64,000 nt of DNA from Oxalicibacterium faecigallinarum (GTDB lineage: Bacteria > Pseudomonadota > Gammaproteobacteria > Burkholderiales > Burkholderiaceae_D): positions 248,001 through 312,000 of the forward strand of contig NZ_BMDI01000002.1 in assembly GCF_014635705.1 (NCBI RefSeq), written 5' to 3'. Positions 1 to 64,000 of this stretch are shown piece after piece. Position 1 is the stretch's first letter. Each line of letters begins with the position of its first letter. The position numbers and the translations under genes were made by a program. The notes beneath the pieces were generated by a model. It saw only the letters and a list, made by a program, of their open reading frames with translations, did not search any database and was not told where the DNA came from.

Positions 1-554
1 GCATCTAGCGGCACGCCAAATTTGAAGGCAAACGATTCGAACAGAATGGTCAATGGCGACTGGTCGCTTTCGACCAGATTCTTGATCCATGCCCGCAGCT
101 TGTTGGCGCGCATGCCGGAGGTGTCGATCACGTGGCCGATTTCTTCAATGCCGGCCAGCATGTCGCGCTCGGCGAGTATGCATTCCGTCAATGTGCGGCG
201 TTCGTCGGCTTCATCGCTGATGGCAGCGCGATGCGACAGCGGGTGACTGCGACGGGTTTCGGAAAAGCGGGCAATCAGTGCTTCGGTCTTGGCGGTGAGG
301 AACAGCACCTTGACGTCATGGCCCTGACTGCGCAGCCAGGCCAGATCCTCGGGCAGGCTGGCAAGCGATTTGGCGCTGCGTGCATCGACCGAGACAGCCA
401 GACTGTCGCCGCCATCTTCCAGACGTGAGGTGACCAGTTGTCGCAGCAAGGCAGGCGGCAGATTGTCGACGCAGAAATAGCCCGCGTCTTCCAGTGCCTT
501 GAGACCGATTGATTTGCCGGAGCCGGAAATGCCGGTAATGAGAATGATGCGCAT
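1..554 (-). CDS. rapZ: RNase adapter protein RapZ (5' part, cut by window edge)
   Basis: This is the N-terminal 184 or so residues of RapZ (YvcJ family), the P-loop protein that in enterobacteria delivers GlmZ-type small RNAs to RNase E. The reading frame starts at an ATG at 554 and stays open to position 1, so the C-terminal RNA-binding half lies outside the window. A Walker A motif GISGSGKS occurs at residues 7-14, close to the start as in the family. A second in-frame ATG lies three codons upstream (563); the chosen start gives the family's usual MRI beginning. It follows hprK on the same strand with a 66-nt gap, in the ptsN-hprK-rapZ order usual for Burkholderiales. In this group its RNA partner is unknown, so only the family assignment is firm. 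Confidence 0.93.
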   Translation of the reverse strand, partial: MRIILITGISGSGKSIGLKALEDAGYFCVDNLPPALLRQLVTSRLEDGGDSLAVSVDARSAKSLASLPEDLAWLRSQGHDVKVLFLTAKTEALIARFSETRRSHPLSHRAAISDEADERRTLTECILAERDMLAGIEEIGHVIDTSGMRANKLRAWIKNLVESDQSPLTILFESFAFKFGVPLD

Positions 555-620
555 GGCATCCATGATACCGCACTGCAAGTTTATGCACAGACGGCGAGTT
601 TGCCAGGCGAAGAGAGCGAC

Positions 621-1562
621 TTAGTCGTCGCTCTCCATAGCTTTTTGCTGGCGGATCATGAAGTCTTTCAGCGTATCGATGCCGCGCAGTTGCAGAATGG
701 TGTTCCGTACGGCTGCTTCCAGCAAGACCGCGATATTGCGCCCGGCTTCCACCGGAATCACGACCTTGCGAATTTGCAGGCCGAGAATTTCTTCGGTTTG
801 CGATGGTGCTGGCAGGCGTTCGTAGTTTTCTTCCAGCGTGCTGCGACGGACCAGATGCACAATCAGTTTGAGGCGCATCTTGCGGCGAACCGCCGTCTCG
901 CCAAAGATGGTGCGGATATCAAGCAGGCCCAGACCGCGCACTTCCAGCAGATTTTGTAGCAGAGGCGGGCAGCGGCCTTCAATCATGTTCGGTGCGATGC
1001 GGGCAAACTCGACCGCATCATCGGCGACCAGGCCGTGACTGCGTGAGATCAGTTCGAGGCCCAGTTCGCTCTTACCCAGGCCCGATTCACCCGTGATCAG
1101 GACGCCAACACCTAGCACGTCCATGAACACACCATGCATGGTGATGCGTTGCGCCAGTTTTTTCGACAGATAGACGCGCAGATAATCGATCACCTGGGCT
1201 GCAGGCAATGGCGTTGAAAACAGCGGAATGTTCTTGTCATCACAGATCGCCATGATGTCCGGTGGTGTTTCCAGACCTTGCGCAATGATGACGGCTGGCG
1301 GCTGACCGGCAATCAGTTCTGCCGTGTGATAGGCGCGCGCGCCAGGCGACAGGCGTTCGTAATATTCGGTTTCCTGATGACCAAAGACCTGAATACGCGC
1401 CGGATGGATCAGATTAAGGTGACCAACCTGATCGGCTGCCGACGTGGCGTCGCCGGAAATTTGACGCTCGCCGCCGGGAAATCCGGCAAACCAGCCGAGC
1501 TCGAGCAGCTCGCGGTTGTCGTCATAGAGCTGTTGTATCGAGAGCGGTGTTTGCAGTGGCAT
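621..1562 (-). CDS. hprK: HPr kinase/phosphorylase
   Basis: This is the 313-residue bifunctional serine kinase/phosphorylase that adds and removes phosphate on a serine of HPr-type PTS carriers, in the cytoplasm. The length matches the family. The C-terminal catalytic domain has the conserved histidine in TMHGVFMD (about H143), a Walker A motif GESGLGKS at 158-165 and the following acidic pair VADD at 179-182. The N-terminal domain (about residues 1-130) has the family's less conserved fold. It lies between ptsN upstream and rapZ downstream. In proteobacteria lacking full sugar PTS, this module is thought to link the nitrogen PTS to carbon and cell-wall control; that role is inferred here from family context. 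Confidence 0.96.
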
Positions 1563-1699
1563 GGGAGCGTGCGCTTAGTGGTGTAAGTCAGGCAGCGTAG
1601 GTTATGCGTGTCGTGATCCGCTTTTTTCATGAGCGGAATGCACAAAAGACGGCATGACAATGCAGCCGGTCGCTTCAGTATAAAGCGGATTCGCTTTGA

Positions 1700-2173
1700 T
1701 CAGTCCATGCCTTGCAGGCTGGGCTGCCAGGTAATCAGGCGCGCATGCACGGCAGCAGGATCGTCCAGTGTCGACAGCATGGTGCGGAAATTTTCGTCTG
1801 AAAACATTTCTGCCACTTCCGACAGAATTTCCAGATGCTGTTGCGTGACGTGATCAGGGATCAGCAGGAAGATCATCAGGCGGACAGGCTGACCATCCGG
1901 CGATTCAAATGGAATCGGTTGTGCCAGACGAACAAATGCTGCCAACGGCGCTTTCAGGCCCTTGATGCGGCCGTGCGGCACAGCGACGCCATGACCGAGA
2001 CCGGTTGAGCCCAGACGTTCACGCGCGAACAGGTTGTCCGACACATCGGAACGGGCGATGCCGCAATTGTTTTCGAAAATCAGGCCGACTTGCTCGAACG
2101 ACCGTTTCTTGCTGGAGACATCGAGGTCAAGCACAACATTGGCGGGAGGGAGAATCTGACTGAGATGGTTCAT
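1700..2173 (-). CDS. ptsN: PTS IIA-like nitrogen regulatory protein PtsN (EIIA-Ntr)
   Basis: This 157-residue protein is the terminal phospho-acceptor of the nitrogen phosphotransferase system, a cytoplasmic regulator that acts through protein contacts. The phosphorylated histidine is visible in the motif VAVPHGR (about H67), following GSTGLGHG. I chose the ATG at 2173, which gives MNHLSQIL; a TTG five codons upstream also opens the frame but adds atypical residues. It is the first visible gene of the minus-strand ptsN-hprK-rapZ set. In most Burkholderiales rpoN and hpf lie directly upstream; here the next gene upstream is the divergent pigment-lipid cluster. Confidence 0.95.
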   Translation of the reverse strand: MNHLSQILPPANVVLDLDVSSKKRSFEQVGLIFENNCGIARSDVSDNLFARERLGSTGLGHGVAVPHGRIKGLKAPLAAFVRLAQPIPFESPDGQPVRLMIFLLIPDHVTQQHLEILSEVAEMFSDENFRTMLSTLDDPAAVHARLITWQPSLQGMD

Positions 2174-2422
2174 TGTTGCGAAGCACAAAAAAGGATTCCG
2201 GCACAGATTATAGGCCTATTTTTTGACCAAACCACCAAATCGACTTTCATCACGACAGAAGCGGGCGGTTTGTTGTGGAAAGAACCCAGAATGCAGACTT
2301 GTCTATTGACAAATGGCTTTCGTGCGAAAGATGTCTTTCATGCAAGAAAGCAAACAACAGAAATTGTCTGCCCAGATGTGTATCTATGTGCGATAGGCAG
2401 CAGAACAGTGGCTTGATTCCGA

Positions 2423-2428
2423 TATAAT
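2423..2428 (+). promoter_or_regulatory. Candidate -10 box of the pigment-cluster plus-strand operon
   Basis: A perfect TATAAT lies 23 bp before the first possible start codon (2452) of the plus-strand acyltransferase gene. The -35 region at 17 bp spacing is poor, so an activator may be needed. The 278-bp gap between ptsN and this operon (2174-2451) holds no convincing gene. It does contain a TTGACA (2306-2311) followed by short inverted repeats built on CTTTCGTGCGAAAG and CTTTCATGCAAGAAAG, which could be regulatory. Confidence 0.45.
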
Positions 2429-2451
2429 TTCGGCGGAAGAAGTCAGGTTGC

Positions 2452-3414
2452 ATGTTTCCAGAAGTCGGAAGCAGTCGGGCCCAAAGATGTTTGCGCGATT
2501 CAATCTTGTTTAGTCAAAGCCCGTTCGTACTTTTTGTGATCTTTATGATGCATCTGATAAATCGCTTCAAGCATGTACGTAACGTTCTGATCCTTTTTTT
2601 CAGCCTGTTATTGCTGGCGATCTTCATGATCGTCGGTTCCATCGGTCTGGCGATCCAGTCAGCATTTCTCGCATCCGGCAAACGCCGGGAAAATGCCCGT
2701 CGTGTGATTACCGCGACCTTTCGTCTGTACTTCCGCATCCTCGACGATCTGCACATCCTGCGGCTTGATCTGTCGGATATTGATCGTTTGCAGGATGAGC
2801 GCGGTTTGATTCTAACGTCCAATCATCCGTCGCTGCTGGATGCGCTGCTGATCACGTCCCGTCTGCCGAACGTGGTGTGCATCATGAAGGCGCAGGTGTT
2901 GCGCAATGTCTTGTTCGGACATGGCGCGAAGATGGCCGGATATATTCCCAATGACTCGATCCGCACGATTGTCAGTGATGCGAGCCGGGAACTGACGGAG
3001 GTTGGCAGCCAGTTGCTGCTGTTTCCCGAGGGGACGCGCAGCCGTAACGGCAAGATCAATCCGTTTCAGGGAACGGTGGGCGTGATTGCACGACGTACCA
3101 ACGCCGATGTGCAGACCATCGTGATTGAATCCGAATCCGGTTTTCTTGGAAAAGGCTGGCCGGTCTGGCGCGCACCTGCGTTCCCTGTACAGATCCGTGT
3201 CTATGCCGGCAAACGTTTTTCCGTGAAAGAAGAGGGCAAGCTGTTTGTCGAGCAATTGCAGCGTTATTATGAGCAGGAACTGCAAGACGCAGGGCCAACG
3301 GAGACGGAAGCTGCATCCGTCACGTTGCTTCCCGCCAGTCAGGCAGTGATAGAAGAGACTTGCGACGAGCTGGTATCAGAAGAATTGATTTCAAACGGCC
3401 GATCGTTCAAATAA
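2452..3414 (+). CDS. 1-acyl-sn-glycerol-3-phosphate acyltransferase-like protein (PlsC family)
   Basis: This is a membrane-anchored acyltransferase of the PlsC/LPLAT family, 320 residues from the first ATG. A hydrophobic segment lies near residues 45-72, the H-x4-D motif is NHPSLLDA (H125, D130), and the glycerophosphate-binding motif FPEGTRS starts near 191. Such enzymes occur in aryl-polyene and xanthomonadin clusters, where they are thought to attach the polyene or a fatty acid to the lipid anchor; the acceptor here is unknown. An alternative ATG at 2545 (MMHLINRF) would remove 31 residues of uncertain value; neither start has a strong ribosome binding site. It is first in a tightly packed operon. 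The family call is firm, the substrate is inferred from context. Confidence 0.85.
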   Translation: MFPEVGSSRAQRCLRDSILFSQSPFVLFVIFMMHLINRFKHVRNVLILFFSLLLLAIFMIVGSIGLAIQSAFLASGKRRENARRVITATFRLYFRILDDLHILRLDLSDIDRLQDERGLILTSNHPSLLDALLITSRLPNVVCIMKAQVLRNVLFGHGAKMAGYIPNDSIRTIVSDASRELTEVGSQLLLFPEGTRSRNGKINPFQGTVGVIARRTNADVQTIVIESESGFLGKGWPVWRAPAFPVQIRVYAGKRFSVKEEGKLFVEQLQRYYEQELQDAGPTETEAASVTLLPASQAVIEETCDELVSEELISNGRSFK

Positions 3415-3441
3415 GTAAAACTAATTATTAAATAGTGCTGC

Positions 3442-4200
3442 ATGCAAGCGTCATCCACCCATCTCGTTCTCATTCCCAGTTACAACCCCGGTGCCGCCGT
3501 CTATGCGACGGTGGCCTCGGCGCGTGCGCAATGGGCGCCCGTCTGGGTCGTTGTCGATGGCAGCACCGACGGTTCGGCCGAGCAATTGCAGCGGCTGGCT
3601 GCAGAAGATCCTGATCTGCATGTGATTGTGCTGCCGGAAAATCGCGGTAAAGGGGCAGCCGTGCTGCATGGCATCGAGCTCGCTCTGCAGCAGGGGTACA
3701 CGCATGTGCTGACCATGGACTCTGACGGTCAGCACGATGCATCGATGATTCCGACCTTCATGCAGAAGTCGATCGCCGATCCGGCCGCGATGGTGCTGGG
3801 AGTGCCGGTATTTGATGCCAGTGCACCCCGTATCCGTGTCAATGGACGCAAGGTGTCGAACACGCTGGCCAACGTGGTAAGTGGTGGTGCCGGGATTGGC
3901 GACTCGCTGTTCGGATTCCGTGTGTATCCGGCGCGTGCGCTGGCCGAGATCATGCGCAGCAATCCGTGGATGCGTCGTTTTGATTTTGATCCGGAAGCGG
4001 TCATCCGCTTGTGCTGGCGCGGGATACGTCCGATCAATGTACCGTGCAAGGTGCGTTACCTGACAGAATCGGAAGGCGGTGTGTCGCATTTCAATTACTG
4101 GCGCGATAACAAATTGCTGGCTGGTATGTACACGCGCCTGCTCTTCGGTTTTGCCATCCGATTGCCGATTCTGGTGCTGCGCAAGTTGGGGTTGCCGTAA
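3442..4200 (+). CDS. Family 2 glycosyltransferase (aryl-polyene cluster)
   Basis: A 252-residue GT2-fold enzyme of the DPM/DPG-synthase-like group that would transfer a sugar from a nucleotide or lipid-linked donor. The N-terminal IPSYNPG, the VVDGST motif near residues 38-42 and the metal-binding D-x-D in TMDSDGQHD (D93, D95) are all present. There is no long C-terminal membrane domain, so it is probably peripheral. It sits 27 bp after the acyltransferase gene, as glycosyltransferases commonly do in aryl-polyene clusters, and probably builds the sugar part of the lipid anchor. The start has no obvious Shine-Dalgarno sequence and the upstream spacer is AT-rich. Confidence 0.85.
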   Translation: MQASSTHLVLIPSYNPGAAVYATVASARAQWAPVWVVVDGSTDGSAEQLQRLAAEDPDLHVIVLPENRGKGAAVLHGIELALQQGYTHVLTMDSDGQHDASMIPTFMQKSIADPAAMVLGVPVFDASAPRIRVNGRKVSNTLANVVSGGAGIGDSLFGFRVYPARALAEIMRSNPWMRRFDFDPEAVIRLCWRGIRPINVPCKVRYLTESEGGVSHFNYWRDNKLLAGMYTRLLFGFAIRLPILVLRKLGLP

Positions 4201-4312
4201 TCCGTTTGCAGTAACAAATGCTTGCTTTTTTTGCATCACGACTACCTTATACTGTGCGTCTGGTTTGTTGTGTCCATCCGTGCGCAGAAGAATTTTTGCC
4301 GAGTCGCTTTTC

Positions 4313-4981
4313 ATGTCCGCTCTTAAGATTGCCCTGACTGTTGTTGTGATCATCGCCTACGTGGCGTTGAGTCACGCTGCGCTCGTCATTGAGGATGCCT
4401 TCAGCATCTGGCGGCAACTGGCGGTGCTGATGCTGATCGTGCCGATTGCGGCGTTCCTGTGCTGGAGCGCGATCGTGACAACGAAGCAGTTGGGTTGCGG
4501 CAAGGTCCTGGCGTGGTGTGCGGGTTTGGTGGTTGCGGCCGGATGTGCGTGGATCACGTTCGGTTTCTGGCACACCTTGCTGACGCAACTGGACTGGATT
4601 TATCTGATTCAGCATGTCACGGCTAACACCATGCTGTGCTGGTTCTTCATGCAAACCCTGTATGGCGGTCGCACGCCCATCATCACCACGATTGCTCGCT
4701 CGATTCATCCGGACATGCCTGAAGGCGTGGTGCGATATACGCGCCATGTCACGATTGCATGGGCCATTTTCTTTGCTCTGCAGGTCCTTGTCTCACTCGT
4801 TATTTTTGCCGCGGCATCGATCGAAACCTGGTCCGTATTTGCCAATATATTGAACTGGCCGATGATCATTGCAATGTTTGCCGCCGAGTACGCGTGCCGC
4901 AAGCACTTCAATCCGGATTTTCGGCATGCGTCGATTCGTGAAAGCGTATCGGCTTATCTGAATAACAGAAACAAGGTTTAA
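4313..4981 (+). CDS. COG4648-like integral membrane protein of aryl-polyene clusters
   Basis: A 222-residue membrane protein with about six hydrophobic segments, starting MSALKIALTVVV. The C-terminal part, with YTRHVTIAWAIFF, a pair of further helices and an AAEYACRKHF stretch, matches my memory of the COG4648 proteins that accompany aryl-polyene genes, but the match should be confirmed by profile search. Its biochemical role is unknown; a part in membrane assembly or transport of the polyene lipid is inferred from context. The frame extends upstream to 4079, but that part overlaps the glycosyltransferase gene and is not membrane-like, so I start at the ATG at 4313. The next gene begins 5 bp downstream. 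Confidence 0.7.
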   Translation: MSALKIALTVVVIIAYVALSHAALVIEDAFSIWRQLAVLMLIVPIAAFLCWSAIVTTKQLGCGKVLAWCAGLVVAAGCAWITFGFWHTLLTQLDWIYLIQHVTANTMLCWFFMQTLYGGRTPIITTIARSIHPDMPEGVVRYTRHVTIAWAIFFALQVLVSLVIFAAASIETWSVFANILNWPMIIAMFAAEYACRKHFNPDFRHASIRESVSAYLNNRNKV

Positions 4982-4986
4982 GCGAC

Positions 4987-5952
4987 ATGCACGCCGATTC
5001 TTCCAGCTCAAAGGCTTCGACCGTTCCCGACGAGGTGTCGGTTACGGCCGAAGAGTGGACACAAAAGAAGGAGCGCGGGTGTCTGGCGGCACTCAAGGCA
5101 ATGGTGTGGTTTGCCACGACATTTGGTCGTCCGTTGTCGCGCGTGCTGCTGTATCCGGTGGTTGCCTATTATGTGCTGACCGCATCCGATGCCGTGGCGA
5201 CCTCACGCTTGTATCTGTCCCGTGTGTTCGGTCGTGCGGCGCGACGCGCTGAAGTTTTCCGTCATATCTATACCTTTGCCAGTGTGTTGCTCGATCGCGT
5301 GTATTTCTTGCGTGGCAATGCAGAGAAGTTCGATGTGCGCGTCGTGTCCGATCATTATATGGAGCACGATGTCGCAGCGCGTTCCAAAGGTGTGTTTCTG
5401 ATGGGGGCGCACATGGGCAGTTTTGAGGTCGTGCGCATGGTCTCACGTCAGTGTGACGACCTCAAACTGGTCCTGCTGATGTATGAAGAGAATGCCCGCA
5501 AGATCGGCGCCTTGATGAATGCCATCAATCCGGCGGCACAACAGGAAATCGTGGCGCTCGGCAATCTGAGTGCGATGCTGACAGTCAAGGACAGGCTGGC
5601 CGAAGGCGCGTTGGTCGGCATCCTTGCCGACCGCTCCATCGGCAGCGAAAAAACAGCAATGCTGCCATTTCTTGGCGTGCCGGCACCCTTTGCGATGGGC
5701 CCTTTCCGCATGGCGGCCATGATGCGTCGTCCGGTATTTCTGATGATGGGCCTTTATCTGGGCGGTAATCGTTACGAGATCCATATTGAACGCATCGCCG
5801 ATTTCTCGGATGCGGCAGATGGTACGCGTTGCAACACCGAAGAGCAGATCACGGCTGCCATGACGCATTACGTGTCGCGACTTGAATATTTTGCGAAGCG
5901 TGCACCGTACAACTGGTTCAATTTCTTCGACTTCTGGCAAGGGCAGGCATGA
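4987..5952 (+). CDS. LpxL/HtrB-family lipid acyltransferase
   Basis: A 321-residue protein of the lysophospholipid (lipid A) acyltransferase family, which uses acyl-ACP to acylate a lipid on the inner-membrane face. The catalytic H-x4-E motif is in GAHMGSFEVV (H142, E147), and the C-terminal half has the ADRSIGSEKTAMLPFLG block typical of aryl-polyene-associated members. It lies between the COG4648-like membrane protein and the first halogenase-like flavoprotein; its stop overlaps the next start by 4 bp (ATGA). Together with the PlsC-like enzyme at the operon start, it suggests that the product is anchored to a doubly acylated lipid. Substrates are inferred. Confidence 0.85.
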   Translation: MHADSSSSKASTVPDEVSVTAEEWTQKKERGCLAALKAMVWFATTFGRPLSRVLLYPVVAYYVLTASDAVATSRLYLSRVFGRAARRAEVFRHIYTFASVLLDRVYFLRGNAEKFDVRVVSDHYMEHDVAARSKGVFLMGAHMGSFEVVRMVSRQCDDLKLVLLMYEENARKIGALMNAINPAAQQEIVALGNLSAMLTVKDRLAEGALVGILADRSIGSEKTAMLPFLGVPAPFAMGPFRMAAMMRRPVFLMMGLYLGGNRYEIHIERIADFSDAADGTRCNTEEQITAAMTHYVSRLEYFAKRAPYNWFNFFDFWQGQA

Positions 5953-7613
5953 TGAGCGGAACGGCTACCACGCAACACTATGACGTTGTCATCATGGGCG
6001 GAGGTCTGGCCGGTTTGACGCTGTCGCTGCAATTGCGGCAGCGCTTTGCGGATTTATCGATTCTGGTGATCGAGCGAAGGGCGCATCCGGTGCCGCTGGC
6101 GGCACACAAGGTGGGTGAATCATCGGTCGAGATCGCCGCCCATTACTTTGATTCCGTCCTCGGACTGAAGTCGCATCTGGAAAGCGAGCAGATTCGCAAG
6201 TTTGGCTTCCGCTTCTTTTTTTCTGAAGGGCGTCGCGATTTCGATCAGGTCACCGAACTGGGTGGCAGCACCGTCTTTCCGACCCAGTCCTATCAGATTG
6301 ATCGCGGTATTTTCGAGAATCGTCTTGCCGAAATGGCGCAGGCAGCAGGTGTCACGTTTGTCGACGCTGCCATGATTCGCCGCTTTGACATCGGCGAGAA
6401 GGATACCTCGCATCAGGTGACGTATGAGGCGCATGGGCAGACCATCTCGGTGACCGGTCGCTGGCTGATCGACTCATCCGGTCGCGCAGGTCTGATCAAG
6501 CGCAAGCTCGATCTGGCGCAAGACAATGCACACAAGGCCGGTGCCGTATGGTTCCGTATCGGCAAGCACATCAACATGCACGACTGGTCGCAGGATCAAG
6601 ACTGGATCAATGCATGCAATCCGCCGGATCGCTGGCGTTCGACCAGTCATCTGGTTGGCGAAGGCTATTGGGTTTGGCTGATCCCGCTATCGTCGGGTTC
6701 GCACTCGGTCGGCATCGTTGCCGACCCGGCTGTGCATCCGGTCGAAAAAATGAATACCTTCGACAAGGCAATGGACTGGCTGCAAAGGTACCAGCCACGC
6801 CTCTTTGAACATCTCGATGGCGAGCGTGACAAGCTGCAGGACTTTGCCTTCTTCAAGCACTTTTCGTACGGTTGCAAGCAAATGTATTGCGGTGAACGGC
6901 GCTGGGCGCTGACAGGGGAGGCAGGATTGTTTCTTGATCCCTTCTATTCGCCCGGCGGTGATTTCATTGCGATTGGCAATACCAACATCACGGAGCTGAT
7001 TGCGCATGATCGTGCCAACGGGCCGGTCGTCATGGTGGCCGATTACTTCCAGAAAATTTACTTCTCCCTGTACGAATCGATGTTGCCTGTCTATCAGGAC
7101 CAGTATCGGCTGTTTGGCGATCCGGAAGTGCTGCCGCACAAGGTGACCTGGGATTACGCTTATTACTGGGGTGTGATGTGCCAATTGTTTTTTCAGAATC
7201 GTTTGACGGATCTGATCACGATGGCGCGTTTGCAAAAACGGTTGGCGCACATGATGCAGGTCAACGCGGCGGTTCAGGCTTTCTTCCGCGCATGGAGTCA
7301 GCACAGCGCACGTCGCAATCCTGCCCAACTGCTCGATCAGACGTCAATCGACTGGTTTGCCGAGCTCAATCGCGGGCTCAATGATCAGCTCGACGACGCG
7401 CAGTTCATGCAACGCATGGACGACAATCTGGTGCTGTTGCAGCATCTGGCTGCGGCCTTCATCACGCGTGCATGTGACGAACATCCCGCATTGGCGGACA
7501 GCCAGGCTTGCGAAGATTTACGCGCATTGCTGGATGAAGCGATTCTGTCGGCTTTGCCCGTCATGGGCGCGCCCACCTTGTTTACCAATGCAGCTTATGC
7601 TCGGGCGGGCTGA
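5949..7613 (+). CDS. Flavin-dependent halogenase-like oxidoreductase 1
   Basis: A 554-residue FAD-dependent protein of the tryptophan-halogenase/geranylgeranyl-reductase superfamily. The N-terminal dinucleotide fold has GGGLAG at 17-22, a HKVGESS block near 53-59 and the DSSGRAGL FAD segment near 175. It carries W-x-W-x-I-P as WVWLIP (241-246) and F-x-x-P-x-x-S-x-G as FLDPFYSPG (328-336), both signatures associated with flavin-dependent halogenases. The C-terminal extension of about 200 residues is longer than in standard halogenases and may bind a carrier-protein-linked substrate. A desaturase or oxidase on the polyene chain is an alternative. It is translationally coupled to the preceding acyltransferase gene. 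A second relative lies at 13108-14478. Confidence 0.8.
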   Translation: MMSGTATTQHYDVVIMGGGLAGLTLSLQLRQRFADLSILVIERRAHPVPLAAHKVGESSVEIAAHYFDSVLGLKSHLESEQIRKFGFRFFFSEGRRDFDQVTELGGSTVFPTQSYQIDRGIFENRLAEMAQAAGVTFVDAAMIRRFDIGEKDTSHQVTYEAHGQTISVTGRWLIDSSGRAGLIKRKLDLAQDNAHKAGAVWFRIGKHINMHDWSQDQDWINACNPPDRWRSTSHLVGEGYWVWLIPLSSGSHSVGIVADPAVHPVEKMNTFDKAMDWLQRYQPRLFEHLDGERDKLQDFAFFKHFSYGCKQMYCGERRWALTGEAGLFLDPFYSPGGDFIAIGNTNITELIAHDRANGPVVMVADYFQKIYFSLYESMLPVYQDQYRLFGDPEVLPHKVTWDYAYYWGVMCQLFFQNRLTDLITMARLQKRLAHMMQVNAAVQAFFRAWSQHSARRNPAQLLDQTSIDWFAELNRGLNDQLDDAQFMQRMDDNLVLLQHLAAAFITRACDEHPALADSQACEDLRALLDEAILSALPVMGAPTLFTNAAYARAG

Positions 7614-7616
7614 TTG

Positions 7617-8426
7617 ATGAAAGCGCCCATGCAAACGACGAAATGGCAGCCCAGCGGCTTCCTCAAGGCATCGGCGGTCTTGCACGTTGGCGCGGCGGCT
7701 TCGGCACTTGTCTGGCCGGGTACCTTGGGCATGAGTGTGGCCAGCGTGATTGCCAATCATGCTGCGATTACCGCGATCGGCTTGTGGCCGCGCAGTACCT
7801 GGCTGGGACCGAATGTGTTGCGTTTGCCGCATGACAGACAGGAAGTGGCGATCACGATTGATGATGGTCCTGATCCAGAAGTCACCCCACGTGTGCTGGA
7901 TTTACTGGCCAAACATGATGTCAAGGCAACCTTCTTTTGCATTGCAGACAAGGTGGCTGCGCAGCCAGCGCTGGCGCGACGTATCGTTGATGCCGGTCAT
8001 CACATCGAAAATCACAGCATGAAGCATCGTCATTATTTTTCGATGATGGGTATGGGCGGCTTGCGCAAGGAACTGATGCAGGCGCAGCAGGTCATTGCTG
8101 AAGCGACAGGCAGAACGCCGCGTTATTTTCGCGCACCAGCAGGCTTGCGTAATCCGTTTCTTGATCCGGTTCTGCACGCCCTTGACCTGCAACTGGTGAG
8201 TTGGACGCGACGCGGTTTCGATACGCGGACTGGCGATGCCGCACTTGTAACGCGACGGTTGCTCAACGGGACGCGTGCTGGCGATATTCTGCTGCTGCAT
8301 GATGGCAATGCGGCGCGTGATGTCCATGGTCAGCCTGTCATTCTCGATGTGTTGGCCCACGTGTTGACTGCCCTGAAACAACAGCATTTGCAATGCGTCA
8401 CCATCGAACAGGGATTGCGTGCTTAG
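7617..8426 (+). CDS. Polysaccharide deacetylase family protein (NodB domain)
   Basis: A 269-residue protein with a hydrophobic N-terminal region (about 15-60) and a NodB-type carbohydrate esterase domain (about 75-260). Motif 1, TIDDGPD (D82, D83), motif 2, the metal-binding H-x3-H in ENHSMKH (H133, H137), and motif 3, FRAPAG, are all present, so it is probably catalytically competent. It would remove an N- or O-acetyl group from a sugar, most likely the glycosyl part of the lipid anchor made by the GT2 enzyme in the same operon. The start is the ATG at 7617; a TTG immediately upstream is less likely. A separate role on peptidoglycan or exopolysaccharide cannot be excluded. Confidence 0.83.
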   Translation: MKAPMQTTKWQPSGFLKASAVLHVGAAASALVWPGTLGMSVASVIANHAAITAIGLWPRSTWLGPNVLRLPHDRQEVAITIDDGPDPEVTPRVLDLLAKHDVKATFFCIADKVAAQPALARRIVDAGHHIENHSMKHRHYFSMMGMGGLRKELMQAQQVIAEATGRTPRYFRAPAGLRNPFLDPVLHALDLQLVSWTRRGFDTRTGDAALVTRRLLNGTRAGDILLLHDGNAARDVHGQPVILDVLAHVLTALKQQHLQCVTIEQGLRA

Positions 8427-8481
8427 GTACACAATCATTCCATTATTGATTTGCGATTTATCCGGAGAACGGTCTTAACGC

Positions 8482-9687
8482 ATGCAAGCACTCGAATTAA
8501 AACATTACACACTGAGTACCTGTCTGGGGCTCGGGCGGGATGCGAACTGGCAAAAGCTGGCGGCGCAGCAGGGCGCGCTGAAGCCTTGCGATTTTGAGAC
8601 GATCGATTTGCCGACATGGATTGGCGAGGTGCCCGGCGTCGATGCGGTTGTCATTCGTGCTGCGCTGGCTGATTTTGATTGCCGCAATAATCGTCTCGCG
8701 CAACTGGCCTTGCAGCAGGACGGATTCATCGAAAGTGTGCAGCAAGTCATTGCCCAGGTGGGTGCTGATCGCGTGGGCCTGTTTCTCGGCACCAGCACGT
8801 CAGGTATCTTGCAAACCGAACTGGCCTATCGTCGTCGCGAGACAGATGCCGACGGCAAACTGGGCGCGCTGCCGCCCGACTTCCGTTATGCGGAGACACA
8901 CAATACGTATTCTGTCGCCGCATTCGTCGCAGCCTTTCTGGGTGTGCGTGGTCCGGCGTTGACGGTCTCGTCTGCCTGTTCGTCGAGTGCCAAGGTGTTT
9001 GGTAATGCGGCACGCATGATCGAGGCCGGCGTGATCGATGCCGCTGTGGTTGGCGGTGTCGACACCTTGTGCCTGACGACGCTCTATGGTTTCAACTCTT
9101 TGCAACTGCTGTCGCCGGAACCGGCACAGCCTTATGGCGAAGGCCGGCAAGGTATCTCGATCGGGGAAGGTGCAGCGTTTGCCTTGCTGACAAAAGTGCA
9201 GGGCGAGGCACAACCCGGTTCGATTCTGCTGTGCGGTGTCGGTGAGTCAAGCGATGCACACCACATGTCATCGCCGCATCCGGAAGGCCTGGGTGCGCAG
9301 ATGGCGATGAAGTCTGCACTGGCATCTGCCGGCATCACGCCGGACCGGATTGGGTACATCAATCTGCATGGCACGGCAACGCCAAGCAATGATGCGGCAG
9401 AAGGGCGTGCTGTGCATGCCGTTTTTGGTCGTCATACCGCGTGCAGTTCTACCAAAGGTGCCACCGGGCATACGCTCGGTGCGGCTGGCGGCGTGGAAGC
9501 CGTGATCTGTGCAATGGCGATGACCAATGGCATGCTGCCGGCAGGCATCAATACCCAAGCCGTCGATGCTGCGCTCGATGTCGATTACCTGCTGCAGAAT
9601 CGCGCCGAACCGATCGACTATGCGCTGAACAATTCCTTTGGTTTTGGCGGGTCTAACTGCAGTCTGGTGCTGGGAGTCGTACGATGA
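8482..9687 (+). CDS. Beta-ketoacyl-ACP synthase (FabF-like ketosynthase, ApeO/ApeR type)
   Basis: A 401-residue condensing enzyme with the full Cys-His-His triad: C166 in SSACSSSA, H296 in NLHGTAT and H330 in GATGHTLG. It would elongate the ACP-bound aryl starter with malonyl-ACP in a type II system. The stop overlaps the next start, which encodes a chain-length-factor-like protein, by 4 bp, the usual arrangement for a KS:CLF heterodimer. In the characterised Xenorhabdus aryl-polyene pathway, as I recall, ApeO works with ApeC in this way while ApeR is a separate KS; here only one complete KS is visible. Confidence 0.9.
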   Translation: MQALELKHYTLSTCLGLGRDANWQKLAAQQGALKPCDFETIDLPTWIGEVPGVDAVVIRAALADFDCRNNRLAQLALQQDGFIESVQQVIAQVGADRVGLFLGTSTSGILQTELAYRRRETDADGKLGALPPDFRYAETHNTYSVAAFVAAFLGVRGPALTVSSACSSSAKVFGNAARMIEAGVIDAAVVGGVDTLCLTTLYGFNSLQLLSPEPAQPYGEGRQGISIGEGAAFALLTKVQGEAQPGSILLCGVGESSDAHHMSSPHPEGLGAQMAMKSALASAGITPDRIGYINLHGTATPSNDAAEGRAVHAVFGRHTACSSTKGATGHTLGAAGGVEAVICAMAMTNGMLPAGINTQAVDAALDVDYLLQNRAEPIDYALNNSFGFGGSNCSLVLGVVR

Positions 9688-10481
9688 GCGTGCAAGTTTA
9701 TCTGGATGCCATCGGCATGGTCGGTCCCGGTGCGAATAACTGGACAGCGTGGCAGAGCCTGCTACAGGACGCGTCCGATTATCAGATCGTGCCGACTGTC
9801 GTGCCGGCGCTGAATGTGTTGCCACCGGCCGAGCGTCGCCGTACCGGCGCGGGTGTCAAGCTGGCACTGGCGACCGGCATGGAGGCGCTGAGTAATGCCG
9901 GTATCGATCCGGCGACGATGACGACGGTGTTCTGTTCTTCCGGCGGTGATGGCGACAACTGCCATCTGATCTGCGAAGCCCTTGCGGGCAGCGACCGCAT
10001 GATCTCGCCGACCCGTTTTCATAATTCCGTGCATAACGCGCCTTCCGGCTACTGGGGTATTGCAGCGGGTGCGATGTTGCCATCCACCAGTTTGTGCGCC
10101 TACGATGGCGGCTTCGCTGTCGGTCTGCTGGAAGCCGCAGTGCAATGCGCGATTGAAAAGCGTCCGGTGCTGCTGGTGGTCTATGACACACCTTATCCCG
10201 AACCATTGCATGCGACGCGTCCGATACTGGATCAGTATGCGGTCGCATTGCTGTTGAACCCGACGCAAAGTGTTCAGAGTCTGGGCGCGCTGAGCTTGCA
10301 GTTGGAGGATGCTGCTTGTACACGCATGACTAACACTGCGCTGGAGCAGGTGCGGATTGGTATTCCGGCCGCTCGCGGACTGCCTTTGTTGCAGATTGTC
10401 GCGCAGGCACGTGCGGCACACGCTGATCTGGAATATGTAAATGGTCGCAGTCTGCATGCGGTGTTTACGCCAGTTCAGTAA
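9684..10481 (+). CDS. Ketosynthase chain-length-factor-like protein (ApeC-like)
   Basis: A 265-residue protein resembling the N-terminal ketosynthase fold of the short chain-length-factor group found in aryl-polyene clusters. It has the thiolase-like segments FCSSGGDGDN, PTRFHNSVHNAPSG and LLVVYDTPYPEP, but neither the SSACSSS nucleophile motif nor the two histidine motifs of its neighbour. It therefore should not condense by itself and probably sets polyene length as the partner of the KS encoded just upstream (4-bp overlap). The length is about two thirds of a normal KS, as expected for this family, so it is not a truncation. Confidence 0.8.
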   Translation: MSVQVYLDAIGMVGPGANNWTAWQSLLQDASDYQIVPTVVPALNVLPPAERRRTGAGVKLALATGMEALSNAGIDPATMTTVFCSSGGDGDNCHLICEALAGSDRMISPTRFHNSVHNAPSGYWGIAAGAMLPSTSLCAYDGGFAVGLLEAAVQCAIEKRPVLLVVYDTPYPEPLHATRPILDQYAVALLLNPTQSVQSLGALSLQLEDAACTRMTNTALEQVRIGIPAARGLPLLQIVAQARAAHADLEYVNGRSLHAVFTPVQ

Positions 10482-10519
10482 GCGATCAACGATCCGCTTT
10501 TCAAACCAGGGAGAAAATA

Positions 10520-11083
10520 ATGAAAAAACTGATTGGCCTTGCCGTATTGTCGACCTTGTTGGTTGGCTGCGAAACCATGCAGAAGAAAGAAGAAGCACCT
10601 GCACCAGTCGCTGCCAAGCCGGCACCTGAGCCTGTCGCGCCAGCCAAAAAACTGAGCGCAAAAGAACAGGCTGCCAAGGATGCGGCCGACAAGAAGGCAG
10701 CTGCGGCTGCCGCCAGCAAAAAATCAGCAGCACCTACCGCCGATGCAGGCAAGCCTCAGGAAGTCAAAGGTATCAATGGCTGGTCCGGGCAGATCATTGG
10801 CACGCCGGCACCCAAGAGCAAGTTCAATAATTTGAAAATTGGTATGGGCTTCAATGAAGTCATCAGCGTCGTCGGCAAACCGACCGATACCAGTTCGCAC
10901 ATTACGGGAAAGGCATGGATCCCGTTTTACTTTGGTTCTGGTCGTTATGAGACGGTGTTCTATTACAAGGGATTGGGACGTCTGACGTTCGCCGGCGGTG
11001 CTGGTGCCTATACGTATGGCGTCAACGATAACAGCGGTTTGACCATCATCGAGCACGACAAGACCGAGCGCGGTTTCCAGTAA
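10520..11083 (+). CDS. Alanine/lysine-rich lipoprotein with BamE/SmpA-like C-terminal domain
   Basis: A 187-residue predicted lipoprotein: MKKLIGLAVLSTLLVG is followed by the lipobox cysteine C17. Residues about 22-75 are a low-complexity Ala/Lys/Pro linker. The C-terminal part (about 95-187) contains an IGMGFNEVISVVGKPTD stretch like that of SmpA/OmlA/BamE-type small beta domains. It is the last gene of the plus-strand operon and is followed by a strong bidirectional terminator. It may be involved in outer-membrane handling of the pigment lipid or may be an unrelated envelope protein. An AGGGAG ribosome binding site precedes the start. Confidence 0.65.
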   Translation: MKKLIGLAVLSTLLVGCETMQKKEEAPAPVAAKPAPEPVAPAKKLSAKEQAAKDAADKKAAAAAASKKSAAPTADAGKPQEVKGINGWSGQIIGTPAPKSKFNNLKIGMGFNEVISVVGKPTDTSSHITGKAWIPFYFGSGRYETVFYYKGLGRLTFAGGAGAYTYGVNDNSGLTIIEHDKTERGFQ

Positions 11084-11105
11084 TTCTGCGACTCGCTGCA
11101 CCATC

Positions 11106-11145
11106 AAAAAGGCCGTTCATCTGTCGGGATGAACGGCCTTTTTTT
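11106..11145 (+). terminator. Bidirectional intrinsic terminator between converging genes
   Basis: A 15-bp stem (left arm AAAAAGGCCGTTCAT, with the matching arm ATGAACGGCC plus T-tract) around an 8-nt loop. It carries A-runs on one side and T-runs on the other, so it can stop transcription both of the lipoprotein gene from the left and of the chorismatase gene from the right. Confidence 0.93.
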
Positions 11146-11156
11146 GAGCGTGATGA

Positions 11157-12155
11157 TCAGTTGGCTGGCAAGGCAGCCGAACCTTCGATCTCCACCAGCA
11201 GATCGGCGCGGCAAATATCGGCCTGCACATAGGCCGCGCGTACGGCAGGGCCGACCTGCTGCTCGATGATCTGACGTACCTGCGCGATATCTTCCGCATG
11301 GCGGATATAGACGATGTAGTCCAGCGCTTGCAGCGCGCATTGCGCATTCGTCTTCAGGTTGGCTTCTGTCAGCACGGCGGCGATATTGGCGAGTGACTCA
11401 GTCGTTTGCGCGGCGACATCGCCGGTGTGACGTGTTTCGTGACCGACGATGCTGGCTGTGCCGGAAAGCAGAAAAATGCGTTGCTGATCGACGGTCGCGA
11501 CGCTGGCGCGGGAAAACAGCGGGCTGCGCGGGCCGTACTGCTCGGGGTAATCGTAGGCGCTGATCTGACGCGGATTTTCGATCGCGACAGAGGGTTGTCG
11601 TCCTGCCAGAAATGTAATCGTCAGTGGCCCCGATGCCGTACCCAACGCGCATGCCGCCGGGACGTTGCCTGCAACGGCCTGACCACTTTCGGCAAATGCC
11701 TGTTGTCTTCCCAGATTGAACTGACGGTAACGTTCAAGGTCATCTGTAACAGCATTGATGTCGGCCATGTAATTCCAGAAGCGCAATACATACGGGAAGC
11801 CCTGTGCATGCAGCAGCGAAAAAATATGGCGATAGGCCTGCCGGGTCGCAATCTGTAGCGGCGTGCCCTCCTGTTTGGGTGTGCCGGCAAACAGAGTTTC
11901 ATCAATCGTGACGATGCCAAACAGAAGATGGTCATTGAAACGGTAGTGAATGTCGTTGAGCTGGCCGGTGCGGATGACGCCGTTGCCATGCAGGCTTTCA
12001 CAGAGCAAGGCATCCTGATCCAGCCGTGCCATGGCAATATGGGCAAAGGCTGGCGCGTCAGCGATAGGTGGCAGCGCACTGAAAATCAACCCGCCGAGTA
12101 GACCGGAATCCTGTCCTTCGTCGGGGAGAGCACTGCCGTAAGAGACGTTCAACAT
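11157..12155 (-). CDS. Chorismatase / hydroxybenzoate synthase (XanB2/Hyg5/FkbO family)
   Basis: A 332-residue enzyme resembling the RidA-like chorismatases that convert chorismate to 3- or 4-hydroxybenzoate plus pyruvate (XanB2, Hyg5) or to a dihydroxycyclohexadiene carboxylate (FkbO). Recognisable parts are the YVLRFWNYMADIN segment near 160, the DYPEQYGPRSPLFSRA block near 225 and the C-terminal DICRADLLVEIEG segment. That segment has a likely catalytic Glu (E322) and a Cys seven residues before it (C315); from memory, this Cys marks the Hyg5 subtype that forms 3-hydroxybenzoate. In Xanthomonas, XanB2 feeds both xanthomonadin and ubiquinone synthesis. Placement inside the pigment cluster supports the starter-supply role. 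Product specificity is inferred. Confidence 0.87.
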   Translation of the reverse strand: MLNVSYGSALPDEGQDSGLLGGLIFSALPPIADAPAFAHIAMARLDQDALLCESLHGNGVIRTGQLNDIHYRFNDHLLFGIVTIDETLFAGTPKQEGTPLQIATRQAYRHIFSLLHAQGFPYVLRFWNYMADINAVTDDLERYRQFNLGRQQAFAESGQAVAGNVPAACALGTASGPLTITFLAGRQPSVAIENPRQISAYDYPEQYGPRSPLFSRASVATVDQQRIFLLSGTASIVGHETRHTGDVAAQTTESLANIAAVLTEANLKTNAQCALQALDYIVYIRHAEDIAQVRQIIEQQVGPAVRAAYVQADICRADLLVEIEGSAALPAN

Positions 12156-12287
12156 GATTGTGTTTGTCGTGAAAAGCGAGGATACGTGATGTATGGACTA
12201 TGACGCATCAAAGAAGTGCCCGGCAATCAGAACGGGCTTGTATCCACAGCGTGTAACCGCACAGTGCGTTCGCGGGGTATCCGTATA

Positions 12288-13049
12288 ATGAGCCGTTTTC
12301 CTCAACCTCTCAAGATTGCCGGCCTGATCCTGTTGGTATCGACCGTGCTGACTGCCTGTATGCCGATTGGAATTGTCAAAAGCAAGTTGGATGTTATTGA
12401 GGATGTCGCTCCTTGTAAAGGCGACATCGATACGCTTGTTGTACTTCTGCCCGGTGCTTACGATACACCGGAAGATTTTGTCCGACAGGGGTTTGTGGAC
12501 GCCATGCATGCCCGCCGCATCGCGGCAGACGTCATCATGGCCGATACCCATGTCGGCTATTACACCTCGGCATTGGTGGTTGAACGTTTGCATCAGGATA
12601 TCGTCATGCCGGCGCGCGCCAAGGGATATCGGCATATCTGGTTTGCAGGCATTTCCCTTGGCGGATATGGTTCCTTGCTTTACGCGAAAGCGTTTGGCGA
12701 CACCATCGACGGTATGTTCTTGATGGCCCCGTTTCTTGGCAATCGCAGCCTGATTGCGGAAGTTGGCAAATCCGGGCTGGCCGACTGGCCGGTCGGACCG
12801 ATTGCCGCCAATGACTATGATCGCGAACTGTGGTCATGGATCAAGACGTACGCGACGGCACCTGACCGTGTGCCACCGCTGTATATCGGTTACGGGCTGG
12901 AAGATCGCTTTGCAGGCAGTAACCGACTGATTGGCGACGTGCTGCCAGCCAATCGTGTCACGACTGCTGAAGGCGGTCACACATGGAAGCCCTGGCTGGA
13001 GCTGTGGCAAGGATTTCTTGATCGGGATGTGCTGCCGCGTTGCCGCTGA
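12288..13049 (+). CDS. Alpha/beta-hydrolase lipoprotein
   Basis: A 253-residue predicted lipoprotein with a signal LILLVSTVLTAC (lipobox C24) and an alpha/beta-hydrolase domain. The nucleophile elbow is GISLGG (S123), the likely oxyanion region is LLPGAYD near 54-59, and a late GGHTWKPW supplies the probable catalytic histidine. It is divergent from the chorismatase gene and lies 58 bp before the second halogenase-like gene. A periplasmic or outer-membrane esterase acting on the pigment ester or lipid would fit the context, but the substrate is unknown. I start at 12288 because this gives a textbook lipoprotein signal; upstream in-frame sequence does not. Confidence 0.75.
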   Translation: MSRFPQPLKIAGLILLVSTVLTACMPIGIVKSKLDVIEDVAPCKGDIDTLVVLLPGAYDTPEDFVRQGFVDAMHARRIAADVIMADTHVGYYTSALVVERLHQDIVMPARAKGYRHIWFAGISLGGYGSLLYAKAFGDTIDGMFLMAPFLGNRSLIAEVGKSGLADWPVGPIAANDYDRELWSWIKTYATAPDRVPPLYIGYGLEDRFAGSNRLIGDVLPANRVTTAEGGHTWKPWLELWQGFLDRDVLPRCR

Positions 13050-13107
13050 CGTATGATGTGCGCTTGTTCCGGCGAGAGCGGAACGCATGATTTCCGGAGA
13101 GAAAACA

Positions 13108-14478
13108 ATGCAGACAACAGATGAACTGGCGACCGCAGCCGACCCGATGACGGCGACTTCTCGCGCGCAGGGTGTGTCAGGTACACCCATACGCACACAA
13201 GTACTGATCATCGGCGGCGGGCCGGCAGGTTCGACAGCAGCAGCGTTGCTGGCACAGGATGGTATTGATGTCACGCTGCTGGAAAAAGCCGTGCATCCAC
13301 GTTTTCATATTGGCGAGTCATTGTTGCCGGCCAATATCCCATTGCTGGAGAAGCTGGGTGTGAAGGAAAAGGTGGAGGCGATCGGTATGCCGAAGTGGGG
13401 CGTGGAGTTCAACTCGATCGAGTCGGACATGAAGACCCATATCGAGTTTGCGGAAGCCTTCGATAAATCAATGCCCTATGCGTATCAGGTGCGTCGTGCC
13501 GATTTCGATCACATCCTGATCGACAATGCCCGGGATAAAGGTGCGAATGTCACGGAAGGTTGTCGGGTTCGCACGGTGGATTTCCAGAAAGCGCATGTTG
13601 CGATCAAGGCGCAACTTGCTGATGGCCGCCAGCAGGACTATCTGGCCGATTACGTGATCGATGCTTCCGGACGCGACACGTTCCTTGCCAATCAATTCAA
13701 AAGCAAACAAAAGAATCGCAAGCACAACAGCTCTGCGCTGTATAGTCATTTCACTGGTGTCGAGCGTTATGAAGGCAAGCGCGAAGGTGATATCAGCCTG
13801 TTCTGGTTTGAACATGGCTGGTTCTGGCTGATCCCGTTATCCGACGGCACAACCAGTGTCGGGGCGGTGTGCTGGCCGCATTATCTGGCTTCGCGCAAGG
13901 TCAGCGTCGAGCAGTTCCTGATGGATACGATTGCAATGGCGCCGAAGCTGGCGGATCGCATGAAGAATGCCGTGCGCGTCGGCGAGGTGCATGCGACCGG
14001 CAATTACGCCTACACCAGCAGCAAGAGCTACGGCGATCGCTGCATGTTGCTCGGTGATGCCTACGCCTTCATCGATCCGGTGTTTTCTTCCGGCGTGTTG
14101 CTGGCAATGCAGAGCGCATTTGTCGGTGTCGATGCGGTCAAGGCTTGCTTGCAGGAGCCGAAAAAGGCTGCGCGCGAACTGGCGAAGTTCGATCACCACA
14201 TGCGTCGCGGACCATCGATTTTCTCGTGGTTCATTTACCGTGTGACCAATCCTGCCATGCGTTTTCTGTTCCTCAATCCCCGTGACTTCCTGCAGACCAA
14301 GGCGGCGGTCATGTCGGTGCTGGCTGGTGACATCTTTCACAACAAGGCCATCTGGCCATCGCTGTATGTCTTCAAAGGCATCTACTACTTGTCGTCTCTG
14401 TTCAATCCGATGCGTACGCTGGATGCGTGGCGTCGGCGCAAGATCAATATTCGTGATCCGGAAGCAGGATCGGCGTGA
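13108..14478 (+). CDS. Flavin-dependent halogenase-like oxidoreductase 2
   Basis: A 456-residue FAD-dependent protein closely following the fold of carrier-protein-dependent flavin halogenases. It has GGGPAG at 36-41, the PRFHIGESLLP block near 64-74, W-x-W-x-I-P as WFWLIP (238-243) and F-x-x-P-x-x-S-x-G as FIDPVFSSG (321-329). Start choice: a GGAGAG Shine-Dalgarno 8 bp upstream supports ATG 13108 over the in-frame ATG at 13087. Xanthomonadins are brominated aryl polyenes and their cluster encodes a related halogenase, so this is the better candidate of the two for ring halogenation. A hydroxylase/oxidase function is the main alternative. It ends 8 bp before a strong bidirectional terminator. 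Confidence 0.83.
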   Translation: MQTTDELATAADPMTATSRAQGVSGTPIRTQVLIIGGGPAGSTAAALLAQDGIDVTLLEKAVHPRFHIGESLLPANIPLLEKLGVKEKVEAIGMPKWGVEFNSIESDMKTHIEFAEAFDKSMPYAYQVRRADFDHILIDNARDKGANVTEGCRVRTVDFQKAHVAIKAQLADGRQQDYLADYVIDASGRDTFLANQFKSKQKNRKHNSSALYSHFTGVERYEGKREGDISLFWFEHGWFWLIPLSDGTTSVGAVCWPHYLASRKVSVEQFLMDTIAMAPKLADRMKNAVRVGEVHATGNYAYTSSKSYGDRCMLLGDAYAFIDPVFSSGVLLAMQSAFVGVDAVKACLQEPKKAARELAKFDHHMRRGPSIFSWFIYRVTNPAMRFLFLNPRDFLQTKAAVMSVLAGDIFHNKAIWPSLYVFKGIYYLSSLFNPMRTLDAWRRRKINIRDPEAGSA

Positions 14479-14485
14479 TGCCGGT

Positions 14486-14527
14486 GACAATAAAAAAGCC
14501 CGCAGCATTGCGGGCTTTTTTATTGTC
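14486..14527 (+). terminator. Bidirectional intrinsic terminator with 19-bp perfect stem
   Basis: A 19-bp perfect inverted repeat (left arm 14486-14504, right arm 14509-14527) with a GCAT tetraloop. The GC core GCCCGCA/TGCGGGC is flanked by six A on one side and six T on the other. It separates the converging halogenase-like gene and the reductase that ends the minus-strand operon, and can work in both directions. Confidence 0.94.
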
Positions 14528-14538
14528 CATCCTTTTGA

Positions 14539-15258
14539 TCAGATCATCCCGCCATTGATCGAGATGATCTGGCCGGAGATATAGGCAGCCTGTTCTGACG
14601 CAAGAAATGCAACCAGATCAGCCACTTCTTCCGGCTTGCCTGCGCGCTTCATCGGCACCATGTTCTGGATCAGCTTGTCGTCGAACGTGCCATCGATCAT
14701 GTCGGTGGCAATGATGCCCGGCGCGATGGCATTAACCGTGATGCCGCGACTTGCCAGTTCCAGTGAGAGTGATTTGGTGGCCGAATGCAAGGCGCCTTTG
14801 GCAGCGGAATAATTGACTTGCCCACGATTGCCGGCGACAGCGGCGACCGAAGAGATATTGATGATGCGGCCCCAGCGTGTACGGATCATTGGCATGGTCA
14901 AAGGCTGGGTGACGTTGAAGAAGCCATGCAGCGAAACATCGATGACGTCATGCCATTGCGTTGGCGACATGCCGGGGAAGACGGCATCCGAATGAATCCC
15001 GGCGTTATTGACCAGCACTTGAATCGGACCGGCCTCTGTCAATTGTTCCAGCGCTGTGTGCGTCTCTTCCGCATTCGTGATATTGAACGCGGCAACTTCA
15101 GCGCTGCCGCCATCGGCAATGATGGCATCGCACACAGCTTGTGCCTTGTCGCGCCCGCGGTTGGCATGCACGATCACATGCAATCCATCCCGTGCCAGAC
15201 GTTTGCAGATGGCGCTGCCGATACCGCCGCTGCCACCCGTTACCAATGCAAGCTTCAT
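14539..15258 (-). CDS. 3-oxoacyl-ACP reductase (FabG-like, ApeQ type)
   Basis: A 239-residue short-chain dehydrogenase that would reduce the 3-keto group of the ACP-bound growing polyene with NADPH. The cofactor motif TGGSGGIG spans 7-14, NNAG is at 84-87 and the catalytic residues are S137 (INISS), Y150 and K154 (YSAAK). It is the last gene of the minus-strand operon and its start overlaps the preceding dehydratase stop by 4 bp. Together with the dehydratases upstream it completes the ketoreduction-dehydration half of the type II cycle. A housekeeping FabG role is unlikely given the location. Confidence 0.92.
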   Translation of the reverse strand: MKLALVTGGSGGIGSAICKRLARDGLHVIVHANRGRDKAQAVCDAIIADGGSAEVAAFNITNAEETHTALEQLTEAGPIQVLVNNAGIHSDAVFPGMSPTQWHDVIDVSLHGFFNVTQPLTMPMIRTRWGRIINISSVAAVAGNRGQVNYSAAKGALHSATKSLSLELASRGITVNAIAPGIIATDMIDGTFDDKLIQNMVPMKRAGKPEEVADLVAFLASEQAAYISGQIISINGGMI

Positions 15259-15743
15259 GCTGCAGATCCTTTCATGTTGTCGGTGACCATGCTGGCATCG
15301 ATGATGACCGTGGCACGGCCATCGAGTAATGGCTTTTGTGAGTGTTGGCCGCGTACGGCGAACTGGTAAAGAATGCAGTTGGGTTCGCTGTGTGTCAGCG
15401 TTACTTCGACCTGCAAAGACTCATCCAGATCATCAAGGCGGGCAGCATGGAATGTGGTGTTGCGCACGCTTGCCAGAAAACCGGCTGTGGGGCGTTCCGT
15501 GACTGGTGCGTCGGCTTTGGATGTCATCAGCAACGCGGTATGAACCGCCATGGCCTGGGCCGCATATTCAATGCCGTTGGCAGCGCCGAGCCGGCCATGC
15601 GCACGCAAGGGATTGGTCGGTGACAGGTGGCTCGCTGTCACCGCGATCATGCGCGCAGCATCCCAGCTTTCAACCCGATCCAGCAGACACATATCGCCCT
15701 GATGCGGAATATGTGCGGTCATCCATTCGCGATCAATGATCAT
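15255..15743 (-). CDS. Hotdog-fold 3-hydroxyacyl-ACP dehydratase (ApeP-like)
   Basis: A 162-residue hotdog-fold protein of the FabA/FabZ-like group found in aryl-polyene clusters. The active-site histidine is probably in IPHQGDM (H14), and the central helix appears in ANGIEYAAQAMAVH near 55-68. In the Xenorhabdus pathway, as I recall, ApeP pairs with ApeI as the dehydratase. A second, shorter FabZ-like dehydratase gene lies in the same operon at 19554-19844, so the same pairing is possible here. Start choice: the ATG at 15743 overlaps the stop of the upstream methyltransferase by 4 bp; starting at 15761 would add six residues and remove the coupling. Confidence 0.85.
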   Translation of the reverse strand: MIIDREWMTAHIPHQGDMCLLDRVESWDAARMIAVTASHLSPTNPLRAHGRLGAANGIEYAAQAMAVHTALLMTSKADAPVTERPTAGFLASVRNTTFHAARLDDLDESLQVEVTLTHSEPNCILYQFAVRGQHSQKPLLDGRATVIIDASMVTDNMKGSAA

Positions 15744-16474
15744 GTTTTCGCCTTGTGGCAAACCAGCAGGATATTGGCGAAGGGCGTGCCTTCATGCATC
15801 GGCATGGCTTGCACGGAAAAACCCAGAGCCGTGATATCACGTTGCCAGTCGGCGATGCTGCGACAGAAGGTTGGCAGTGTCTTGTGGCCGCGAATGCTGG
15901 TCACGACATTGTCGACCCAGTTACTGATCTTGAATGGCAGGCCACCCGCTGCATCACCGACACGCAACAACAGCACGCCGTCATCGGTCAGGCAGGCATG
16001 CACACGACGCAGCACATCGTCCTGCGCAGGAAAGTCGACGTAGTGCAAGACATCCAGAATCACGACTGCATCCGATGGCGGGAAGTTGGCAGTGCACATG
16101 TTGCCGACTTCGAACGTGGCGCGGGTGCTGTCCTTGTGCAAGGCTGCGCGCGCGCGATCAACATCGCGCGGCATCAGTTCAATGCCATGCACGTGTGCAA
16201 TGGCTGGTGGCGCTGGCCAGTTTGCCGGCCATTCGCCTTTGGCGTGTTGTGCCTGGGCAGATAACAGCCAGGAAGAAAGCAAACCTTGCCCGCAGCCGAT
16301 GTCCAGTACGCGAATGCCGCCATCCCGATGCGGCAGGAGATTGCGTGCCAGCATGCCTTTGAATACGGGATCGCGCCCCAGTTTGCCTTGCGCAAAATGC
16401 CAGGCAAAACGTCCTGCTTGCTGGTAGGGCGCACACGCGGCGGTCAATAGATTTTGGATGGCATTGATCGTCAT
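15740..16474 (-). CDS. SAM-dependent methyltransferase (class I)
   Basis: A 244-residue Rossmann-fold methyltransferase. Motif I is VLDIGCGQGLL near 60-70, the acidic/adenine-binding loop is around VHGIELMPRDVDRA, and DVLHYVDFPAQ follows near 145. It probably methylates the aryl head group (O- or C-methylation), a common tailoring step of aryl polyenes; the exact position is unknown. It lies in the middle of the minus-strand operon with near-zero spacing. A GTG two codons upstream (16480) is an alternative start. Confidence 0.83.
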   Translation of the reverse strand: MTINAIQNLLTAACAPYQQAGRFAWHFAQGKLGRDPVFKGMLARNLLPHRDGGIRVLDIGCGQGLLSSWLLSAQAQHAKGEWPANWPAPPAIAHVHGIELMPRDVDRARAALHKDSTRATFEVGNMCTANFPPSDAVVILDVLHYVDFPAQDDVLRRVHACLTDDGVLLLRVGDAAGGLPFKISNWVDNVVTSIRGHKTLPTFCRSIADWQRDITALGFSVQAMPMHEGTPFANILLVCHKAKT

Positions 16475-16481
16475 GGTCACG

Positions 16482-18956
16482 TCATTTCTTGGATGAGTCG
16501 GATGATTTGGAATGCAGCATGCTTGAGAAGACGGCCGAATACACCAGCGCCAGAATCACGCCGATGCCGACTGTCTTGCCGATGGCACTGAGAATAGGCA
16601 CGCTGGAAAAGCCGAGCACGCCAAAGCCGATGACCGTCGTCAGATTGGCAAAGATCAATGAGGCCAGCGTAGTTGGCTTGATCTGCGCAACGACCTCCTG
16701 TGCGCCGGTTTCAGGATCGGTCACCACGGTGGTCGGCGGCTGCGCAAAGAACAGGGCATAGTTGGAGCCGACTGCCACGATCAGCAACAGGCCGACCAGA
16801 TGCAGGATCGTCATGCGTTCGCCGGTCAGCATGAAGAATGCCGCAACGCTGAGAACGGCGGTAATCAGTGGCACCATCACGCGCGCCAGACCGCCCGCCG
16901 AACGAATGCTGAAACCCAGCAGCACGGTCATGGCGGCCAGCCCGCACAAGGCCAGTAACACCGCTTCGCGCATATAGCCGCTATACAGCTTGTCGGTTTC
17001 GATCTTCAAATCGATGAAATAGGCCTCCTTCACTCCCGATTTTTCCAGCTCGCTACGCATCAAGGCGGCATCGATCAGATGATCGTCGGCGTTGGCAGTG
17101 AGTGGCAACAACGCGGTGGTTTCGTCTTGCTGTTCGATCAGCAGTGAATCGGTCGCCAGCGCCATCGACGTGCCGGTCAGATCTTTGCGCGACAGAAGGC
17201 GTGATTCCAGCTTGTCTGGTTGTGTGGCGGTTTGCGCGAGCGTATCAACCGACGCGATGAAGGGGGCAAGGACGGATGCCTGAAACGGTAATCCGGCGAT
17301 GGCCTGCGCCACACGCTGATTGAGCGTTGCCGCATCCGGCAGGCTGGCCAGTCTGGCTTTCTGCATGGCCTGACTTGGCAGATAGCGTGTCGGGCTTTCA
17401 AACGCTGCCAGATGACCGTGTTCCACCATGCCATCCAGACGCGCTGCGACTTTTTCGGATGCCTGTAGCGCATCTTCCAGCGTCTTGCCTTTGACGACGA
17501 CCAGATAGCGCACATCGGGGGCACCAATATCCTTGCGCAATTTTTCGTCGAGGTCTTTGTCTTGCTGGCTGACAGGGCTCAATGCACCGAGTTCTGGTTG
17601 CCAGAGGTCATTGCGATTGATCCACAATATGACGCAGGCAATGGTCACCAGACCAAGCACGACAAGGCGCAGACGTCGCAAGACGATGATGGCTCTCTCC
17701 AGGGCAAAACCAATATGCGACAGATCGCGGACCACGAAGTCACGTGGCAACAGTGAGGGCAGGACATACCGTGTGACGAAGGCGGCCGAGACCAGCCCGG
17801 CGATCGTAAACAGGCCAAGTTGCGCCAGACCGGGAAAGCCCGAGAACAGCAGGGCACCAAAACCAGACATTGATGTCAAGACGCCAAGCCGAATCGTCGG
17901 CCATGATTTTTTTGCCCAGTCTGCACTGTTCTTTGCGCTGCCAGACTGAATGAACAGATAGATCGCGTAATCGATGGCTTCACCAATCAGCGTGGTACCA
18001 AAGCCGAGTGTGATGGCATGCACGCTGCCAAAACCGAGACTGACGGCAATCGTGCCCGCCAGAACGCCGCTCAAAACGGGCGCCAGACCAAGCAGCACGG
18101 CGATCCCGGAGCGATAAACGATCAACAGGATCGTCATGATCAACACGGCACTGATGATGGCGAACAGGCCGGCTTCCTTGCTGATGGTATTGCGCGCATT
18201 GACCCCGAACACGCCGGGACCGGTCATGATCATTGTGGCTTTGACAGCTTGCGGGAGTGTCTTGGCGACGTCTGCTTTTGCCGCCTCGAATTTTTCGCGG
18301 ATATGGGTGATGGCCATTTCCTGACCATCGGTGTCGGAGCCGAGGGCGCGTGTTTGCGCCAGAATCAGCGCACGGCCGCCATCTTTGGCCACCCAGACTC
18401 CTTGTACCTTGCGGGGCTGCTGACCACTGTTGAACTGGGTAATCAGTGTTGCCATTTCGGCCGTCGGATCTTGCGGCAGGATATCTTTCACCAGCATGCC
18501 TGCTGGCGAGGCCAATAGATCGACAGTTTCACTAAAGGCCTCGTGCAAACCTTCGACGCTAAAGCGCTCCGGCGTCACGCCGGGACTCAGCAGATAGCGA
18601 TTGTTGAAGAGATAGGCACGATCCTTTTCCTGATTGACGGGCTCGCCGTTGTTGACGGAAACGAACTCATCATTGCTGCGCATCCTTTGCGCGAGTGCTT
18701 TGGACAGCGCTGCATGGGTTGGCGTATCGGCACCATCGATGCCGATCAGGATCATGCGCGAGACCATGCCGTCGCGCAGTTGCTCGACCAGCAGCTTTTG
18801 TTCCTGCGTCGGATTGTTCGGCAGGAAAGCCGTGAGGTCGGCGGTGAAGGTCGAGCGGAACAGAATGCCGACACCAATCAGCAGCAGGATCAGCCAGACG
18901 CCGATTGCCTTCCATGATCGTGGCGGTGCAGCATGGTGTTGCGCGGACGTGGTCAT
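16482..18956 (-). CDS. MMPL/RND-family exporter
   Basis: An 824-residue inner-membrane transporter of the MMPL type. It starts with one membrane helix (about 15-33), then a large periplasmic domain, a block of about five helices (near 250-400), a second helix near 430, a second periplasmic loop and a final helix block (near 660-800). This two-fold layout is the RND/MMPL topology. Aryl-polyene clusters characteristically encode such an exporter next to a LolA-like carrier, which together are thought to move the polyene lipid from the inner to the outer membrane. Its start overlaps the LolA-like gene stop by 4 bp. Substrate assignment is contextual. Confidence 0.9.
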   Translation of the reverse strand: MTTSAQHHAAPPRSWKAIGVWLILLLIGVGILFRSTFTADLTAFLPNNPTQEQKLLVEQLRDGMVSRMILIGIDGADTPTHAALSKALAQRMRSNDEFVSVNNGEPVNQEKDRAYLFNNRYLLSPGVTPERFSVEGLHEAFSETVDLLASPAGMLVKDILPQDPTAEMATLITQFNSGQQPRKVQGVWVAKDGGRALILAQTRALGSDTDGQEMAITHIREKFEAAKADVAKTLPQAVKATMIMTGPGVFGVNARNTISKEAGLFAIISAVLIMTILLIVYRSGIAVLLGLAPVLSGVLAGTIAVSLGFGSVHAITLGFGTTLIGEAIDYAIYLFIQSGSAKNSADWAKKSWPTIRLGVLTSMSGFGALLFSGFPGLAQLGLFTIAGLVSAAFVTRYVLPSLLPRDFVVRDLSHIGFALERAIIVLRRLRLVVLGLVTIACVILWINRNDLWQPELGALSPVSQQDKDLDEKLRKDIGAPDVRYLVVVKGKTLEDALQASEKVAARLDGMVEHGHLAAFESPTRYLPSQAMQKARLASLPDAATLNQRVAQAIAGLPFQASVLAPFIASVDTLAQTATQPDKLESRLLSRKDLTGTSMALATDSLLIEQQDETTALLPLTANADDHLIDAALMRSELEKSGVKEAYFIDLKIETDKLYSGYMREAVLLALCGLAAMTVLLGFSIRSAGGLARVMVPLITAVLSVAAFFMLTGERMTILHLVGLLLIVAVGSNYALFFAQPPTTVVTDPETGAQEVVAQIKPTTLASLIFANLTTVIGFGVLGFSSVPILSAIGKTVGIGVILALVYSAVFSSMLHSKSSDSSKK

Positions 18957-19561
18957 GGGCGCGGCTTCTCGATCGTCATGACGGAACGGTCGCCATCCGC
19001 CTGCTGGACTTCGACTTCGCGCACTTCACCGGCCGTGCCGCTGAGCGTGATGCGCTTGACCTTCTGGCGTGCCTGCAGATTGCTTGGTGTCAGTGCCAGT
19101 TTCCATTGCTCGCGTGTCCCGGTCAGGGCAACCACATAGTTGAGTTCGAGCGAACGACGGTCGCCTGCCAGCGTGGCGCGGATGCTTTCGATCAATGCGG
19201 CCAGCTCTGGCGACTCGTTGAGATCGATCGCAAATTTATGTTTGCCGCGTTCCAGCGTAATCATGTCGCGCTCAAGCAGCATGCGTTCCGGTTTGGGTTT
19301 GATGGTTCGCTTTTCCAGCTTGTCGGGTGGCGTGTAAAACATTTCGCCCGAGGATTCGACCGGACGATCCAGTGTCGAGATGTATTTTTTTTCGACGAAA
19401 TTGACTTTGGCTGGTTTGGTCTGCGCGAGGCTCGCCATCAACTGATCCATGGTCCAGTCGGCAGCATGAGCCAGATTGCATCCCACAGCCAGGATGGTGA
19501 TGCCGAGCGTGCGTGTAACGAACGATGTTGCGCGCATAAAGCAGAAGGTGTGATTACGCAT
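18953..19561 (-). CDS. LolA-like outer-membrane lipid carrier
   Basis: A 202-residue periplasmic protein with a signal sequence (TLGITILAVGCNLAHA, cleaved near residue 35) and a LolA/LolB-like beta fold, as in the LolA-related proteins of aryl-polyene clusters. It would shield the hydrophobic polyene lipid across the periplasm for the MMPL exporter encoded next. I start at the ATG at 19561, which overlaps the preceding dehydratase gene by 8 bp; an internal ATG at 19537 also gives a usable signal peptide. It does not look like the housekeeping LolA. Confidence 0.8.
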   Translation of the reverse strand: MRNHTFCFMRATSFVTRTLGITILAVGCNLAHAADWTMDQLMASLAQTKPAKVNFVEKKYISTLDRPVESSGEMFYTPPDKLEKRTIKPKPERMLLERDMITLERGKHKFAIDLNESPELAALIESIRATLAGDRRSLELNYVVALTGTREQWKLALTPSNLQARQKVKRITLSGTAGEVREVEVQQADGDRSVMTIEKPRP

Positions 19562-19844
19562 GAAAGACTCCCGAGACGGCAATGTGCTCCGCATCCTTGA
19601 TGTCAAACTGGATATTGCCGGCAGCATTGGTTTCGTAATGAATGACCAGCGTGGTATCCGGCAAAACCGGCCGCAGGAATTTGACGCTGTTGAGTCTGCA
19701 GCTGACCAGTTCGCGTTGCAGATGTTGCGTGATCGCATGCAATGCCAGGTCCAGCAGCACAACGCCGGGCGTGATCGGCATGCCGGGGAAATGACCGGCA
19801 AACGAAGGATGATCGGCAGGGATATGCAGCGTGAGTGTTTGCAT
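19554..19844 (-). CDS. Small FabZ-like 3-hydroxyacyl-ACP dehydratase (ApeI-like)
   Basis: A 96-residue single hotdog domain with the FabZ active-site motif HPSFAGHFPGMPITPG (catalytic H18). Typical FabZ proteins are about 145-155 residues, so this is a short form as found in aryl-polyene clusters. It may act as a dehydratase, probably with the ApeP-like protein, or as a thioesterase-like protein. Its start overlaps the ligase stop by 1 nt, and its end overlaps the LolA-like gene by 8 bp. Confidence 0.85.
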   Translation of the reverse strand: MQTLTLHIPADHPSFAGHFPGMPITPGVVLLDLALHAITQHLQRELVSCRLNSVKFLRPVLPDTTLVIHYETNAAGNIQFDIKDAEHIAVSGVFHA

Positions 19845-21253
19845 CAGTGCGTGTCCGTTTTATTGGTGGCAAAGGTAGCCGCCAGTTCGGCCAGTGCGGC
19901 ATGGGGCAGTTTGCCGGTCGCGTTGCGTGGCAGTTGCGGCACCTTGAGCAAGGGGCGGGGCATGAAGGCTGGATCGATTTTTTCGCGCAACACGCTCAGA
20001 ATCGTTTCCGTCTCGACCAGCGGGGCGACGACAAATGCCTGCAATCGCGTCACTTCGCCGGACGTCTTTTCCGGCGGCATGTAGAACGCGCCATCTTCGA
20101 CGCCGGGAATCGCATTCAGATGATGGTTCAAGTAGGCGAGAGAGCTGCGCTTGCCTGCAATGTTGATCATATCTGCCATGCGGCCATGCATCAGAAAGCG
20201 CCCTGCCTCTTTCAGCTCGATGGCATCGTTCATCGGCATCGGCACTTCGACATGACCGCCGCTAATCCACATGCGTTCGTCACTGGCGTCGTCCGGATGG
20301 CGTTGCATCTGAATGTTCGGGAACAGGTTCCATTCCTGCGACACAGTCGGACGTCGCGTGGCGATCTGACCCGTTTCGGTGCTGCCGTAGATTTCGCATA
20401 ACGGCGCCTTGAATGCCTGTTCCGACTGCGCTGCCAGTTGCGGTGCGAGAGGTGCGGTTGCGGATACGATCAGGCTGGTTGATGGCAGCGCGGTTTGCAT
20501 GCTGATCAACTGGCGCAAATGCACGGGCGTGGTGACCAGTACGCGTGGGGCGGGAACCTGCTCCAGCGTGCGGCAGATATCGGCAGGGTAGAACCACGGT
20601 GCGCTCGCCATGGCAAAGCCATTGATCAGCGGCATCAGCACAGTCGACTCAAAGCCATACATATGTTGTGGCGGTACGGTACCGACGATCGTGCAGCCGG
20701 ATGCGTTCAGCAGTCCCAGTTGTTGTGCTTCCGCCTGCACATTCCGTACGAGTGCGCCCCACGTTTTCCTGTGGGCGACCGGGAGCCCGGTCGAGCCGGA
20801 AGTAAAGACATAGGCCACCACCTGATCATCGACGAGCTGCGGTACGGCAAACGTGATGTTTTCTTCTGGGCGCAGTGTCGGAAACGCGGTTTGCGGCAGG
20901 GCGATTGTGCAGTTCGCCTGATCGGTCAGACAGCTTGCATCAGGCGCAAACCCTTGCAGTTGCCGTATGGTTTCCGCTGTCCGTGTCGATGGCAGAAGAT
21001 TGATCTTGCCCGCCACCATGATCGCGCACAGCGCCACCAGAAAACGGTAGCGGTCGTGACAGTCATTGAGGACATGCGTGGACGCCGGCAGTTGAGGAAT
21101 CAGTTGCCTGACATCGGACAGGAACTGCGCAGCCGTAACCGCATGCGTGTCGCGCCATGCCACGATGCGTGACGGATCCGTGTGCGGCAACAAGGGCACG
21201 AATGGGCGCAACGAGGCTGGCGGCGCGCCATCCGGTCGATCTGCATGGCGCAT
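19844..21253 (-). CDS. AMP-dependent acyl/aryl-ACP ligase (ApeH-like)
   Basis: A 469-residue ANL-superfamily adenylate-forming enzyme. The ATP-binding P-loop is FTSGSTGLP near 143-151, the core motif is EIYGSTETGQ near 275 and a smaller C-terminal domain follows. It would activate the aryl starter, here probably 3- or 4-hydroxybenzoate from the chorismatase, and load it onto the ACP encoded directly upstream (10-bp gap). ATG 21253 (MRHADRPD) is chosen because upstream in-frame sequence lies inside the ACP gene. Specificity cannot be read from the sequence. Confidence 0.87.
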   Translation of the reverse strand: MRHADRPDGAPPASLRPFVPLLPHTDPSRIVAWRDTHAVTAAQFLSDVRQLIPQLPASTHVLNDCHDRYRFLVALCAIMVAGKINLLPSTRTAETIRQLQGFAPDASCLTDQANCTIALPQTAFPTLRPEENITFAVPQLVDDQVVAYVFTSGSTGLPVAHRKTWGALVRNVQAEAQQLGLLNASGCTIVGTVPPQHMYGFESTVLMPLINGFAMASAPWFYPADICRTLEQVPAPRVLVTTPVHLRQLISMQTALPSTSLIVSATAPLAPQLAAQSEQAFKAPLCEIYGSTETGQIATRRPTVSQEWNLFPNIQMQRHPDDASDERMWISGGHVEVPMPMNDAIELKEAGRFLMHGRMADMINIAGKRSSLAYLNHHLNAIPGVEDGAFYMPPEKTSGEVTRLQAFVVAPLVETETILSVLREKIDPAFMPRPLLKVPQLPRNATGKLPHAALAELAATFATNKTDTH

Positions 21254-21263
21254 GAACAACGAC

Positions 21264-21551
21264 TTACGAAGCCTTGTTGGCTGCGATGTAGTCCGACAGC
21301 GAGCGCAGCGAGGCAAAGATTTTTTCGTTGTCTTCGTGATCGGCGCGCAACTGGATGCCGTAGTTTTTGGAGACCACCAGAGCGACTTCGAGGATGTCGA
21401 TCGAATCCAGACCCAGGCCGTTGCCATAGAGGGGTTCATCCGGTGCGATCGAAGCAGGATCGGTATCGAGGTTCAGAGCGTGAACGATCAGTTTTGCCAC
21501 TTCCTGCATGAAAGCTGGATCGGCGGAAGCGTTGTTGTTTGTCGTTGTCAT
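21264..21551 (-). CDS. Acyl carrier protein of the aryl-polyene system
   Basis: A 95-residue acyl carrier protein with the phosphopantetheine-attachment motif GLGLDSIDILE (S50). The N-terminal 12 residues (TTTNNNASA) are a polar tail not found in housekeeping AcpP. It is the first gene of the eight-gene minus-strand operon. Some aryl-polyene clusters encode two ACPs (ApeE, ApeF); only this one is visible here. The usual housekeeping acpP context (fabD-fabG-acpP-fabF) is absent, so this is a dedicated carrier. Confidence 0.93.
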   Translation of the reverse strand: MTTTNNNASADPAFMQEVAKLIVHALNLDTDPASIAPDEPLYGNGLGLDSIDILEVALVVSKNYGIQLRADHEDNEKIFASLRSLSDYIAANKAS

Positions 21552-21579
21552 AATGGTATGGATAAGTTCTGCGCCGGCG

Positions 21580-21585
21580 ATTATA
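21580..21585 (-). promoter_or_regulatory. Candidate -10 box of the minus-strand pigment operon
   Basis: A perfect TATAAT on the minus strand lies 28 bp upstream of the ACP start codon, giving a leader of about 20 nt. The -35 region is weak. The rest of the gap to queF (21586-21788) holds no gene that I can support. Confidence 0.5.
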
Positions 21586-21788
21586 TAAAAGATGAGGCTG
21601 AATTTTGCAGCGACTTGCTTGCAGAACTGTTACATCATTCTTTACTTGTTACGACACACATTGTCTCGTCTGTGCGCCATGTTGCGAGCGTCATGTATGG
21701 TAGCGAATAAATCACCTGCGGCGACAATAAATAACATTTGGTAAGCAATTGCTGTTGTGCAAATGCGCAACCGCTGAATAGACCACTG

Positions 21789-22631
21789 TTATTGGCGAGC
21801 GTTCCGTGCGTTGGACGGGGGTGTGCCTGTGCTGAAATTGCTGCGCCACGGATTGATGTCGAGCCCGCCGCGGCGTGTATAGCGCGCATAGACTGCCAGC
21901 TTGTGTGGTTTGCAATGACGCAGGATGTCCATGAAGATGCGTTCCACGCATTGCTCGTGAAATTCATTGTGTTCACGAAAACCGATCAGGTAACGCAACA
22001 AACGCTCCTGATCGATTTGCGGACCCGCGTACTTGATCTGTACGCTGGCCCAATCCGGCTGGCCAGTGACGAGACAGTTGGATTTGAGCAGATGCGATAC
22101 CAGCGTCTCCTCGACAGGCGCTTCATTTTCTTCCGCGCGCAGCAAATCAGGGTTGGGAGCGTAGTCATCGACTTCGATATCCAGTCGGTCCAGCAGCAGT
22201 CCGTCCAGTTCGCCCATGGATACCTGCGAAAAATTCTCCGGCAGCGTCAGTGCGATCTGTACGGGTGCACCAAAGCCGGCGGATATATCGGCACGCAACA
22301 GTTCCAGCAAGGCGTCGGTACCACCCAGCTTGGTTTGATTCAGGGAATTCAGGTACAGCTTGAAGGACTTTGACTCGATGATGTTGGGCGAATCGGCCGG
22401 CACCATGAAGCGTGCCAGCGCAACCTGCGGCTTGCCGCGCATGTTCAGCCACGATACTTCGTACGCATTCCATATATCCATGCCGAAGAAAGGCAGGCGA
22501 CCTTCGCCCAGACCGATCTCCTCACGCTTGTATTGACGCGGGATCGAAAACAGCAATGACGGATCGTACTGCGACTGATACGTCGATGGCTGGCCGAGGG
22601 GCGAGCCGTTGGTTGGCGAAGGCGTGCTCAT
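21789..22631 (-). CDS. queF: NADPH-dependent 7-cyano-7-deazaguanine reductase
   Basis: A 280-residue QueF of the long two-domain proteobacterial form, reducing preQ0 to preQ1 in queuosine synthesis. The thioimide-forming cysteine is C186 in [12 protein letters not shown], with the catalytic aspartate D193 seven residues on; [10 protein letters not shown] and [13 protein letters not shown] near the C-terminus are diagnostic. It follows ilvA by 9 bp and is probably co-transcribed with it, so no dedicated preQ1 riboswitch is expected or seen. Confidence 0.96.
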
Positions 22632-22640
22632 GGAACTCTT

Positions 22641-24164
22641 TTACAAAAACAGCTTGTAGACGGGATTTTCGCTTTCATCCCAGTGGCGATAACCAAGACC
22701 GGCGAGGAAGGCACGGAAGTCTTTCATTTCCTTCTTCGGCACTTGCAGACCAACCAGAATGCGGCCGACGTCACCGCCCTGATTGCGATAGTGGAACAGG
22801 CTGATATTCCAGTTTGGCGCCATGCTGTCGAGGAAGCGCATCAGCGCACCCGGACGTTCAGGAAATTCAAAGCGATACAGCAGTTCGTTCTGCGCCAGCT
22901 CGCTCTTGCCGCCGACCAGATGACGGATATGGCCTTTGGCCAGTTCATCGTGCGTCAAATCCAGCGTCTTGAAGCCATGCTTCTCAAAATTTTTCGTGAT
23001 CTTGGTCGGCTCGTCTTTATCGGCTATCTGCATGCCGACAAAGACGTGCGCCTTGCTGGCATCGCTGATGCGGTAGTTGAATTCGGTCACATTGCGCGGA
23101 CCGATCAATTCACAGAAGCGCTTGAAGCTACCGCGTTCTTCCGGGATCGTGATGGCAAACACCGCTTCGCGTGATTCACCAACTTCGGCACGCTCTGCAA
23201 CGAAGCGCAGGCGGTCGAAGTTCATGTTGGCACCGCATGCGATGGTGACCAGCGTTTCATTCTTCAGCGGCTTTTTCTCGGCCTTGGCACGTTCCATGTA
23301 TGCCTTGGCACCGGCAATTGCCAGTGCGCCTGCCGGTTCCAGAATGCTGCGCGTGTCCTGGAACACGTCCTTGAGGGCAGCGCACACCGCATCGGTATCC
23401 ACCAGAATGATGTCGTCGACGACTTGCTTGGCCAGGCGGAAGGTTTCCTCGCCAACCAGCTTGACTGCGGTACCGTCCGAGAACAGGCCGACGTCATTGA
23501 GGGCGACGCGACGACCGGCCTTCAGGCTGCGTGCCATGGCGTCGGAATCGGTGGTTTGTACACCGATGATCTTGATGTCGGGGCGCACAGCCTTGACGTA
23601 GGCGCCGATACCGGCGATCAGGCCGCCGCCGCCAATGGCGACAAAGATGGCGTGGATCGGCCCCGGATGCTGGCGCAGGATTTCCATTGCAATCGTGCCC
23701 TGACCGGCAATCACATCCGGATCGTCGAATGGATGGACAAAGGTTAGTTTGTGTTTCTTTTCCAGATCGAGCGCGTGCTGATAGGCATCCGAATAAGAAT
23801 CACCGAAAAGCACGACCTCGCCGCCGCGTGCCTTGACGGCTTCGATTTTTACCGGCGGGGTGGTGGTCGGCATCACGATCAGGGCTTTGCAGCCAAGTCG
23901 CGTCGCTGCCAGCGCAACGCCTTGCGCATGATTGCCGGCAGAAGCGCAGATTACGCCGCGCTTGAGTTTCTCCGGCGGCAGATTCGCCATCTTGTTATAA
24001 GCGCCGCGCAGTTTGAAACTGAAGACGCTTTGAATATCTTCGCGTTTGAAATAAATCTGGTTGCCGAAGCGTTCTGACAGGGTTGGGGCCAGTTCCAGCG
24101 GTGATTCGACTGCGACGTCGTAGACGCGTGCAGTGAGGATTTTCTTCAGATAGTCGGTAGTCAT
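22641..24164 (-). CDS. ilvA: Threonine ammonia-lyase, biosynthetic
   Basis: A 507-residue PLP enzyme that converts threonine to 2-oxobutyrate, the first step of isoleucine synthesis. The PLP lysine is in SFKLRGAYN near residue 60, and the phosphate-binding glycine loop VAIGGGGL lies near 190. The C-terminal about 170 residues form two ACT-like regulatory domains, marking the isoleucine-inhibited biosynthetic type rather than the catabolic TdcB. ATG 24164 (MTTDYLKK) is used; upstream in-frame sequence is not protein-like. queF follows 9 bp downstream. Confidence 0.96.
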   Translation of the reverse strand: MTTDYLKKILTARVYDVAVESPLELAPTLSERFGNQIYFKREDIQSVFSFKLRGAYNKMANLPPEKLKRGVICASAGNHAQGVALAATRLGCKALIVMPTTTPPVKIEAVKARGGEVVLFGDSYSDAYQHALDLEKKHKLTFVHPFDDPDVIAGQGTIAMEILRQHPGPIHAIFVAIGGGGLIAGIGAYVKAVRPDIKIIGVQTTDSDAMARSLKAGRRVALNDVGLFSDGTAVKLVGEETFRLAKQVVDDIILVDTDAVCAALKDVFQDTRSILEPAGALAIAGAKAYMERAKAEKKPLKNETLVTIACGANMNFDRLRFVAERAEVGESREAVFAITIPEERGSFKRFCELIGPRNVTEFNYRISDASKAHVFVGMQIADKDEPTKITKNFEKHGFKTLDLTHDELAKGHIRHLVGGKSELAQNELLYRFEFPERPGALMRFLDSMAPNWNISLFHYRNQGGDVGRILVGLQVPKKEMKDFRAFLAGLGYRHWDESENPVYKLFL

Positions 24165-24225
24165 GATGTCGTGGCTTGGCGCGCGAATGAACGAGCGTGT
24201 GCGCAAAATAGGCGGCACAACGCAG

Positions 24226-24245
24226 CCGTTCATTATAATGGACGG
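24226..24245. promoter_or_regulatory. 20-bp palindrome around a symmetric TATAAT, between ilvA and a divergent gene
   Basis: The core CATTATAATG is a perfect palindrome and contains a TATAAT on both strands. It is flanked by CCGT and ACGG, giving an 18 of 20 symmetric site. On the minus strand the -10 would give a leader of about 60 nt for ilvA. No good -35 is seen on either side, so this may be a repressor operator overlapping a promoter. Confidence 0.4.
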
Positions 24246-24368
24246 CTTTGCCAGCCGCAGTGGCAATTGATCGTCTTATGGCGAGATCGGGGTGGCAGTG
24301 TCGTCTTGGTTGAGTAGCGTTGCTTATTTTTCGGGAATGTTCGCAAGTGAAGTCGGTATGGTGTTTCC

Positions 24369-24857
24369 ATGATTGAATCCGCTGTGCAGTGGCTGCTCGC
24401 CTTTTTGGCCGAGCCGGAAGTAGGACTGACTTCTGTCTTCCTGATCAGCCTGATTTCTGCAACATTGCTGCCACTGGGCTCGGAGCCCGCCGTCTTTGCC
24501 GCAGTCAAGGCCAACCTTGCCATGTTCTGGCCGATTATCTGCGTCGCAACCGTCGGCAATACGCTTGGCGGTCTGGTCAATTACTGGATGGGTTTGGGGG
24601 CCAAGCAGGTGTTTGCCAAGGAGCGCCAGACGCGCTGGTTTCACTGGCTTGAGCGATTTGGCGCAAAAACCATGCTGGTGTCCTGGCTGCCGGGTATTGG
24701 CGATCCGCTCTGTCTGCTGGCAGGTTGGCTGCGCCTGCCGTTCTGGCCCTGTGTGTTTTACATGGCGATCGGCAAGTTTTTACGCTATCTGACGATGACC
24801 TGGCTGCTTTTGTATGTGCCGGATGGCTTCTGGCATTGGGTTGGCGGTTGGTTCTAG
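24369..24857 (+). CDS. YqaA-family (DedA/SNARE-associated-like) membrane protein
   Basis: A 162-residue inner-membrane protein with about four hydrophobic segments and the re-entrant-loop signature PGIGDPLCLLAGWLR near 115-130, typical of YqaA-type relatives of DedA. DedA-superfamily members are linked to lipid scrambling and membrane homeostasis; the role of YqaA proteins is not established. It is divergent from ilvA and precedes the large FAD/Fe-S gene by 127 bp. Confidence 0.85.
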   Translation: MIESAVQWLLAFLAEPEVGLTSVFLISLISATLLPLGSEPAVFAAVKANLAMFWPIICVATVGNTLGGLVNYWMGLGAKQVFAKERQTRWFHWLERFGAKTMLVSWLPGIGDPLCLLAGWLRLPFWPCVFYMAIGKFLRYLTMTWLLLYVPDGFWHWVGGWF

Positions 24858-24984
24858 GCTGACACAAGGCGATTTTTAGACAAAAGACAACGTTTTCCTG
24901 TCACGCAAGGTGCGTTCCCGTCCCAACGGGACAGGCGGCAATCGGCTAGAATGCGTGTTTAGCGTCAATGCAATCCAATTTCTG

Positions 24985-27900
24985 ATGAACGCTCCAGCAC
25001 AAGTTCAGACACTTCTCGCCGATCTGCCCGGCGGCGCAGCGCCTACGCGCTTGCGTGAAATTCCCTATAACTACACTTCCTTTTCCGACCGCGAGATCGT
25101 GATGCGCCTGCTCGGGGAAGAGGCGTGGGAATTGCTGTCGACCTTGCGTTCCGAGCGTCAGACCGGCCGATCGGCACGCATGCTGTATGAAGTCCTCGGT
25201 GATATCTGGGTCGTGCGCCGCAATCCGTATCTGCAGGACGATATGCTGGATAACCCCAAGCGACGTCAGGCATTGATCGACGCACTCAAGCACCGTCTGG
25301 CCGAAGTCGACAAGCGCCGTGCCAAGGATCTGGCTGTGGCGGATGATGTCAACGCTGCGCGTCGCGCTGCGGCGGTGGAATCGCTGGTGCAGGCCGCATG
25401 CAAGGCGGTGGCCGATTTTGGCGAAGAATTCCGCAATACCTGGGATTTGCGCAAGCGCGCCACCCGCGTGCTGGGCCGCTACACCGACAAGGACAACATC
25501 AAGTTCGATGGCCTGTCGCGTGTTTCGCACGTGACCGATGCGACCGACTGGCGCGTTGAATATCCATTTGTCGTGCTGACGCCCGATAGCGAAGAAGAAA
25601 TGGCAGGGCTGGTCAAAGGCTGTATCGAACTTGGCCTGACCATTATTCCGCGTGGTGGTGGCACCGGTTATACCGGCGGTGCGATTCCGCTGACGCCGAT
25701 GTCGGCCGTCATCAATACCGAAAAACTGATTCAACTGAGCGACGTCGTGATGACGACGTTGCCCGGTGTGGATCGCGAATATGCGACCATCTATTCGGGC
25801 GCAGGCGTGGTGACCAAGCGTGTGGCCGATGCGGCGGAAAAAGCCGGCTTCGTGTTCGCTGTCGATCCGACTTCGGCAGAGGCCTCGTGCATCGGTGGCA
25901 ATATCGCCATGAATGCCGGTGGCAAGAAAGCCGTGTTATGGGGAACCGCGCTCGACAATCTGGCGAGCTGGCGCATGGTCGATCCGAACGGTGACTGGCT
26001 GGAGGTCACGCGTCTTGAGCACAACCTTGGCAAGATTCACGATGCGCCGGTTGCCAAGTTCAAGCTGGAGTGGACGCATCCGAGCGAACGCAGACGCAAG
26101 AAAAACACGCCGTTCAAGACCGAGATTCTCGAGATCGCCGGCCGCACTTTCCGTAAGGAAGGTCTGGGCAAGGACGTGACCGACAAGTTCCTGTCCGGTT
26201 TGCCGGGTGTGCAGAAGGAAGGCTGCGATGGCCTGATCACCTCGGCGCGCTGGATTCTGCACAAGATGCCGAAGCACACGCGTACGGTGTGTCTGGAGTT
26301 CTTTGGCCATTCGCGCGATGCGATTCCGTCGATTGTCGAGATCAAGAACTTCCTCGATGCGGAAACCAAAAAAGGTGGCGCGATTCTCGCCGGTCTTGAG
26401 CATCTGGACGAGCGTTATCTACGGGCGGTCGGTTACGCGACCAAATCCAAGCGCGGCATTCTGCCGAAGATGGCGCTGTTCGGCGACATCGTCGGTGACG
26501 ATGAAGATGCGGTCGCGCAGGCCGCATCGGAAGTGATCCGTCTGGCCAATACGCGTGTGGGCGAAGGCTTTGTCGCTGTCAGCCCGGAAGCACGTAAAAA
26601 ATTCTGGCTCGATCGTGCGCGTACCGCAGCGATTTCCAAACACACCAATGCGTTCAAGATCAACGAAGACGTCGTGATCCCGCTTGATCGCATGGGCGAA
26701 TATTCGGATGGCATCGAACGCATCAACGTCGAGCTGTCGATCAAGAACAAACTGCAATTGCTGGCAGAACTGCGCAGCTTCTTCGTCAAGGGCAATCTGC
26801 CGTTGGGCAAGAGCGATGATGTGGAAGGTGACGATATTCCGGCGGCCGAGCTGCTCGAAGATCGTGTGCATCAGGCCGAAGAACTGATCGACGTCACGCA
26901 TGCACGCTGGTCGTATGTGCTCGGCAATCTCGACAAACCATTGCGTGAGGTCAAAGCAGACTTGCTGACGCATGGCTTCGAAAAAATGGCAGGTATCTTT
27001 GACGAGCGCTTGCAAGCACAGCCAACTGCCACGTTGTTCGATATCGTTCAGGATCGTACCATCCGCATTTCGTGGAAGACCGAAGTGCGTATGCCGTTGC
27101 GGCAGATTTTCAGCGGCGCATGGTTCCGTCTGATTCTGGAAGAAGTCACCGCCATCCACAAACGCATCTTGCGTGGTCGCGTGTTTGTCGCGCTGCACAT
27201 GCATGCGGGCGATGGCAACGTGCATACCAATATTCCGGTCAATTCCGATCATTACCAGATGCTGCAGGATGCGCATGAAGCCGTTGCGCGCATCATGAAA
27301 CTGGCGCGTTCGCTCGATGGCGTGATTTCGGGTGAACATGGTATCGGGATTACCAAGCTCGAATTTTTGACGGATGCCGAGCTGGCGGATTTCCGTTCGT
27401 ATAAACGTCGTATCGATCCGGAAGGCCGTTTCAACAAGGGCAAGCTGATGGATATGGCCGAGCTTGGTGCCGATCTGCGCAACGCCTACACGCCGTCGTT
27501 CGGTCTGATGGGACATGAATCGCTGATCATGCAGCAAAGCGATATCGGCGCGATTGCATCGAGCGTCAAGGATTGTCTGCGTTGTGGCAAGTGCAAACCA
27601 GTGTGCTCGACACACGTGCCGCGTGCCAATCTGTTGTATTCACCACGTAACAAGATTCTGGCGACCTCGCTGCTGGTCGAGGCCTTCCTGTACGAAGAGC
27701 AGACACGCCGCGGCATTTCGATCAAACACTGGGAAGAATTTGAAGACGTGGCCGACCACTGCACCGTGTGCCACAAGTGTGTGACCCCATGTCCGGTTGA
27801 TATCGACTTTGGCGATGTGTCGATGAACATGCGCAATCTGCTGCGCAAGATGGACAAGAAGAGCTTTAATCCGGGCACCACGGCGGCGATGTTCTTCCTG

Positions 27901-28986
27901 AACGCAACCGATCCGACCACCATCAATGCCACACGCAAGGTCATGATCGACTGGGGTTACAAGGCACAGCGGTTTGGTCACGATGTGTTGAAGAAGATGG
28001 CGAAGAGGCAGACGCGCGCACCGCAGCCGACTGTGGGCAAGCCACCGATCAAAGAGCAGGTGATCCACTTCATCAACAAGAAGATGCCGGGCAACCTGCC
28101 AAAGAAAACAGCGCGTGCCTTGCTGGATATCGAGGACGACAAGGTTGTGCCGATCATCCGCAATCCAAAGACCACGACGGTCGATACCGAAACGGTGTTC
28201 TACTTCCCGGGTTGTGGTTCCGAGCGTTTGTTCTCGCAAGTTGGTTTGGCAACCCAGGCGATGTTGTGGAATGTCGGCGTGCAAACCGTGCTGCCGCCTG
28301 GCTACCTGTGCTGCGGTTATCCGCAACGTGGTTCGGGCGATTATGACAAGGCCGAGAAGATCATTACCGACAATCGCGTGCTGTTCCATCGCATGGCCAA
28401 TACGCTCAACTACCTCGACATCAAGACGGTGGTGGTGTCGTGCGGCACCTGCTACGACCAGTTGCAGGGCTATGAATTTGAAAAGATCTTCCCCGGCTGT
28501 CGCATCATCGATATCCATGAATTCCTAATGGAGAAGGGCGTCAAGCTCGAAGGTGTGGAGGGCGTGCGCTACATGTATCACGATCCTTGCCATACGCCGA
28601 TGAAATTGCAGGACCCGCTGAAGACGGTCAACTCGCTGATCACCACCGTTGATGCGCAGAAGATCGAGAAAAACGATCGCTGCTGCGGCGAGTCCGGCAC
28701 GTTTGCCGTGACGCGCCCTGATGTCTCGACCCAGGTTCGCTTCCGCAAGGAAGAGGAAATGGAAAAGGGCGCAGGCAAATTGCGCGCCGATGGGTTTGAT
28801 GGTCAGGTCAAGGTACTGACATCGTGTCCGTCCTGCCTGCAGGGTTTGTCGCGCTACAACGATGATTCCGGCACCACGGCCGATTACATTGTGGTCGAAA
28901 TGGCCAAGCATCTGCTCGGCCCCAACTGGTTGCCGGAGTACGTCGAACGCGCCAACAACGGCGGTATTGAGCGCGTGCTGGTATGA
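24985..28986 (+). CDS. Large FAD-binding/Fe-S oxidoreductase (DUF3683-FAD_binding_4-Fe-S-CCG fusion)
   Basis: A 1333-residue multidomain protein. The N-terminal about 200 residues correspond to the DUF3683-type region. A PCMH-type FAD domain follows ([11 protein letters not shown] near 216-226), then the FAD-oxidase C-terminal domain with [11 protein letters not shown] and GEHGIGITK. Next come two 4Fe-4S motifs ([12 protein letters not shown] near 864 and [14 protein letters not shown] near 926) and a CCG domain pair ([27 protein letters not shown]). This layout equals a fused GlcD-GlcF or Dld-type 2-hydroxyacid dehydrogenase; D-lactate or glycolate is a plausible substrate, electrons going to quinone. 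ATG 24985 is chosen for the typical MNAPAQ start. The HIT gene overlaps its stop by 4 bp. Confidence 0.92.
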
Positions 28987-29423
28987 CACGGATCGGTTCG
29001 GGTTGCGAGCTGTGCGAACAGCATGGCGGCGAGGTCTTGTTTCGCAACGACCAATTGCGCGTCGTTCTCGTCGATGATGCTCACTACCCTGGTTTCTGCC
29101 GCGTGATCTGGCATGATCACGTTGCGGAAATGACGGATCTGTCACCGGTCGATCGTTCGCTGTTGATGCGTACGGTTTGCCAGGTCGAAGCGGCCTTGCG
29201 TGAAGTGATGCAGCCGCACAAGATCAATCTGGCCAGTCTCGGTAACATGGTGCCGCATCTGCACTGGCATCTGATTCCGCGTTATACCGATGACGTTCAT
29301 TTTCCGCATCCGATCTGGGCGCCATTACAGCGTCCGCCCGATCCGGATACGCTGGCACAACGTCGTGCGCGTCTGCAGGATCTGCGTGCTGCCGTGACCC
29401 GACATGTCACGTGCGTCGCGTGA
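28983..29423 (+). CDS. HIT-family nucleotide-binding hydrolase
   Basis: A 146-residue histidine-triad protein with the H-x-H-x-H motif in [11 protein letters not shown] near residues 91-97. Two cysteine pairs are less certain: C9 and C12 (CELC) resemble a zinc site at the N-terminus. Such proteins hydrolyse nucleotide phosphoramidates or dinucleoside polyphosphates; the substrate is not predictable. It overlaps the end of the large FAD/Fe-S gene by 4 bp and is probably co-translated. Confidence 0.9.
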
Positions 29424-29506
29424 ACAAGTGTGATGCAGTGCGCCTTGCTTGCATGACGCGTTATCCTGTCTGATTCTTCCCGATTCAATTCCAAAACGAG
29501 GACACC

Positions 29507-29938
29507 ATGAGCGGCCCTAGTTCCCATCCAGCGACACCCATCCCGACCGATATCAAGGTGCGTACGCAATCACGTGTACTGGAAATCGCGTTTGACGACG
29601 GCAAGCAGTTTTCGCTGTCGTTTGAATTTCTGCGCGTCTGTTCGCCGTCCGCGGAAGTGCGTGGCCACGGGCCGGGGCAGGAGACCTTGCAGACCGGCAA
29701 ACGCAATGTGGGGATTACTGCCGTCGAACCAGTCGGCAACTATGGTCTCAAGCCGATTTTTGACGATGGGCATGACAGCGGCATCTATTCATGGGAATTC
29801 CTGTATCGCATGGGCAAGGAGCAGGTGCTGATGTGGGAAGACTATCTGCGTCGACTGGAAGCCGCCGGCTTCACGCGTGAAAGCGGTCGGGACGCACCAA
29901 TGATGGTGTCGGGACCGACTGGCTGTAGCACCCACTGA
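29507..29938 (+). CDS. DUF971 (GBBH-like N-terminal domain) protein
   Basis: A 143-residue protein consisting mainly of the DUF971 domain (about 15-115), related to the N-terminal zinc/iron-binding domain of gamma-butyrobetaine hydroxylase. The core SLSFEFLRVCSPSAEV and GNYGLKPIFDDGHDSGIYSW are characteristic. It is often encoded next to ubiE in Betaproteobacteria; DUF971 proteins have been linked to iron-sulfur cluster handling, but no function can be read here. The C-terminal tail is short and ends in a cysteine- and histidine-bearing GCSTH. Confidence 0.85.
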   Translation: MSGPSSHPATPIPTDIKVRTQSRVLEIAFDDGKQFSLSFEFLRVCSPSAEVRGHGPGQETLQTGKRNVGITAVEPVGNYGLKPIFDDGHDSGIYSWEFLYRMGKEQVLMWEDYLRRLEAAGFTRESGRDAPMMVSGPTGCSTH

Positions 29939-30002
29939 TTGTTGCAAAATATTTCCAATAAGAAATAAAAATAACGTTTATTTCACGTTTTCCTAACATC
30001 TG

Positions 30003-30008
30003 TATAAT
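30003..30008 (+). promoter_or_regulatory. Candidate -10 box upstream of ubiE
   Basis: A perfect TATAAT 23 bp before the ubiE start codon, in a strongly AT-rich spacer (29940-30010) that also contains an AAATAAA/TTTATTT inverted repeat. The -35 hexamer at 16-17 bp spacing is weak. Confidence 0.5.
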
Positions 30009-30031
30009 TCAAACCTGCGAGCGGAAATGCC

Positions 30032-30766
30032 ATGACAAATTCCACCCATTTCGGTTACCAAACCGTTGCTGAAGAAGAGAAGGTTCACAAGGTCGCCGAG
30101 GTATTCCATTCGGTAGCGGCCAAGTATGACGTGATGAATGACTTCATGTCGGCGGGTCTGCATCGTGTGTGGAAGGCGTTCACGATCGCGCAAGCAGGGA
30201 TTCGTCCCGGCTTCAAGGTATTGGATATTGCTGGCGGCACCGGTGATCTGGCCAAGGCATTTGCCAAACAGGCCGGGCCGACGGGCGAAGTGTGGTTGAC
30301 CGATATCAACGAATCGATGTTGCGCGTTGGGCGTGATCGACTGTTGAACAAAGGGCTGGTCACCCCCACATCCTTGTGTGATGCGGAGAAATTGCCGTTT
30401 CCCGACAATTATTTTGATCGTGTCAGTGTGGCTTTTGGTTTGCGCAATATGACGCACAAGGATGTTGCTCTGGCAGAAATGCGTCGGGTGTTGAAACCGG
30501 GCGGCAAACTGCTGGTGCTTGAATTTTCAAAAGTGTGGGAGCCACTTAAAAAGCCCTACGACATTTACTCGTTTTCCGTGTTGCCATGGTTGGGAAAGCG
30601 TGTGGCGAATGATGCCGATAGTTATCGTTATCTGGCCGAATCGATTCGCATGCATCCCGATCAGGAAACGTTGAAGGCGATGATGCAGGAGGCTGGTCTT
30701 GAAAGAGTCCAGTACTTCAATTTGACAGCCGGCGTGGCCGCATTGCACACCGGTATTAAACTCTAG
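30032..30766 (+). CDS. ubiE: Ubiquinone/menaquinone C-methyltransferase UbiE
   Basis: A 244-residue SAM-dependent C-methyltransferase of ubiquinone (and menaquinone) synthesis. SAM motif I is [12 protein letters not shown] near 66-77, and the UbiE signatures [10 protein letters not shown] and [14 protein letters not shown] are present, ending with [13 protein letters not shown]. Length and start match the family. It heads a run with a Tim44-like gene, ubiJ and ubiB, the last two also being ubiquinone factors. Confidence 0.97.
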
Positions 30767-30774
30767 GAGACAGC

Positions 30775-31719
30775 ATGAAAAAATTACTGTTGGCAGTGGC
30801 GGTTATGGTCAGTTCGATGACCTTCGTCGCGACCGAAGTCGAAGCCAAGCGCATGGGCGGTGGCGGTTCTTTCGGTAAACAGTCCCAAAGTTTTCAGCGT
30901 CCTGCACCGGCGCAACAGTCGTCGCAGGCGGCTAACAGTGCACAACGTCCGGCTGCGGCTCCTGCTGCGGCTGGTGCAGGAGCTGCTGGCGCGGCTGCAG
31001 CCAAACCAAGCATGATGCGTAACATTCTCGGTGGCGCATTGCTGGGTCTGGGCCTGGGTGCATTGTTGTCGCATCTGGGTATTGGCGGCGCACTGGCAAG
31101 CATGATCAGCACCGTCTTGATGATTGCTCTGCTGGCCTTTGCTGCAATGTTCATCTATCGCATGATCAAGGGCAAAAGTGCAGGCGGCCAACAAGGTCAG
31201 CCTTCGTTTGCGAACAATTACTCGGCCAAATCGAGCACGCCTGAAATCGGTTCGGGATTGAATCAAGGCTACAACGCGCAACCATCGGCATTGCAAGGTG
31301 CTGGTTCGTTCGGTGGCGCTGCGGCTGCCGTCGAGGCAGATGATCGTGTGCCAGCGGATTTCGACGTGGAAGCGTTCGTGCGCAACGCAAAAACCTACTT
31401 CATCCGTCTGCAGGCTGCATGGGATCGTGCTGATGTACAAGACATCCGCGAATTCACCACGCCGGAAATGTTTGCTGAAATCAAGATGCAACTGACCGAA
31501 CGTGGCGCAGCAGAAAACCATACCGACGTCGTGCAACTGGATGGCGAATTCTATGGTGTGGAAACGGTTGGTGACGAATATATCGCCAGCATCAAGTTCT
31601 CGGGCCTGATCCGCGAATCGCAAGATACGCCTACGCAGCCATTTACCGAAGCATGGAATCTGTCCAAGCCAGTCAACGGCAACGGCGGCTGGGTGCTGGC
31701 TGGTATTCAGCAGCTGTAA
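30775..31719 (+). CDS. Tim44-like domain protein with signal peptide
   Basis: A 314-residue secreted or membrane-anchored protein. An N-terminal signal sequence (about 1-24) is followed by a glycine-, glutamine- and alanine-rich linker, a hydrophobic stretch at about 80-130 (glycine-rich, then a membrane helix) and a C-terminal Tim44/MRPL45-like domain (about 185-314). In bacteria these proteins are of unknown function. It follows ubiE by 8 bp with a clear AGGAG ribosome binding site. A strong intrinsic terminator follows before ubiJ. Confidence 0.87.
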   Translation: MKKLLLAVAVMVSSMTFVATEVEAKRMGGGGSFGKQSQSFQRPAPAQQSSQAANSAQRPAAAPAAAGAGAAGAAAAKPSMMRNILGGALLGLGLGALLSHLGIGGALASMISTVLMIALLAFAAMFIYRMIKGKSAGGQQGQPSFANNYSAKSSTPEIGSGLNQGYNAQPSALQGAGSFGGAAAAVEADDRVPADFDVEAFVRNAKTYFIRLQAAWDRADVQDIREFTTPEMFAEIKMQLTERGAAENHTDVVQLDGEFYGVETVGDEYIASIKFSGLIRESQDTPTQPFTEAWNLSKPVNGNGGWVLAGIQQL

Positions 31720-31803
31720 TTCAGCCACTGGCATGATCTGATCCGGTCTCGGATCTTACGACGAGAGATCGCTGGCAGCTTCACGCTGCAAACTGTTAAA
31801 CTT

Positions 31804-31841
31804 GAAGCCGCCTGTGAATGGTCACCGGCGGCTTCTTTTTT
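31804..31841 (+). terminator. Intrinsic terminator directly upstream of ubiJ
   Basis: A 9-bp perfect GC-rich stem (GAAGCCGCC / GGCGGCTTC) with a 14-nt loop is followed by six T. It ends only 3 nt before the ATG at 31845. It would end the ubiE-Tim44 transcript, and any readthrough mRNA would have its ubiJ start region inside the hairpin foot. Confidence 0.85.
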
Positions 31842-31844
31842 GCC

Positions 31845-32435
31845 ATGACAAGACTATCTCCCGCGATGCTTCCTTCTGCTGCCATCAATCATCTGCTTGC
31901 GCAGGAAGGATGGGCGCGCGCGCGTTTGGAACCGCACGCAGGCAAGATTGCGGTGTTTGATGCGGGTGTGTTTGCCTTGCGTCTTAAGGTGCGTGCTGAC
32001 GGCTTGGTCGAAGCAGCGGATGCCGCGGATGCCGCAACGGTCACGATTCGCGTGCAGCTATCCGATCTGTCAGTGATTCTGCAGAATCGCGAACGGGCGT
32101 TTTCCTATGTGAAGATTGAGGGTGATGCCGATTTTGCCAATACGATCTCGCAGTTAAGCCAGTCCCTGCGTTGGGAGGCCGAGGATGACTTGAGCCGCCT
32201 GGTTGGTGACATTGCCGCACGACGTGTGACAGAAGGTGCACGCGCGGTTGTGAAGAATGCGCAGGCAGTCCATCAGTCGGTGACGGAAAACGTCGCCGAG
32301 TATTTTCTGGAAGAGAATCCTCTTCTCGTTCGTCCGCGCGCGGTTGCGGACTTTACCAATGACGTCACCAGGTTGCGCGACGATGTTGCGCGCCTTGCCA
32401 AGCGTATCGAAAAGCTCAAGGGCGGCAATTCATGA
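31845..32435 (+). CDS. ubiJ: Ubiquinone biosynthesis accessory factor UbiJ
   Basis: A 196-residue UbiJ. The N-terminal SCP2-like lipid-binding domain (about 10-115) matches the [13 protein letters not shown] start and the [37 protein letters not shown] core. The C-terminal coiled-coil tail ends with [16 protein letters not shown]. It acts in the soluble Ubi complex with UbiK in aerobic ubiquinone synthesis. The start is uncertain: ATG codons at 31818 (inside the terminator loop), 31845 and 31866 are in frame, none with a clear Shine-Dalgarno. ubiB overlaps its stop by 4 bp. Confidence 0.88.
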
Positions 32436-33994
32436 TGTTGAAATTTATGCGGGTCCTCAAGATCCTGCGTGTGGCGATTCGTTATGGATTGGACGAGATC
32501 GTCATCTCGGGTTTGGCCATTCCTCGCACGGCACGTGTCTTTGATCGCCTGCTGTTCTGGCGTGACCTGTCGGCACCACGCGGCGAACGTTTGCGTCTGG
32601 CGCTGGAAGAGCTGGGCCCGATCTTTGTCAAATTCGGTCAGGTGCTGTCGACGCGTCGCGACTTGATGCCGATGGACATCGCGGATGAGCTGGCGCGCTT
32701 ACAGGACCGCGTGCCGCCGTTTTCGTCGGATGTGGCGATTGCGCAGATCGTCAAGTCGCTCGGTGCACATCCTGATGTGCTGTTCAATCATTTCGAGCGC
32801 GAGCCGGTTGCCTCTGCTTCGATCGCGCAAGTGCACTTTGCGCAACTGAAAAATGGTCGTGAAGTGGCGGTCAAGGTCTTGCGGCCGGGTATCAAGCGAT
32901 CAATCGACGACGATGTGGCGCTGATGCATATTGTTGCCAACATGATCGAGCGCTTGTGGGCCGATGGCAAACGCCTCAAACCCCGGGAAGTCGTGGCCGA
33001 GTTCGATAAATATCTGCACGATGAACTGGATCTGATGCGTGAGGCCGCCAATGGCAGCCAGTTGCGACGCAACTTCGCCAATTCCGATTTGCTGGTCGTG
33101 CCGGAAATGTTCTGGGACTTTTGCTCGACCTCGGTCATCACGATGGAGCGCATGAATGGCATTCCGATTTCACAGACCGAGCGTCTGATTGCGGCCGGCA
33201 TCGATCTGAAAAAACTCTCACGCGATGGCGTCGAGATTTTCTTCACGCAGGTATTCCGTGATGGTTTCTTCCACGCCGACATGCATCCGGGGAATATCCT
33301 TGTTTCGACTGATCCGCGCACGTTCGGTCGTTATATTGCGCTCGATTTCGGTATCGTTGGCACGCTCAATGATTTCGACAAGGACTATCTGGCGCAAAAC
33401 TTTCTTGCCTTTTTCCGCCGCGATTACAAGCGCGTGGCGCAAGCCCACATCGAATCGGGTTGGGCGCCCAAAGAGACGCGCGTGGATGAACTGGAATCTG
33501 CAGTCCGCGCCTGTTGCGAACCTATTTTCGATCGTCCGTTGAGTGAGATTTCCTTCGGGCAGGTGCTGCTGCGTCTGTTCCAGACTTCACGCCGCTTCAA
33601 TGTCGAAGTGCAGCCGCAGCTGGTTCTGCTGCAAAAAACGCTACTTAACGTCGAAGGTTTGGGACGGCAACTCGATCCGGAACTGGATCTGTGGAAGACG
33701 GCCAAACCCTATCTCGAAAAATGGATGAACGAGCAGGTTGGCTGGCGTGGCTTGCTGGAAAACCTCAAAATCGAGGCCCCACGCTACAGCAAACTCTTGC
33801 CGCAGTTGCCGCGTCTGGCACATCAGGCCTTGTTGCAGGCCTCCGAGCCGCATCCCGACAATGGCGATTTGTTGCGCCGTCTGATTGATGAACAACGACG
33901 CACGAATATGCTGCTGGGTGTGATGGTGTATTTCGGCTGTGGTCTGATAGGCGGTGGCGTATTGACCTTGCTGTTCTTTACCTTTGCCGGTTGA
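32432..33994 (+). CDS. ubiB: Ubiquinone biosynthesis protein kinase-like UbiB
   Basis: A 520-residue UbiB/ADCK atypical kinase-like ATPase needed for ubiquinone synthesis. The family K-x-G-Q motif is [13 protein letters not shown] near 67-79. The A-rich loop segment ASIAQVH, the catalytic-loop-like [12 protein letters not shown] and the DFGIVG triplet are intact. Two hydrophobic helices at the C-terminus (about 485-518) anchor it in the membrane. It is coupled to ubiJ by an ATGA overlap. Confidence 0.96.
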
Positions 33995-34168
33995 TCGCGT
34001 GCAGTGATGTGATTTGGCTGATGCCGCCCCGAACCGTCCGTTGCACCCGGCGATGTGAGGCTCCAACGTTATCTTGTCGACAAGTCGCTTGGCAGCCGAT
34101 AGCGCGCATGGTTTGATTTGCCCCATTTGAGGGCGCGACTTTCCCTTAAAGCCGGGCGCGCGATTTGC

Positions 34169-34174
34169 TACAAT
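34169..34174 (+). promoter_or_regulatory. Candidate -10 box of the potABCD operon
   Basis: TACAAT lies 53 bp upstream of potA, with a poor -35 (TTAAAG at 17 bp). The 232-bp gap 33995-34226 shows no gene or recognisable riboswitch. Confidence 0.4.
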
Positions 34175-34226
34175 TGCTCGGTTTTTTCAACCCCCGCAAT
34201 TGCTTGCACGCCCAGTTCAGGACAAG

Positions 34227-35327
34227 ATGGCGCTTCTCGAAATTCGTAACCTCAGCCGTCGTTTCGGCGATTACACGGCAGTCGACAATATCAGCCTCTC
34301 GATCGAGGCTGGCGAGTTCTTCACGCTGCTCGGCCCATCCGGTTGCGGCAAGACCACGTTGCTGCGCATGATTGCGGGCTTTGATGTACCGGATGCAGGC
34401 CAGATTCTGCTTGATGGTGTGGATCTGACTGGCGTGCCACCGGAACAGCGTCCAGTGCGAACTGTCTTCCAGAACTACGCTTTATTCCCTCATATGACGG
34501 TGGCGCAGAATATTGCGTTTCCGCTTGAGATGGCCAAGACACCGAAAGGCGAGATTCAGACCAAGGTCGATGAGGCGCTCGAAGATGTGCGCCTGACCGG
34601 TTTTGCAGCGCGCTATCCGCATGAATTGTCGGGTGGGCAGCGTCAGCGTGTATCGATCGCGCGCGCGCTCGTCACCCATCCCAAACTGCTGCTGCTTGAT
34701 GAGCCGCTGTCGGCGCTCGATGCACAGTTGCGTGAACAGATGCAGATCGAGCTGATCAATCTGCAAAAAGAAGTCGGCATCACGTTTATCTATGTGACAC
34801 ACGATCAGGCCGAAGCGCTGGCGCTGTCGCATCGCATTGCCGTCATGAACAAGGGCACCGTCGAACAGCTTGACGAGCCAACCCGCATCTACAGTTATCC
34901 GCAAAGCCGTTTCGTTGCCGACTTTATCGGTACCTGCAATCTGTTCGACGGTACGATCACGCAAATCGAAGGCAACACGATGTGGCTGGATGTGCCGAGT
35001 ATGGGCATGGTCAAGACATCGACTGTACCGGACGCACGTGTTGGCGCCAAAGGCACGATTGCACTGCGGCCGGAAAAAACCCTGGTCAGCGCCGAGATCG
35101 TGCGTGGCGTGGCAGACGAAAATCACTTCGACGGCCACGTCAAGGAACTGCTCTATATGGGCGGTGTAACGGTTTATATCGTGGAAACCGAAGGCGGCGC
35201 ACGACTTGAAACCTTGCTGGCGAACTCCGCAATTGGTCGGCCGCGCTTCTTTGAGGTCGGCGATGCCGTCGATGTCGCATGGCGTATTGACGCTGGCCAC
35301 TTCATTGTCGATGGCGCACATGGCTGA
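34227..35327 (+). CDS. potA: Spermidine/putrescine ABC transporter ATP-binding protein
   Basis: A 366-residue ABC ATPase. Walker A GPSGCGKT spans 36-43, the signature LSGGQRQR lies near 134 and Walker B LLLLDEP near 154; the C-terminal about 110 residues form a TOBE regulatory domain. It powers the importer encoded by the three following genes. Context with a PotD-type binding protein supports polyamine rather than iron or sulfate transport. The ATG at 34227 (MALLEIRN) fits the family; a TTG nine codons upstream is in frame. The potB start overlaps its end by 8 bp. Confidence 0.88.
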   Translation: MALLEIRNLSRRFGDYTAVDNISLSIEAGEFFTLLGPSGCGKTTLLRMIAGFDVPDAGQILLDGVDLTGVPPEQRPVRTVFQNYALFPHMTVAQNIAFPLEMAKTPKGEIQTKVDEALEDVRLTGFAARYPHELSGGQRQRVSIARALVTHPKLLLLDEPLSALDAQLREQMQIELINLQKEVGITFIYVTHDQAEALALSHRIAVMNKGTVEQLDEPTRIYSYPQSRFVADFIGTCNLFDGTITQIEGNTMWLDVPSMGMVKTSTVPDARVGAKGTIALRPEKTLVSAEIVRGVADENHFDGHVKELLYMGGVTVYIVETEGGARLETLLANSAIGRPRFFEVGDAVDVAWRIDAGHFIVDGAHG

Positions 35328-36249
35328 CGCTGCAGCACGCACGCCGGTCAAGCCGGTCAGCTCTTCCCGCGGCAATGCTCTGGCGCGCTGGCTGATTGGC
35401 GGGCCGCCGCTGCTGTATCTGCTGGTGTTTTTTGCGCTGCCCACCCTGATCATGGGATTCGCGGCATTCCGCTATCCGGGGGATTACGGTGGTCTGGCAC
35501 CGATGTTTGACGATGCAGGACAGCTCGATCTGACGTTCGAGAGCTTCTCCGCCTTTTTCTCGACACCAATCTATTTCGTCATCTTTCTCAAGTCGCTGCT
35601 CTATGCACTGATCACCACCGTGGTCTGTATTGCGATGGCGTATCCGGTTGCCTTGCTGATTGCACGCAGCCCAAAGAAATGGCGCAATCTTCTCGTGCTG
35701 CTGGTGATACTGCCATTCTGGAGTAATTTCCTGATCCGCATTTATGCATGGATGATCATCCTCGGTCCGCAGTCCTTGTTTACGCGTGGGTTGAACAGCA
35801 TGCTGGACGTGTTTGGCCTTGGGCCGGTATCACTGCTGTACAGCGTGTTCGCGGTCATTGTCGGGCTGGTCTATGTGCATCTGCCTTTCATGGTCTTGCC
35901 GCTGTATGCCAATCTGGAAAAGCATGATCCGGCTTTGCTGGATGCGGCGCAGGATCTGGGAGCCAATGCCTGGCAACGCTTCTGGCGCGTGACCTTTCCA
36001 CTGTCACTGCCGGGTGTGGTGGCGGGCTCGGCCTTGGTGTTTATTCCCGCGCTGGGCATTTTTGCGGTGTCCGACATTCTTGGCGGTACCGACGGCATCA
36101 TGATTGGCAATGTCATCAAGCAGCAATTCCTCGAATCGCGGGACTGGCCTTTCGGTAGCGTGCTGTCGATCATGCTGACGGTGGCTGCACTGGCCGTGGC
36201 CGGTTTGGCAGCCTTGTTGGCGCGTCCACGCAGGAGGGCGCATGGCTAA
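35320..36249 (+). CDS. potB: Spermidine/putrescine ABC transporter permease PotB
   Basis: A 309-residue inner-membrane permease with six expected helices and the EAA-loop motif DAAQDLGANAWQRFWRVTFPLSLPG near 207-231, which docks the ATPase. The N-terminal tail (about 25 residues) precedes the first helix GGPPLLYLLVFFALP. The start at 35320 overlaps potA by 8 bp as ATGGCTGA; the same ATGGCT-stop arrangement recurs at potB/potC. It forms the membrane channel with PotC. Confidence 0.88.
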   Translation: MADAAARTPVKPVSSSRGNALARWLIGGPPLLYLLVFFALPTLIMGFAAFRYPGDYGGLAPMFDDAGQLDLTFESFSAFFSTPIYFVIFLKSLLYALITTVVCIAMAYPVALLIARSPKKWRNLLVLLVILPFWSNFLIRIYAWMIILGPQSLFTRGLNSMLDVFGLGPVSLLYSVFAVIVGLVYVHLPFMVLPLYANLEKHDPALLDAAQDLGANAWQRFWRVTFPLSLPGVVAGSALVFIPALGIFAVSDILGGTDGIMIGNVIKQQFLESRDWPFGSVLSIMLTVAALAVAGLAALLARPRRRAHG

Positions 36250-37018
36250 GATGCGTCATTCTCTGCTGCTGACTGTCAGTGCGGTCCTGGTGTATGCCTT
36301 TTTGTACGTGCCGCTGGCAATTGTGGTGCTGTATTCGTTCAACGATTCGCGCCTGAATGCGGAATGGGTTGGCTTTACACTCGACTGGTATCGCAAGCTG
36401 TTTGCCAATCAGGAGATGCTGACGGCTGCAGGCAATTCGCTGATCATTGCGCTGGTATCGAGTGCCATTTCCACCGTGCTGGGCACGATGGCCGGATTTG
36501 CCTTGCATCGCTACAAGATCAAAGCCTTGCAGATTCTGGTGCTGACACCGATTGCGATTCCTGAAATTCTGGTGGGGGTGTCGCTGCTGATTTTCTTCGT
36601 GATGCTGAACATGACGCTCGGCATGCTGTCCATCACGCTGGCGCACATTGCCTTCAGTATGGGTTTTGTCGCGATTGTCGTGCAGTCGCGTCTGTCGGGG
36701 ATGGATGAAAGCCTGACGGAAGCCGCGCGTGATTGCGGTGCGACGCCATGGCAGGCTTTTCGTCGGGTGACGCTGCCGCTGATCATGCCGGGCGTGGTAG
36801 CCGGTGCGTTAATGGCCTTTACGTTGTCGATCGATGATTTCGTGATTACCTTCTTCACGGCAGGTGCCAATACGTCAACATTGCCGCTGCAGATTTACTC
36901 GATGATCAAGATTGCCGTCACGCCGGAAGTCAATGCGATTTCAACCCTGTTGATGGGTTTGACGCTGTTCCTGATCATTCTTGCTTCCAAGTTGTCACCT
37001 AACGCCTTCCGTTCCTGA
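36242..37018 (+). CDS. potC: Spermidine/putrescine ABC transporter permease PotC
   Basis: A 258-residue permease with six predicted helices and the EAA motif EAARDCGATPWQAFRRVTLPLIMPG near 160-184. SIDDFVITFFTAG near 197 is typical of PotC proteins. It overlaps potB by 8 bp and is followed by potD after 32 bp. It makes the second half of the polyamine channel. Confidence 0.88.
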   Translation: MAKMRHSLLLTVSAVLVYAFLYVPLAIVVLYSFNDSRLNAEWVGFTLDWYRKLFANQEMLTAAGNSLIIALVSSAISTVLGTMAGFALHRYKIKALQILVLTPIAIPEILVGVSLLIFFVMLNMTLGMLSITLAHIAFSMGFVAIVVQSRLSGMDESLTEAARDCGATPWQAFRRVTLPLIMPGVVAGALMAFTLSIDDFVITFFTAGANTSTLPLQIYSMIKIAVTPEVNAISTLLMGLTLFLIILASKLSPNAFRS

Positions 37019-37050
37019 TTTTGTTGCTGATCTTTTGCCGAGGACTTGCC

Positions 37051-38112
37051 ATGAAAAAACTGTTAGCTGTCTTTTCTCTCTTGCTGATTGGCGCTTCGGC
37101 GCAGGCGCAGGACAAGCTGCATCTGTACAACTGGAATAACTACCTTGCAGATGCGACGGTCAAGGCATTCGAGGCATCGTGCAAGTGCCAGTTAGTGCAG
37201 AGCTACTATGGCGATAACGAAGAAATGCTGGCCAAGCTGGCAGCAGGTGCGAAGGGCTATGATTTGCTCGTGCCGACCGGGAACGCGCTGCAATCGCTGA
37301 TCAAGCAGAATGCGCTCAAGCCACTCGACAAGAAGCTGCTGCCTAATCTCAAGAACGTGAATCCGCAAATGATGGATACGCAGTTCGACAAGGGCAATCA
37401 GTTTTCGGTGCCATATGCCTACACGGTGACGGTATTGGGTTACAACGAACAGAAGATGAAAGAACTCGGTATCAAGGTCGATAGCTGGGCGGCCATTTTT
37501 GATCCGGTCATCCTGTCCAAGATCAAGGGCAAGGTCACGGTGCTGGATTCTGCCAACGAGTTGATGGCAGCTGCCATGAAGTATCTCGGTTACTCGATCA
37601 ACGATACCGATGAGAAAAAATGGCAAGAGGCCAAGAATGTGATCCTGAAAGCAAAGCCATATTGGGCCGCTTTCAATGGCACCAGCTACATCAAGGGTTT
37701 GACCGTTGGTGATATCTGGCTGGTCCACGGTTATTCGAACGATATCTATCAGGCGGATGAAGACGCCAAGGCGGCAGGGCGCAAGTTCCGTATCCGTCAT
37801 GCCTTGCCGAAAGAAGGCGCGGCGATGTCGCTCGATAGTCTGGTGATTCCGAAGGATGCACCGCGTCCGGATCTGGCACACAAGTTCATCAACTTTGTAC
37901 TGGATGGCAAGAACGGCGCCGAGTTGAGCAACCTGATCGGTTCTGGTAGCCCGAATTCGGCATCAATCCCGTTCATCAAACCCGATCTGGCGAAAAATCA
38001 GGCCATCTTCCCGGATGCCGCCACTACAGCGAAACTTGAAATGCTGCAGGATCTGAACAGCAAGCAGCGTCGCACGCTCAACCGCATCTGGACCGAGATT
38101 CGCGCGCGTTGA
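37051..38112 (+). CDS. potD: Polyamine ABC transporter periplasmic binding protein
   Basis: A 353-residue periplasmic solute-binding protein. The signal peptide MKKLLAVFSLLLIGASAQAQ is followed by LHLYNWNNYL, the hallmark start of PotD/PotF-type proteins. YGDNEEMLAKLAAGAKGYDLLVPT and SVPYAYTVTVLGYN continue the family pattern. Putrescine versus spermidine specificity cannot be settled by eye. The upstream in-frame ATG region at 37021 lacks signal features, so I use 37051. It ends the potABCD operon. Confidence 0.88.
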   Translation: MKKLLAVFSLLLIGASAQAQDKLHLYNWNNYLADATVKAFEASCKCQLVQSYYGDNEEMLAKLAAGAKGYDLLVPTGNALQSLIKQNALKPLDKKLLPNLKNVNPQMMDTQFDKGNQFSVPYAYTVTVLGYNEQKMKELGIKVDSWAAIFDPVILSKIKGKVTVLDSANELMAAAMKYLGYSINDTDEKKWQEAKNVILKAKPYWAAFNGTSYIKGLTVGDIWLVHGYSNDIYQADEDAKAAGRKFRIRHALPKEGAAMSLDSLVIPKDAPRPDLAHKFINFVLDGKNGAELSNLIGSGSPNSASIPFIKPDLAKNQAIFPDAATTAKLEMLQDLNSKQRRTLNRIWTEIRAR

Positions 38113-38140
38113 TCAGGTACGGGCCGGCCACAGGACGCAT

Positions 38141-38434
38141 ATGCTGAAAGTCATCGCGCAGGATTTTATCCGGCACGACAGCCTTGATCTCGTGCGTCCG
38201 CTGTATGCCGAACTGGTCGCCAAGACCCGCCTGGAGCCTGCCTGTATTTCCTACGATCTGCATGTCGACCAGAAAGACCCCGGCCATTTCGTTTTCATAG
38301 AAACCTGGCCGGATCGTGCGGCACTCGACGCGCATTGTCAGACCGAGCATTTCCGGCGATTGGTGCCGCAAATCGACCGTTTTCAAACGCAGAAGGGGAC
38401 TTTTCTCCTGATGGATGTATTTTCTTCGCGTTGA
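38141..38434 (+). CDS. Antibiotic-biosynthesis-monooxygenase (ABM/YgiN-like) family protein
   Basis: A 97-residue single-domain protein with the dimeric ferredoxin-like ABM fold: MLKVIAQDFI at the start, LVAKTRLEPACISYDLHVD in the middle and FVFIETWPDRAALDAHCQTEHFRRL near 50-74. Members include quinol monooxygenases and small quinone-handling proteins. It lies 28 bp after potD and may be read through from that operon, but a functional link is not evident. Confidence 0.82.
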   Translation: MLKVIAQDFIRHDSLDLVRPLYAELVAKTRLEPACISYDLHVDQKDPGHFVFIETWPDRAALDAHCQTEHFRRLVPQIDRFQTQKGTFLLMDVFSSR

Positions 38435-38534
38435 ATCCCGGTTTCACCCTTGCACAAAACCGCACAGTCTCGATAAAACGGGTTGGAAAACCTTTATAAT
38501 TCAGGGTTTTGGACGATTTTGCCGGAAGTGTGCG

Positions 38535-38810
38535 ATGCCGATTTATGCCTACCGTTGCGTGGAATGTGATTTTGCCAAGGATGTTTTGCAAAAGATGTCC
38601 GATCCGGTGCTGACCGACTGCCCTGCATGCGGCAAGAGCAGCTTCCAGAAGCAATTGACGGCTGCGGGCTTTCAGCTCAAGGGAACCGGCTGGTATGCCA
38701 CCGATTTCAAGGGCTCGGGCAGCAAGCCGGCACCGGCTGCATCCAGTGGATCAGGGGAGTCTGCCCCATCTGCGCCAAGTGCGGCACCTGCCGCACCGAC
38801 AGCGACATAA
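38535..38810 (+). CDS. FmdB-type zinc-ribbon protein
   Basis: A 91-residue protein with an N-terminal zinc ribbon: MPIYAYRCVEC and LTDCPACG give two C-x2-C pairs (about C8/C11 and C29/C32). The C-terminal half, after GTGWYATDFK, is a low-complexity Ser/Ala/Pro tail. This is the FmdB regulatory protein family of unknown function, commonly next to a DUF502 protein and aspS in Betaproteobacteria, as here. A TATAAT at 38495-38500 upstream may be its promoter. Confidence 0.88.
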   Translation: MPIYAYRCVECDFAKDVLQKMSDPVLTDCPACGKSSFQKQLTAAGFQLKGTGWYATDFKGSGSKPAPAASSGSGESAPSAPSAAPAAPTAT

Positions 38811-38855
38811 AGTGCGTTTCTTCAGTCGTTCCATGCAAGTCTTTTGATCGTCATC

Positions 38856-39497
38856 ATGCGTAAATATTTCATTACGGGGCTGCTGATTCTTGTCCCTCTG
38901 GCCATCACGCTGTGGGTGTTGAATCTGATCGTCAGCACCATGGACCAGTCGTTGCTGCTGTTGCCGGCACGTTGGCAGCCACAAGTACTCTTCGGATTCT
39001 CGATTCCTGGTCTTGGCACCATCCTGACGCTGGTCATCATTTTCCTGACCGGGCTCGCGACACAGAACTTTATTGGCAACAAGGTGGTGGCGTTGTGGGA
39101 AGGTTTGCTGCGTCGCATCCCGATCTTCAACACCATTTACTCAAGCGTCAAACAGGTATCGGACACCTTGTTTTCGTCGTCCGGCAACGCTTTTCGGAAA
39201 GCCTTGCTGGTGCAATATCCGCGTCATGGTTCATGGACCATCGCGTTTCAGACCGGCGCACCAGGCGGCGACGTGCGCAATCACTTGCATGGCGAGTATG
39301 TCAGCGTTTATGTGCCGACCACGCCCAATCCGACGTCCGGATTTTTTCTGATGATGCCGGCAGCAGATGTGATTGAGCTCGACATGAGCGTGGATGAAGC
39401 GCTCAAGTACATCGTATCGATGGGTGTCGTGACGCCGGAATATTTCGAAAAAACGCACATTATCGATCCGAAGAAATCTTCTTCGGATGCCTTGTAA
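38856..39497 (+). CDS. DUF502 membrane protein
   Basis: A 213-residue inner-membrane protein with two N-terminal helices (MRKYFITGLLILVPLAITL and LTLVIIFLTGLAT) and a conserved soluble domain. That domain has RIPIFNTIYSSVKQVSDTL and TTPNPTSGFFLMMP, which define the DUF502 family. The function is unknown; plant relatives (COV1 type) are linked to membrane trafficking. It follows FmdB and precedes aspS, a conserved neighbourhood. The ATG at 38856 is chosen over a TTG four codons upstream. Confidence 0.88.
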   Translation: MRKYFITGLLILVPLAITLWVLNLIVSTMDQSLLLLPARWQPQVLFGFSIPGLGTILTLVIIFLTGLATQNFIGNKVVALWEGLLRRIPIFNTIYSSVKQVSDTLFSSSGNAFRKALLVQYPRHGSWTIAFQTGAPGGDVRNHLHGEYVSVYVPTTPNPTSGFFLMMPAADVIELDMSVDEALKYIVSMGVVTPEYFEKTHIIDPKKSSSDAL

Positions 39498-39557
39498 TTA
39501 CCTGAGATTGTTTTCGCGAACAATCGATCAAAAAACTGAAGAAACTGGAAACTGACC

Positions 39558-41363
39558 ATGTCAATGCGAACTCAATACTGCGGCCTTACTACGGAAGCGC
39601 TGCTCGATCAAACCGTCAGTCTGTGCGGCTGGGTGCATCGTCGTCGTGATCACGGCGGCGTGATCTTCATCGATCTGCGTGATCGTGAAGGTTTGGTGCA
39701 GGTCGTGTGCGATCCGGATCGTGCCGATGTGTTCAAGACGGCGGAGTCGGTGCGTAACGAGTTCTGCCTGCGTATTACGGGTCTGGTTCGTCATCGTCCC
39801 GAAGGCACGACCAATGCCAATCTGAAGTCGGGCAAGATCGAAGTGCTGGCACATGAACTCGAAGTGTTGAACGCATCGGTCACGCCACCGTTCCAGCTCG
39901 ACGACGACAACCTGTCGGAAACCACGCGCCTCACGCATCGCGTGCTGGATCTGCGTCGTCCGCAAATGCAAAACAATCTGCGTCTGCGTTACAAGGTCGC
40001 GATGGAAGTGCGTAAATTCCTCGACGAGAACGGCTTCATCGATATCGAAACCCCGATGCTGACCAAATCCACGCCGGAAGGCGCACGTGACTATCTGGTT
40101 CCATCGCGCGTCAACGCTGGCAACTTCTTCGCCTTGCCGCAATCGCCGCAGTTGTTCAAGCAATTGCTGATGGTCGCCAACTTTGATCGTTACTACCAGA
40201 TCACCAAATGCTTCCGTGATGAAGATCTGCGTGCCGATCGTCAACCTGAATTTACCCAGATCGACTGCGAAACCTCGTTCATGAGCGAACAGGAAATCCG
40301 CGACATGTTTGAAGGCATGATCCGTCTGGTGTTCCAGAAAGTGTTGAACGTCGAACTGCCGAACCCATTCCCCGTGATGGATTACGCCACCGCAATGGGT
40401 CTCTATGGTTCCGACAAACCGGACATGCGCGTCAAGTTGCAGTTCACCGAAATCACCGATGTCATGAAGGACGTCGACTTCAAGGTATTCTCGGGCGCAG
40501 CCAATATGGAAAACGGTCGTGTCGTTGCACTGCGCGTACCCGGTGGTGGTGCGATGCCGCGTTCCGAGATTGATGCGTACACGCAATTCGTCGCCATTTA
40601 CGGTGCGAAAGGTCTGGCCTATATCAAGATCAACGAGAAAGCGAAAGGCCGTGATGGTTTGCAGTCGCCTATCGTCAAGAACATCCATGATGCCGCACTG
40701 ACCAAGATCATCGAATTGACCGGCGCAGAAGATGGCGATCTGATTTTCTTCGGTGCTGACAAAGCCAAGGTTGTCAATGATGCGATCGGCGCCTTGCGCG
40801 TGAAGATCGGTCATAGCGAATTCGGTCGCAAGAACGGCCTGTTCGATGACGAATGGCGTCCGCTGTGGGTGGTCGACTTCCCGATGTTCGAATTCGATGA
40901 AGACAACCAGCGTTACACCGCCGTCCACCATCCGTTCACGGCACCAAAAGATGGGCATGAAGATCTGATGGAAAGCGATCCGGCACGTTGCCTGGCAAAA
41001 GCCTACGATATGGTCCTCAACGGTTGGGAATTGGGTGGTGGCTCGGTCCGTATCCATCGAGCTGAAGTGCAGAGCAAGGTCTTCCGTGCCTTGAAGATCA
41101 GCGCGGAAGATGCGCAGCTCAAATTCGGCTTCCTGCTGGATGCGCTCCAATACGGCGCACCACCGCATGGTGGTCTGGCATTCGGTCTCGACCGTATCGT
41201 CACCATGATGACGGGTGCGGAATCGATCCGCGATGTGATCGCCTTCCCGAAAACCCAGCGAGCACAATGTCTGTTGACGCAGGCGCCGTCGGAAGTCGAC
41301 GAAAAGCAGTTGCGTGAATTGCATATCCGCTTGCGTAACGTCGAGCCGGCGATCAAGGCATAA
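39558..41363 (+). CDS. aspS: Aspartyl-tRNA synthetase
   Basis: A 601-residue bacterial-type class IIb aspartyl-tRNA synthetase. It has the N-terminal OB-fold anticodon domain (about 1-105 with [13 protein letters not shown]), class II motif 2 [18 protein letters not shown] near 218-235, the bacterial GAD insertion domain (about 290-410) and motif 3 [10 protein letters not shown] near 541. Whether it also charges tRNA-Asn (non-discriminating type) cannot be read from the window. A strong terminator follows. Confidence 0.97.
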
Positions 41364-41384
41364 GCCGGATTTGCGGCATAATCG

Positions 41385-41411
41385 AAAGGCGCGGATTTCC
41401 GCGCCTTTTTT
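41385..41411 (+). terminator. Intrinsic terminator after aspS
   Basis: A perfect 10-bp stem AAAGGCGCGG / CCGCGCCTTT with an ATTT loop and a T-run, 22 bp downstream of the aspS stop. Confidence 0.95.
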
Positions 41412-41459
41412 GTTTCCGCACCTGTTCTATTGAAGCCGAAGTGCTTTTGAATTGATGAT

Positions 41460-41942
41460 ATGAGCGCTGTCTACAAGATTCCCGAATCCGTCCTTGTCGT
41501 GATCCATACACAAGCACTCGATGTGTTGTTGCTGGAACGTGCAGACAGACCGGGATTCTGGCAATCGGTGACGGGCTCTAAAGATGCGCCGGAAGAATCG
41601 CTGTGGCTGACGGCGGTACGCGAAGTGCAGGAGGAAACCGGTATCCGGATCGGTGGCGAAGCAACACTGCCATCGGCGGTGCCCGCTGACAATCTGCGCG
41701 ACTGGCAACTTTCCAATGTGTATGAAATCTATCCGGTATGGCGACATCGTTATGCGCCCGGTGTCACACACAATACCGAGCATGTCTTTGGTCTGCGTGT
41801 GCCGCGTACGATGCCGGTGACACTGGCGCCGCGTGAACATTTGAATATGGTGTGGCTGCCGTATCGTGAAGCGGCGGATCGCTGTTTTTCCGCGTCCAAT
41901 GCCGAAGCGATTTTGCAGTTGCCTTCGTTTCAAACTGCCTGA
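41460..41942 (+). CDS. nudB: Dihydroneopterin triphosphate diphosphatase (Nudix)
   Basis: A 160-residue Nudix hydrolase that removes pyrophosphate from dihydroneopterin triphosphate in folate synthesis. The Nudix box G-x5-E-x7-REUxEExGU spans about residues 39-62 (core REVQEETGI). The start MSAVYKIPESVLVVIHT and the WQSVTGSKD segment match NudB. In Burkholderiales it commonly lies between aspS and an EEP-clsB pair, as here. Confidence 0.92.
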   Translation: MSAVYKIPESVLVVIHTQALDVLLLERADRPGFWQSVTGSKDAPEESLWLTAVREVQEETGIRIGGEATLPSAVPADNLRDWQLSNVYEIYPVWRHRYAPGVTHNTEHVFGLRVPRTMPVTLAPREHLNMVWLPYREAADRCFSASNAEAILQLPSFQTA

Positions 41943-42114
41943 GCCATGGCCTCTTGAAAATGATGCATTCCGGCATTAGATAGCAGCCGTGTGGGCAAAC
42001 GAACGGACTTGCGCGTGCCAATGGACGATGATGAGCCTGACAAGGCACAGATAATCGTGTTGGTCATGCGGTTATCCGTGTTGGAGAAACTTCGAAGATC
42101 GGATGACATCTGAC

Positions 42115-42909
42115 ATGAAACTGCGCATCACCACCTACAACATCCACAAAGGCGTCTCTTCCTTCGGCGCGCGTCCCCGCATTCATGCACTCAAGCAGGC
42201 AATCAATGCCATGCAGGCGGATGTGCTGTTTTTGCAGGAAGTGCAAGGACGCCATGATTTACATGCTCTCAAGCACGCAACCGACTGGCCGGAACTATCG
42301 CAACAGGATTTTCTTGCCGGTGATTCGCACCAATGCGCCTACGGCATGAATGCCGTGTACGATCACGGTCATCATGGCAACGCGCTGTTGAGTTGCTTTC
42401 CCATTCTGTCCTCCAGCAATCGCAACATCTCCGATCACAAGTATGAGTCGCGCGGCATCTTGCATTGCGTGGTGCGTGCACCGGAAGCCGAAGTGCATTG
42501 CTACGTGATTCATCTCGGCTTGTTTGCCGGCAGCCGCAAGCGTCAGAACGAGGCGCTGATCGAAGCCGTGAGTACGACGGCACCGCCGGATGCGCCAGTG
42601 ATCATCGCCGGTGACTTCAATGACTGGGGTAATCAGCTGAGCGAAGAGCTGCGTGCCCGGCTTGGTGTGACGGAGGTCTTTGACGAAAACATTTCGCGTC
42701 GCGGGTTTGGTACTTATCTGCGCCAATTGAGCGGGCGTGGGACCAAGATTCAGCCGGCACGTACCTTTCCCGCGGCCATGCCGTTTCTGCAACTGGATCG
42801 TATCTATGTGCGCGGCTTCAAGGTAGAGTCTGCCGAGGTTTTGCATGGCAAGATTTGGGCAAAGCTGTCGGATCATGCGCCGATCGTCGCTTCGCTCGCA
42901 TTGAAATGA
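42115..42909 (+). CDS. Endonuclease/exonuclease/phosphatase (EEP) family protein
   Basis: A 264-residue EEP-superfamily metal-dependent phosphodiesterase. Motifs in order are TYNIHKG near 7, LFLQEVQG (metal-binding Glu), VIHLGLFAGSR, IIAGDFNDW (catalytic D-x-N) and LSDHAPIVASL near the end. It is encoded just before clsB, a conserved pair in Betaproteobacteria, so an action on phospholipid or a phosphodiester in lipid metabolism is plausible but unproven. An in-frame ATG at 42103 adds four residues. Confidence 0.87.
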   Translation: MKLRITTYNIHKGVSSFGARPRIHALKQAINAMQADVLFLQEVQGRHDLHALKHATDWPELSQQDFLAGDSHQCAYGMNAVYDHGHHGNALLSCFPILSSSNRNISDHKYESRGILHCVVRAPEAEVHCYVIHLGLFAGSRKRQNEALIEAVSTTAPPDAPVIIAGDFNDWGNQLSEELRARLGVTEVFDENISRRGFGTYLRQLSGRGTKIQPARTFPAAMPFLQLDRIYVRGFKVESAEVLHGKIWAKLSDHAPIVASLALK

Positions 42910-43013
42910 TGGCGGCAGGTGCTGCCGCTGCAGCGTGTCAACTTCGTGTCAGAATGCGCTTCTTCGGACAAACGATATTTTGATCCGTCCGCAGCTTACT
43001 TCCCAGCTTCCCT

Positions 43014-44180
43014 ATGCGTTCAGTCAGCTTTACTGAGGATAACGACATCCGGCTGTTGCACTGCGGCGCCGAGTATTTTCCTGCGCTGATCGAGGCGTTC
43101 GATGCTGCTCAGCATGAAATCTATTTCGAAACCTATATTTTCGCGGATGACGCAACGGCCGAGAGCATCAAGGCTGCGCTAGGCAGGGCGGCTGAACGCG
43201 GTGTCATCGTCAATGTCATCACCGACTGGATCGGTACTGGAAACGCGCACGCACATCGTTTGCAGTGCGACTTCGATGCCATGGGTGTTGCGCATCACAG
43301 CTTCAATCCCTGGTTCAGACGCGGCATCGCACGCATGCACAGAAAACTGTGTGTGGTGGATCGCGTGGTGGCCTTTCTGGGTGGACTCAATATCGTTGAT
43401 GACATGAACGACGATGACGATGCCCGCATACCATTGCCGGCACCGCGCTGGGATTTTGGTGTGCGTATCTGCGGGCCGCTGGTTGCAACGATTCACTGGG
43501 AAATGGCAGTGCACTGGGCGCGTCTGGGTAGCATCAGCTGGCGCACGCGCTGGGCGACGTTCAAAGAGCAGCGACGTGAACATGGCACGCATGGCCATTT
43601 GCCGATGGTGGCCGGGCTGGTGATCCGTGACAATCTGCGTAACCGGCGCACGATTCAGCATGCTTATCTACAGGCGCTTGGCAATGCGCGACGCAGCGCG
43701 ATGCTGGCCAATCCTTATTTTGCACCGGGTCGCAAGATGCGTAACGGTCTGATTGCTGCCGCACGACGTGGGGTGGAGGTGACCTTGTTGCTGGGCGTCG
43801 GGCAATATCGGTTTCAGGATGTGATTGCGCGTTCCTTCTATCCCAAATTGTTGAAGGCTGGCGTACGCATTGTCGAATATCGCAAGACGCAGTTGCACGG
43901 CAAAGTCGCCGTGGTTGATGATCGCTGGGCGACCGTGGGATCAAGCAATGTTGACGGATTCAGCCTCTTCGTCAATCAGGAGGCCAATGTGGTCGTGGTC
44001 GATGCCGAATTTGCCTGCGAATTGCGCGCACACATCGAACAAGGTATCGCAGATGGTGTTCCGATGAGCATGGCGGATTTCGACAGCATTCCGCTGTACA
44101 AACGGATGGCATATCGAGCCGGCTATTTTGTGTACAAGAATTTGATGCGCATCATCACTTGGGGAAAATCGGCGGAATAG
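43014..44180 (+). CDS. clsB: Cardiolipin synthase B
   Basis: A 388-residue phospholipase-D-superfamily enzyme with two H-x-K-x4-D motifs: HRKLCVVD (H109, K111, D116) and HGKVAVVD near 295. Each is followed by the G-G/S-x-N element (GGLN, GSSN). It transfers phosphatidyl groups to make cardiolipin on the cytoplasmic membrane. No N-terminal membrane helices are seen, which distinguishes ClsB from ClsA. Length and context (nudB-EEP-clsB) agree. Confidence 0.91.
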   Translation: MRSVSFTEDNDIRLLHCGAEYFPALIEAFDAAQHEIYFETYIFADDATAESIKAALGRAAERGVIVNVITDWIGTGNAHAHRLQCDFDAMGVAHHSFNPWFRRGIARMHRKLCVVDRVVAFLGGLNIVDDMNDDDDARIPLPAPRWDFGVRICGPLVATIHWEMAVHWARLGSISWRTRWATFKEQRREHGTHGHLPMVAGLVIRDNLRNRRTIQHAYLQALGNARRSAMLANPYFAPGRKMRNGLIAAARRGVEVTLLLGVGQYRFQDVIARSFYPKLLKAGVRIVEYRKTQLHGKVAVVDDRWATVGSSNVDGFSLFVNQEANVVVVDAEFACELRAHIEQGIADGVPMSMADFDSIPLYKRMAYRAGYFVYKNLMRIITWGKSAE

Positions 44181-44249
44181 GATGTTGCGTGCGCAACAGA
44201 AACAAATTGTGCGCTCGTTACAATATGGTTTCGACAGTTAGGGTCTTTC

Positions 44250-44624
44250 ATGGAAAACGTACGTATCGACAAATGGCTGTGGGCGGCGCGTTTTTTCAAG
44301 ACACGCTCGCTGGCGACCGATGCCGTGGATCGTGGCAAGGCCAAGGCAGGCGGCGAACGTATGAAGCCGTCGCGTACGGTGCGGCTGGGCGATATTCTTC
44401 AGATCGACAATGGTTCGACCGAGTGGGAAGTTGTCGTGCGTGGATTATCGGATGTGCGGGGTTCTGCAGAGAAAGCCCAGCAACTTTACGAAGAAACCGC
44501 GGAAAGTATTGCCAAGCGTCGGCAGGAAGCCGATCGGCGACGCTATTTTCGCGAGCCGGGCCTAGATATCAAGGGACGTCCGACCAAACGCGACCGGCGT
44601 TTGCTAGATCGTACCGGGGAATAA
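44250..44624 (+). CDS. S4-domain RNA-binding protein (HslR/Hsp15-like)
   Basis: A 124-residue protein with an N-terminal S4 RNA-binding domain (VRIDKWLWAARFFKTRSLATDAV). The LRLGDILQI-like core appears as VRLGDILQIDNG, and a basic C-terminal tail ends KGRPTKRDRRLLDR. It resembles Hsp15, which rescues stalled 50S subunits carrying peptidyl-tRNA. It stands alone with short spacers on each side. Confidence 0.88.
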   Translation: MENVRIDKWLWAARFFKTRSLATDAVDRGKAKAGGERMKPSRTVRLGDILQIDNGSTEWEVVVRGLSDVRGSAEKAQQLYEETAESIAKRRQEADRRRYFREPGLDIKGRPTKRDRRLLDRTGE

Positions 44625-44753
44625 GTGATTTTGTGCTGCCGCATTTGTCGGTGCCTGAAGTGCATCGGATCAGTTAGTATTGAGTGCAGATAGTCGTATG
44701 CAGCTCGTCAAACAGGCAGTCATAAAACAACAATCAGAAGTGAGGAGGCAATC

Positions 44754-46544
44754 ATGGGCCAGTACAACGCGCCATTACGTGACATGCAATTCGTTCTGCA
44801 TGAATTGCTGCAGGTTTCCGATGAACTGAAGCAACTACCCAAGTACGAGGAAATCGACGCCGACATCATCAATCAGGTGCTGGAGGAGGGGGCCAAGTTC
44901 ACTTCCGACATTCTCTTTCCGCTCAACCATAGTGGCGACCGCGAAGGTTGCAAGCTGGATACGGCGACGCATGAAGTGACGCCGCCAAAAGGCTTCAAGG
45001 AAGCCTACGATCAATACGTGGCGGCGGGCTGGCCAGCATTGTCTGCGGACCCTGAGTTTGGCGGCCAGGGTTTGCCAACCGTAGTGCAAACCGTTTTCCT
45101 TGAAATGCTCAACTCGGCCAATCAGGCATGGACCATGTATCCGGGGCTGTCGCATGGTGCGTACGAGTGCCTGCACAAGCATGGCACCGATGAGCAAAAA
45201 GCGCTGTATCTACCCAAACTGGTTTCCGGCGAATGGACCGGCACGATGTGCCTGACCGAAGCACATTGCGGTACAGACCTGGGCTTGCTGCGCACCAGAG
45301 CCGAACCGCAGGCTGATGGTTCGTACAAACTGACCGGTAGCAAGATTTTCATCTCGGCCGGTGAGCACAATATGTCGCAGAACATTCTGCACCTGGTGCT
45401 CGCACGTTTGCCGGATGCGCCAGCCGGAACACATGGTATTTCCCTCTTCATCGTTCCTAAATTCTTGCCGAATGCCGACGGCACGCCGGGCACGCGCAAT
45501 CCGATTTTCTGCGGTGCGCTGGAAGAGAAAATGGGTATCCACGGCAACGCCACCTGCCAGATGAATATCGATGGTGCGACTGGCTGGCTGATCGGCGAGC
45601 CGAACAAAGGATTGAATGCCATGTTCGTCATGATGAACGCGGCACGGCTCGGTGTTGGCGTGCAGTCGTTAGGCCTGACCGAAGTGGCATATCAGAATGC
45701 CTTGGTCTATGCCAAGGACCGCCTGCAGATGCGTAGCCTGACAGGTCCAAAGGCACAGGACAAGCCGGCTGATCCGATCATCGTGCATCCGGATGTGCGC
45801 CGCATGCTGCTGACGGCCAAGGCATATGCGGAAGGTGGGCGCGCGTTCAGTTCCTACGTCGCCTTGCAGATTGATCGAGAACTCAATCATCCGGATGAAA
45901 AGGTCCGTGCTGAAGCCGCAGATGAAGTTGCACTGCTTACGCCGATCATCAAGGCTTTTCTGACCGATAACGGCTGGATATCGACCTCGGAAGCAATGCA
46001 GGTGTATGGCGGTCATGGCTTCATTTCCGAATGGGGCATGGAGCAATACGTACGCGATTCGCGCATCAACATGATTTACGAAGGCACCAACACGATTCAG
46101 TCGCTCGATCTGCTGGGCCGCAAGATATTGCAGGACAATGGTGTCAAGCTACGCAAGCTGGGCGAGAAGATTCGTTCCTACATTGAAGAAAACGGCCTGG
46201 ATGAGTCCTTGTCCGAGTTCATCACGCCATTGGCTGATCTGGCTTCCAAGGTTGAAAAATTGACGGTCGAGATCGGCATGAAGGCTTTGCGCAATCCGGA
46301 TGAGGTCGGTGCAGCGGCGGTGCCATATCTGCGCGTGGTTGGCCATCTGGTGTATGCGTATCTGTTCACGCGCATGGCCAAGATCGCGCTGGAGAAACAG
46401 GCGCAGGATGAAAAATTCTATCAAGCCAAGCTGGCGACGGCACGGTTCTATTTCGCCCGTCTGCTGCCGGAGACTGCCATGCTGATTCGTCAGGCGCGTG
46501 CCGGTGCCGACAATCTGATGGCGCTGGACGCCGATTTGTTCTAG
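44754..46544 (+). CDS. Acyl-CoA dehydrogenase with C-terminal extension
   Basis: A 596-residue FAD acyl-CoA dehydrogenase of the long form common in Burkholderiales. It has an N-terminal extension of about 40 residues, the ACAD core with CLTEAHCGTDLGLLRTRAEP and the QVYGGHGFISEWGMEQYVRDSRI segment near 415, and a C-terminal extension of about 130 residues. It would introduce the first double bond of beta-oxidation, passing electrons to ETF. The AGGAGG Shine-Dalgarno just upstream is near perfect. It heads a beta-oxidation set with the FadB-like and thiolase genes. Confidence 0.93.
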   Translation: MGQYNAPLRDMQFVLHELLQVSDELKQLPKYEEIDADIINQVLEEGAKFTSDILFPLNHSGDREGCKLDTATHEVTPPKGFKEAYDQYVAAGWPALSADPEFGGQGLPTVVQTVFLEMLNSANQAWTMYPGLSHGAYECLHKHGTDEQKALYLPKLVSGEWTGTMCLTEAHCGTDLGLLRTRAEPQADGSYKLTGSKIFISAGEHNMSQNILHLVLARLPDAPAGTHGISLFIVPKFLPNADGTPGTRNPIFCGALEEKMGIHGNATCQMNIDGATGWLIGEPNKGLNAMFVMMNAARLGVGVQSLGLTEVAYQNALVYAKDRLQMRSLTGPKAQDKPADPIIVHPDVRRMLLTAKAYAEGGRAFSSYVALQIDRELNHPDEKVRAEAADEVALLTPIIKAFLTDNGWISTSEAMQVYGGHGFISEWGMEQYVRDSRINMIYEGTNTIQSLDLLGRKILQDNGVKLRKLGEKIRSYIEENGLDESLSEFITPLADLASKVEKLTVEIGMKALRNPDEVGAAAVPYLRVVGHLVYAYLFTRMAKIALEKQAQDEKFYQAKLATARFYFARLLPETAMLIRQARAGADNLMALDADLF

Positions 46545-46627
46545 TCAACACAACACCGTGATTGCTGATCCAAGGTTGGCGCACAAGAAATGCATCACGC
46601 GCCACCTTCTGTTTTGAAAGGCATTGC

Positions 46628-49015
46628 ATGACCAATTTCATTGTCAAGAAAGTCGCTGTTCTCGGTGCCGGCGTGATGGGTGCACAGATTGCAGCGCACT
46701 GCATCAATGCAAAAGTGCCGGTGATCCTGTTTGACCTCCCTGCCAAGGAGGGCAACAAGAATGGCATCGTCCTGCGCGCGATCGACAATCTGCGCAAGCT
46801 TAATCCGGCGCCGCTTGGATTGCCCGAGCTGGCGGCACAGATCGAGATCGGCAATTACGAAGACGATCTGGAACGCCTGGCTGAATGCGATCTGATCATC
46901 GAGGCGATCGCAGAGCGCATGGACTGGAAGCATGATCTGTATAAGCAGGTCGCGCCGCATGTTGCCGCCGATGCTATCTTCGCCTCTAATACATCGGGTT
47001 TGTCGATCACCAGACTGTCAGATGGGTTGAGTGAGGAACTGAAACCGCGTTTTTGCGGCGTGCACTTTTTTAATCCGCCGCGCTACATGCATCTGGTCGA
47101 ATTGATCCCGACTGCGGCGACACGTCCCGAAATTCTCGATCAGTTGGAAGCTTTCCTCACGACGACGTTGGGTAAAGGTGTGGTGCGTGCTTTTGATACG
47201 CCTAACTTCATTGCGAATCGCGTCGGCATCTTCGGCATGCTGGCAACCATCATCGAGGCGGAAAAATTCGGATTAACGGTGGATGTGGTCGATGATCTGA
47301 CCGGCAGCAAGCTTGGTCGTGCCAAATCCGGTACGTTCCGTACGGCTGATGTCGTCGGACTCGATACGATGTCGCACGTGATCAAGACCATGCAGGATAA
47401 CCTGCACGACGATCCGTTCTATTCCGTTTATCAGACGCCGGCGCTGGTCGGGAAGCTGATTGAAGGCGGAGCTTTCGGCCAGAAGAGTGGTGCAGGTTTT
47501 TATAAGAAAGTTGGCAAGGATATTCTTCGCATCGATCCGGCTACTGCCGACTATGTTCCTAGCGGTGCCAAGGCCGATGATCTGATTGGTCGTATCCTGA
47601 AAGAAAAGGATCCGGCAAAGCGCATGAAGGCGCTGCATGATTCGAGCAATCCGCAGGCGCAGTTTCTGTGGGCGATCTTCCGCGACATGTTTCACTACAT
47701 TGCCGTGCATCTGGAGTCGATTGCGGACAATGCGCGCGAGATCGATTTCGCCATGCGCTGGGGTTATGGCTGGAGCGTTGGCCCGTTTGAAATCTGGCAG
47801 GCTGCCGGCTGGTCACAGATCGCCAACTGGGTCAGGGAAGATATCGATGCCGGCAAGGCATTGAGTCGCGAGCCATTGCCGGCATGGGTGTTCGATGGCC
47901 GTCATGGCGTGCACGTGGAAGATGGTTCATGGTCGCCATCCCAACGTAAAGTCATGCCGCGTTCCGATCTGTCTGTGTATGCGCGTCAGGCATTCCGTGC
48001 AGGTGTGTTCGGTGATCATTCGGTTGGTGGTGCAGCAGCAGGCACGACCGTGTTTGAAGATGATGCCGTGCGCATCTGGCATCAAGATGATGCGGTGCTG
48101 GTGTTGTCGTTCAAGACCAAGATGCATGTGATCAGCCCGGCAGTCACTGCCGGCATTCACAAGGCGCTCGAAGAAGCGGAAACCAATTACAAGGGACTGG
48201 TCATCTGGCATGCCGATGCTGCCGAAGGTGGTGCGTTCTCGGCTGGCGCTGATCTGCAGTCGATGCTCCCGCTCTTCATGTCGGGTGGCACCAAGGCAAT
48301 CGAACCTGAGGTCGTCAAGTTGCAGCAGGCACATCAGGCGATCAAGTATGCCAATGTGCCGGTTGTGGCTGCAGTCGCCGGCCTTGCATTGGGGGGCGGT
48401 TGCGAACTGCTGTTGCATGCGGCACGTCGCGTCGCTGCGATCGAATCGTATATCGGTCTGGTCGAGGTTGGTGTGGGCCTGATTCCGGCGGGTGGTGGTT
48501 TGAAGGAAATTACGGCGCGCGCAGCCGAAGCCGCCAAGGGCAACGACATCCTGCAGTTCCTCAAGCACGCCTACATGCATGCCGCGACGGCCGCGGTGTC
48601 GCGTTCTGCGCTCGAAGCGCAAAGTATGGGCTATCTGAAAGGCGATGATGTCATCGTCTTCAACCCGTATGAGTTGCTGCACGTGGCGCGCAGTCAGGTA
48701 CATGCGATGCATGAGGCAGGCTATCGCGCACCGCGTCGTACGCTGATACCTGTCATCGGTCGTTACGGTATTGCGACGATTGGCGCGCAACTGATCAATA
48801 TGCGTGATGGCGGTTTCATCTCGGCGCATGACTACAAGCTCGGCATGATGATCGCGGAGATCGTCAGCGGCGGCGATCTCGATGCAGGCAGTCAGGTTGA
48901 CGAACAGTGGCTGCTGGACCGTGAGCGCAAGGCCTTCATGGAATTGCTGGATCATCCGAAGACGCAGGAGCGGATCATGGGGATGATGCAATCCGGTAAA
49001 CCCGTTAGAAATTAA
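46628..49015 (+). CDS. Bifunctional 3-hydroxyacyl-CoA dehydrogenase/enoyl-CoA hydratase (FadB/FadJ-like)
   Basis: A 795-residue fusion with the dehydrogenase first. The NAD-binding GAGVMGAQIAAHC lies near 12-24, the dehydrogenase C-terminal domain runs to about 450 and the enoyl-CoA hydratase/crotonase domain follows at about 480-700 (GGAFSAGADLQSM, ALGGGCELLLHAA). The order is the reverse of E. coli FadB (hydratase first), as in the Burkholderiales FadB-like family. It performs hydration and oxidation in beta-oxidation. ATG 46628 gives the typical MTNFIVKKVAVLGAG start. Confidence 0.93.
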   Translation: MTNFIVKKVAVLGAGVMGAQIAAHCINAKVPVILFDLPAKEGNKNGIVLRAIDNLRKLNPAPLGLPELAAQIEIGNYEDDLERLAECDLIIEAIAERMDWKHDLYKQVAPHVAADAIFASNTSGLSITRLSDGLSEELKPRFCGVHFFNPPRYMHLVELIPTAATRPEILDQLEAFLTTTLGKGVVRAFDTPNFIANRVGIFGMLATIIEAEKFGLTVDVVDDLTGSKLGRAKSGTFRTADVVGLDTMSHVIKTMQDNLHDDPFYSVYQTPALVGKLIEGGAFGQKSGAGFYKKVGKDILRIDPATADYVPSGAKADDLIGRILKEKDPAKRMKALHDSSNPQAQFLWAIFRDMFHYIAVHLESIADNAREIDFAMRWGYGWSVGPFEIWQAAGWSQIANWVREDIDAGKALSREPLPAWVFDGRHGVHVEDGSWSPSQRKVMPRSDLSVYARQAFRAGVFGDHSVGGAAAGTTVFEDDAVRIWHQDDAVLVLSFKTKMHVISPAVTAGIHKALEEAETNYKGLVIWHADAAEGGAFSAGADLQSMLPLFMSGGTKAIEPEVVKLQQAHQAIKYANVPVVAAVAGLALGGGCELLLHAARRVAAIESYIGLVEVGVGLIPAGGGLKEITARAAEAAKGNDILQFLKHAYMHAATAAVSRSALEAQSMGYLKGDDVIVFNPYELLHVARSQVHAMHEAGYRAPRRTLIPVIGRYGIATIGAQLINMRDGGFISAHDYKLGMMIAEIVSGGDLDAGSQVDEQWLLDRERKAFMELLDHPKTQERIMGMMQSGKPVRN

Positions 49016-49093
49016 GGGCCGCCCGCGCTATTGCGCAGGCCAATCTCGCCACTTACAAGCTTGGTTTAGAAATCTCTCCTTCAGGAGCAAGAG

Positions 49094-50290
49094 ATGAGCA
49101 AACAAATTCAGGACGCTTACATTGTTGCGGCAACGCGCACGCCGATAGGCAAGGCACCACGTGGGATGTTTCGTAACACAAGGCCGGACGATTTGCTGGT
49201 GCGTGTGCTGCAGTCTGCCTTGGCGCAGGTACCTTCGCTTGATCCTGACGTAATCGAAGATGCGATTGTCGGTTGTTCTTTTCCCGAAGCAGAGCAGGGC
49301 TTGAACATGGCGCGCATGAGCGTATTGCTGGCGGGGTTGCCGAATACGGTTGGTGGTGTCACGGTCAATCGTTATTGCGCTTCCGGACTGACAGCATTGG
49401 CGATGGCGGCGGATCGGATTCGTGTGGGTGAGGCGGATGTCATGATTGCTGCGGGGGCCGAGTCGATGTCGATGGTGCCGATGATGGGACATCATCCGTC
49501 GATGAATATGGGTATCTTCAAGGATGAGAACATCGGCATGGCGTATGGCATGGGCCTGACGGCCGAGCGCGTTGCTACGCAATGGAAAGTGACGCGCGAG
49601 GCGCAGGACGCGTTTGCGCTGCAATCGCATCTCAAGGCGCTGGCTGCGCAGCAGTCCGGCCAGTTCAATGCCGAAATGACGGAAGTCGAGATTGTCGAGC
49701 GTGCGCCGAACCTGAAAAGCGGCGAGATCGATCTGTCCACGCGCATCGTCAATATGGACGAAGGTGCGCGTGCCGATACCAGTCTGGAAGCACTGGCGAA
49801 ACTCAAGCCGGTGTTTTCGCCGAAAGGATCGGTCACGGCAGGCAACAGTTCGCAGACATCGGATGGTGCCGGTGCGCTGATCGTGGTCAGCGAAAAAATG
49901 CTCAAGCAATTCAACCTGACCCCATTGGCGCGATTCGTTTCCTTTTCGGTACGTGGCGTACCGCCCGAGATCATGGGCATTGGCCCACGTGAAGCGATTC
50001 CTGCGGCGTTGAAGGCTGCGGGCCTCAAGCAGGATCAGATGGATTGGATCGAACTCAATGAAGCCTTTGCCGCGCAGGCGCTGGCAGTGATTCAAGACAT
50101 TGGACTGGATCCAGCCAAAGTGAATCCGATGGGCGGTGCGATTGCGCTTGGTCACCCACTCGGTGCAACCGGTGCGATTCGCTCGGCAACCGTGGTCCAT
50201 GCCTTGCGTCGCAACAAGCTGAAATATGGCATGGTGACCATGTGTGTCGGCACGGGTATGGGGGCGGCCGGCATTTTTGAGCGCATGTAG
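49094..50290 (+). CDS. Acetyl-CoA C-acyltransferase (thiolase, FadA-like)
   Basis: A 398-residue thiolase with the nucleophile C95 in VNRYCASGLT. The histidine motif is GHPLGATGA near 352, and the second cysteine lies in MCVGTGMGAAGIFE near the end. It cleaves 3-ketoacyl-CoA, ending the beta-oxidation cycle begun by the two upstream genes. A terminator follows 26 bp downstream, closing the operon. Confidence 0.94.
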   Translation: MSKQIQDAYIVAATRTPIGKAPRGMFRNTRPDDLLVRVLQSALAQVPSLDPDVIEDAIVGCSFPEAEQGLNMARMSVLLAGLPNTVGGVTVNRYCASGLTALAMAADRIRVGEADVMIAAGAESMSMVPMMGHHPSMNMGIFKDENIGMAYGMGLTAERVATQWKVTREAQDAFALQSHLKALAAQQSGQFNAEMTEVEIVERAPNLKSGEIDLSTRIVNMDEGARADTSLEALAKLKPVFSPKGSVTAGNSSQTSDGAGALIVVSEKMLKQFNLTPLARFVSFSVRGVPPEIMGIGPREAIPAALKAAGLKQDQMDWIELNEAFAAQALAVIQDIGLDPAKVNPMGGAIALGHPLGATGAIRSATVVHALRRNKLKYGMVTMCVGTGMGAAGIFERM

Positions 50291-50316
50291 CAGTACTTGT
50301 ATTTTCACGGCCAATC

Positions 50317-50349
50317 AAGCCGCATTGTCGAAAGACCATGCGGCTTTTT
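50317..50349 (+). terminator. Intrinsic terminator after the beta-oxidation operon
   Basis: A 9-bp stem AAGCCGCAT / ATGCGGCTT with a 12-nt loop, followed by T-rich sequence, 26 bp after the thiolase stop. Confidence 0.9.
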
Positions 50350-50366
50350 CCATTTCTTGCGGTGTT

Positions 50367-50383
50367 TGCACTCGCGCGGTGCG
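50367..50383 (+). promoter_or_regulatory. NtrC-like binding site upstream of a sigma-54 promoter
   Basis: TGCACT-N5-GGTGCG closely matches the NtrC consensus TGCACC-N5-GGTGCA. A second half-site-like box TGCACC-N5-CATGCC begins exactly 20 bp further on (50387), i.e. on the same helix face. Both lie about 85-120 bp before the predicted start of transcription, where enhancer sites of sigma-54 promoters usually are. Confidence 0.65.
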
Positions 50384-50462
50384 TTTTGCACCACGAGCAT
50401 GCCCGAACGCATGAATCGGGGCAGTGCAGCCGAAAATTTCTGTTCACAAGCGTTATCTGACA

Positions 50463-50477
50463 TGGCACAGACCTTGC
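50463..50477 (+). promoter_or_regulatory. Sigma-54 (-24/-12) promoter of an ABC importer operon
   Basis: TGGCAC-N5-TTGC matches the RpoN consensus fully in both conserved boxes and in spacing (GG and GC 12 bp apart). The start of transcription would be near 50489, giving a leader of about 90 nt before the binding-protein gene. With the NtrC-like box upstream it suggests induction under nitrogen limitation. Confidence 0.78.
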
Positions 50478-50576
50478 GATATCTCTTTTAACTTGTACAC
50501 AAGATTGTGTTTTCTCAGATCGCGTGCTGTCGGCGTCGATCTATCCCGTTCGATCACCACTGAAAGGAATATCGCC

Positions 50577-51521
50577 ATGTCTAATCGCAGAACCTTTATC
50601 GCTTCCCTGATCGCTGCTTCTTTCGCTGTCGGCGGCATGTCGTCGGCATTCGCCGCGGATCAGGTCATCAAGGTCGGCACCCTTAAACTGATGCACGGCA
50701 TTACGCCGTACTTTTACGACAAGTTCACGCCGCCCGGTTACAAGATTGAAGTGATTCCGTTTGAAACACCGACTGATGGCAAGAATGCAGTCGTCACCAA
50801 ATCGGTTGATTTCGGTACCTATGGTCTGGCAGCGGCTACCTTGGGCGCAGCCGCTGGTGAGCCGGTGGTTGTGATTGCCGCACAGTGCAACCGCGGGATG
50901 GCGGTAGTGGCACGTACCGATAGCGGTATCGACTCGATCAAAGGCTTGAAAGGCAAACGTGTTGGCATCCTGCCGGGCTCGACACAGGAAGTCGTGATCC
51001 TCGATCGTCTCAAGCAGGAAGGCATGACGGTCAAGGACATTACCCCAGTCCGTGTGTCATTCAGCGAAATGGCATCGGCGCTCGAGCGTGGTGACGTCGA
51101 TGCCTATGTGGGTGCTGAGCCAGGCCCATCGATCAGCGTTGGCAAGGGCATCGGCAAGATTGTCGAGTATCCGTACACGACCCCAACCGGCACCGTCAAC
51201 ATGGTCATGACCGCGCATGCCGATACGATCAAGGCCAAGCCGGAGTTGATCAAGGTCTTCCTCAAGATTCACCAACAAGCGACTGACTACGTCATGGCAA
51301 ATCGCGCTGCATTCGTCGATATGTCGGTACAAAAACTTGGTCTGCCTGCCAAGACGGCTGAACTGGCTGCGCCTAATGTGGAACTGACCTGGAAGCTCGA
51401 TGACGACTGGTCCAAGCGTGCGCAGTACTACGGCTCGCAAATGCTGGATAAAAAGCAGATTCGTCGTCTGCCTGACTACAGCACCTTCATCGATGCCAGC
51501 TTCGTCAAACAAGTTAAGTAA
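50577..51521 (+). CDS. ABC transporter substrate-binding protein (NitT/TauT type)
   Basis: A 314-residue periplasmic binding protein. The signal peptide ends in SSAFAAD (cleavage near residue 26), followed by an NMT1/SsuA-type fold (KVGTLKLMHGITPYF, VDFGTYGLAAATLGAAAGEPVVVIAAQ, GLKGKRVGILPGSTQEV). Relatives bind sulfonates, nitrate, taurine, pyrimidine precursors or other small N/S compounds; the ligand cannot be told from sequence. The start has a good AAGGAA ribosome binding site. It is the first gene after the sigma-54 promoter, so nitrogen-linked substrates are favoured. Confidence 0.85.
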   Translation: MSNRRTFIASLIAASFAVGGMSSAFAADQVIKVGTLKLMHGITPYFYDKFTPPGYKIEVIPFETPTDGKNAVVTKSVDFGTYGLAAATLGAAAGEPVVVIAAQCNRGMAVVARTDSGIDSIKGLKGKRVGILPGSTQEVVILDRLKQEGMTVKDITPVRVSFSEMASALERGDVDAYVGAEPGPSISVGKGIGKIVEYPYTTPTGTVNMVMTAHADTIKAKPELIKVFLKIHQQATDYVMANRAAFVDMSVQKLGLPAKTAELAAPNVELTWKLDDDWSKRAQYYGSQMLDKKQIRRLPDYSTFIDASFVKQVK

Positions 51522-51561
51522 TCGCGTCATCGACACATCAATGTTTTAGGAAGGAGTCGTC

Positions 51562-52389
51562 ATGGGACAGGCCGCACTGACGATGGAAGAAAAGAAAAGT
51601 GGAAAAACGTGGCATCCGGCTCGGATCGTCACGCCACTGGTGGTGCCACTGCTGTTGCTGCTGGCGTGGGATCTGGCGGTGCGCATTACCGGCACTTTGC
51701 TGATTCCACCGCCGAAGGAAGTGGGATTGATGTTGTGGGACTTTGCATTCGGTGGCGTGTATGACGATGCTTTCAGCGAAACCTTGTCCCTGCATCTGTG
51801 GAAATCCGTCACCCGTGTCTACGGTGGCTTCTTTGCCGCAGCACTGATTGGTATTCCGCTCGGCTTGCTGATTGGTCGTATCAAGATCATCCGTGATTTG
51901 CTGGATCCAACGCTGCAGTTGTTGCGCCCGGTACCGGTCACGGCTTGGTTGCCGCTGTCGATGATTTTCTTCGGCATTGGTCCAAACGCGGCGATCTTTC
52001 TGGTCTTCCTCGGTGCGTTCTATCCGATTGTCTTCAACACGATATTTGGTGTGAAGTCGGTGGATGGTCGCCTGTTCGAGGCGGCACAGATGCTGGGATG
52101 CAATGGCTCTTCGCTGTTCCGTCAGGTCGTGTTGCCGGCATCAATTCCTTCGATTCTCAACGGCCTGCGTCTCGGCCACGGTTTTGCCTGGATTCTGATC
52201 GTCGTTGGCGAGATGACTGGTGTGCCGGAAGGATTGGGGGCCGTGATCATGGACGGCCGGATGCTGTCGCGTACCGATCTGGTGATCGCCGGCATGATCG
52301 TGATTGGCCTGACCGGTTACACCACGGATCGTCTGCTTGTGCTGTTGAATAACCGTTTGTTGAAATGGAGCCCGCAACATCATGTCTGA
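51562..52389 (+). CDS. ABC transporter permease (SsuC/TauC-like)
   Basis: A 275-residue inner-membrane permease with six predicted helices. The ATPase-docking loop is EAAQMLGCNGSSLFRQVVLPASIPS near 173-197, as in SsuC/TauC/NrtB proteins. AGGAG precedes the start. Its end overlaps the ATPase gene by 8 bp, so the two are made together. Confidence 0.88.
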   Translation: MGQAALTMEEKKSGKTWHPARIVTPLVVPLLLLLAWDLAVRITGTLLIPPPKEVGLMLWDFAFGGVYDDAFSETLSLHLWKSVTRVYGGFFAAALIGIPLGLLIGRIKIIRDLLDPTLQLLRPVPVTAWLPLSMIFFGIGPNAAIFLVFLGAFYPIVFNTIFGVKSVDGRLFEAAQMLGCNGSSLFRQVVLPASIPSILNGLRLGHGFAWILIVVGEMTGVPEGLGAVIMDGRMLSRTDLVIAGMIVIGLTGYTTDRLLVLLNNRLLKWSPQHHV

Positions 52390-53179
52390 AATCTACACGG
52401 AACGCCGGCCCTTACCGGCAATCGATATCAAGGGCGTCGACAAGGTTTTCTCGATCGGCGGCAACAAGGTACAAGCGTTACGCGACGTCAATCTGACCAT
52501 CAACAAGGGCGAGTTCGTTTGTCTGATCGGCGCCTCGGGTTGCGGCAAGTCTACGTTACTTCGCATCATGGCAGGGTTTGAAACCGCGACGACCGGCACG
52601 GCCAATATGTACGGCATGCCGATCGATGGGCCAAGTCCGGAGCGTGGCATGGTGTTTCAGGACTATGGCTTGTTTCCATGGCTGACGGTCAAGGAAAACA
52701 TCGGCTTTGGTCCTCGCCAGCGTAATTTGCCCAAGGCCAAGCTCGACGAGATTTCGGCCTACTACACGGATATGGTGGGGCTGACGAAGTTTGCCGACTA
52801 CTATCCGGGCCAGTTATCCGGCGGCATGAAGCAGCGCGTGGCGATTGCGCGCGTGCTGGCCAATGACTGCGAAGTGCTGCTGATGGATGAGCCGTTCGGC
52901 GCACTCGATGCCCTGACGCGTGAAAAGCTGCAGCAGGATCTGCTTGAAATCTGGGAGCGCACGAAGGTCACGGTCGTCTTTGTCACGCACGCGGTGGAAG
53001 AAGCGGTGATGCTGTCGGATCGTGTTGTCGTCATGACGGCAGGCCCGGGCCGGATCGAGAAAGACATTCACCTCGATCTGGCGCGCCCGCGTGATATCAC
53101 GACGGTTGCCTTCAACGACATTCGTCGCGACATGACGCAATATCTGACCAGTCACGTTTCGACCAAGGTAGCAGCATGA
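52382..53179 (+). CDS. ABC transporter ATP-binding protein (SsuB/TauB-like)
   Basis: A 265-residue ATPase. Walker A is GASGCGKST near 50-58, the signature LSGGMKQR near 143, Walker B VLLMDEP near 163 and the H-loop VTHAVEEAV near 202. It powers the importer formed with the upstream permease. Its stop overlaps the hydrolase start by 4 bp, tying the hydrolase to the transporter operon. Confidence 0.9.
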
Positions 53180-54006
53180 GTGAGGCCGCAATTTATCGTG
53201 GCATGGACAAGGCGACGCTGGATGCGGCCTACAACAACAGCAAGGGTGTGACCAATAGCAGCGAATTGCTCGCCGATTTCGATCAGCGTAGCGCCGCTTT
53301 GCGTGCTGCCTATCCGCAGCATCTTGATTTGCGCTTTGGTCCTGCCGAACGCAATCGCGTCGATTATTTTCCTGCAGACAAACCGGGTCCGTTGATGGTG
53401 TTTATCCACGGCGGCTACTGGCAAATGCGGGCCAAGGAAACCTTCAGTTTCCTTGCGGCTGGACCGCTGGCACATGGCTTTCACGTTGCGATGATTGGTT
53501 ACACGCTGGCACCTGAGCAGACCTTGAGCGGCATTGTCGATGAGGTCAGGCTGGGTATTCGGTGGTTGCGTGAGCATGTGAGCGAGCTTGGCGGTGATAC
53601 GCAGCAGATGATTCTTTCTGGCTGGTCGGCTGGCGGACATCTAACCGCAATGTGTCTCGACGAGCCCGGTATCGTCGCCGGTGTTGCCATCAGCGGTCTG
53701 TTCGATCTGGAGCCAATCCGGCTTTCCTATGTGAACGATAAGTTGCGATTGAGTGATGCTGAAGTCGTGAGCATGAGTCCGGCAAAACAAGCTTTGAGCG
53801 CCAAGCCGCTGTTGATCACCTACGGCACTGGGGAGCTCAGCGGACTGCAAGATCAATCGACGTTGTTTGCCAAGTTGCGCAAAGGCTTGCCAGGCAATTT
53901 GTTACCGATAGAAGGTGCCAACCATTTCACTATTCTCGATCAACTGGCCGATCCGCAAGGCGCGATTACGCAAGCCTTGGTGACGTTAAATCGATCAACT
54001 GCTTAG
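53176..54006 (+). CDS. Alpha/beta hydrolase (kynurenine-formamidase/esterase-like)
   Basis: A 276-residue cytoplasmic alpha/beta hydrolase with the oxyanion motif HGGYW near 77, the nucleophile elbow GWSAGG near 155 and a C-terminal histidine in GANHFTILDQ. This HGGxW/GxSxGG pairing is typical of arylformamidase and related carboxylesterases. Being fused by ATGA overlap to a nitrogen-regulated importer, it probably hydrolyses the imported compound (amide, formamide or ester) to release usable nitrogen; that is inference. The exact substrate is unknown. Confidence 0.8.
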   Translation: MSEAAIYRGMDKATLDAAYNNSKGVTNSSELLADFDQRSAALRAAYPQHLDLRFGPAERNRVDYFPADKPGPLMVFIHGGYWQMRAKETFSFLAAGPLAHGFHVAMIGYTLAPEQTLSGIVDEVRLGIRWLREHVSELGGDTQQMILSGWSAGGHLTAMCLDEPGIVAGVAISGLFDLEPIRLSYVNDKLRLSDAEVVSMSPAKQALSAKPLLITYGTGELSGLQDQSTLFAKLRKGLPGNLLPIEGANHFTILDQLADPQGAITQALVTLNRSTA

Positions 54007-54254
54007 TCTTGATCGTGGTTGGACGTGACGGGGAAATCTACCAGGAAAAGACAGGTAAAGCGGACGAGGCGGGATTGCTATTTCCAGTTCTCTACTTTCC
54101 GTTATGTTGTTATAGATGACGCTTGTGAGCTTGCTCGAATAGGAAATGTGTCGATAAAAAGCCTTTTTCTGTAATGGATCGGCACAAAATCGCACGGAAA
54201 AGTTAAACTTGGCCCTATTGATTGCCAGCCTACTTGCTTCTTATTCTTCCTCCC

Positions 54255-55277
54255 ATGTCCTCCATTCAGGTTTCTCTCTTGCGCGAGGCTTACCGTTTCC
54301 TGTCTTTTCTGCGACCTCATCGCGCGGCGCCCTATCCAGGGCATCCAATCCCAGTGCGATATCTTGGAGAAGAAAGAGATATTCGGTCAGAGGTATGCGC
54401 CTCTGAGCCAATTCCAGCGCGTATTTGGAGTTATTGGGATTCGGAGAAGCCTGATGCCTTGGTGGATCAGTGCGTCGCAAACTGGCGTGCGCACAACCCC
54501 GGATTTGATGTGCAGGTAGTGAACAGCCAGAACATCGGCACTCATATTCCGCTGGACGACATTCCGGCAGGGTTCGAGAGGCTGCACCCGACCAAGCGCT
54601 CGGACTGGATTCGTCTTTATCTTGTGAGCCGTTATGGCGGCTACTGGCTGGATGCGTCGATTTTGCTCACGTGTTCTCTCAACTGGCTGGAAGCGCAGCG
54701 GTGCGCACAAAGTGCGGAAGTTGTCGGGTTTTATCTGGATGGCTACACGCGCGATGCTGCTTTTCCGGTCGTGGAAAGCTGGGCGTTTGGCGCGCCGGCT
54801 AATTCGCCATTCGTCACCGCCTGGCAGCAGGAATTTCATCGCGCTCTGATCGAGGTTGGCACGGCGTCCTATCTGGACGCATTGCGCAGTCGTGAAGATG
54901 GCGAGACCGTGTTGCAAGGGATTGCCGATCCATCCTATCTGCTGATTCACGTCGCCGCGCAACAGGTGCTGCGCCGTTCCAATGGCTTCCGACTCGCCTT
55001 ATTCAAGGCGGAAGAGAGTGCCTACTTCTATCAAAAGGCGCTCGCCTGGAAATGGTATTGGTTGTATGCGCGGCTGTGTCTCGTTCATAGCGAGCCGGTG
55101 CCTGCTCCACTGGTGAAATTGCGCGGTGGCGAACGGCGACATTTTGCCGAGATTTTTGCCGAACAGGGCGGTCCGTGTAGGGGCAGCATCTGGCAGCGGG
55201 CCTGCGAGGTGTCGGCGAACAGCAATGCCGATGACGTGCCTGCGCTTGCGGATGACGTGGCTGGTCAAGCGTCCTAG
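54255..55277 (+). CDS. Capsular-polysaccharide/GT32-like sugar transferase
   Basis: A 340-residue protein of the 'capsular polysaccharide synthesis'/GT32-like group. IPARIWSYWDSEKPDALV near 55-72 and the sugar-nucleotide region KRSDWIRLYLVSRYGGYWLDASI near 115-137 carry the D-x-D-like LDAS. It would add a sugar to a cell-surface glycan. No other surface-polysaccharide genes are next to it, so it is a solitary transferase. The start (ATG 54255) has no Shine-Dalgarno; a TTG at 54222 is an alternative. The upstream gap (54007-54254) is AT-richer and holds no gene that I can support. Confidence 0.72.
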   Translation: MSSIQVSLLREAYRFLSFLRPHRAAPYPGHPIPVRYLGEERDIRSEVCASEPIPARIWSYWDSEKPDALVDQCVANWRAHNPGFDVQVVNSQNIGTHIPLDDIPAGFERLHPTKRSDWIRLYLVSRYGGYWLDASILLTCSLNWLEAQRCAQSAEVVGFYLDGYTRDAAFPVVESWAFGAPANSPFVTAWQQEFHRALIEVGTASYLDALRSREDGETVLQGIADPSYLLIHVAAQQVLRRSNGFRLALFKAEESAYFYQKALAWKWYWLYARLCLVHSEPVPAPLVKLRGGERRHFAEIFAEQGGPCRGSIWQRACEVSANSNADDVPALADDVAGQAS

Positions 55278-55324
55278 AGACGTATCAATTTTTCATTTAT
55301 TTTTCTTGTGATGGGTAAGTCGCC

Positions 55325-56356
55325 TCACACTTTCTCGGTGTGAGCATTTTCCGAATGGAAGCGTTGACGATAATCGGCAGGGCTGATGCCGAGTCGTTTG
55401 CCAAAGACGCGACGGAAGGTCGCTGCATTGCCAAAGCCGCAGCGCCGTGCAATCTCGGATAACGTGAGTTCGGTGGCTTCCAGATGATGGCGTGCTGCAT
55501 CGATACGCGCATCGTTCACAAAATTCATGACTGTCATGCCGCATTCCTGCTTGAACACACGCGATAGATGACGTGCGCTCATCTGCAAGGTGTTGGCAAT
55601 CGATGGCAAGGTTAATTCCTGCTCCAGGTTGCCGAGGATATACCCCTGCACGGTTGCAATCGGTGAGTCGTTTTCGACTTGCATGTCCAGTAGGGGACTG
55701 AATTGCGATTGCCCGCCCGCACGTCGCAGATAGACGATCAGATACTTGGCCACATCGACTGCCATCTGTTTGCCGAAATCTTCTTCGATCAGTGCCAGTG
55801 ACAGATCGATACCAGCTGTCACGCCAGCCGTCGTGTAAAGCGAACCATCCTTGACGTAAATAAGGTCCGGTTCAACTTTTGCCTTGCGGAACATGGTTGC
55901 AAGATTGGCGGCATCCATCCAGTGCGTGGTGACCGTACGGCCGCTGATCATGCCGGCCGCGCCGAGCGCAAAAACGCCGTTGCAGATCGCACCCAATCGG
56001 CGACAGTTTTCGCCCTGCATGGTGAGCCAATCGGTGAGTGTCGTATCTTCCAGAATATCGAAGACGCCGAGTCCACCTGGCACGATCAAAGTGTCGAAGT
56101 GCGGGCAAGGATCAAAGATCGTACGATCCGGCAGAATGGTCAATCCGCTGGAAGACTGGATCGGGCCACGTGTGGTGCCGATCGTCAGGATTTCGTACTC
56201 GCTCTGGCCTTTGCTCAAAACTTTGACTTCTGCAAAGGCATCACCGGGTGCGGCAATGTCCAGCATTTGAAAGCGGGGAAAGACCAAAAGGCCGACAGTG
56301 ATCTTGCGCATGGGAGCCGTCTTCAGTGCGTCGATAGAAATGAGAGTGTCGATCAT
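55325..56356 (-). CDS. GlxA-family AraC-type transcriptional regulator
   Basis: A 343-residue regulator with an N-terminal DJ-1/PfpI-like (GATase1-like) domain (about 16-190, with IVPGGLGVFD and the nucleophile-elbow-like ICNGVFALG). A C-terminal AraC HTH pair follows (about 250-335, with SARHLSRVFKQECGM and EIARRCGFGNAATFRRVFGKRLG). Such GlxA/FtrA-type proteins commonly activate catabolic genes. ATG 56356 is chosen; 56311 is possible. It lies 73 bp downstream of the oxalate CoA-transferase gene on the same strand and may be co-transcribed with it or act elsewhere. Confidence 0.85.
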   Translation of the reverse strand: MIDTLISIDALKTAPMRKITVGLLVFPRFQMLDIAAPGDAFAEVKVLSKGQSEYEILTIGTTRGPIQSSSGLTILPDRTIFDPCPHFDTLIVPGGLGVFDILEDTTLTDWLTMQGENCRRLGAICNGVFALGAAGMISGRTVTTHWMDAANLATMFRKAKVEPDLIYVKDGSLYTTAGVTAGIDLSLALIEEDFGKQMAVDVAKYLIVYLRRAGGQSQFSPLLDMQVENDSPIATVQGYILGNLEQELTLPSIANTLQMSARHLSRVFKQECGMTVMNFVNDARIDAARHHLEATELTLSEIARRCGFGNAATFRRVFGKRLGISPADYRQRFHSENAHTEKV

Positions 56357-56429
56357 AACAAACGTCTGGCGATGGCCAATGCCACCTCCAGACGCGTGCT
56401 CGCTCTCGTCGCTTTTGTTGCTTGGTACC

Positions 56430-57680
56430 TTAGATCGCTTGCTGTGCGCGTAGTGAAGCGATTTTTGCTTCGCTATAACCAAGGCGTTGCAGCACTTCGT
56501 CCGTATGTTCACCCAGTAAAGGTGAAGCGGTAATTTCCGGTGTCAGTTCAGAGAACTTGATCGGACTGCCGACAGTCAGGTATTTGCCGCGCTCCTTGTG
56601 ATCGACTTCCACAATCGAACCACTGGCGCGCAAGGAGTGATCGGCAGCGATTTCCTTCATCGACAACACTGGAGCGCACGGGATATCAAACTTGCGGAAG
56701 ATATCGACAGCTTCGAATTTGGTTTTGTCCTTGATGAAGTCTTCGATGAACGCAAAGATGTCGAAAATCTTGTCCTGACGCGCGATCGGCGTGTTGTAGG
56801 CAGGATCGTCGATCCATTCTTCCTTGCCGAGCGCCTTGCAAATCTGACTCCATGCGTGGCTTTGGATCGTGAAATAAATGTAGGCGTTCGGATCGGTTTC
56901 CCAGCCTTTGCACTTGAGTACCCAGCCCGGCTGACCGCCACCACCAGCATTGCCGCCACGCGGCACGACATCGGTGAACTTGCCGTTCGGGTATTGCGGA
57001 TATTCCTCAAGGAAACCGATCTTGTCCAGACGCTGTTGGTCGCGCAGCTTGACGCGCGTGAGGTTGAGCACGGCATCTTGCATCGATGCAGAGACCTTTT
57101 GGCCGCGTCCGGTTTTCTGCCTGCCCATCAGCGCGGTCAGGATGCCGATGGCCAGATGCATGCCGGTGTTGGAGTCGCCCAATGCTGCGCCACTGACGGT
57201 CGGCGGACCGTCCCAGAAGCCTGTGGTGGAGGCCGCACCGCCTGCACACTGGGCGACGTTTTCGTAGACCTTCAAGTCTTCATAGTGATGACCATCGCTG
57301 AAGCCTTTGACAGATGCCAGGATCAGGCCGGGATTGAGCTCCTGAATGCGTGCCCACGTAAAGCCCATGCGGTCGAGTGCACCGGGCGCAAAGTTTTCGA
57401 CCAGCACGTCCGATTCGCGAATCAGCTTTTCGAGAATCTCCTTGCCTTCAGGTTTCTTGGTATCGAGCGTCAGTGATTTCTTGTTGCTGTTCAGCATGGT
57501 GAAGTACAACGCATCGACGCCGGGAATGTCGCGCAACTGCGAGCGGGTGACATCGCCCGCGCCCGGGCGCTCGATCTTGATGACGTCGGCGCCGAACCAT
57601 GCCAGCATCTGGGTACAGGCGGGCCCTGCCTGTACGTGAGTAAAGTCTATGATCTTGATTCCGTCCAATGGCTTGCTCAT
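56430..57680 (-). CDS. frc: Formyl-CoA:oxalate CoA-transferase
   Basis: A 416-residue class III CoA-transferase that makes oxalyl-CoA from oxalate and formyl-CoA. The match to Oxalobacter Frc is close along the whole length: start [20 protein letters not shown], catalytic aspartate D169 in [10 protein letters not shown], and the flexible glycine loop [12 protein letters not shown] near 240-252. Frc normally works with oxalyl-CoA decarboxylase (Oxc), which is not in the window. ATG 57680 is used; the in-frame extension to 57758 is not conserved-looking. Confidence 0.92.
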
Positions 57681-58130
57681 GTTCGAAGTCCTTGTTTCGC
57701 TAAAAAGAAAAATCGCATGGCCGGTTTTCGCCACTTGTAATGGTTGAAAGGCGGCCATGATCGTGTTCGATCCATGCGGGAAAGGAAAAGAATTGCTGAT
57801 CCTCTCTATTCGTATGCATCGAATTGAATTGATTCTGCGCGGGGCCTGACGCCGATTCCATCTCTATTTTTGGCGTGTCCTGGACGGACAGATTGTTGGC
57901 AGCATGAGTGGTGGTACGTGTCCTTAATTCAATCAAAATGCAAATATGGACAAGGCTGAAATGCAACGCCGCACAAATAAAGTCAAACCTTGTGGCACGC
58001 GTGCGCACTGAAAAAATTTCATCCGCTGCAATGCTTTGCTCAGCTTGGCATACTGCTACGATCATTCCTGTCGTCCCGACCTTCTGCGGCTGTCCCTGCA
58101 GGTCTTTTCTTCCGCTCTTACGGATCGCTC
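57681..58130. other. 450-bp intergenic region between divergent frc and lrgA
   Basis: No gene is supported here. In-frame stretches upstream of lrgA (from 57990) do not look like protein. It must hold the divergent promoters of frc and lrgA. A TACGAT (58057-58062) with a weak TTTGCT 16 bp upstream is the best lrgA candidate seen. Confidence 0.5.
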
Positions 58131-58484
58131 ATGCTCGATACATTGCTGACACTACTTGTTTTCCAGACCATGGGTGAAGGCCTTGTCCATGTCTTCTCTC
58201 TCCCGATTCCGGGACCCGTGATTGGCATGTTGCTGCTTCTTGGCTATCTGATCCTTCGGAAAGGCATTGCAGATAAGCTTGCACCCACCACCAATCAGTT
58301 GCTGGCACACATGGCGTTGCTCTTCGTGCCGGCGGGCGTGGGCATCAGCGTACACATGGGGCGCATCGCTGATGAATGGTTGCCGATCACGGTGTCGGTA
58401 GTGGCCAGCACATTACTCTCGATTATCGCAACAGCATTGGTCATACGCTGGTTATCGCGCAGCAAGCAGGAGGCCGGGCAATGA
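58131..58484 (+). CDS. LrgA/CidA-family holin-like membrane protein
   Basis: A 117-residue membrane protein with four predicted helices and the family core PIPGPVIGMLLLLGYLI near 26-42, followed by MALLFVPAGVGISVH. LrgA/CidA proteins form small holin-like assemblies; recent work links the pair to pyruvate or metabolite transport as well as lysis control. It overlaps the LrgB gene by 4 bp. ATG 58131 is chosen because upstream in-frame sequence is not membrane-like. Confidence 0.9.
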   Translation: MLDTLLTLLVFQTMGEGLVHVFSLPIPGPVIGMLLLLGYLILRKGIADKLAPTTNQLLAHMALLFVPAGVGISVHMGRIADEWLPITVSVVASTLLSIIATALVIRWLSRSKQEAGQ

Positions 58485-59212
58485 TTCCGCATCTCGAGCT
58501 CAATACCTTATGGGTTTACATGGCGGGATCGCCGTTGCTGTGGCTGACAGCAACCCTGCTTGCTTATCGCATTGCTCTCTTTGTGTATGAAAAAAGTGGC
58601 CGCAGTGGATTGGCCAATCCGGTGGCAATATCGGTCGCTTTGCTGGTGCTGGTTCTTTGGATCACCAATACACCCTATAGCGTGTATTTCAACGGCGCGC
58701 AGTTTGTACACTTTCTGTTGGGACCGGTGACCGTTGCGTTGGCGATACCGCTTTACCATCAACTGGAAAAGCTCAAACGCAACTGGTTTGCCTTGTTGCT
58801 CGGTTCGCTGGTTGGTGGTGTGGTCGGGATTGGAAGTGCGATGATGATTGCCTGGGCATTGGGTGCATCGCCATTGACCGTGTTGTCGATGGCGCCTAAA
58901 TCCGTGACGATGCCAATTGCGATGGGTGTGACGGAAAAGATTGGTGGATTGCCGACCTTGACTGCAGTCATGGTGATGCTCACCGGCTTGTTTGGCGCGG
59001 CGGTCGCGCAGTACATCTTCAAGTGGTTCAAGATCGAGGACGATGCGACCCAAGGCTTTGCGCTTGGTGCGACGGCACATGGCGTCGGTACGGCCCGGGC
59101 TTTTCAGATCAGTCCGGAAATGGGTGCGTTCTCCGGATTGGCAATGGGGATGTGCGGCATCCTGACTGCCATCTTGCTGCCACTGGCGCTCAAGTTGTTG
59201 GGTGTGATCTGA
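58481..59212 (+). CDS. LrgB/CidB-family membrane protein
   Basis: A 243-residue inner-membrane protein with about seven helices and the LrgB family pattern: NGAQFVHFLLGPVTVALAIPLY near 67-88, PKSVTMPIAMGVTEKIGG near 140-157 and GATAHGVGTARAFQ near 197-210. It is the partner of the LrgA-like protein encoded just upstream (ATGA overlap). Confidence 0.92.
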   Translation: MIPHLELNTLWVYMAGSPLLWLTATLLAYRIALFVYEKSGRSGLANPVAISVALLVLVLWITNTPYSVYFNGAQFVHFLLGPVTVALAIPLYHQLEKLKRNWFALLLGSLVGGVVGIGSAMMIAWALGASPLTVLSMAPKSVTMPIAMGVTEKIGGLPTLTAVMVMLTGLFGAAVAQYIFKWFKIEDDATQGFALGATAHGVGTARAFQISPEMGAFSGLAMGMCGILTAILLPLALKLLGVI

Positions 59213-59230
59213 CGCGTCAGCTTGCTGTTG

Positions 59231-59674
59231 TTAGCCGAACGCGCCGCCAGTTAAAAACAGATCGATAGCGCGCGCAATACTGACCAGAAAGGCAGTGATG
59301 CCAATCGCAAAGGTCAGCACTAACAAGACGGCAATCGGCCAGCGTGAATTGCTGGTCTGGCCCGACTGCGTGTTAAAGCGCGCATCCCATTTTTCATCCG
59401 GTGTCAGGCCGATGACCAGCGCCTCGATCCAGCCGAGGTAAATCGAAATCGGAAATAGCGCCAGCACGCTGATCGTCCATGAATGCGGCCCGCGCGTGAC
59501 GATGAGGGCAAAAATGAACAGCAGTAACGCCAGCAGATAATTCCACGCCAGAAAGTCATGTTTGCCATGCAGGTAGAAACGATGTGCGCCCGTACCACCA
59601 AGAAAGACGGCAAGCAGCATGGCGATCATTTTGTTCTTGTGCCTTGGTGAGGCAGTCTGCGTCATGGTGTGCAT
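59231..59674 (-). CDS. TM2-domain membrane protein
   Basis: A 147-residue protein with an N-terminal TM2 domain: the conserved FLGGTGAHRFYLHGK turn sits between two helices, then NYLLALLLFIFALIV. A third helix (IAVLLVLTFAIGITAFLVSI) lies near the C-terminus. The function of bacterial TM2 proteins is unknown. ATG at 59674 is used (59665 is also possible); it starts 8 bp after the cytochrome gene stop and may share its transcript. Confidence 0.8.
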   Translation of the reverse strand: MHTMTQTASPRHKNKMIAMLLAVFLGGTGAHRFYLHGKHDFLAWNYLLALLLFIFALIVTRGPHSWTISVLALFPISIYLGWIEALVIGLTPDEKWDARFNTQSGQTSNSRWPIAVLLVLTFAIGITAFLVSIARAIDLFLTGGAFG

Positions 59675-59681
59675 AAGCGGC

Positions 59682-60965
59682 TTATAACCCTTCCTGAGAA
59701 CGATGCTGGTTGACATCATGCGCGCTGACGGCGCTCGCCTGATTGCCCCATGCATTACGGATATACGTGACCACTGCGGCAATCTCTTCATCGGTCATAT
59801 TCTGCCCGAATGGCGGCATGCCATATGGTCGTGGATTGCCTTGGGTGCTCGGTGCAAAACCGCCATGCAAGACCAGTCGAATCGGATTGACGGCCGGATC
59901 TGCGGTGACGGCACCATTGCCGGCGAGTGCGGGATAGATTGATGCGACACCGACGCCCGAGCTTTGATGGCAGCTTGCACAGTGATGTTCATACAGTCGC
60001 GCACCGCTGGCGATGATCGCCTGTTTTTCATCGGGACGCAAACGTTCGGATGGTGATACCGATTTCGTGGCAGGAAGTGATTTGAGATACGTCGCGATAG
60101 ATGTCAGATCATCTTGCTTCATATGTTGCAGACTGTTGGCCACCACTTCGGCCATTGGCCCCGTCACGCTGCGTGTGTCGGTCACGCCATGCTGTAGAAA
60201 GGCAACAATGTCTTCTGTCTCCCACTGGCCGAGGCTGGCATCACCGCTGTTCAGTGCAGGCGCGTACCAATTGAGCGATGGAATCAGGCCGCCACTTAAT
60301 GCTGCCTTTTCGGTAACCCCACCCCACATCGTGCGTGGCGAATGGCAGGCGGCGCAGTGCCCCAGGCCTTGTGTCAGATATGCGCCACGATTCCATGCAA
60401 AGGATTGCTTGTCGTCGGCAACAAATGTACCGGGACGAAAATACAGTGCGCGCCAGGCGTACAGCAGCAAGCGATTGTTGTAAGGGGCGCGCAGTTCGTG
60501 CGTGCGATTTTCCTGGGAAACAGGAGGCAGGGTTTGCAAATAGGCGAACAGTGCATCGGAATCGGCGCGCGAAACATGCGTGTAGTTCGGGTAAGGGAAG
60601 GCGGGATATAGCAGTCTGCCATCCTTGGAGCGACCATCGTGCATGGCTCGCCAGAAATCGTCCTCGTTCCAGTTGCCGATACCGGTTTCGTGATCCGGGG
60701 TCAGATTGGATGCATAGATATTGCCGAATGGTGTCGGGATCGCACGACCACCTGCGTAATGTGCGCCACCACGCGCGGTATGGCAGCTCATGCAATTACC
60801 GATACGTGCGAGATACGCACCCTGCCGGATTTGCTGTTGCACATCGGCGACCGGAACGGCAGGCTGGTCCAGATCCGGATTGCGATGTGTGACAAACAGC
60901 CATGCACTTAATGCAAGTAACAAGAGAAGCAGAACGCAGCCGACGCGCAGTATGAACAGTTTCAT
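59682..60965 (-). CDS. Triheme c-type cytochrome (alcohol/aldehyde dehydrogenase cytochrome-subunit-like)
   Basis: A 427-residue periplasmic, N-terminally anchored cytochrome (helix about 5-26) with three C-x2-C-H heme sites: C58-H62, C204-H208 and C329-H333. Heme-domain order and length match the membrane cytochrome subunits of quinoprotein or flavoprotein alcohol, gluconate or aldehyde dehydrogenases. No dehydrogenase catalytic subunit is encoded nearby, which is unusual. Its start overlaps the upstream diheme cytochrome gene by 4 bp, so both are probably one electron-transfer chain. Confidence 0.88.
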   Translation of the reverse strand: MKLFILRVGCVLLLLLLALSAWLFVTHRNPDLDQPAVPVADVQQQIRQGAYLARIGNCMSCHTARGGAHYAGGRAIPTPFGNIYASNLTPDHETGIGNWNEDDFWRAMHDGRSKDGRLLYPAFPYPNYTHVSRADSDALFAYLQTLPPVSQENRTHELRAPYNNRLLLYAWRALYFRPGTFVADDKQSFAWNRGAYLTQGLGHCAACHSPRTMWGGVTEKAALSGGLIPSLNWYAPALNSGDASLGQWETEDIVAFLQHGVTDTRSVTGPMAEVVANSLQHMKQDDLTSIATYLKSLPATKSVSPSERLRPDEKQAIIASGARLYEHHCASCHQSSGVGVASIYPALAGNGAVTADPAVNPIRLVLHGGFAPSTQGNPRPYGMPPFGQNMTDEEIAAVVTYIRNAWGNQASAVSAHDVNQHRSQEGL

Positions 60966-61732
60966 TTGGCAGCTCCCTGCGGAACACCACCGCAATCAAT
61001 CGGTAACACCATGCTGGCAGGAGACGATAGCGGTTTGCTGTCTACCGGCACCGTTTGCGCCGCCAGCCAGGAGGCAACGGCGCTGATATCTTCTGGCGTC
61101 ATCTTCTGCACGATCTGCGCCATGCAATCGGGGGCACTTGCCTGACGTACGCCGATCTTCCACGCGCCAATCTGTCCAAGCAGATAGTCGCGCGGCAATC
61201 CAACCAGGCCTGGAACTGCTGGCTTGACCCCGGTCATTTTTGTGCCGTGACAGGCAATGCAAGCCGGAATGCCGCGAGTACGATCGCCTTCATGAACCAG
61301 TTGTTGTCCATGCAGAAGTTCGGCGGTGGTTGCCCGGCTGGGTTGTGGCGCGGGAAACGGCGGGTGTTGGTCTGCGAAGTGTTGTGCGATCTCGCGAAGA
61401 TAGTCGTCGGACAGATTGACCAGCATGGCGGTCATGACAGGATAGTGCCGTTTGCCATCGCGGAAATTGATCAACTGGTTGTACAGATAGCCAGCCGGCT
61501 TGCCTGCAATACGCGGGTAGTACCCATCGCTGCCGGCGCGCCCTTCCTTGCCATGGCAAGCGATGCAGGCGGCTACACGCTGCGCCGTCGTGTCCGGCAC
61601 GCTGCCGGTCTGCGCTTGGGAGAAGCAAGGGGGAAGAATCAGGGATAGAAATGCAGCAGCGACAAATTGACGTCGCATTCGCGCGAGAGTGGTGTGATGC
61701 GGCAAAAAAGCATTAAGCAGGGTCATGGTCAT
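60962..61732 (-). CDS. Diheme c-type cytochrome (c4/c553-like)
   Basis: A 256-residue exported cytochrome with two C-x2-C-H sites (C56-H60 and C158-H162) in tandem c4-type domains, each followed by a GKEGRAG- or GTKMTG-like loop. The signal sequence is AAAFLSLILPPCFSQAQ, so an internal ATG giving MRRQFVAAAF (about 61675) is a possible start. It is coupled to the triheme cytochrome gene and probably passes electrons from it to a terminal oxidase; that is inference. Confidence 0.87.
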   Translation of the reverse strand: MTMTLLNAFLPHHTTLARMRRQFVAAAFLSLILPPCFSQAQTGSVPDTTAQRVAACIACHGKEGRAGSDGYYPRIAGKPAGYLYNQLINFRDGKRHYPVMTAMLVNLSDDYLREIAQHFADQHPPFPAPQPSRATTAELLHGQQLVHEGDRTRGIPACIACHGTKMTGVKPAVPGLVGLPRDYLLGQIGAWKIGVRQASAPDCMAQIVQKMTPEDISAVASWLAAQTVPVDSKPLSSPASMVLPIDCGGVPQGAAK

Positions 61733-61856
61733 GGCTCTCTGTCATGCTGCTGCAGCCTGATCTGGGGTGATCATCTTCGTAATCGCTACCACCAGAGTAT
61801 GCACCGTTTGCAAGCGCTGTCATAGCGGGTCGCGCTTTGCTGGATTACAATGGCGG

Positions 61857-62180
61857 CCGAAGCAGACCAAGACAACCGCTGGCTGTCATTTCGGTGATGG
61901 CGGGAGGAAGGTCCGGACTCCATAGAGCAGGGTGACGGTTAACGGCCGTCCGTCGTGAGACGAGGAACAGGGCCACAGAGACGAGCGTATTAAGTTACGG
62001 TGAAACGCGGTAACCTCCACCCGGAGCAATTTCAAATAGGCACGCGTTGAGGTGGCTCGCGGAGCGTGCGGGTAGAAAGCTTGAGCCGTGCAGTAATGTA
62101 CGGCCTAGAGGAATGGTTGTCATAGCAGACGGGCTTGCTCGTCTGCCGTAACAGAATCCGGCCTATCGGTTTGCTTCATT
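61857..62180 (+). ncRNA. rnpB: RNase P RNA (class A)
   Basis: The catalytic RNA of RNase P, which matures tRNA 5' ends. The conserved blocks GAGGAAGGTCCGGACTCC-like (GGGAGGAAGGTCCGGAC at 61911-61927), ACAGGGCCACAGAGACGA and the 3' end AACAGAATCCGGCCTA are present. The terminal P1 helix pairs 61859-61868 (GAAGCAGACC) with 62169-62178 (GGTTTGCTTC). Ends are set by P1 and are approximate. A TACAAT at 61846-61851 fits a -10 box giving a start near 61858. Confidence 0.96.
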
Positions 62181-62188
62181 GATTTTTC

Positions 62189-62227
62189 AACGGCGCACAT
62201 GATCCATCACGTGCGTCGTTTTCTTTT
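62189..62227 (+). terminator. Intrinsic terminator of rnpB
   Basis: A 10-bp stem (AACGGCGCAC / GTGCGTCGTT, one G-U pair) with a 12-nt loop, followed by a T-rich tract, just after the mature RNase P RNA end. Confidence 0.85.
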
Positions 62228-62328
62228 GTGCAACAGGATGTGAGCTAGCGAACCGACATTACGGATAGGCAGTTTGAAGATGACATATCGCAGGCAAAAG
62301 GTGCCTGCGTTCTTGTCGGAGTCTGATC

Positions 62329-62472
62329 ATGAACTTCTATCTTTCGGTTGGTCCGCTGGTTTCGCTGATTGCCGGCATTTTGATTCTGGTGATGCCACGA
62401 CTTCTTAACTTTATCGTCGCGCTTTATCTCATCATCATCGGTCTTCTTGGCCTTTTTGGCGGAAAAGCATAA
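62329..62472 (+). CDS. Small DUF3096 membrane protein (47 residues)
   Basis: A 47-residue open frame beginning MNFYLSVGPLVSLIAGILIL and ending LGLFGGKA, with two hydrophobic segments (about 6-22 and 27-44) separated by PRLLNF. This is the pattern of the DUF3096 family of tiny membrane proteins, whose function is unknown. It lies between rnpB and the DUF4124 gene. Hydrophobicity, a codon-like third-position pattern and family likeness support it in spite of its size. Confidence 0.8.
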   Translation: MNFYLSVGPLVSLIAGILILVMPRLLNFIVALYLIIIGLLGLFGGKA

Positions 62473-62528
62473 CGCAAGCACTTTGCGCTCGTGCTATAAC
62501 GGAAGAGCGTGTTGTGCGGAGATGTGTC

Positions 62529-63047
62529 ATGAGCGCTCTTTCTGTTCGGTGGGTTGTTGCCTGTATGCTGGGTGCGGTTCTTCTGCCCGGTGTTGCCGCC
62601 GATATCTATCGTTGGGTGGATGAAAAGGGTCGCACCCATGTGTCTGACGTGGTGCCGCCGCGCTATGCCGACAAGGCAGTGCGCGTCGATACCAGTGGTT
62701 CGGCGATTTCTTCTGAAGACCTGCGTGCTGCGCAGGAGCGTGCCGCCCGCGAACGTCAACTTCTCGAGGAGCAGCGTGCCGATGCCCGCAGGGAAGAAGA
62801 GGCCGCTGCACGCGCTCAAAGTCAACAAAGCGCTGGCGCGCTGACTGCGCCGCGACAAGGGCCCACTGAGAGCGAGTGTGCCGCCAAATGGCGTGCCTTC
62901 TGGGCCAGCCAGGAGTGCTTTGCACCATTTGTCAAAGGTGCTGGGCGGCGTCGGGGCGCCCACGTCAGTGAAGAAGCCTACCTCTACTGCAAATCAGTGC
63001 CCGATCCCTCTTCTGAGTGCAGCATTCCCACCGTGCGACGCTGGTAG
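62529..63047 (+). CDS. DUF4124 exported protein
   Basis: A 172-residue protein with a signal peptide (VVACMLGAVLLPGVAA) and an N-terminal DUF4124 domain, DIYRWVDEKGRTHVSDVVP near 24-42. A coiled-coil-prone Arg/Glu/Ala-rich middle (about 65-105) and a C-terminal region with four cysteines follow. DUF4124 proteins are periplasmic and poorly understood. It stands 56 bp after the DUF3096 gene. Confidence 0.82.
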   Translation: MSALSVRWVVACMLGAVLLPGVAADIYRWVDEKGRTHVSDVVPPRYADKAVRVDTSGSAISSEDLRAAQERAARERQLLEEQRADARREEEAAARAQSQQSAGALTAPRQGPTESECAAKWRAFWASQECFAPFVKGAGRRRGAHVSEEAYLYCKSVPDPSSECSIPTVRRW

Positions 63048-63345
63048 ATCATTGCCGATCATTCGGAAGCAATTGCCGATGTGATCTTTATTCACGATCG
63101 CGCAGATCCTTCTTTTCTATCCCTTGCGTAAAAATGGCCGTTATGTGCGAGCGTTTTGTCCCTTCTCGCCTCTTCAGTATTTTCGTTTTTCACTCCAAAA
63201 CACATGTGTATAGATGAGGTGGCACTTTCACAGTGTGTGATAAGTGCTTAATTATTTGGATAATTTCAACTTTAGATTGCTTGAGCGTAATGCGCTAAGT
63301 CCTTGACTTCATTGAAAAAAATCTACTTTTACGCCTGAAATTTGC

Positions 63346-63374
63346 TTGACCCGCGGAATTGCATCCTCTAAAGT
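63346..63374 (+). promoter_or_regulatory. Candidate promoter of the mra (division/cell-wall) operon
   Basis: TTGACC (63346-63351) and TAAAGT (63369-63374) with a 17-bp spacer give a sigma-70-like promoter and a start near 63381. Its -10 overlaps the first of the MraZ-type repeats. Together with the AT-rich sequence upstream, this makes up the 424-bp gap (63048-63471), in which no gene is supported. Confidence 0.62.
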
Positions 63375-63412
63375 GGGCGACAGTGTGAAAAAGTGTTTAT
63401 TTGTGGGTTATT
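63373..63412 (+). promoter_or_regulatory. MraZ operator: four direct repeats with 10-bp period
   Basis: GTG-beginning repeats start at 63373 (GTGGGC), 63383 (GTGTGA), 63393 (GTGTTT) and 63403 (GTGGGT), exactly 10 bp apart. MraZ is known to bind TGGG-type direct repeats with 5-nt spacers upstream of its own gene. The array overlaps the -10 box and start site of the candidate promoter, so MraZ binding should repress the operon. Confidence 0.8.
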
Positions 63413-63471
63413 TCAACCGACAAATCAAAATGCTTCACCAACAGTGCAGGCCAATAAAAAGGATTTTCAGG

Positions 63472-63900
63472 GTGTTTCAAGGCGCGTCTTCTCTCAATCT
63501 CGATGCCAAAGGCCGGATGACCATTCCCGCCCGCCATCGCGACGCATTGCAATTGCAATGCGAGGGACGTGTCACTCTGACCAAACATCCGGATGGGTGC
63601 CTGCTTCTCTTCCCTCGTTCTGTGTGGGAAACCCGCCGTGAGGAAATCGCCAAGTGGCCGATTTCCGCGCGCGCCTGGCAACGCATTTTTCTCGGCAATG
63701 CCGTGGATGTCGAATTTGATACCGCTGGTCGAATTCTGATCGCGCCTGAATTGCGCGCGGCGGGTGGCCTGACGCGTGACGTCATGCTGATGGGCATGGG
63801 CAGTCATTTCGAAATCTGGGATGCGGCAAAACTGGCAGAAAGCGAATCGGATGCGATCGCTGCCGGTGTGCCCGATGTACTCAACAATTTTTCCTTCTGA
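63472..63900 (+). CDS. mraZ: Transcriptional regulator MraZ
   Basis: A 142-residue regulator with two SpoVT/AbrB-like domains (first around [17 protein letters not shown], second around [16 protein letters not shown]). It represses the division and cell-wall operon and its own promoter. The start is a GTG at 63472 giving the family [15 protein letters not shown] beginning, with an AAGGA ribosome binding site; the in-frame extension to 63346 runs through the promoter and operator and is not real. rsmH follows after 5 bp. Confidence 0.95.
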
Positions 63901-63905
63901 CACCC

Positions 63906-64000
63906 GTGACGAATGTAGAGGCGGTGCAGCCATATCAGCACCGGACAGTCTTGTTGAACGAAGCGGTCGCAGCGCTCGCGTTGCAAGACGATCGCCGACA
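63906..64000 (+). CDS. rsmH: 16S rRNA (cytosine(1402)-N(4))-methyltransferase RsmH (5' end only)
   Basis: The first 31 or so codons of rsmH (mraW), beginning with a GTG at 63906. The translated start, with VQPYQHRTVLLNEAVAAL, matches the conserved RsmH N-terminus. It is cut off by the right edge of the window. It follows mraZ by 5 bp, the standard mraZ-rsmH-ftsL arrangement. Confidence 0.88.
   Translation, partial: MTNVEAVQPYQHRTVLLNEAVAALALQDDRR

Follow-up and report, generated by a model that had tools for sequence, protein, structure and literature searches.

A highly probable xanthomonadin-type aryl-polyene cluster encoding two halogenase-like flavoproteins

What product is made by the polyketide, lipid and halogenase-like genes gathered at positions 2452-21551 of the analysed DNA (the window, a stretch of 64,000 nucleotides), and is their combination new? 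The locus holds 20 protein genes in four strand blocks (+ 2452-11083, - 11157-12155, + 12216-14478 and - 14539-21551), close to the approximately 21 genes in four transcription units counted by the initial annotation. Families were assigned by Pfam and NCBIfam profile searches (Table 1), which backed most of the earlier motif-based calls and bore out the filing of the locus with aryl-polyene and xanthomonadin clusters, the core functions being mostly matched by profiles. The open reading frames as listed were too long for three genes, whose likely starts are 4313 (TM), 19561 (LolA) and 21253 (LIG). TM, LP and ABH gave no Pfam or NCBIfam match above cut-off, and neither a flavin reductase nor a thioesterase was seen among the 20 genes. 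By sequence reading, ordinary-looking genes lie on both sides: presumably HPr kinase and PTS IIA upstream (621-2188), and what we take to be QueF and threonine dehydratase (21789-24266) and PurL (from 24910) downstream. Gene order is kept in the related loci L017, L018 and L027, over the stretches fetched.

Table 1. Predicted genes of the cluster, with window positions and supporting profile matches
Gene	Predicted product	Positions	Strand	Match or remark
AT1	PlsC-type acyltransferase, 320 aa	2452..3414	+	PF01553 5.5e-17
GT2	Glycosyltransferase	3442..4200	+	PF00535 6.9e-23
TM	Membrane protein, 222 aa	4313..4981	+	Revised start; relatives found in clusters
AT2	LpxL-like acyltransferase	4987..5952	+	PF03279 3.8e-11
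FAD1	Flavin-dependent halogenase-like protein	5949..7613	+	Trp_halogenase 2.6e-13
NodB	Polysaccharide deacetylase	7614..8426	+	PF01522 1.4e-32
KS	Ketosynthase, CSSS active site	8482..9687	+	NF006618 536 bits (cut-off 407)
CLF	Half-length ketosynthase-like chain-length factor	9684..10481	+	PF13723 5.2e-31
LP	Small putative lipoprotein, membership uncertain	10520..11083	+	No match above cut-off
Chorismatase	FkbO/Hyg5 family, Hyg5/XanB2-like by two residue positions	11157..12155	-	PF21168 5.4e-37
ABH	Putative alpha/beta-hydrolase lipoprotein	12216..13049	+	Abhydrolase_1 0.0035, below cut-off
FAD2	Flavin-dependent halogenase-like protein, XanB1-like position	13087..14478	+	Trp_halogenase 1.4e-35
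KR	FabG-type ketoreductase	14539..15258	-	NF004200 370.7 bits (cut-off 273)
DH1	ApeP-like dehydratase (weak)	15255..15743	-	Family profile only
MT	SAM methyltransferase	15740..16480	-	PF13649 6.3e-12
MMPL	MMPL/RND exporter	16482..18956	-	PF03176 3e-14
LolA	LolA-like periplasmic carrier	18953..19561	-	PF19574 2.4e-22 on longer ORF; revised start
DH2	ApeI-like dehydratase, 96 aa	19554..19844	-	PF07977 1e-7, PF22818 1.1e-6, both above cut-off
LIG	AMP-dependent aryl:ACP ligase, substrate inferred	19844..21253	-	PF00501 1.3e-18; revised start
ACP	Acyl carrier protein, DSI phosphopantetheine site	21264..21551	-	NF006617 135.7 bits (cut-off 70)

The direct observations concern gene content, profile matches, catalytic signatures, genetic linkage and co-occurrence. 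On these grounds the locus, which belongs to a Herminiimonas-type bacterium, is very probably a xanthomonadin-type cluster for aryl-polyene biosynthesis and export. A ketoreductase is accompanied by an ApeI/ApeP-like dehydratase pair, the ApeP-like member being recognised through a family profile alone. DH1 by itself had no significant family match; a nine-sequence DH1 profile reached FabA/FabZ (6qsr_B) at 3.7e-5, and among three relatives scanned, two matched the ApeP-like family at 0.12 and 0.18 and the third matched nothing. Q154 of CLF is invariant (12 of 12 aligned sequences) and is assumed to be equivalent to Lysobacter Q166; in the portion of the published work available, a Gln of the Lysobacter CLF partner was found to be essential. 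There is a single ACP in the cluster, as in Xanthomonas clusters according to the accessible text of PMC8253772. Both export genes of xanthomonadin-type clusters, LolA and MMPL/RND, are present (the revised LolA frame matches NF053544 at 5.2e-17, below cut-off).

Step order, starter, lipid anchor and cellular location can be proposed by analogy with relatives. The chorismatase would convert chorismate to 3-hydroxybenzoate (3-HBA), LIG would load it onto the ACP, and KS-CLF, KR and the DH1/DH2 pair would extend this starter to a conjugated polyene, whose ring hydroxyl MT would methylate. FAD2, and perhaps also FAD1, may halogenate the ring or the chain. The acyltransferases would join the polyene to a lipid bearing a sugar that GT2 adds and NodB de-N-acetylates; the completed lipid would then reach the outer membrane through MMPL and LolA. 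The product is likely a 3-methoxyphenyl polyene lipid, possibly halogenated; the gene set looks full, and a yellow membrane pigment related to xanthomonadins would be expected. Xanthomonadins are brominated in Xanthomonas, and the product of the class is an aryl-polyene ester.

The nature of the starter depends on the chorismatase. Its PDB matches include 5ag3 (9.1e-45; titled a putative pteridine-dependent dioxygenase, which we take to be Hyg5) and FkbO (4bps, 2.6e-44). At two residue positions it reads SGTAS and DICR (with Cys), compared to SGTAS and DVCR in 5ag3 and SATAG and DIAR in FkbO, and it is predicted from these residues to be a XanB2-type enzyme. UbiC is encoded elsewhere in the genome; the chorismatase therefore need not serve quinones, and a role as the sole source of 4-hydroxybenzoate (4-HBA) for ubiquinone was set aside. 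While relatives point to 3-HBA, the starter could be 4-HBA too, since XanB2-type enzymes make both. The product of a chorismatase is not predictable from sequence alone, as stated in the available part of PMC3949708.

Both FAD1 and FAD2 look like halogenases. The catalytic Lys and the WxWxIP sequence, which we take to be flavin-dependent halogenase motifs, occur in 21/21 FAD1 rows (12 distinct genes) and in 65 of the 67 FAD2 rows, the remaining two of which do not span both motifs. When the FAD1 family profile was compared with the PDB, PltA was matched at 1.2e-30; 17 of the 20 matches at 1e-5 are titled halogenase, and CmlS and ChlB4, presumably halogenases as well, are also among them. FAD2 matched PDB halogenases at ~1e-55, and 13 of its best 14 PDB matches are of the halogenase kind, with many monooxygenases among the weaker ones. 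The FAD fold (by profile), the Lys, and WxWxIP are common to FAD1, FAD2, and the PltA/ChlB4/CmlS halogenases, but FAD1 is distant from PltA and CmlS, with GEAG...DPFYSPG in place of GDAA...DP.FS.G. An AlphaFold model of FAD1, based on three sequences, was of poor quality, with a mean pLDDT of 44, and was not used.

These signatures argue against the strongest alternative, in which FAD1 and FAD2 are oxygenases or reductases of the ring or chain and the pigment carries no halogen. We nevertheless give this alternative a chance only somewhat short of even, because both proteins score far below NCBIfam equivalog cut-offs, FAD1 members give matches to models of geranylgeranyl reductase and QhpG as well, and the cluster occurs without FAD2 in some relatives (e.g., L174, whose genome has no FAD2 at 1e-60). 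Moreover, the Azoarcus sp. BH72 pigment is non-brominated even though arcA is annotated as a halogenase, as reported in the part of PMC3949708 at hand. Halogenation of the pigment is considered possible.

Among relatives, FAD2 goes with the chorismatase, and FAD1 is rarer. In a comparison set of 80 named chorismatase loci, none with a Xanthomonas title, the chorismatase, FAD2, and NodB were found together in one fetched stretch in 12 cases, and FAD1 was present in addition in two. FAD1 homologues with 40-56% identity occur in seven other genomes among 369, and the view of FAD1 as a Herminiimonas-only oddity was therefore rejected. Outside the genus, FAD1 lies near KS-CLF in all six readable genome loci. 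Plasmid searches returned two FAD1-like and eight chorismatase records, of which the Janthinobacterium record alone was examined; on this Janthinobacterium lividum plasmid a 41% FAD1 relative lies beside a type I PKS, and strict binding of FAD1 to KS-CLF was dropped for this reason. In the genus Herminiimonas, FAD1, FAD2, and MT co-occur in the same five of 13 genomes, while H. fonticola, in which this trio is missing, retains 15 of the 17 other cluster genes.

A more specific division of labour is tentative and, in our estimate, rather unlikely: FAD2 would halogenate the aryl ring and FAD1 the ACP-bound polyene chain, and FAD1, FAD2, and MT would be acquired or lost together as one tailoring module, setting ring methoxylation as well as ring and chain halogenation. 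PltA, to which FAD1 is closest by profile, halogenates a carrier-bound substrate, and dibrominated xanthomonadin I has the pattern of ring plus chain halogenation. Such a split would agree with the linkage of FAD2 to the chorismatase and of FAD1 to polyketide synthase genes, mostly KS-CLF. A literature search with subscription journals mostly outside its coverage met, in the texts available, no assignment of the bromination step to a tested enzyme. The two halogenase-like enzymes offer a way to ask which enzyme halogenates such pigments, and the genus itself supplies a contrast: the five genomes that carry FAD1, FAD2, and MT, set against H. fonticola, make the assignment testable in environmental bacteria.

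A sugar anchor is suggested by a distant GT2 match and by general knowledge of the literature; the best NCBIfam model for GT2 is PpgS (polyprenyl-phospho-GalNAc synthase, NF058614), at 55.9 bits far below the cut-off of 370. Members of the GT2 and NodB families also belong to polysaccharide and to lipid A pathways, which would fit two side-by-side pathways: one for the polyene and, independent of it, one comprising GT2, NodB and the acyltransferases that modifies a glycolipid or lipid A. Linkage makes such an arrangement very improbable: of the 80 chorismatase loci, 67 contain GT2 and 68 contain AT1, NodB adjoins KS in L017, L018, L019, L022, and L027, and in the published arc loci of Azoarcus a glycosyl transferase is likewise encoded alongside a deacetylase and acyltransferases (PMC3949708, in part).

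The initial annotation regarded a chorismatase, two halogenase-like enzymes and a deacetylase together as unusual. By gene content, this mix is already known from relatives, with FAD1 the rarer addition. The Xanthomonas and Lysobacter pig/xan clusters share with the present one the XanB2 chorismatase, KS with half-length CLF, KR, ACP, AMP-ligase, acyltransferases, and exporter, although gene order differs and Lysobacter is without a halogenase; the two dehydratases are as in the Lysobacter relative. In the accessible text of PMC3691225 and PMC3838355, Xanthomonas clusters are described as containing a chorismatase (XanB2) and halogenase genes, and one published annotation from this genus lists two halogenase-like genes, as here; the word deacetylase was not found in that text. 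Likened by published descriptions, the Xanthomonas order ACP-XanB1-XanB2-ligase equals ACP-FAD2-chorismatase-ligase in L173. The E. coli apeA-R genes, as tabulated in the part of PMC8253772 consulted, have in common with our cluster the ligase, ACP, KS, KR, dehydratases, LolA, RND exporter, acyltransferase, and methyltransferase, but chorismatase, halogenase, and deacetylase are missing from that table, which lists two ACPs and a thioesterase.

The deacetylase is found in Azoarcus sp. BH72, whose arcuflavin genes include arcA (halogenase), arcB (chorismatase), and arcN (polysaccharide deacetylase), along with a methyltransferase, exporter, LolA, ligase, and ACP; similar clusters are reported in Dechloromonas, Variovorax, and Sideroxydans (PMC3949708, in part). 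Unlike the present single locus with two halogenase-like genes, arc occupies two unlinked loci with one halogenase listed and a dialkylresorcinol (DAR) cluster present. A hybrid of this kind, with the polyene esterified to a resorcinol from DarA/DarB encoded elsewhere, is the least probable reading, favoured by the shared arc genes and the DAR ester product of Azoarcus (PMC3949708, in part) and set aside because a profile search of the own genome found no DarB above cut-off, the two KAS III genes giving 33.5 bits at best against 550 and, for the second, which adjoins two SDR-like genes, 19.8 bits. The suggestion that the product may not have been described is likewise unsafe, since brominated aryl polyenes were described in papers of 1973-1977, as cited in the later literature available in part.

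TM may be ApeG/COG4648-like, which is our guess. ABH, the true start of which is probably 3' of 12216, is also found in near relatives, and LP is present in two of the 80 chorismatase loci and in L018.

The pigment-type gene cluster proposed in the initial annotation proved to be real, and consists of 20 genes arranged in four strand blocks. Most of the proposed family assignments were backed by Pfam and NCBIfam, while those of the dehydratase DH1, the membrane protein TM, the small putative lipoprotein LP, and the putative alpha/beta-hydrolase lipoprotein ABH were weak or unmatched. TM, LP, and ABH gave nothing above any cut-off of either collection. DH1 had no direct family match in them, and its assignment as a dehydratase was reached only through a nine-sequence profile, which matched the FabA/FabZ entry 6qsr_B at 3.7e-5. 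Genes on both sides of the cluster are ordinary, as judged by sequence reading only, and there is no step in GC content at the cluster. The host genome (G000) comprises 3.33 Mb in 10 contigs.

Locations of the cluster, selected genes, and related features
Feature	Record	Position
Pigment-type cluster	window	2452-21551
FAD1, flavin-dependent halogenase-like	window	5949-7613
FAD2, flavin-dependent halogenase-like	window	13087-14478
MT, SAM methyltransferase	window	15740-16480
UbiE-UbiB stretch	window	30032-33994
UbiE	window	30032
UbiB	window	32432
FAD1 relative, Janthinobacterium lividum plasmid (L190)	NZ_CP139977.1	17989-19587
KS pair of genus member G022	C23	180985-184381

The composition of the cluster had been called unusual; this does not hold, given published precedents from Azoarcus and Xanthomonas and the co-occurrence of chorismatase, FAD2, and the deacetylase NodB (the latter two at ≥40% identity) in 12 of 80 loci, the best of at least 570 encoding chorismatase relatives. 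The arc loci of Azoarcus sp. BH72 include a halogenase (arcA), a chorismatase (arcB), a methyltransferase (arcM), and a polysaccharide deacetylase (arcN), and related clusters are described in Dechloromonas, Variovorax, and Sideroxydans (PMC3949708). One Xanthomonas cluster contains two genes labelled halogenase-like (PMC3838355). The 80 loci were taken from a scan with a chorismatase alignment, which matched at least 596 stretches; a gene was scored by its best tblastn match per locus (≥35% identity over ≥60 residues). Among these best 80 of at least 570 loci, FAD2 was present in 51, the glycosyltransferase GT2 in 67, the acyltransferase AT1 in 68, the ketosynthase KS in 43, NodB in 21, MT in 9, and FAD1 in 2, the absences being uncertain because only 43 of the loci reach 20 kb. 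Five of these 43 contain none of KS, GT2, the ketoreductase KR, or AT1, and chorismatase therefore does not always signal a polyene cluster.

The chorismatase was nearly equally similar overall to 5ag3 (9.1e-45), which we take to be Hyg5, and to FkbO (4bps, 2.6e-44). At positions that are presumably markers of enzyme type, it has SGTAS and the Cys of DICR, compared with SGTAS and DVCR in 5ag3 and SATAG and DIAR in FkbO. The product of a chorismatase is described as not predictable from sequence alone (PMC3949708). UbiC is found elsewhere in the genome. KS has the active site CSSS. In its half-length partner, CLF, one Gln is retained by all 12 sequences of the alignment, and it is presumably the Gln reported as essential in the half-length KS partner of Lysobacter (PMC3691225). 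Of 116 genomes sampled from the host family, 12 have chorismatase; the sample lists six members of the genus, four with the gene and two (G022 and G057) without; the genus genomes G484, G485, and G488 were left out of the chorismatase searches. Five loci (L041, L055, L069, L070, and L084, four of them from Hydrogenophaga) carry a related chorismatase in ca. 20 kb without a relative of KS, GT2, KR, or AT1.

The value of the cluster lies in its two halogenase-like enzymes, which have different partners, and in a natural relative without FAD1, FAD2, and MT. FAD2 was present in 35 of 369 genomes of the class (E ≤1e-60), and chorismatase in 67; 27 of the FAD2 genomes have chorismatase and eight lack it. 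The two genes lie within 5 kb of each other in 21 of the 35 genomes, the host included. The order ACP-FAD2-chorismatase-ligase at one locus (L173) is the same as that of ACP-XanB1-XanB2-AMP-ligase in Xanthomonas (PMC3838355). A locus of the same family (L174) has the cluster without FAD2.

FAD1 is confined to eight of the 369 genomes (E ≤1e-30), all eight of which have chorismatase (hypergeometric 4.5e-6 with the host genome excluded, for genomes that are not independent). It lies within 25 kb of chorismatase in five of them, including the host; in G477, G153, and G373, the two genes are on separate contigs. In G482, from another family, chorismatase, FAD2, and FAD1 share one region of ca. 23 kb. 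Outside the genus, CLF is found ca. 0.1-2.2 kb from FAD1 on the same strand at six of seven loci, the seventh (L116) being too short to tell. A strict tie of FAD1 to KS-CLF is argued against, because the 41% identical relative on the J. lividum plasmid adjoins a type I PKS. Its neighbours also include an alpha/beta hydrolase and an aspartyl/asparaginyl beta-hydroxylase-domain protein, with no KS-CLF polyene cluster there. Four weaker FAD1 matches occur on a plasmid of the cyanobacterium Gloeothece verrucosa PCC 7822 (PLSDB NC_014533.1), the best, at 35% identity, being annotated as a tryptophan 7-halogenase.

A profile of 11 FAD1 proteins matched 20 PDB sequences at 1e-5, with PltA the best (1.2e-30). 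Halogenase appears in the titles of 17, several of which represent variants of the same protein, and 3nix is titled flavoprotein/dehydrogenase; CmlS and ChlB4, also among the matches, are presumably halogenases. With scores far below the cut-offs, individual FAD1 members also matched models of geranylgeranyl reductase and of QhpG, the latter being the best model for the FAD1 of L117. The Lys and WxWxIP motifs, which would be required of a halogenase, are present in 21 of 21 FAD1 rows (12 distinct genes, several of them entered as two rows) and in 65 of 67 FAD2 rows (window included, some sequences entered twice). Two remote members, L155 and L117, are part of the set. The exceptions are L087, without the Lys region, and one piece of L089, with neither motif; three FAD2 rows each have one stop or unread base. 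Both proteins are candidate halogenases.

Within the genus, a KS of the cluster type (≥78% identity) is present in six of 13 genomes, and at 53% in a seventh, G485. FAD2 (≥77%), FAD1, and MT each occur in the same five of the 13 (G000, G080, G099, G484, and G488), a pattern that could reflect one gain or loss event. The natural relative without these three genes is Herminiimonas fonticola (G114), whose locus L019 contains 15 of the 17 other cluster genes; searches of L019 and of L026, the same locus in a named record, revealed neither AT1 nor LP. Its whole genome gave no FAD1 or FAD2 at 1e-20 and no MT at 1e-15. Three genus members without the cluster-type KS (G022, G057, and G489) have a 48-51% identical KS with a second copy nearby, possibly representing another type of polyene cluster; in G022, a 31% FAD2 relative adjoins the pair.

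The interpretation given in the initial annotation, an aryl-polyene/xanthomonadin-like cluster of unusual composition with a suggested halogenated product on a modified glycolipid, is partly supported. No DarB (dialkylresorcinol synthase) was above cut-off in the host genome, and an arcuflavin-type resorcinol ester is therefore unlikely. The presence of GT2 and NodB suggests an amino-sugar anchor for the pigment. In Xenorhabdus, a galactosamine-phosphate-glycerol moiety forms part of the aryl-polyene lipid. The structure of that lipid has been solved (PMC8253772). The product may be halogenated, although the Azoarcus pigment is described as non-brominated despite the halogenase annotation of arcA (PMC3949708).

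UbiE and UbiB were both above cut-off in the window, and the interval between them holds genes of 314 and 205 amino acids, neither matched at 1e-20. This stretch, ca. 8 kb beyond the cluster, is probably a ubiquinone operon.
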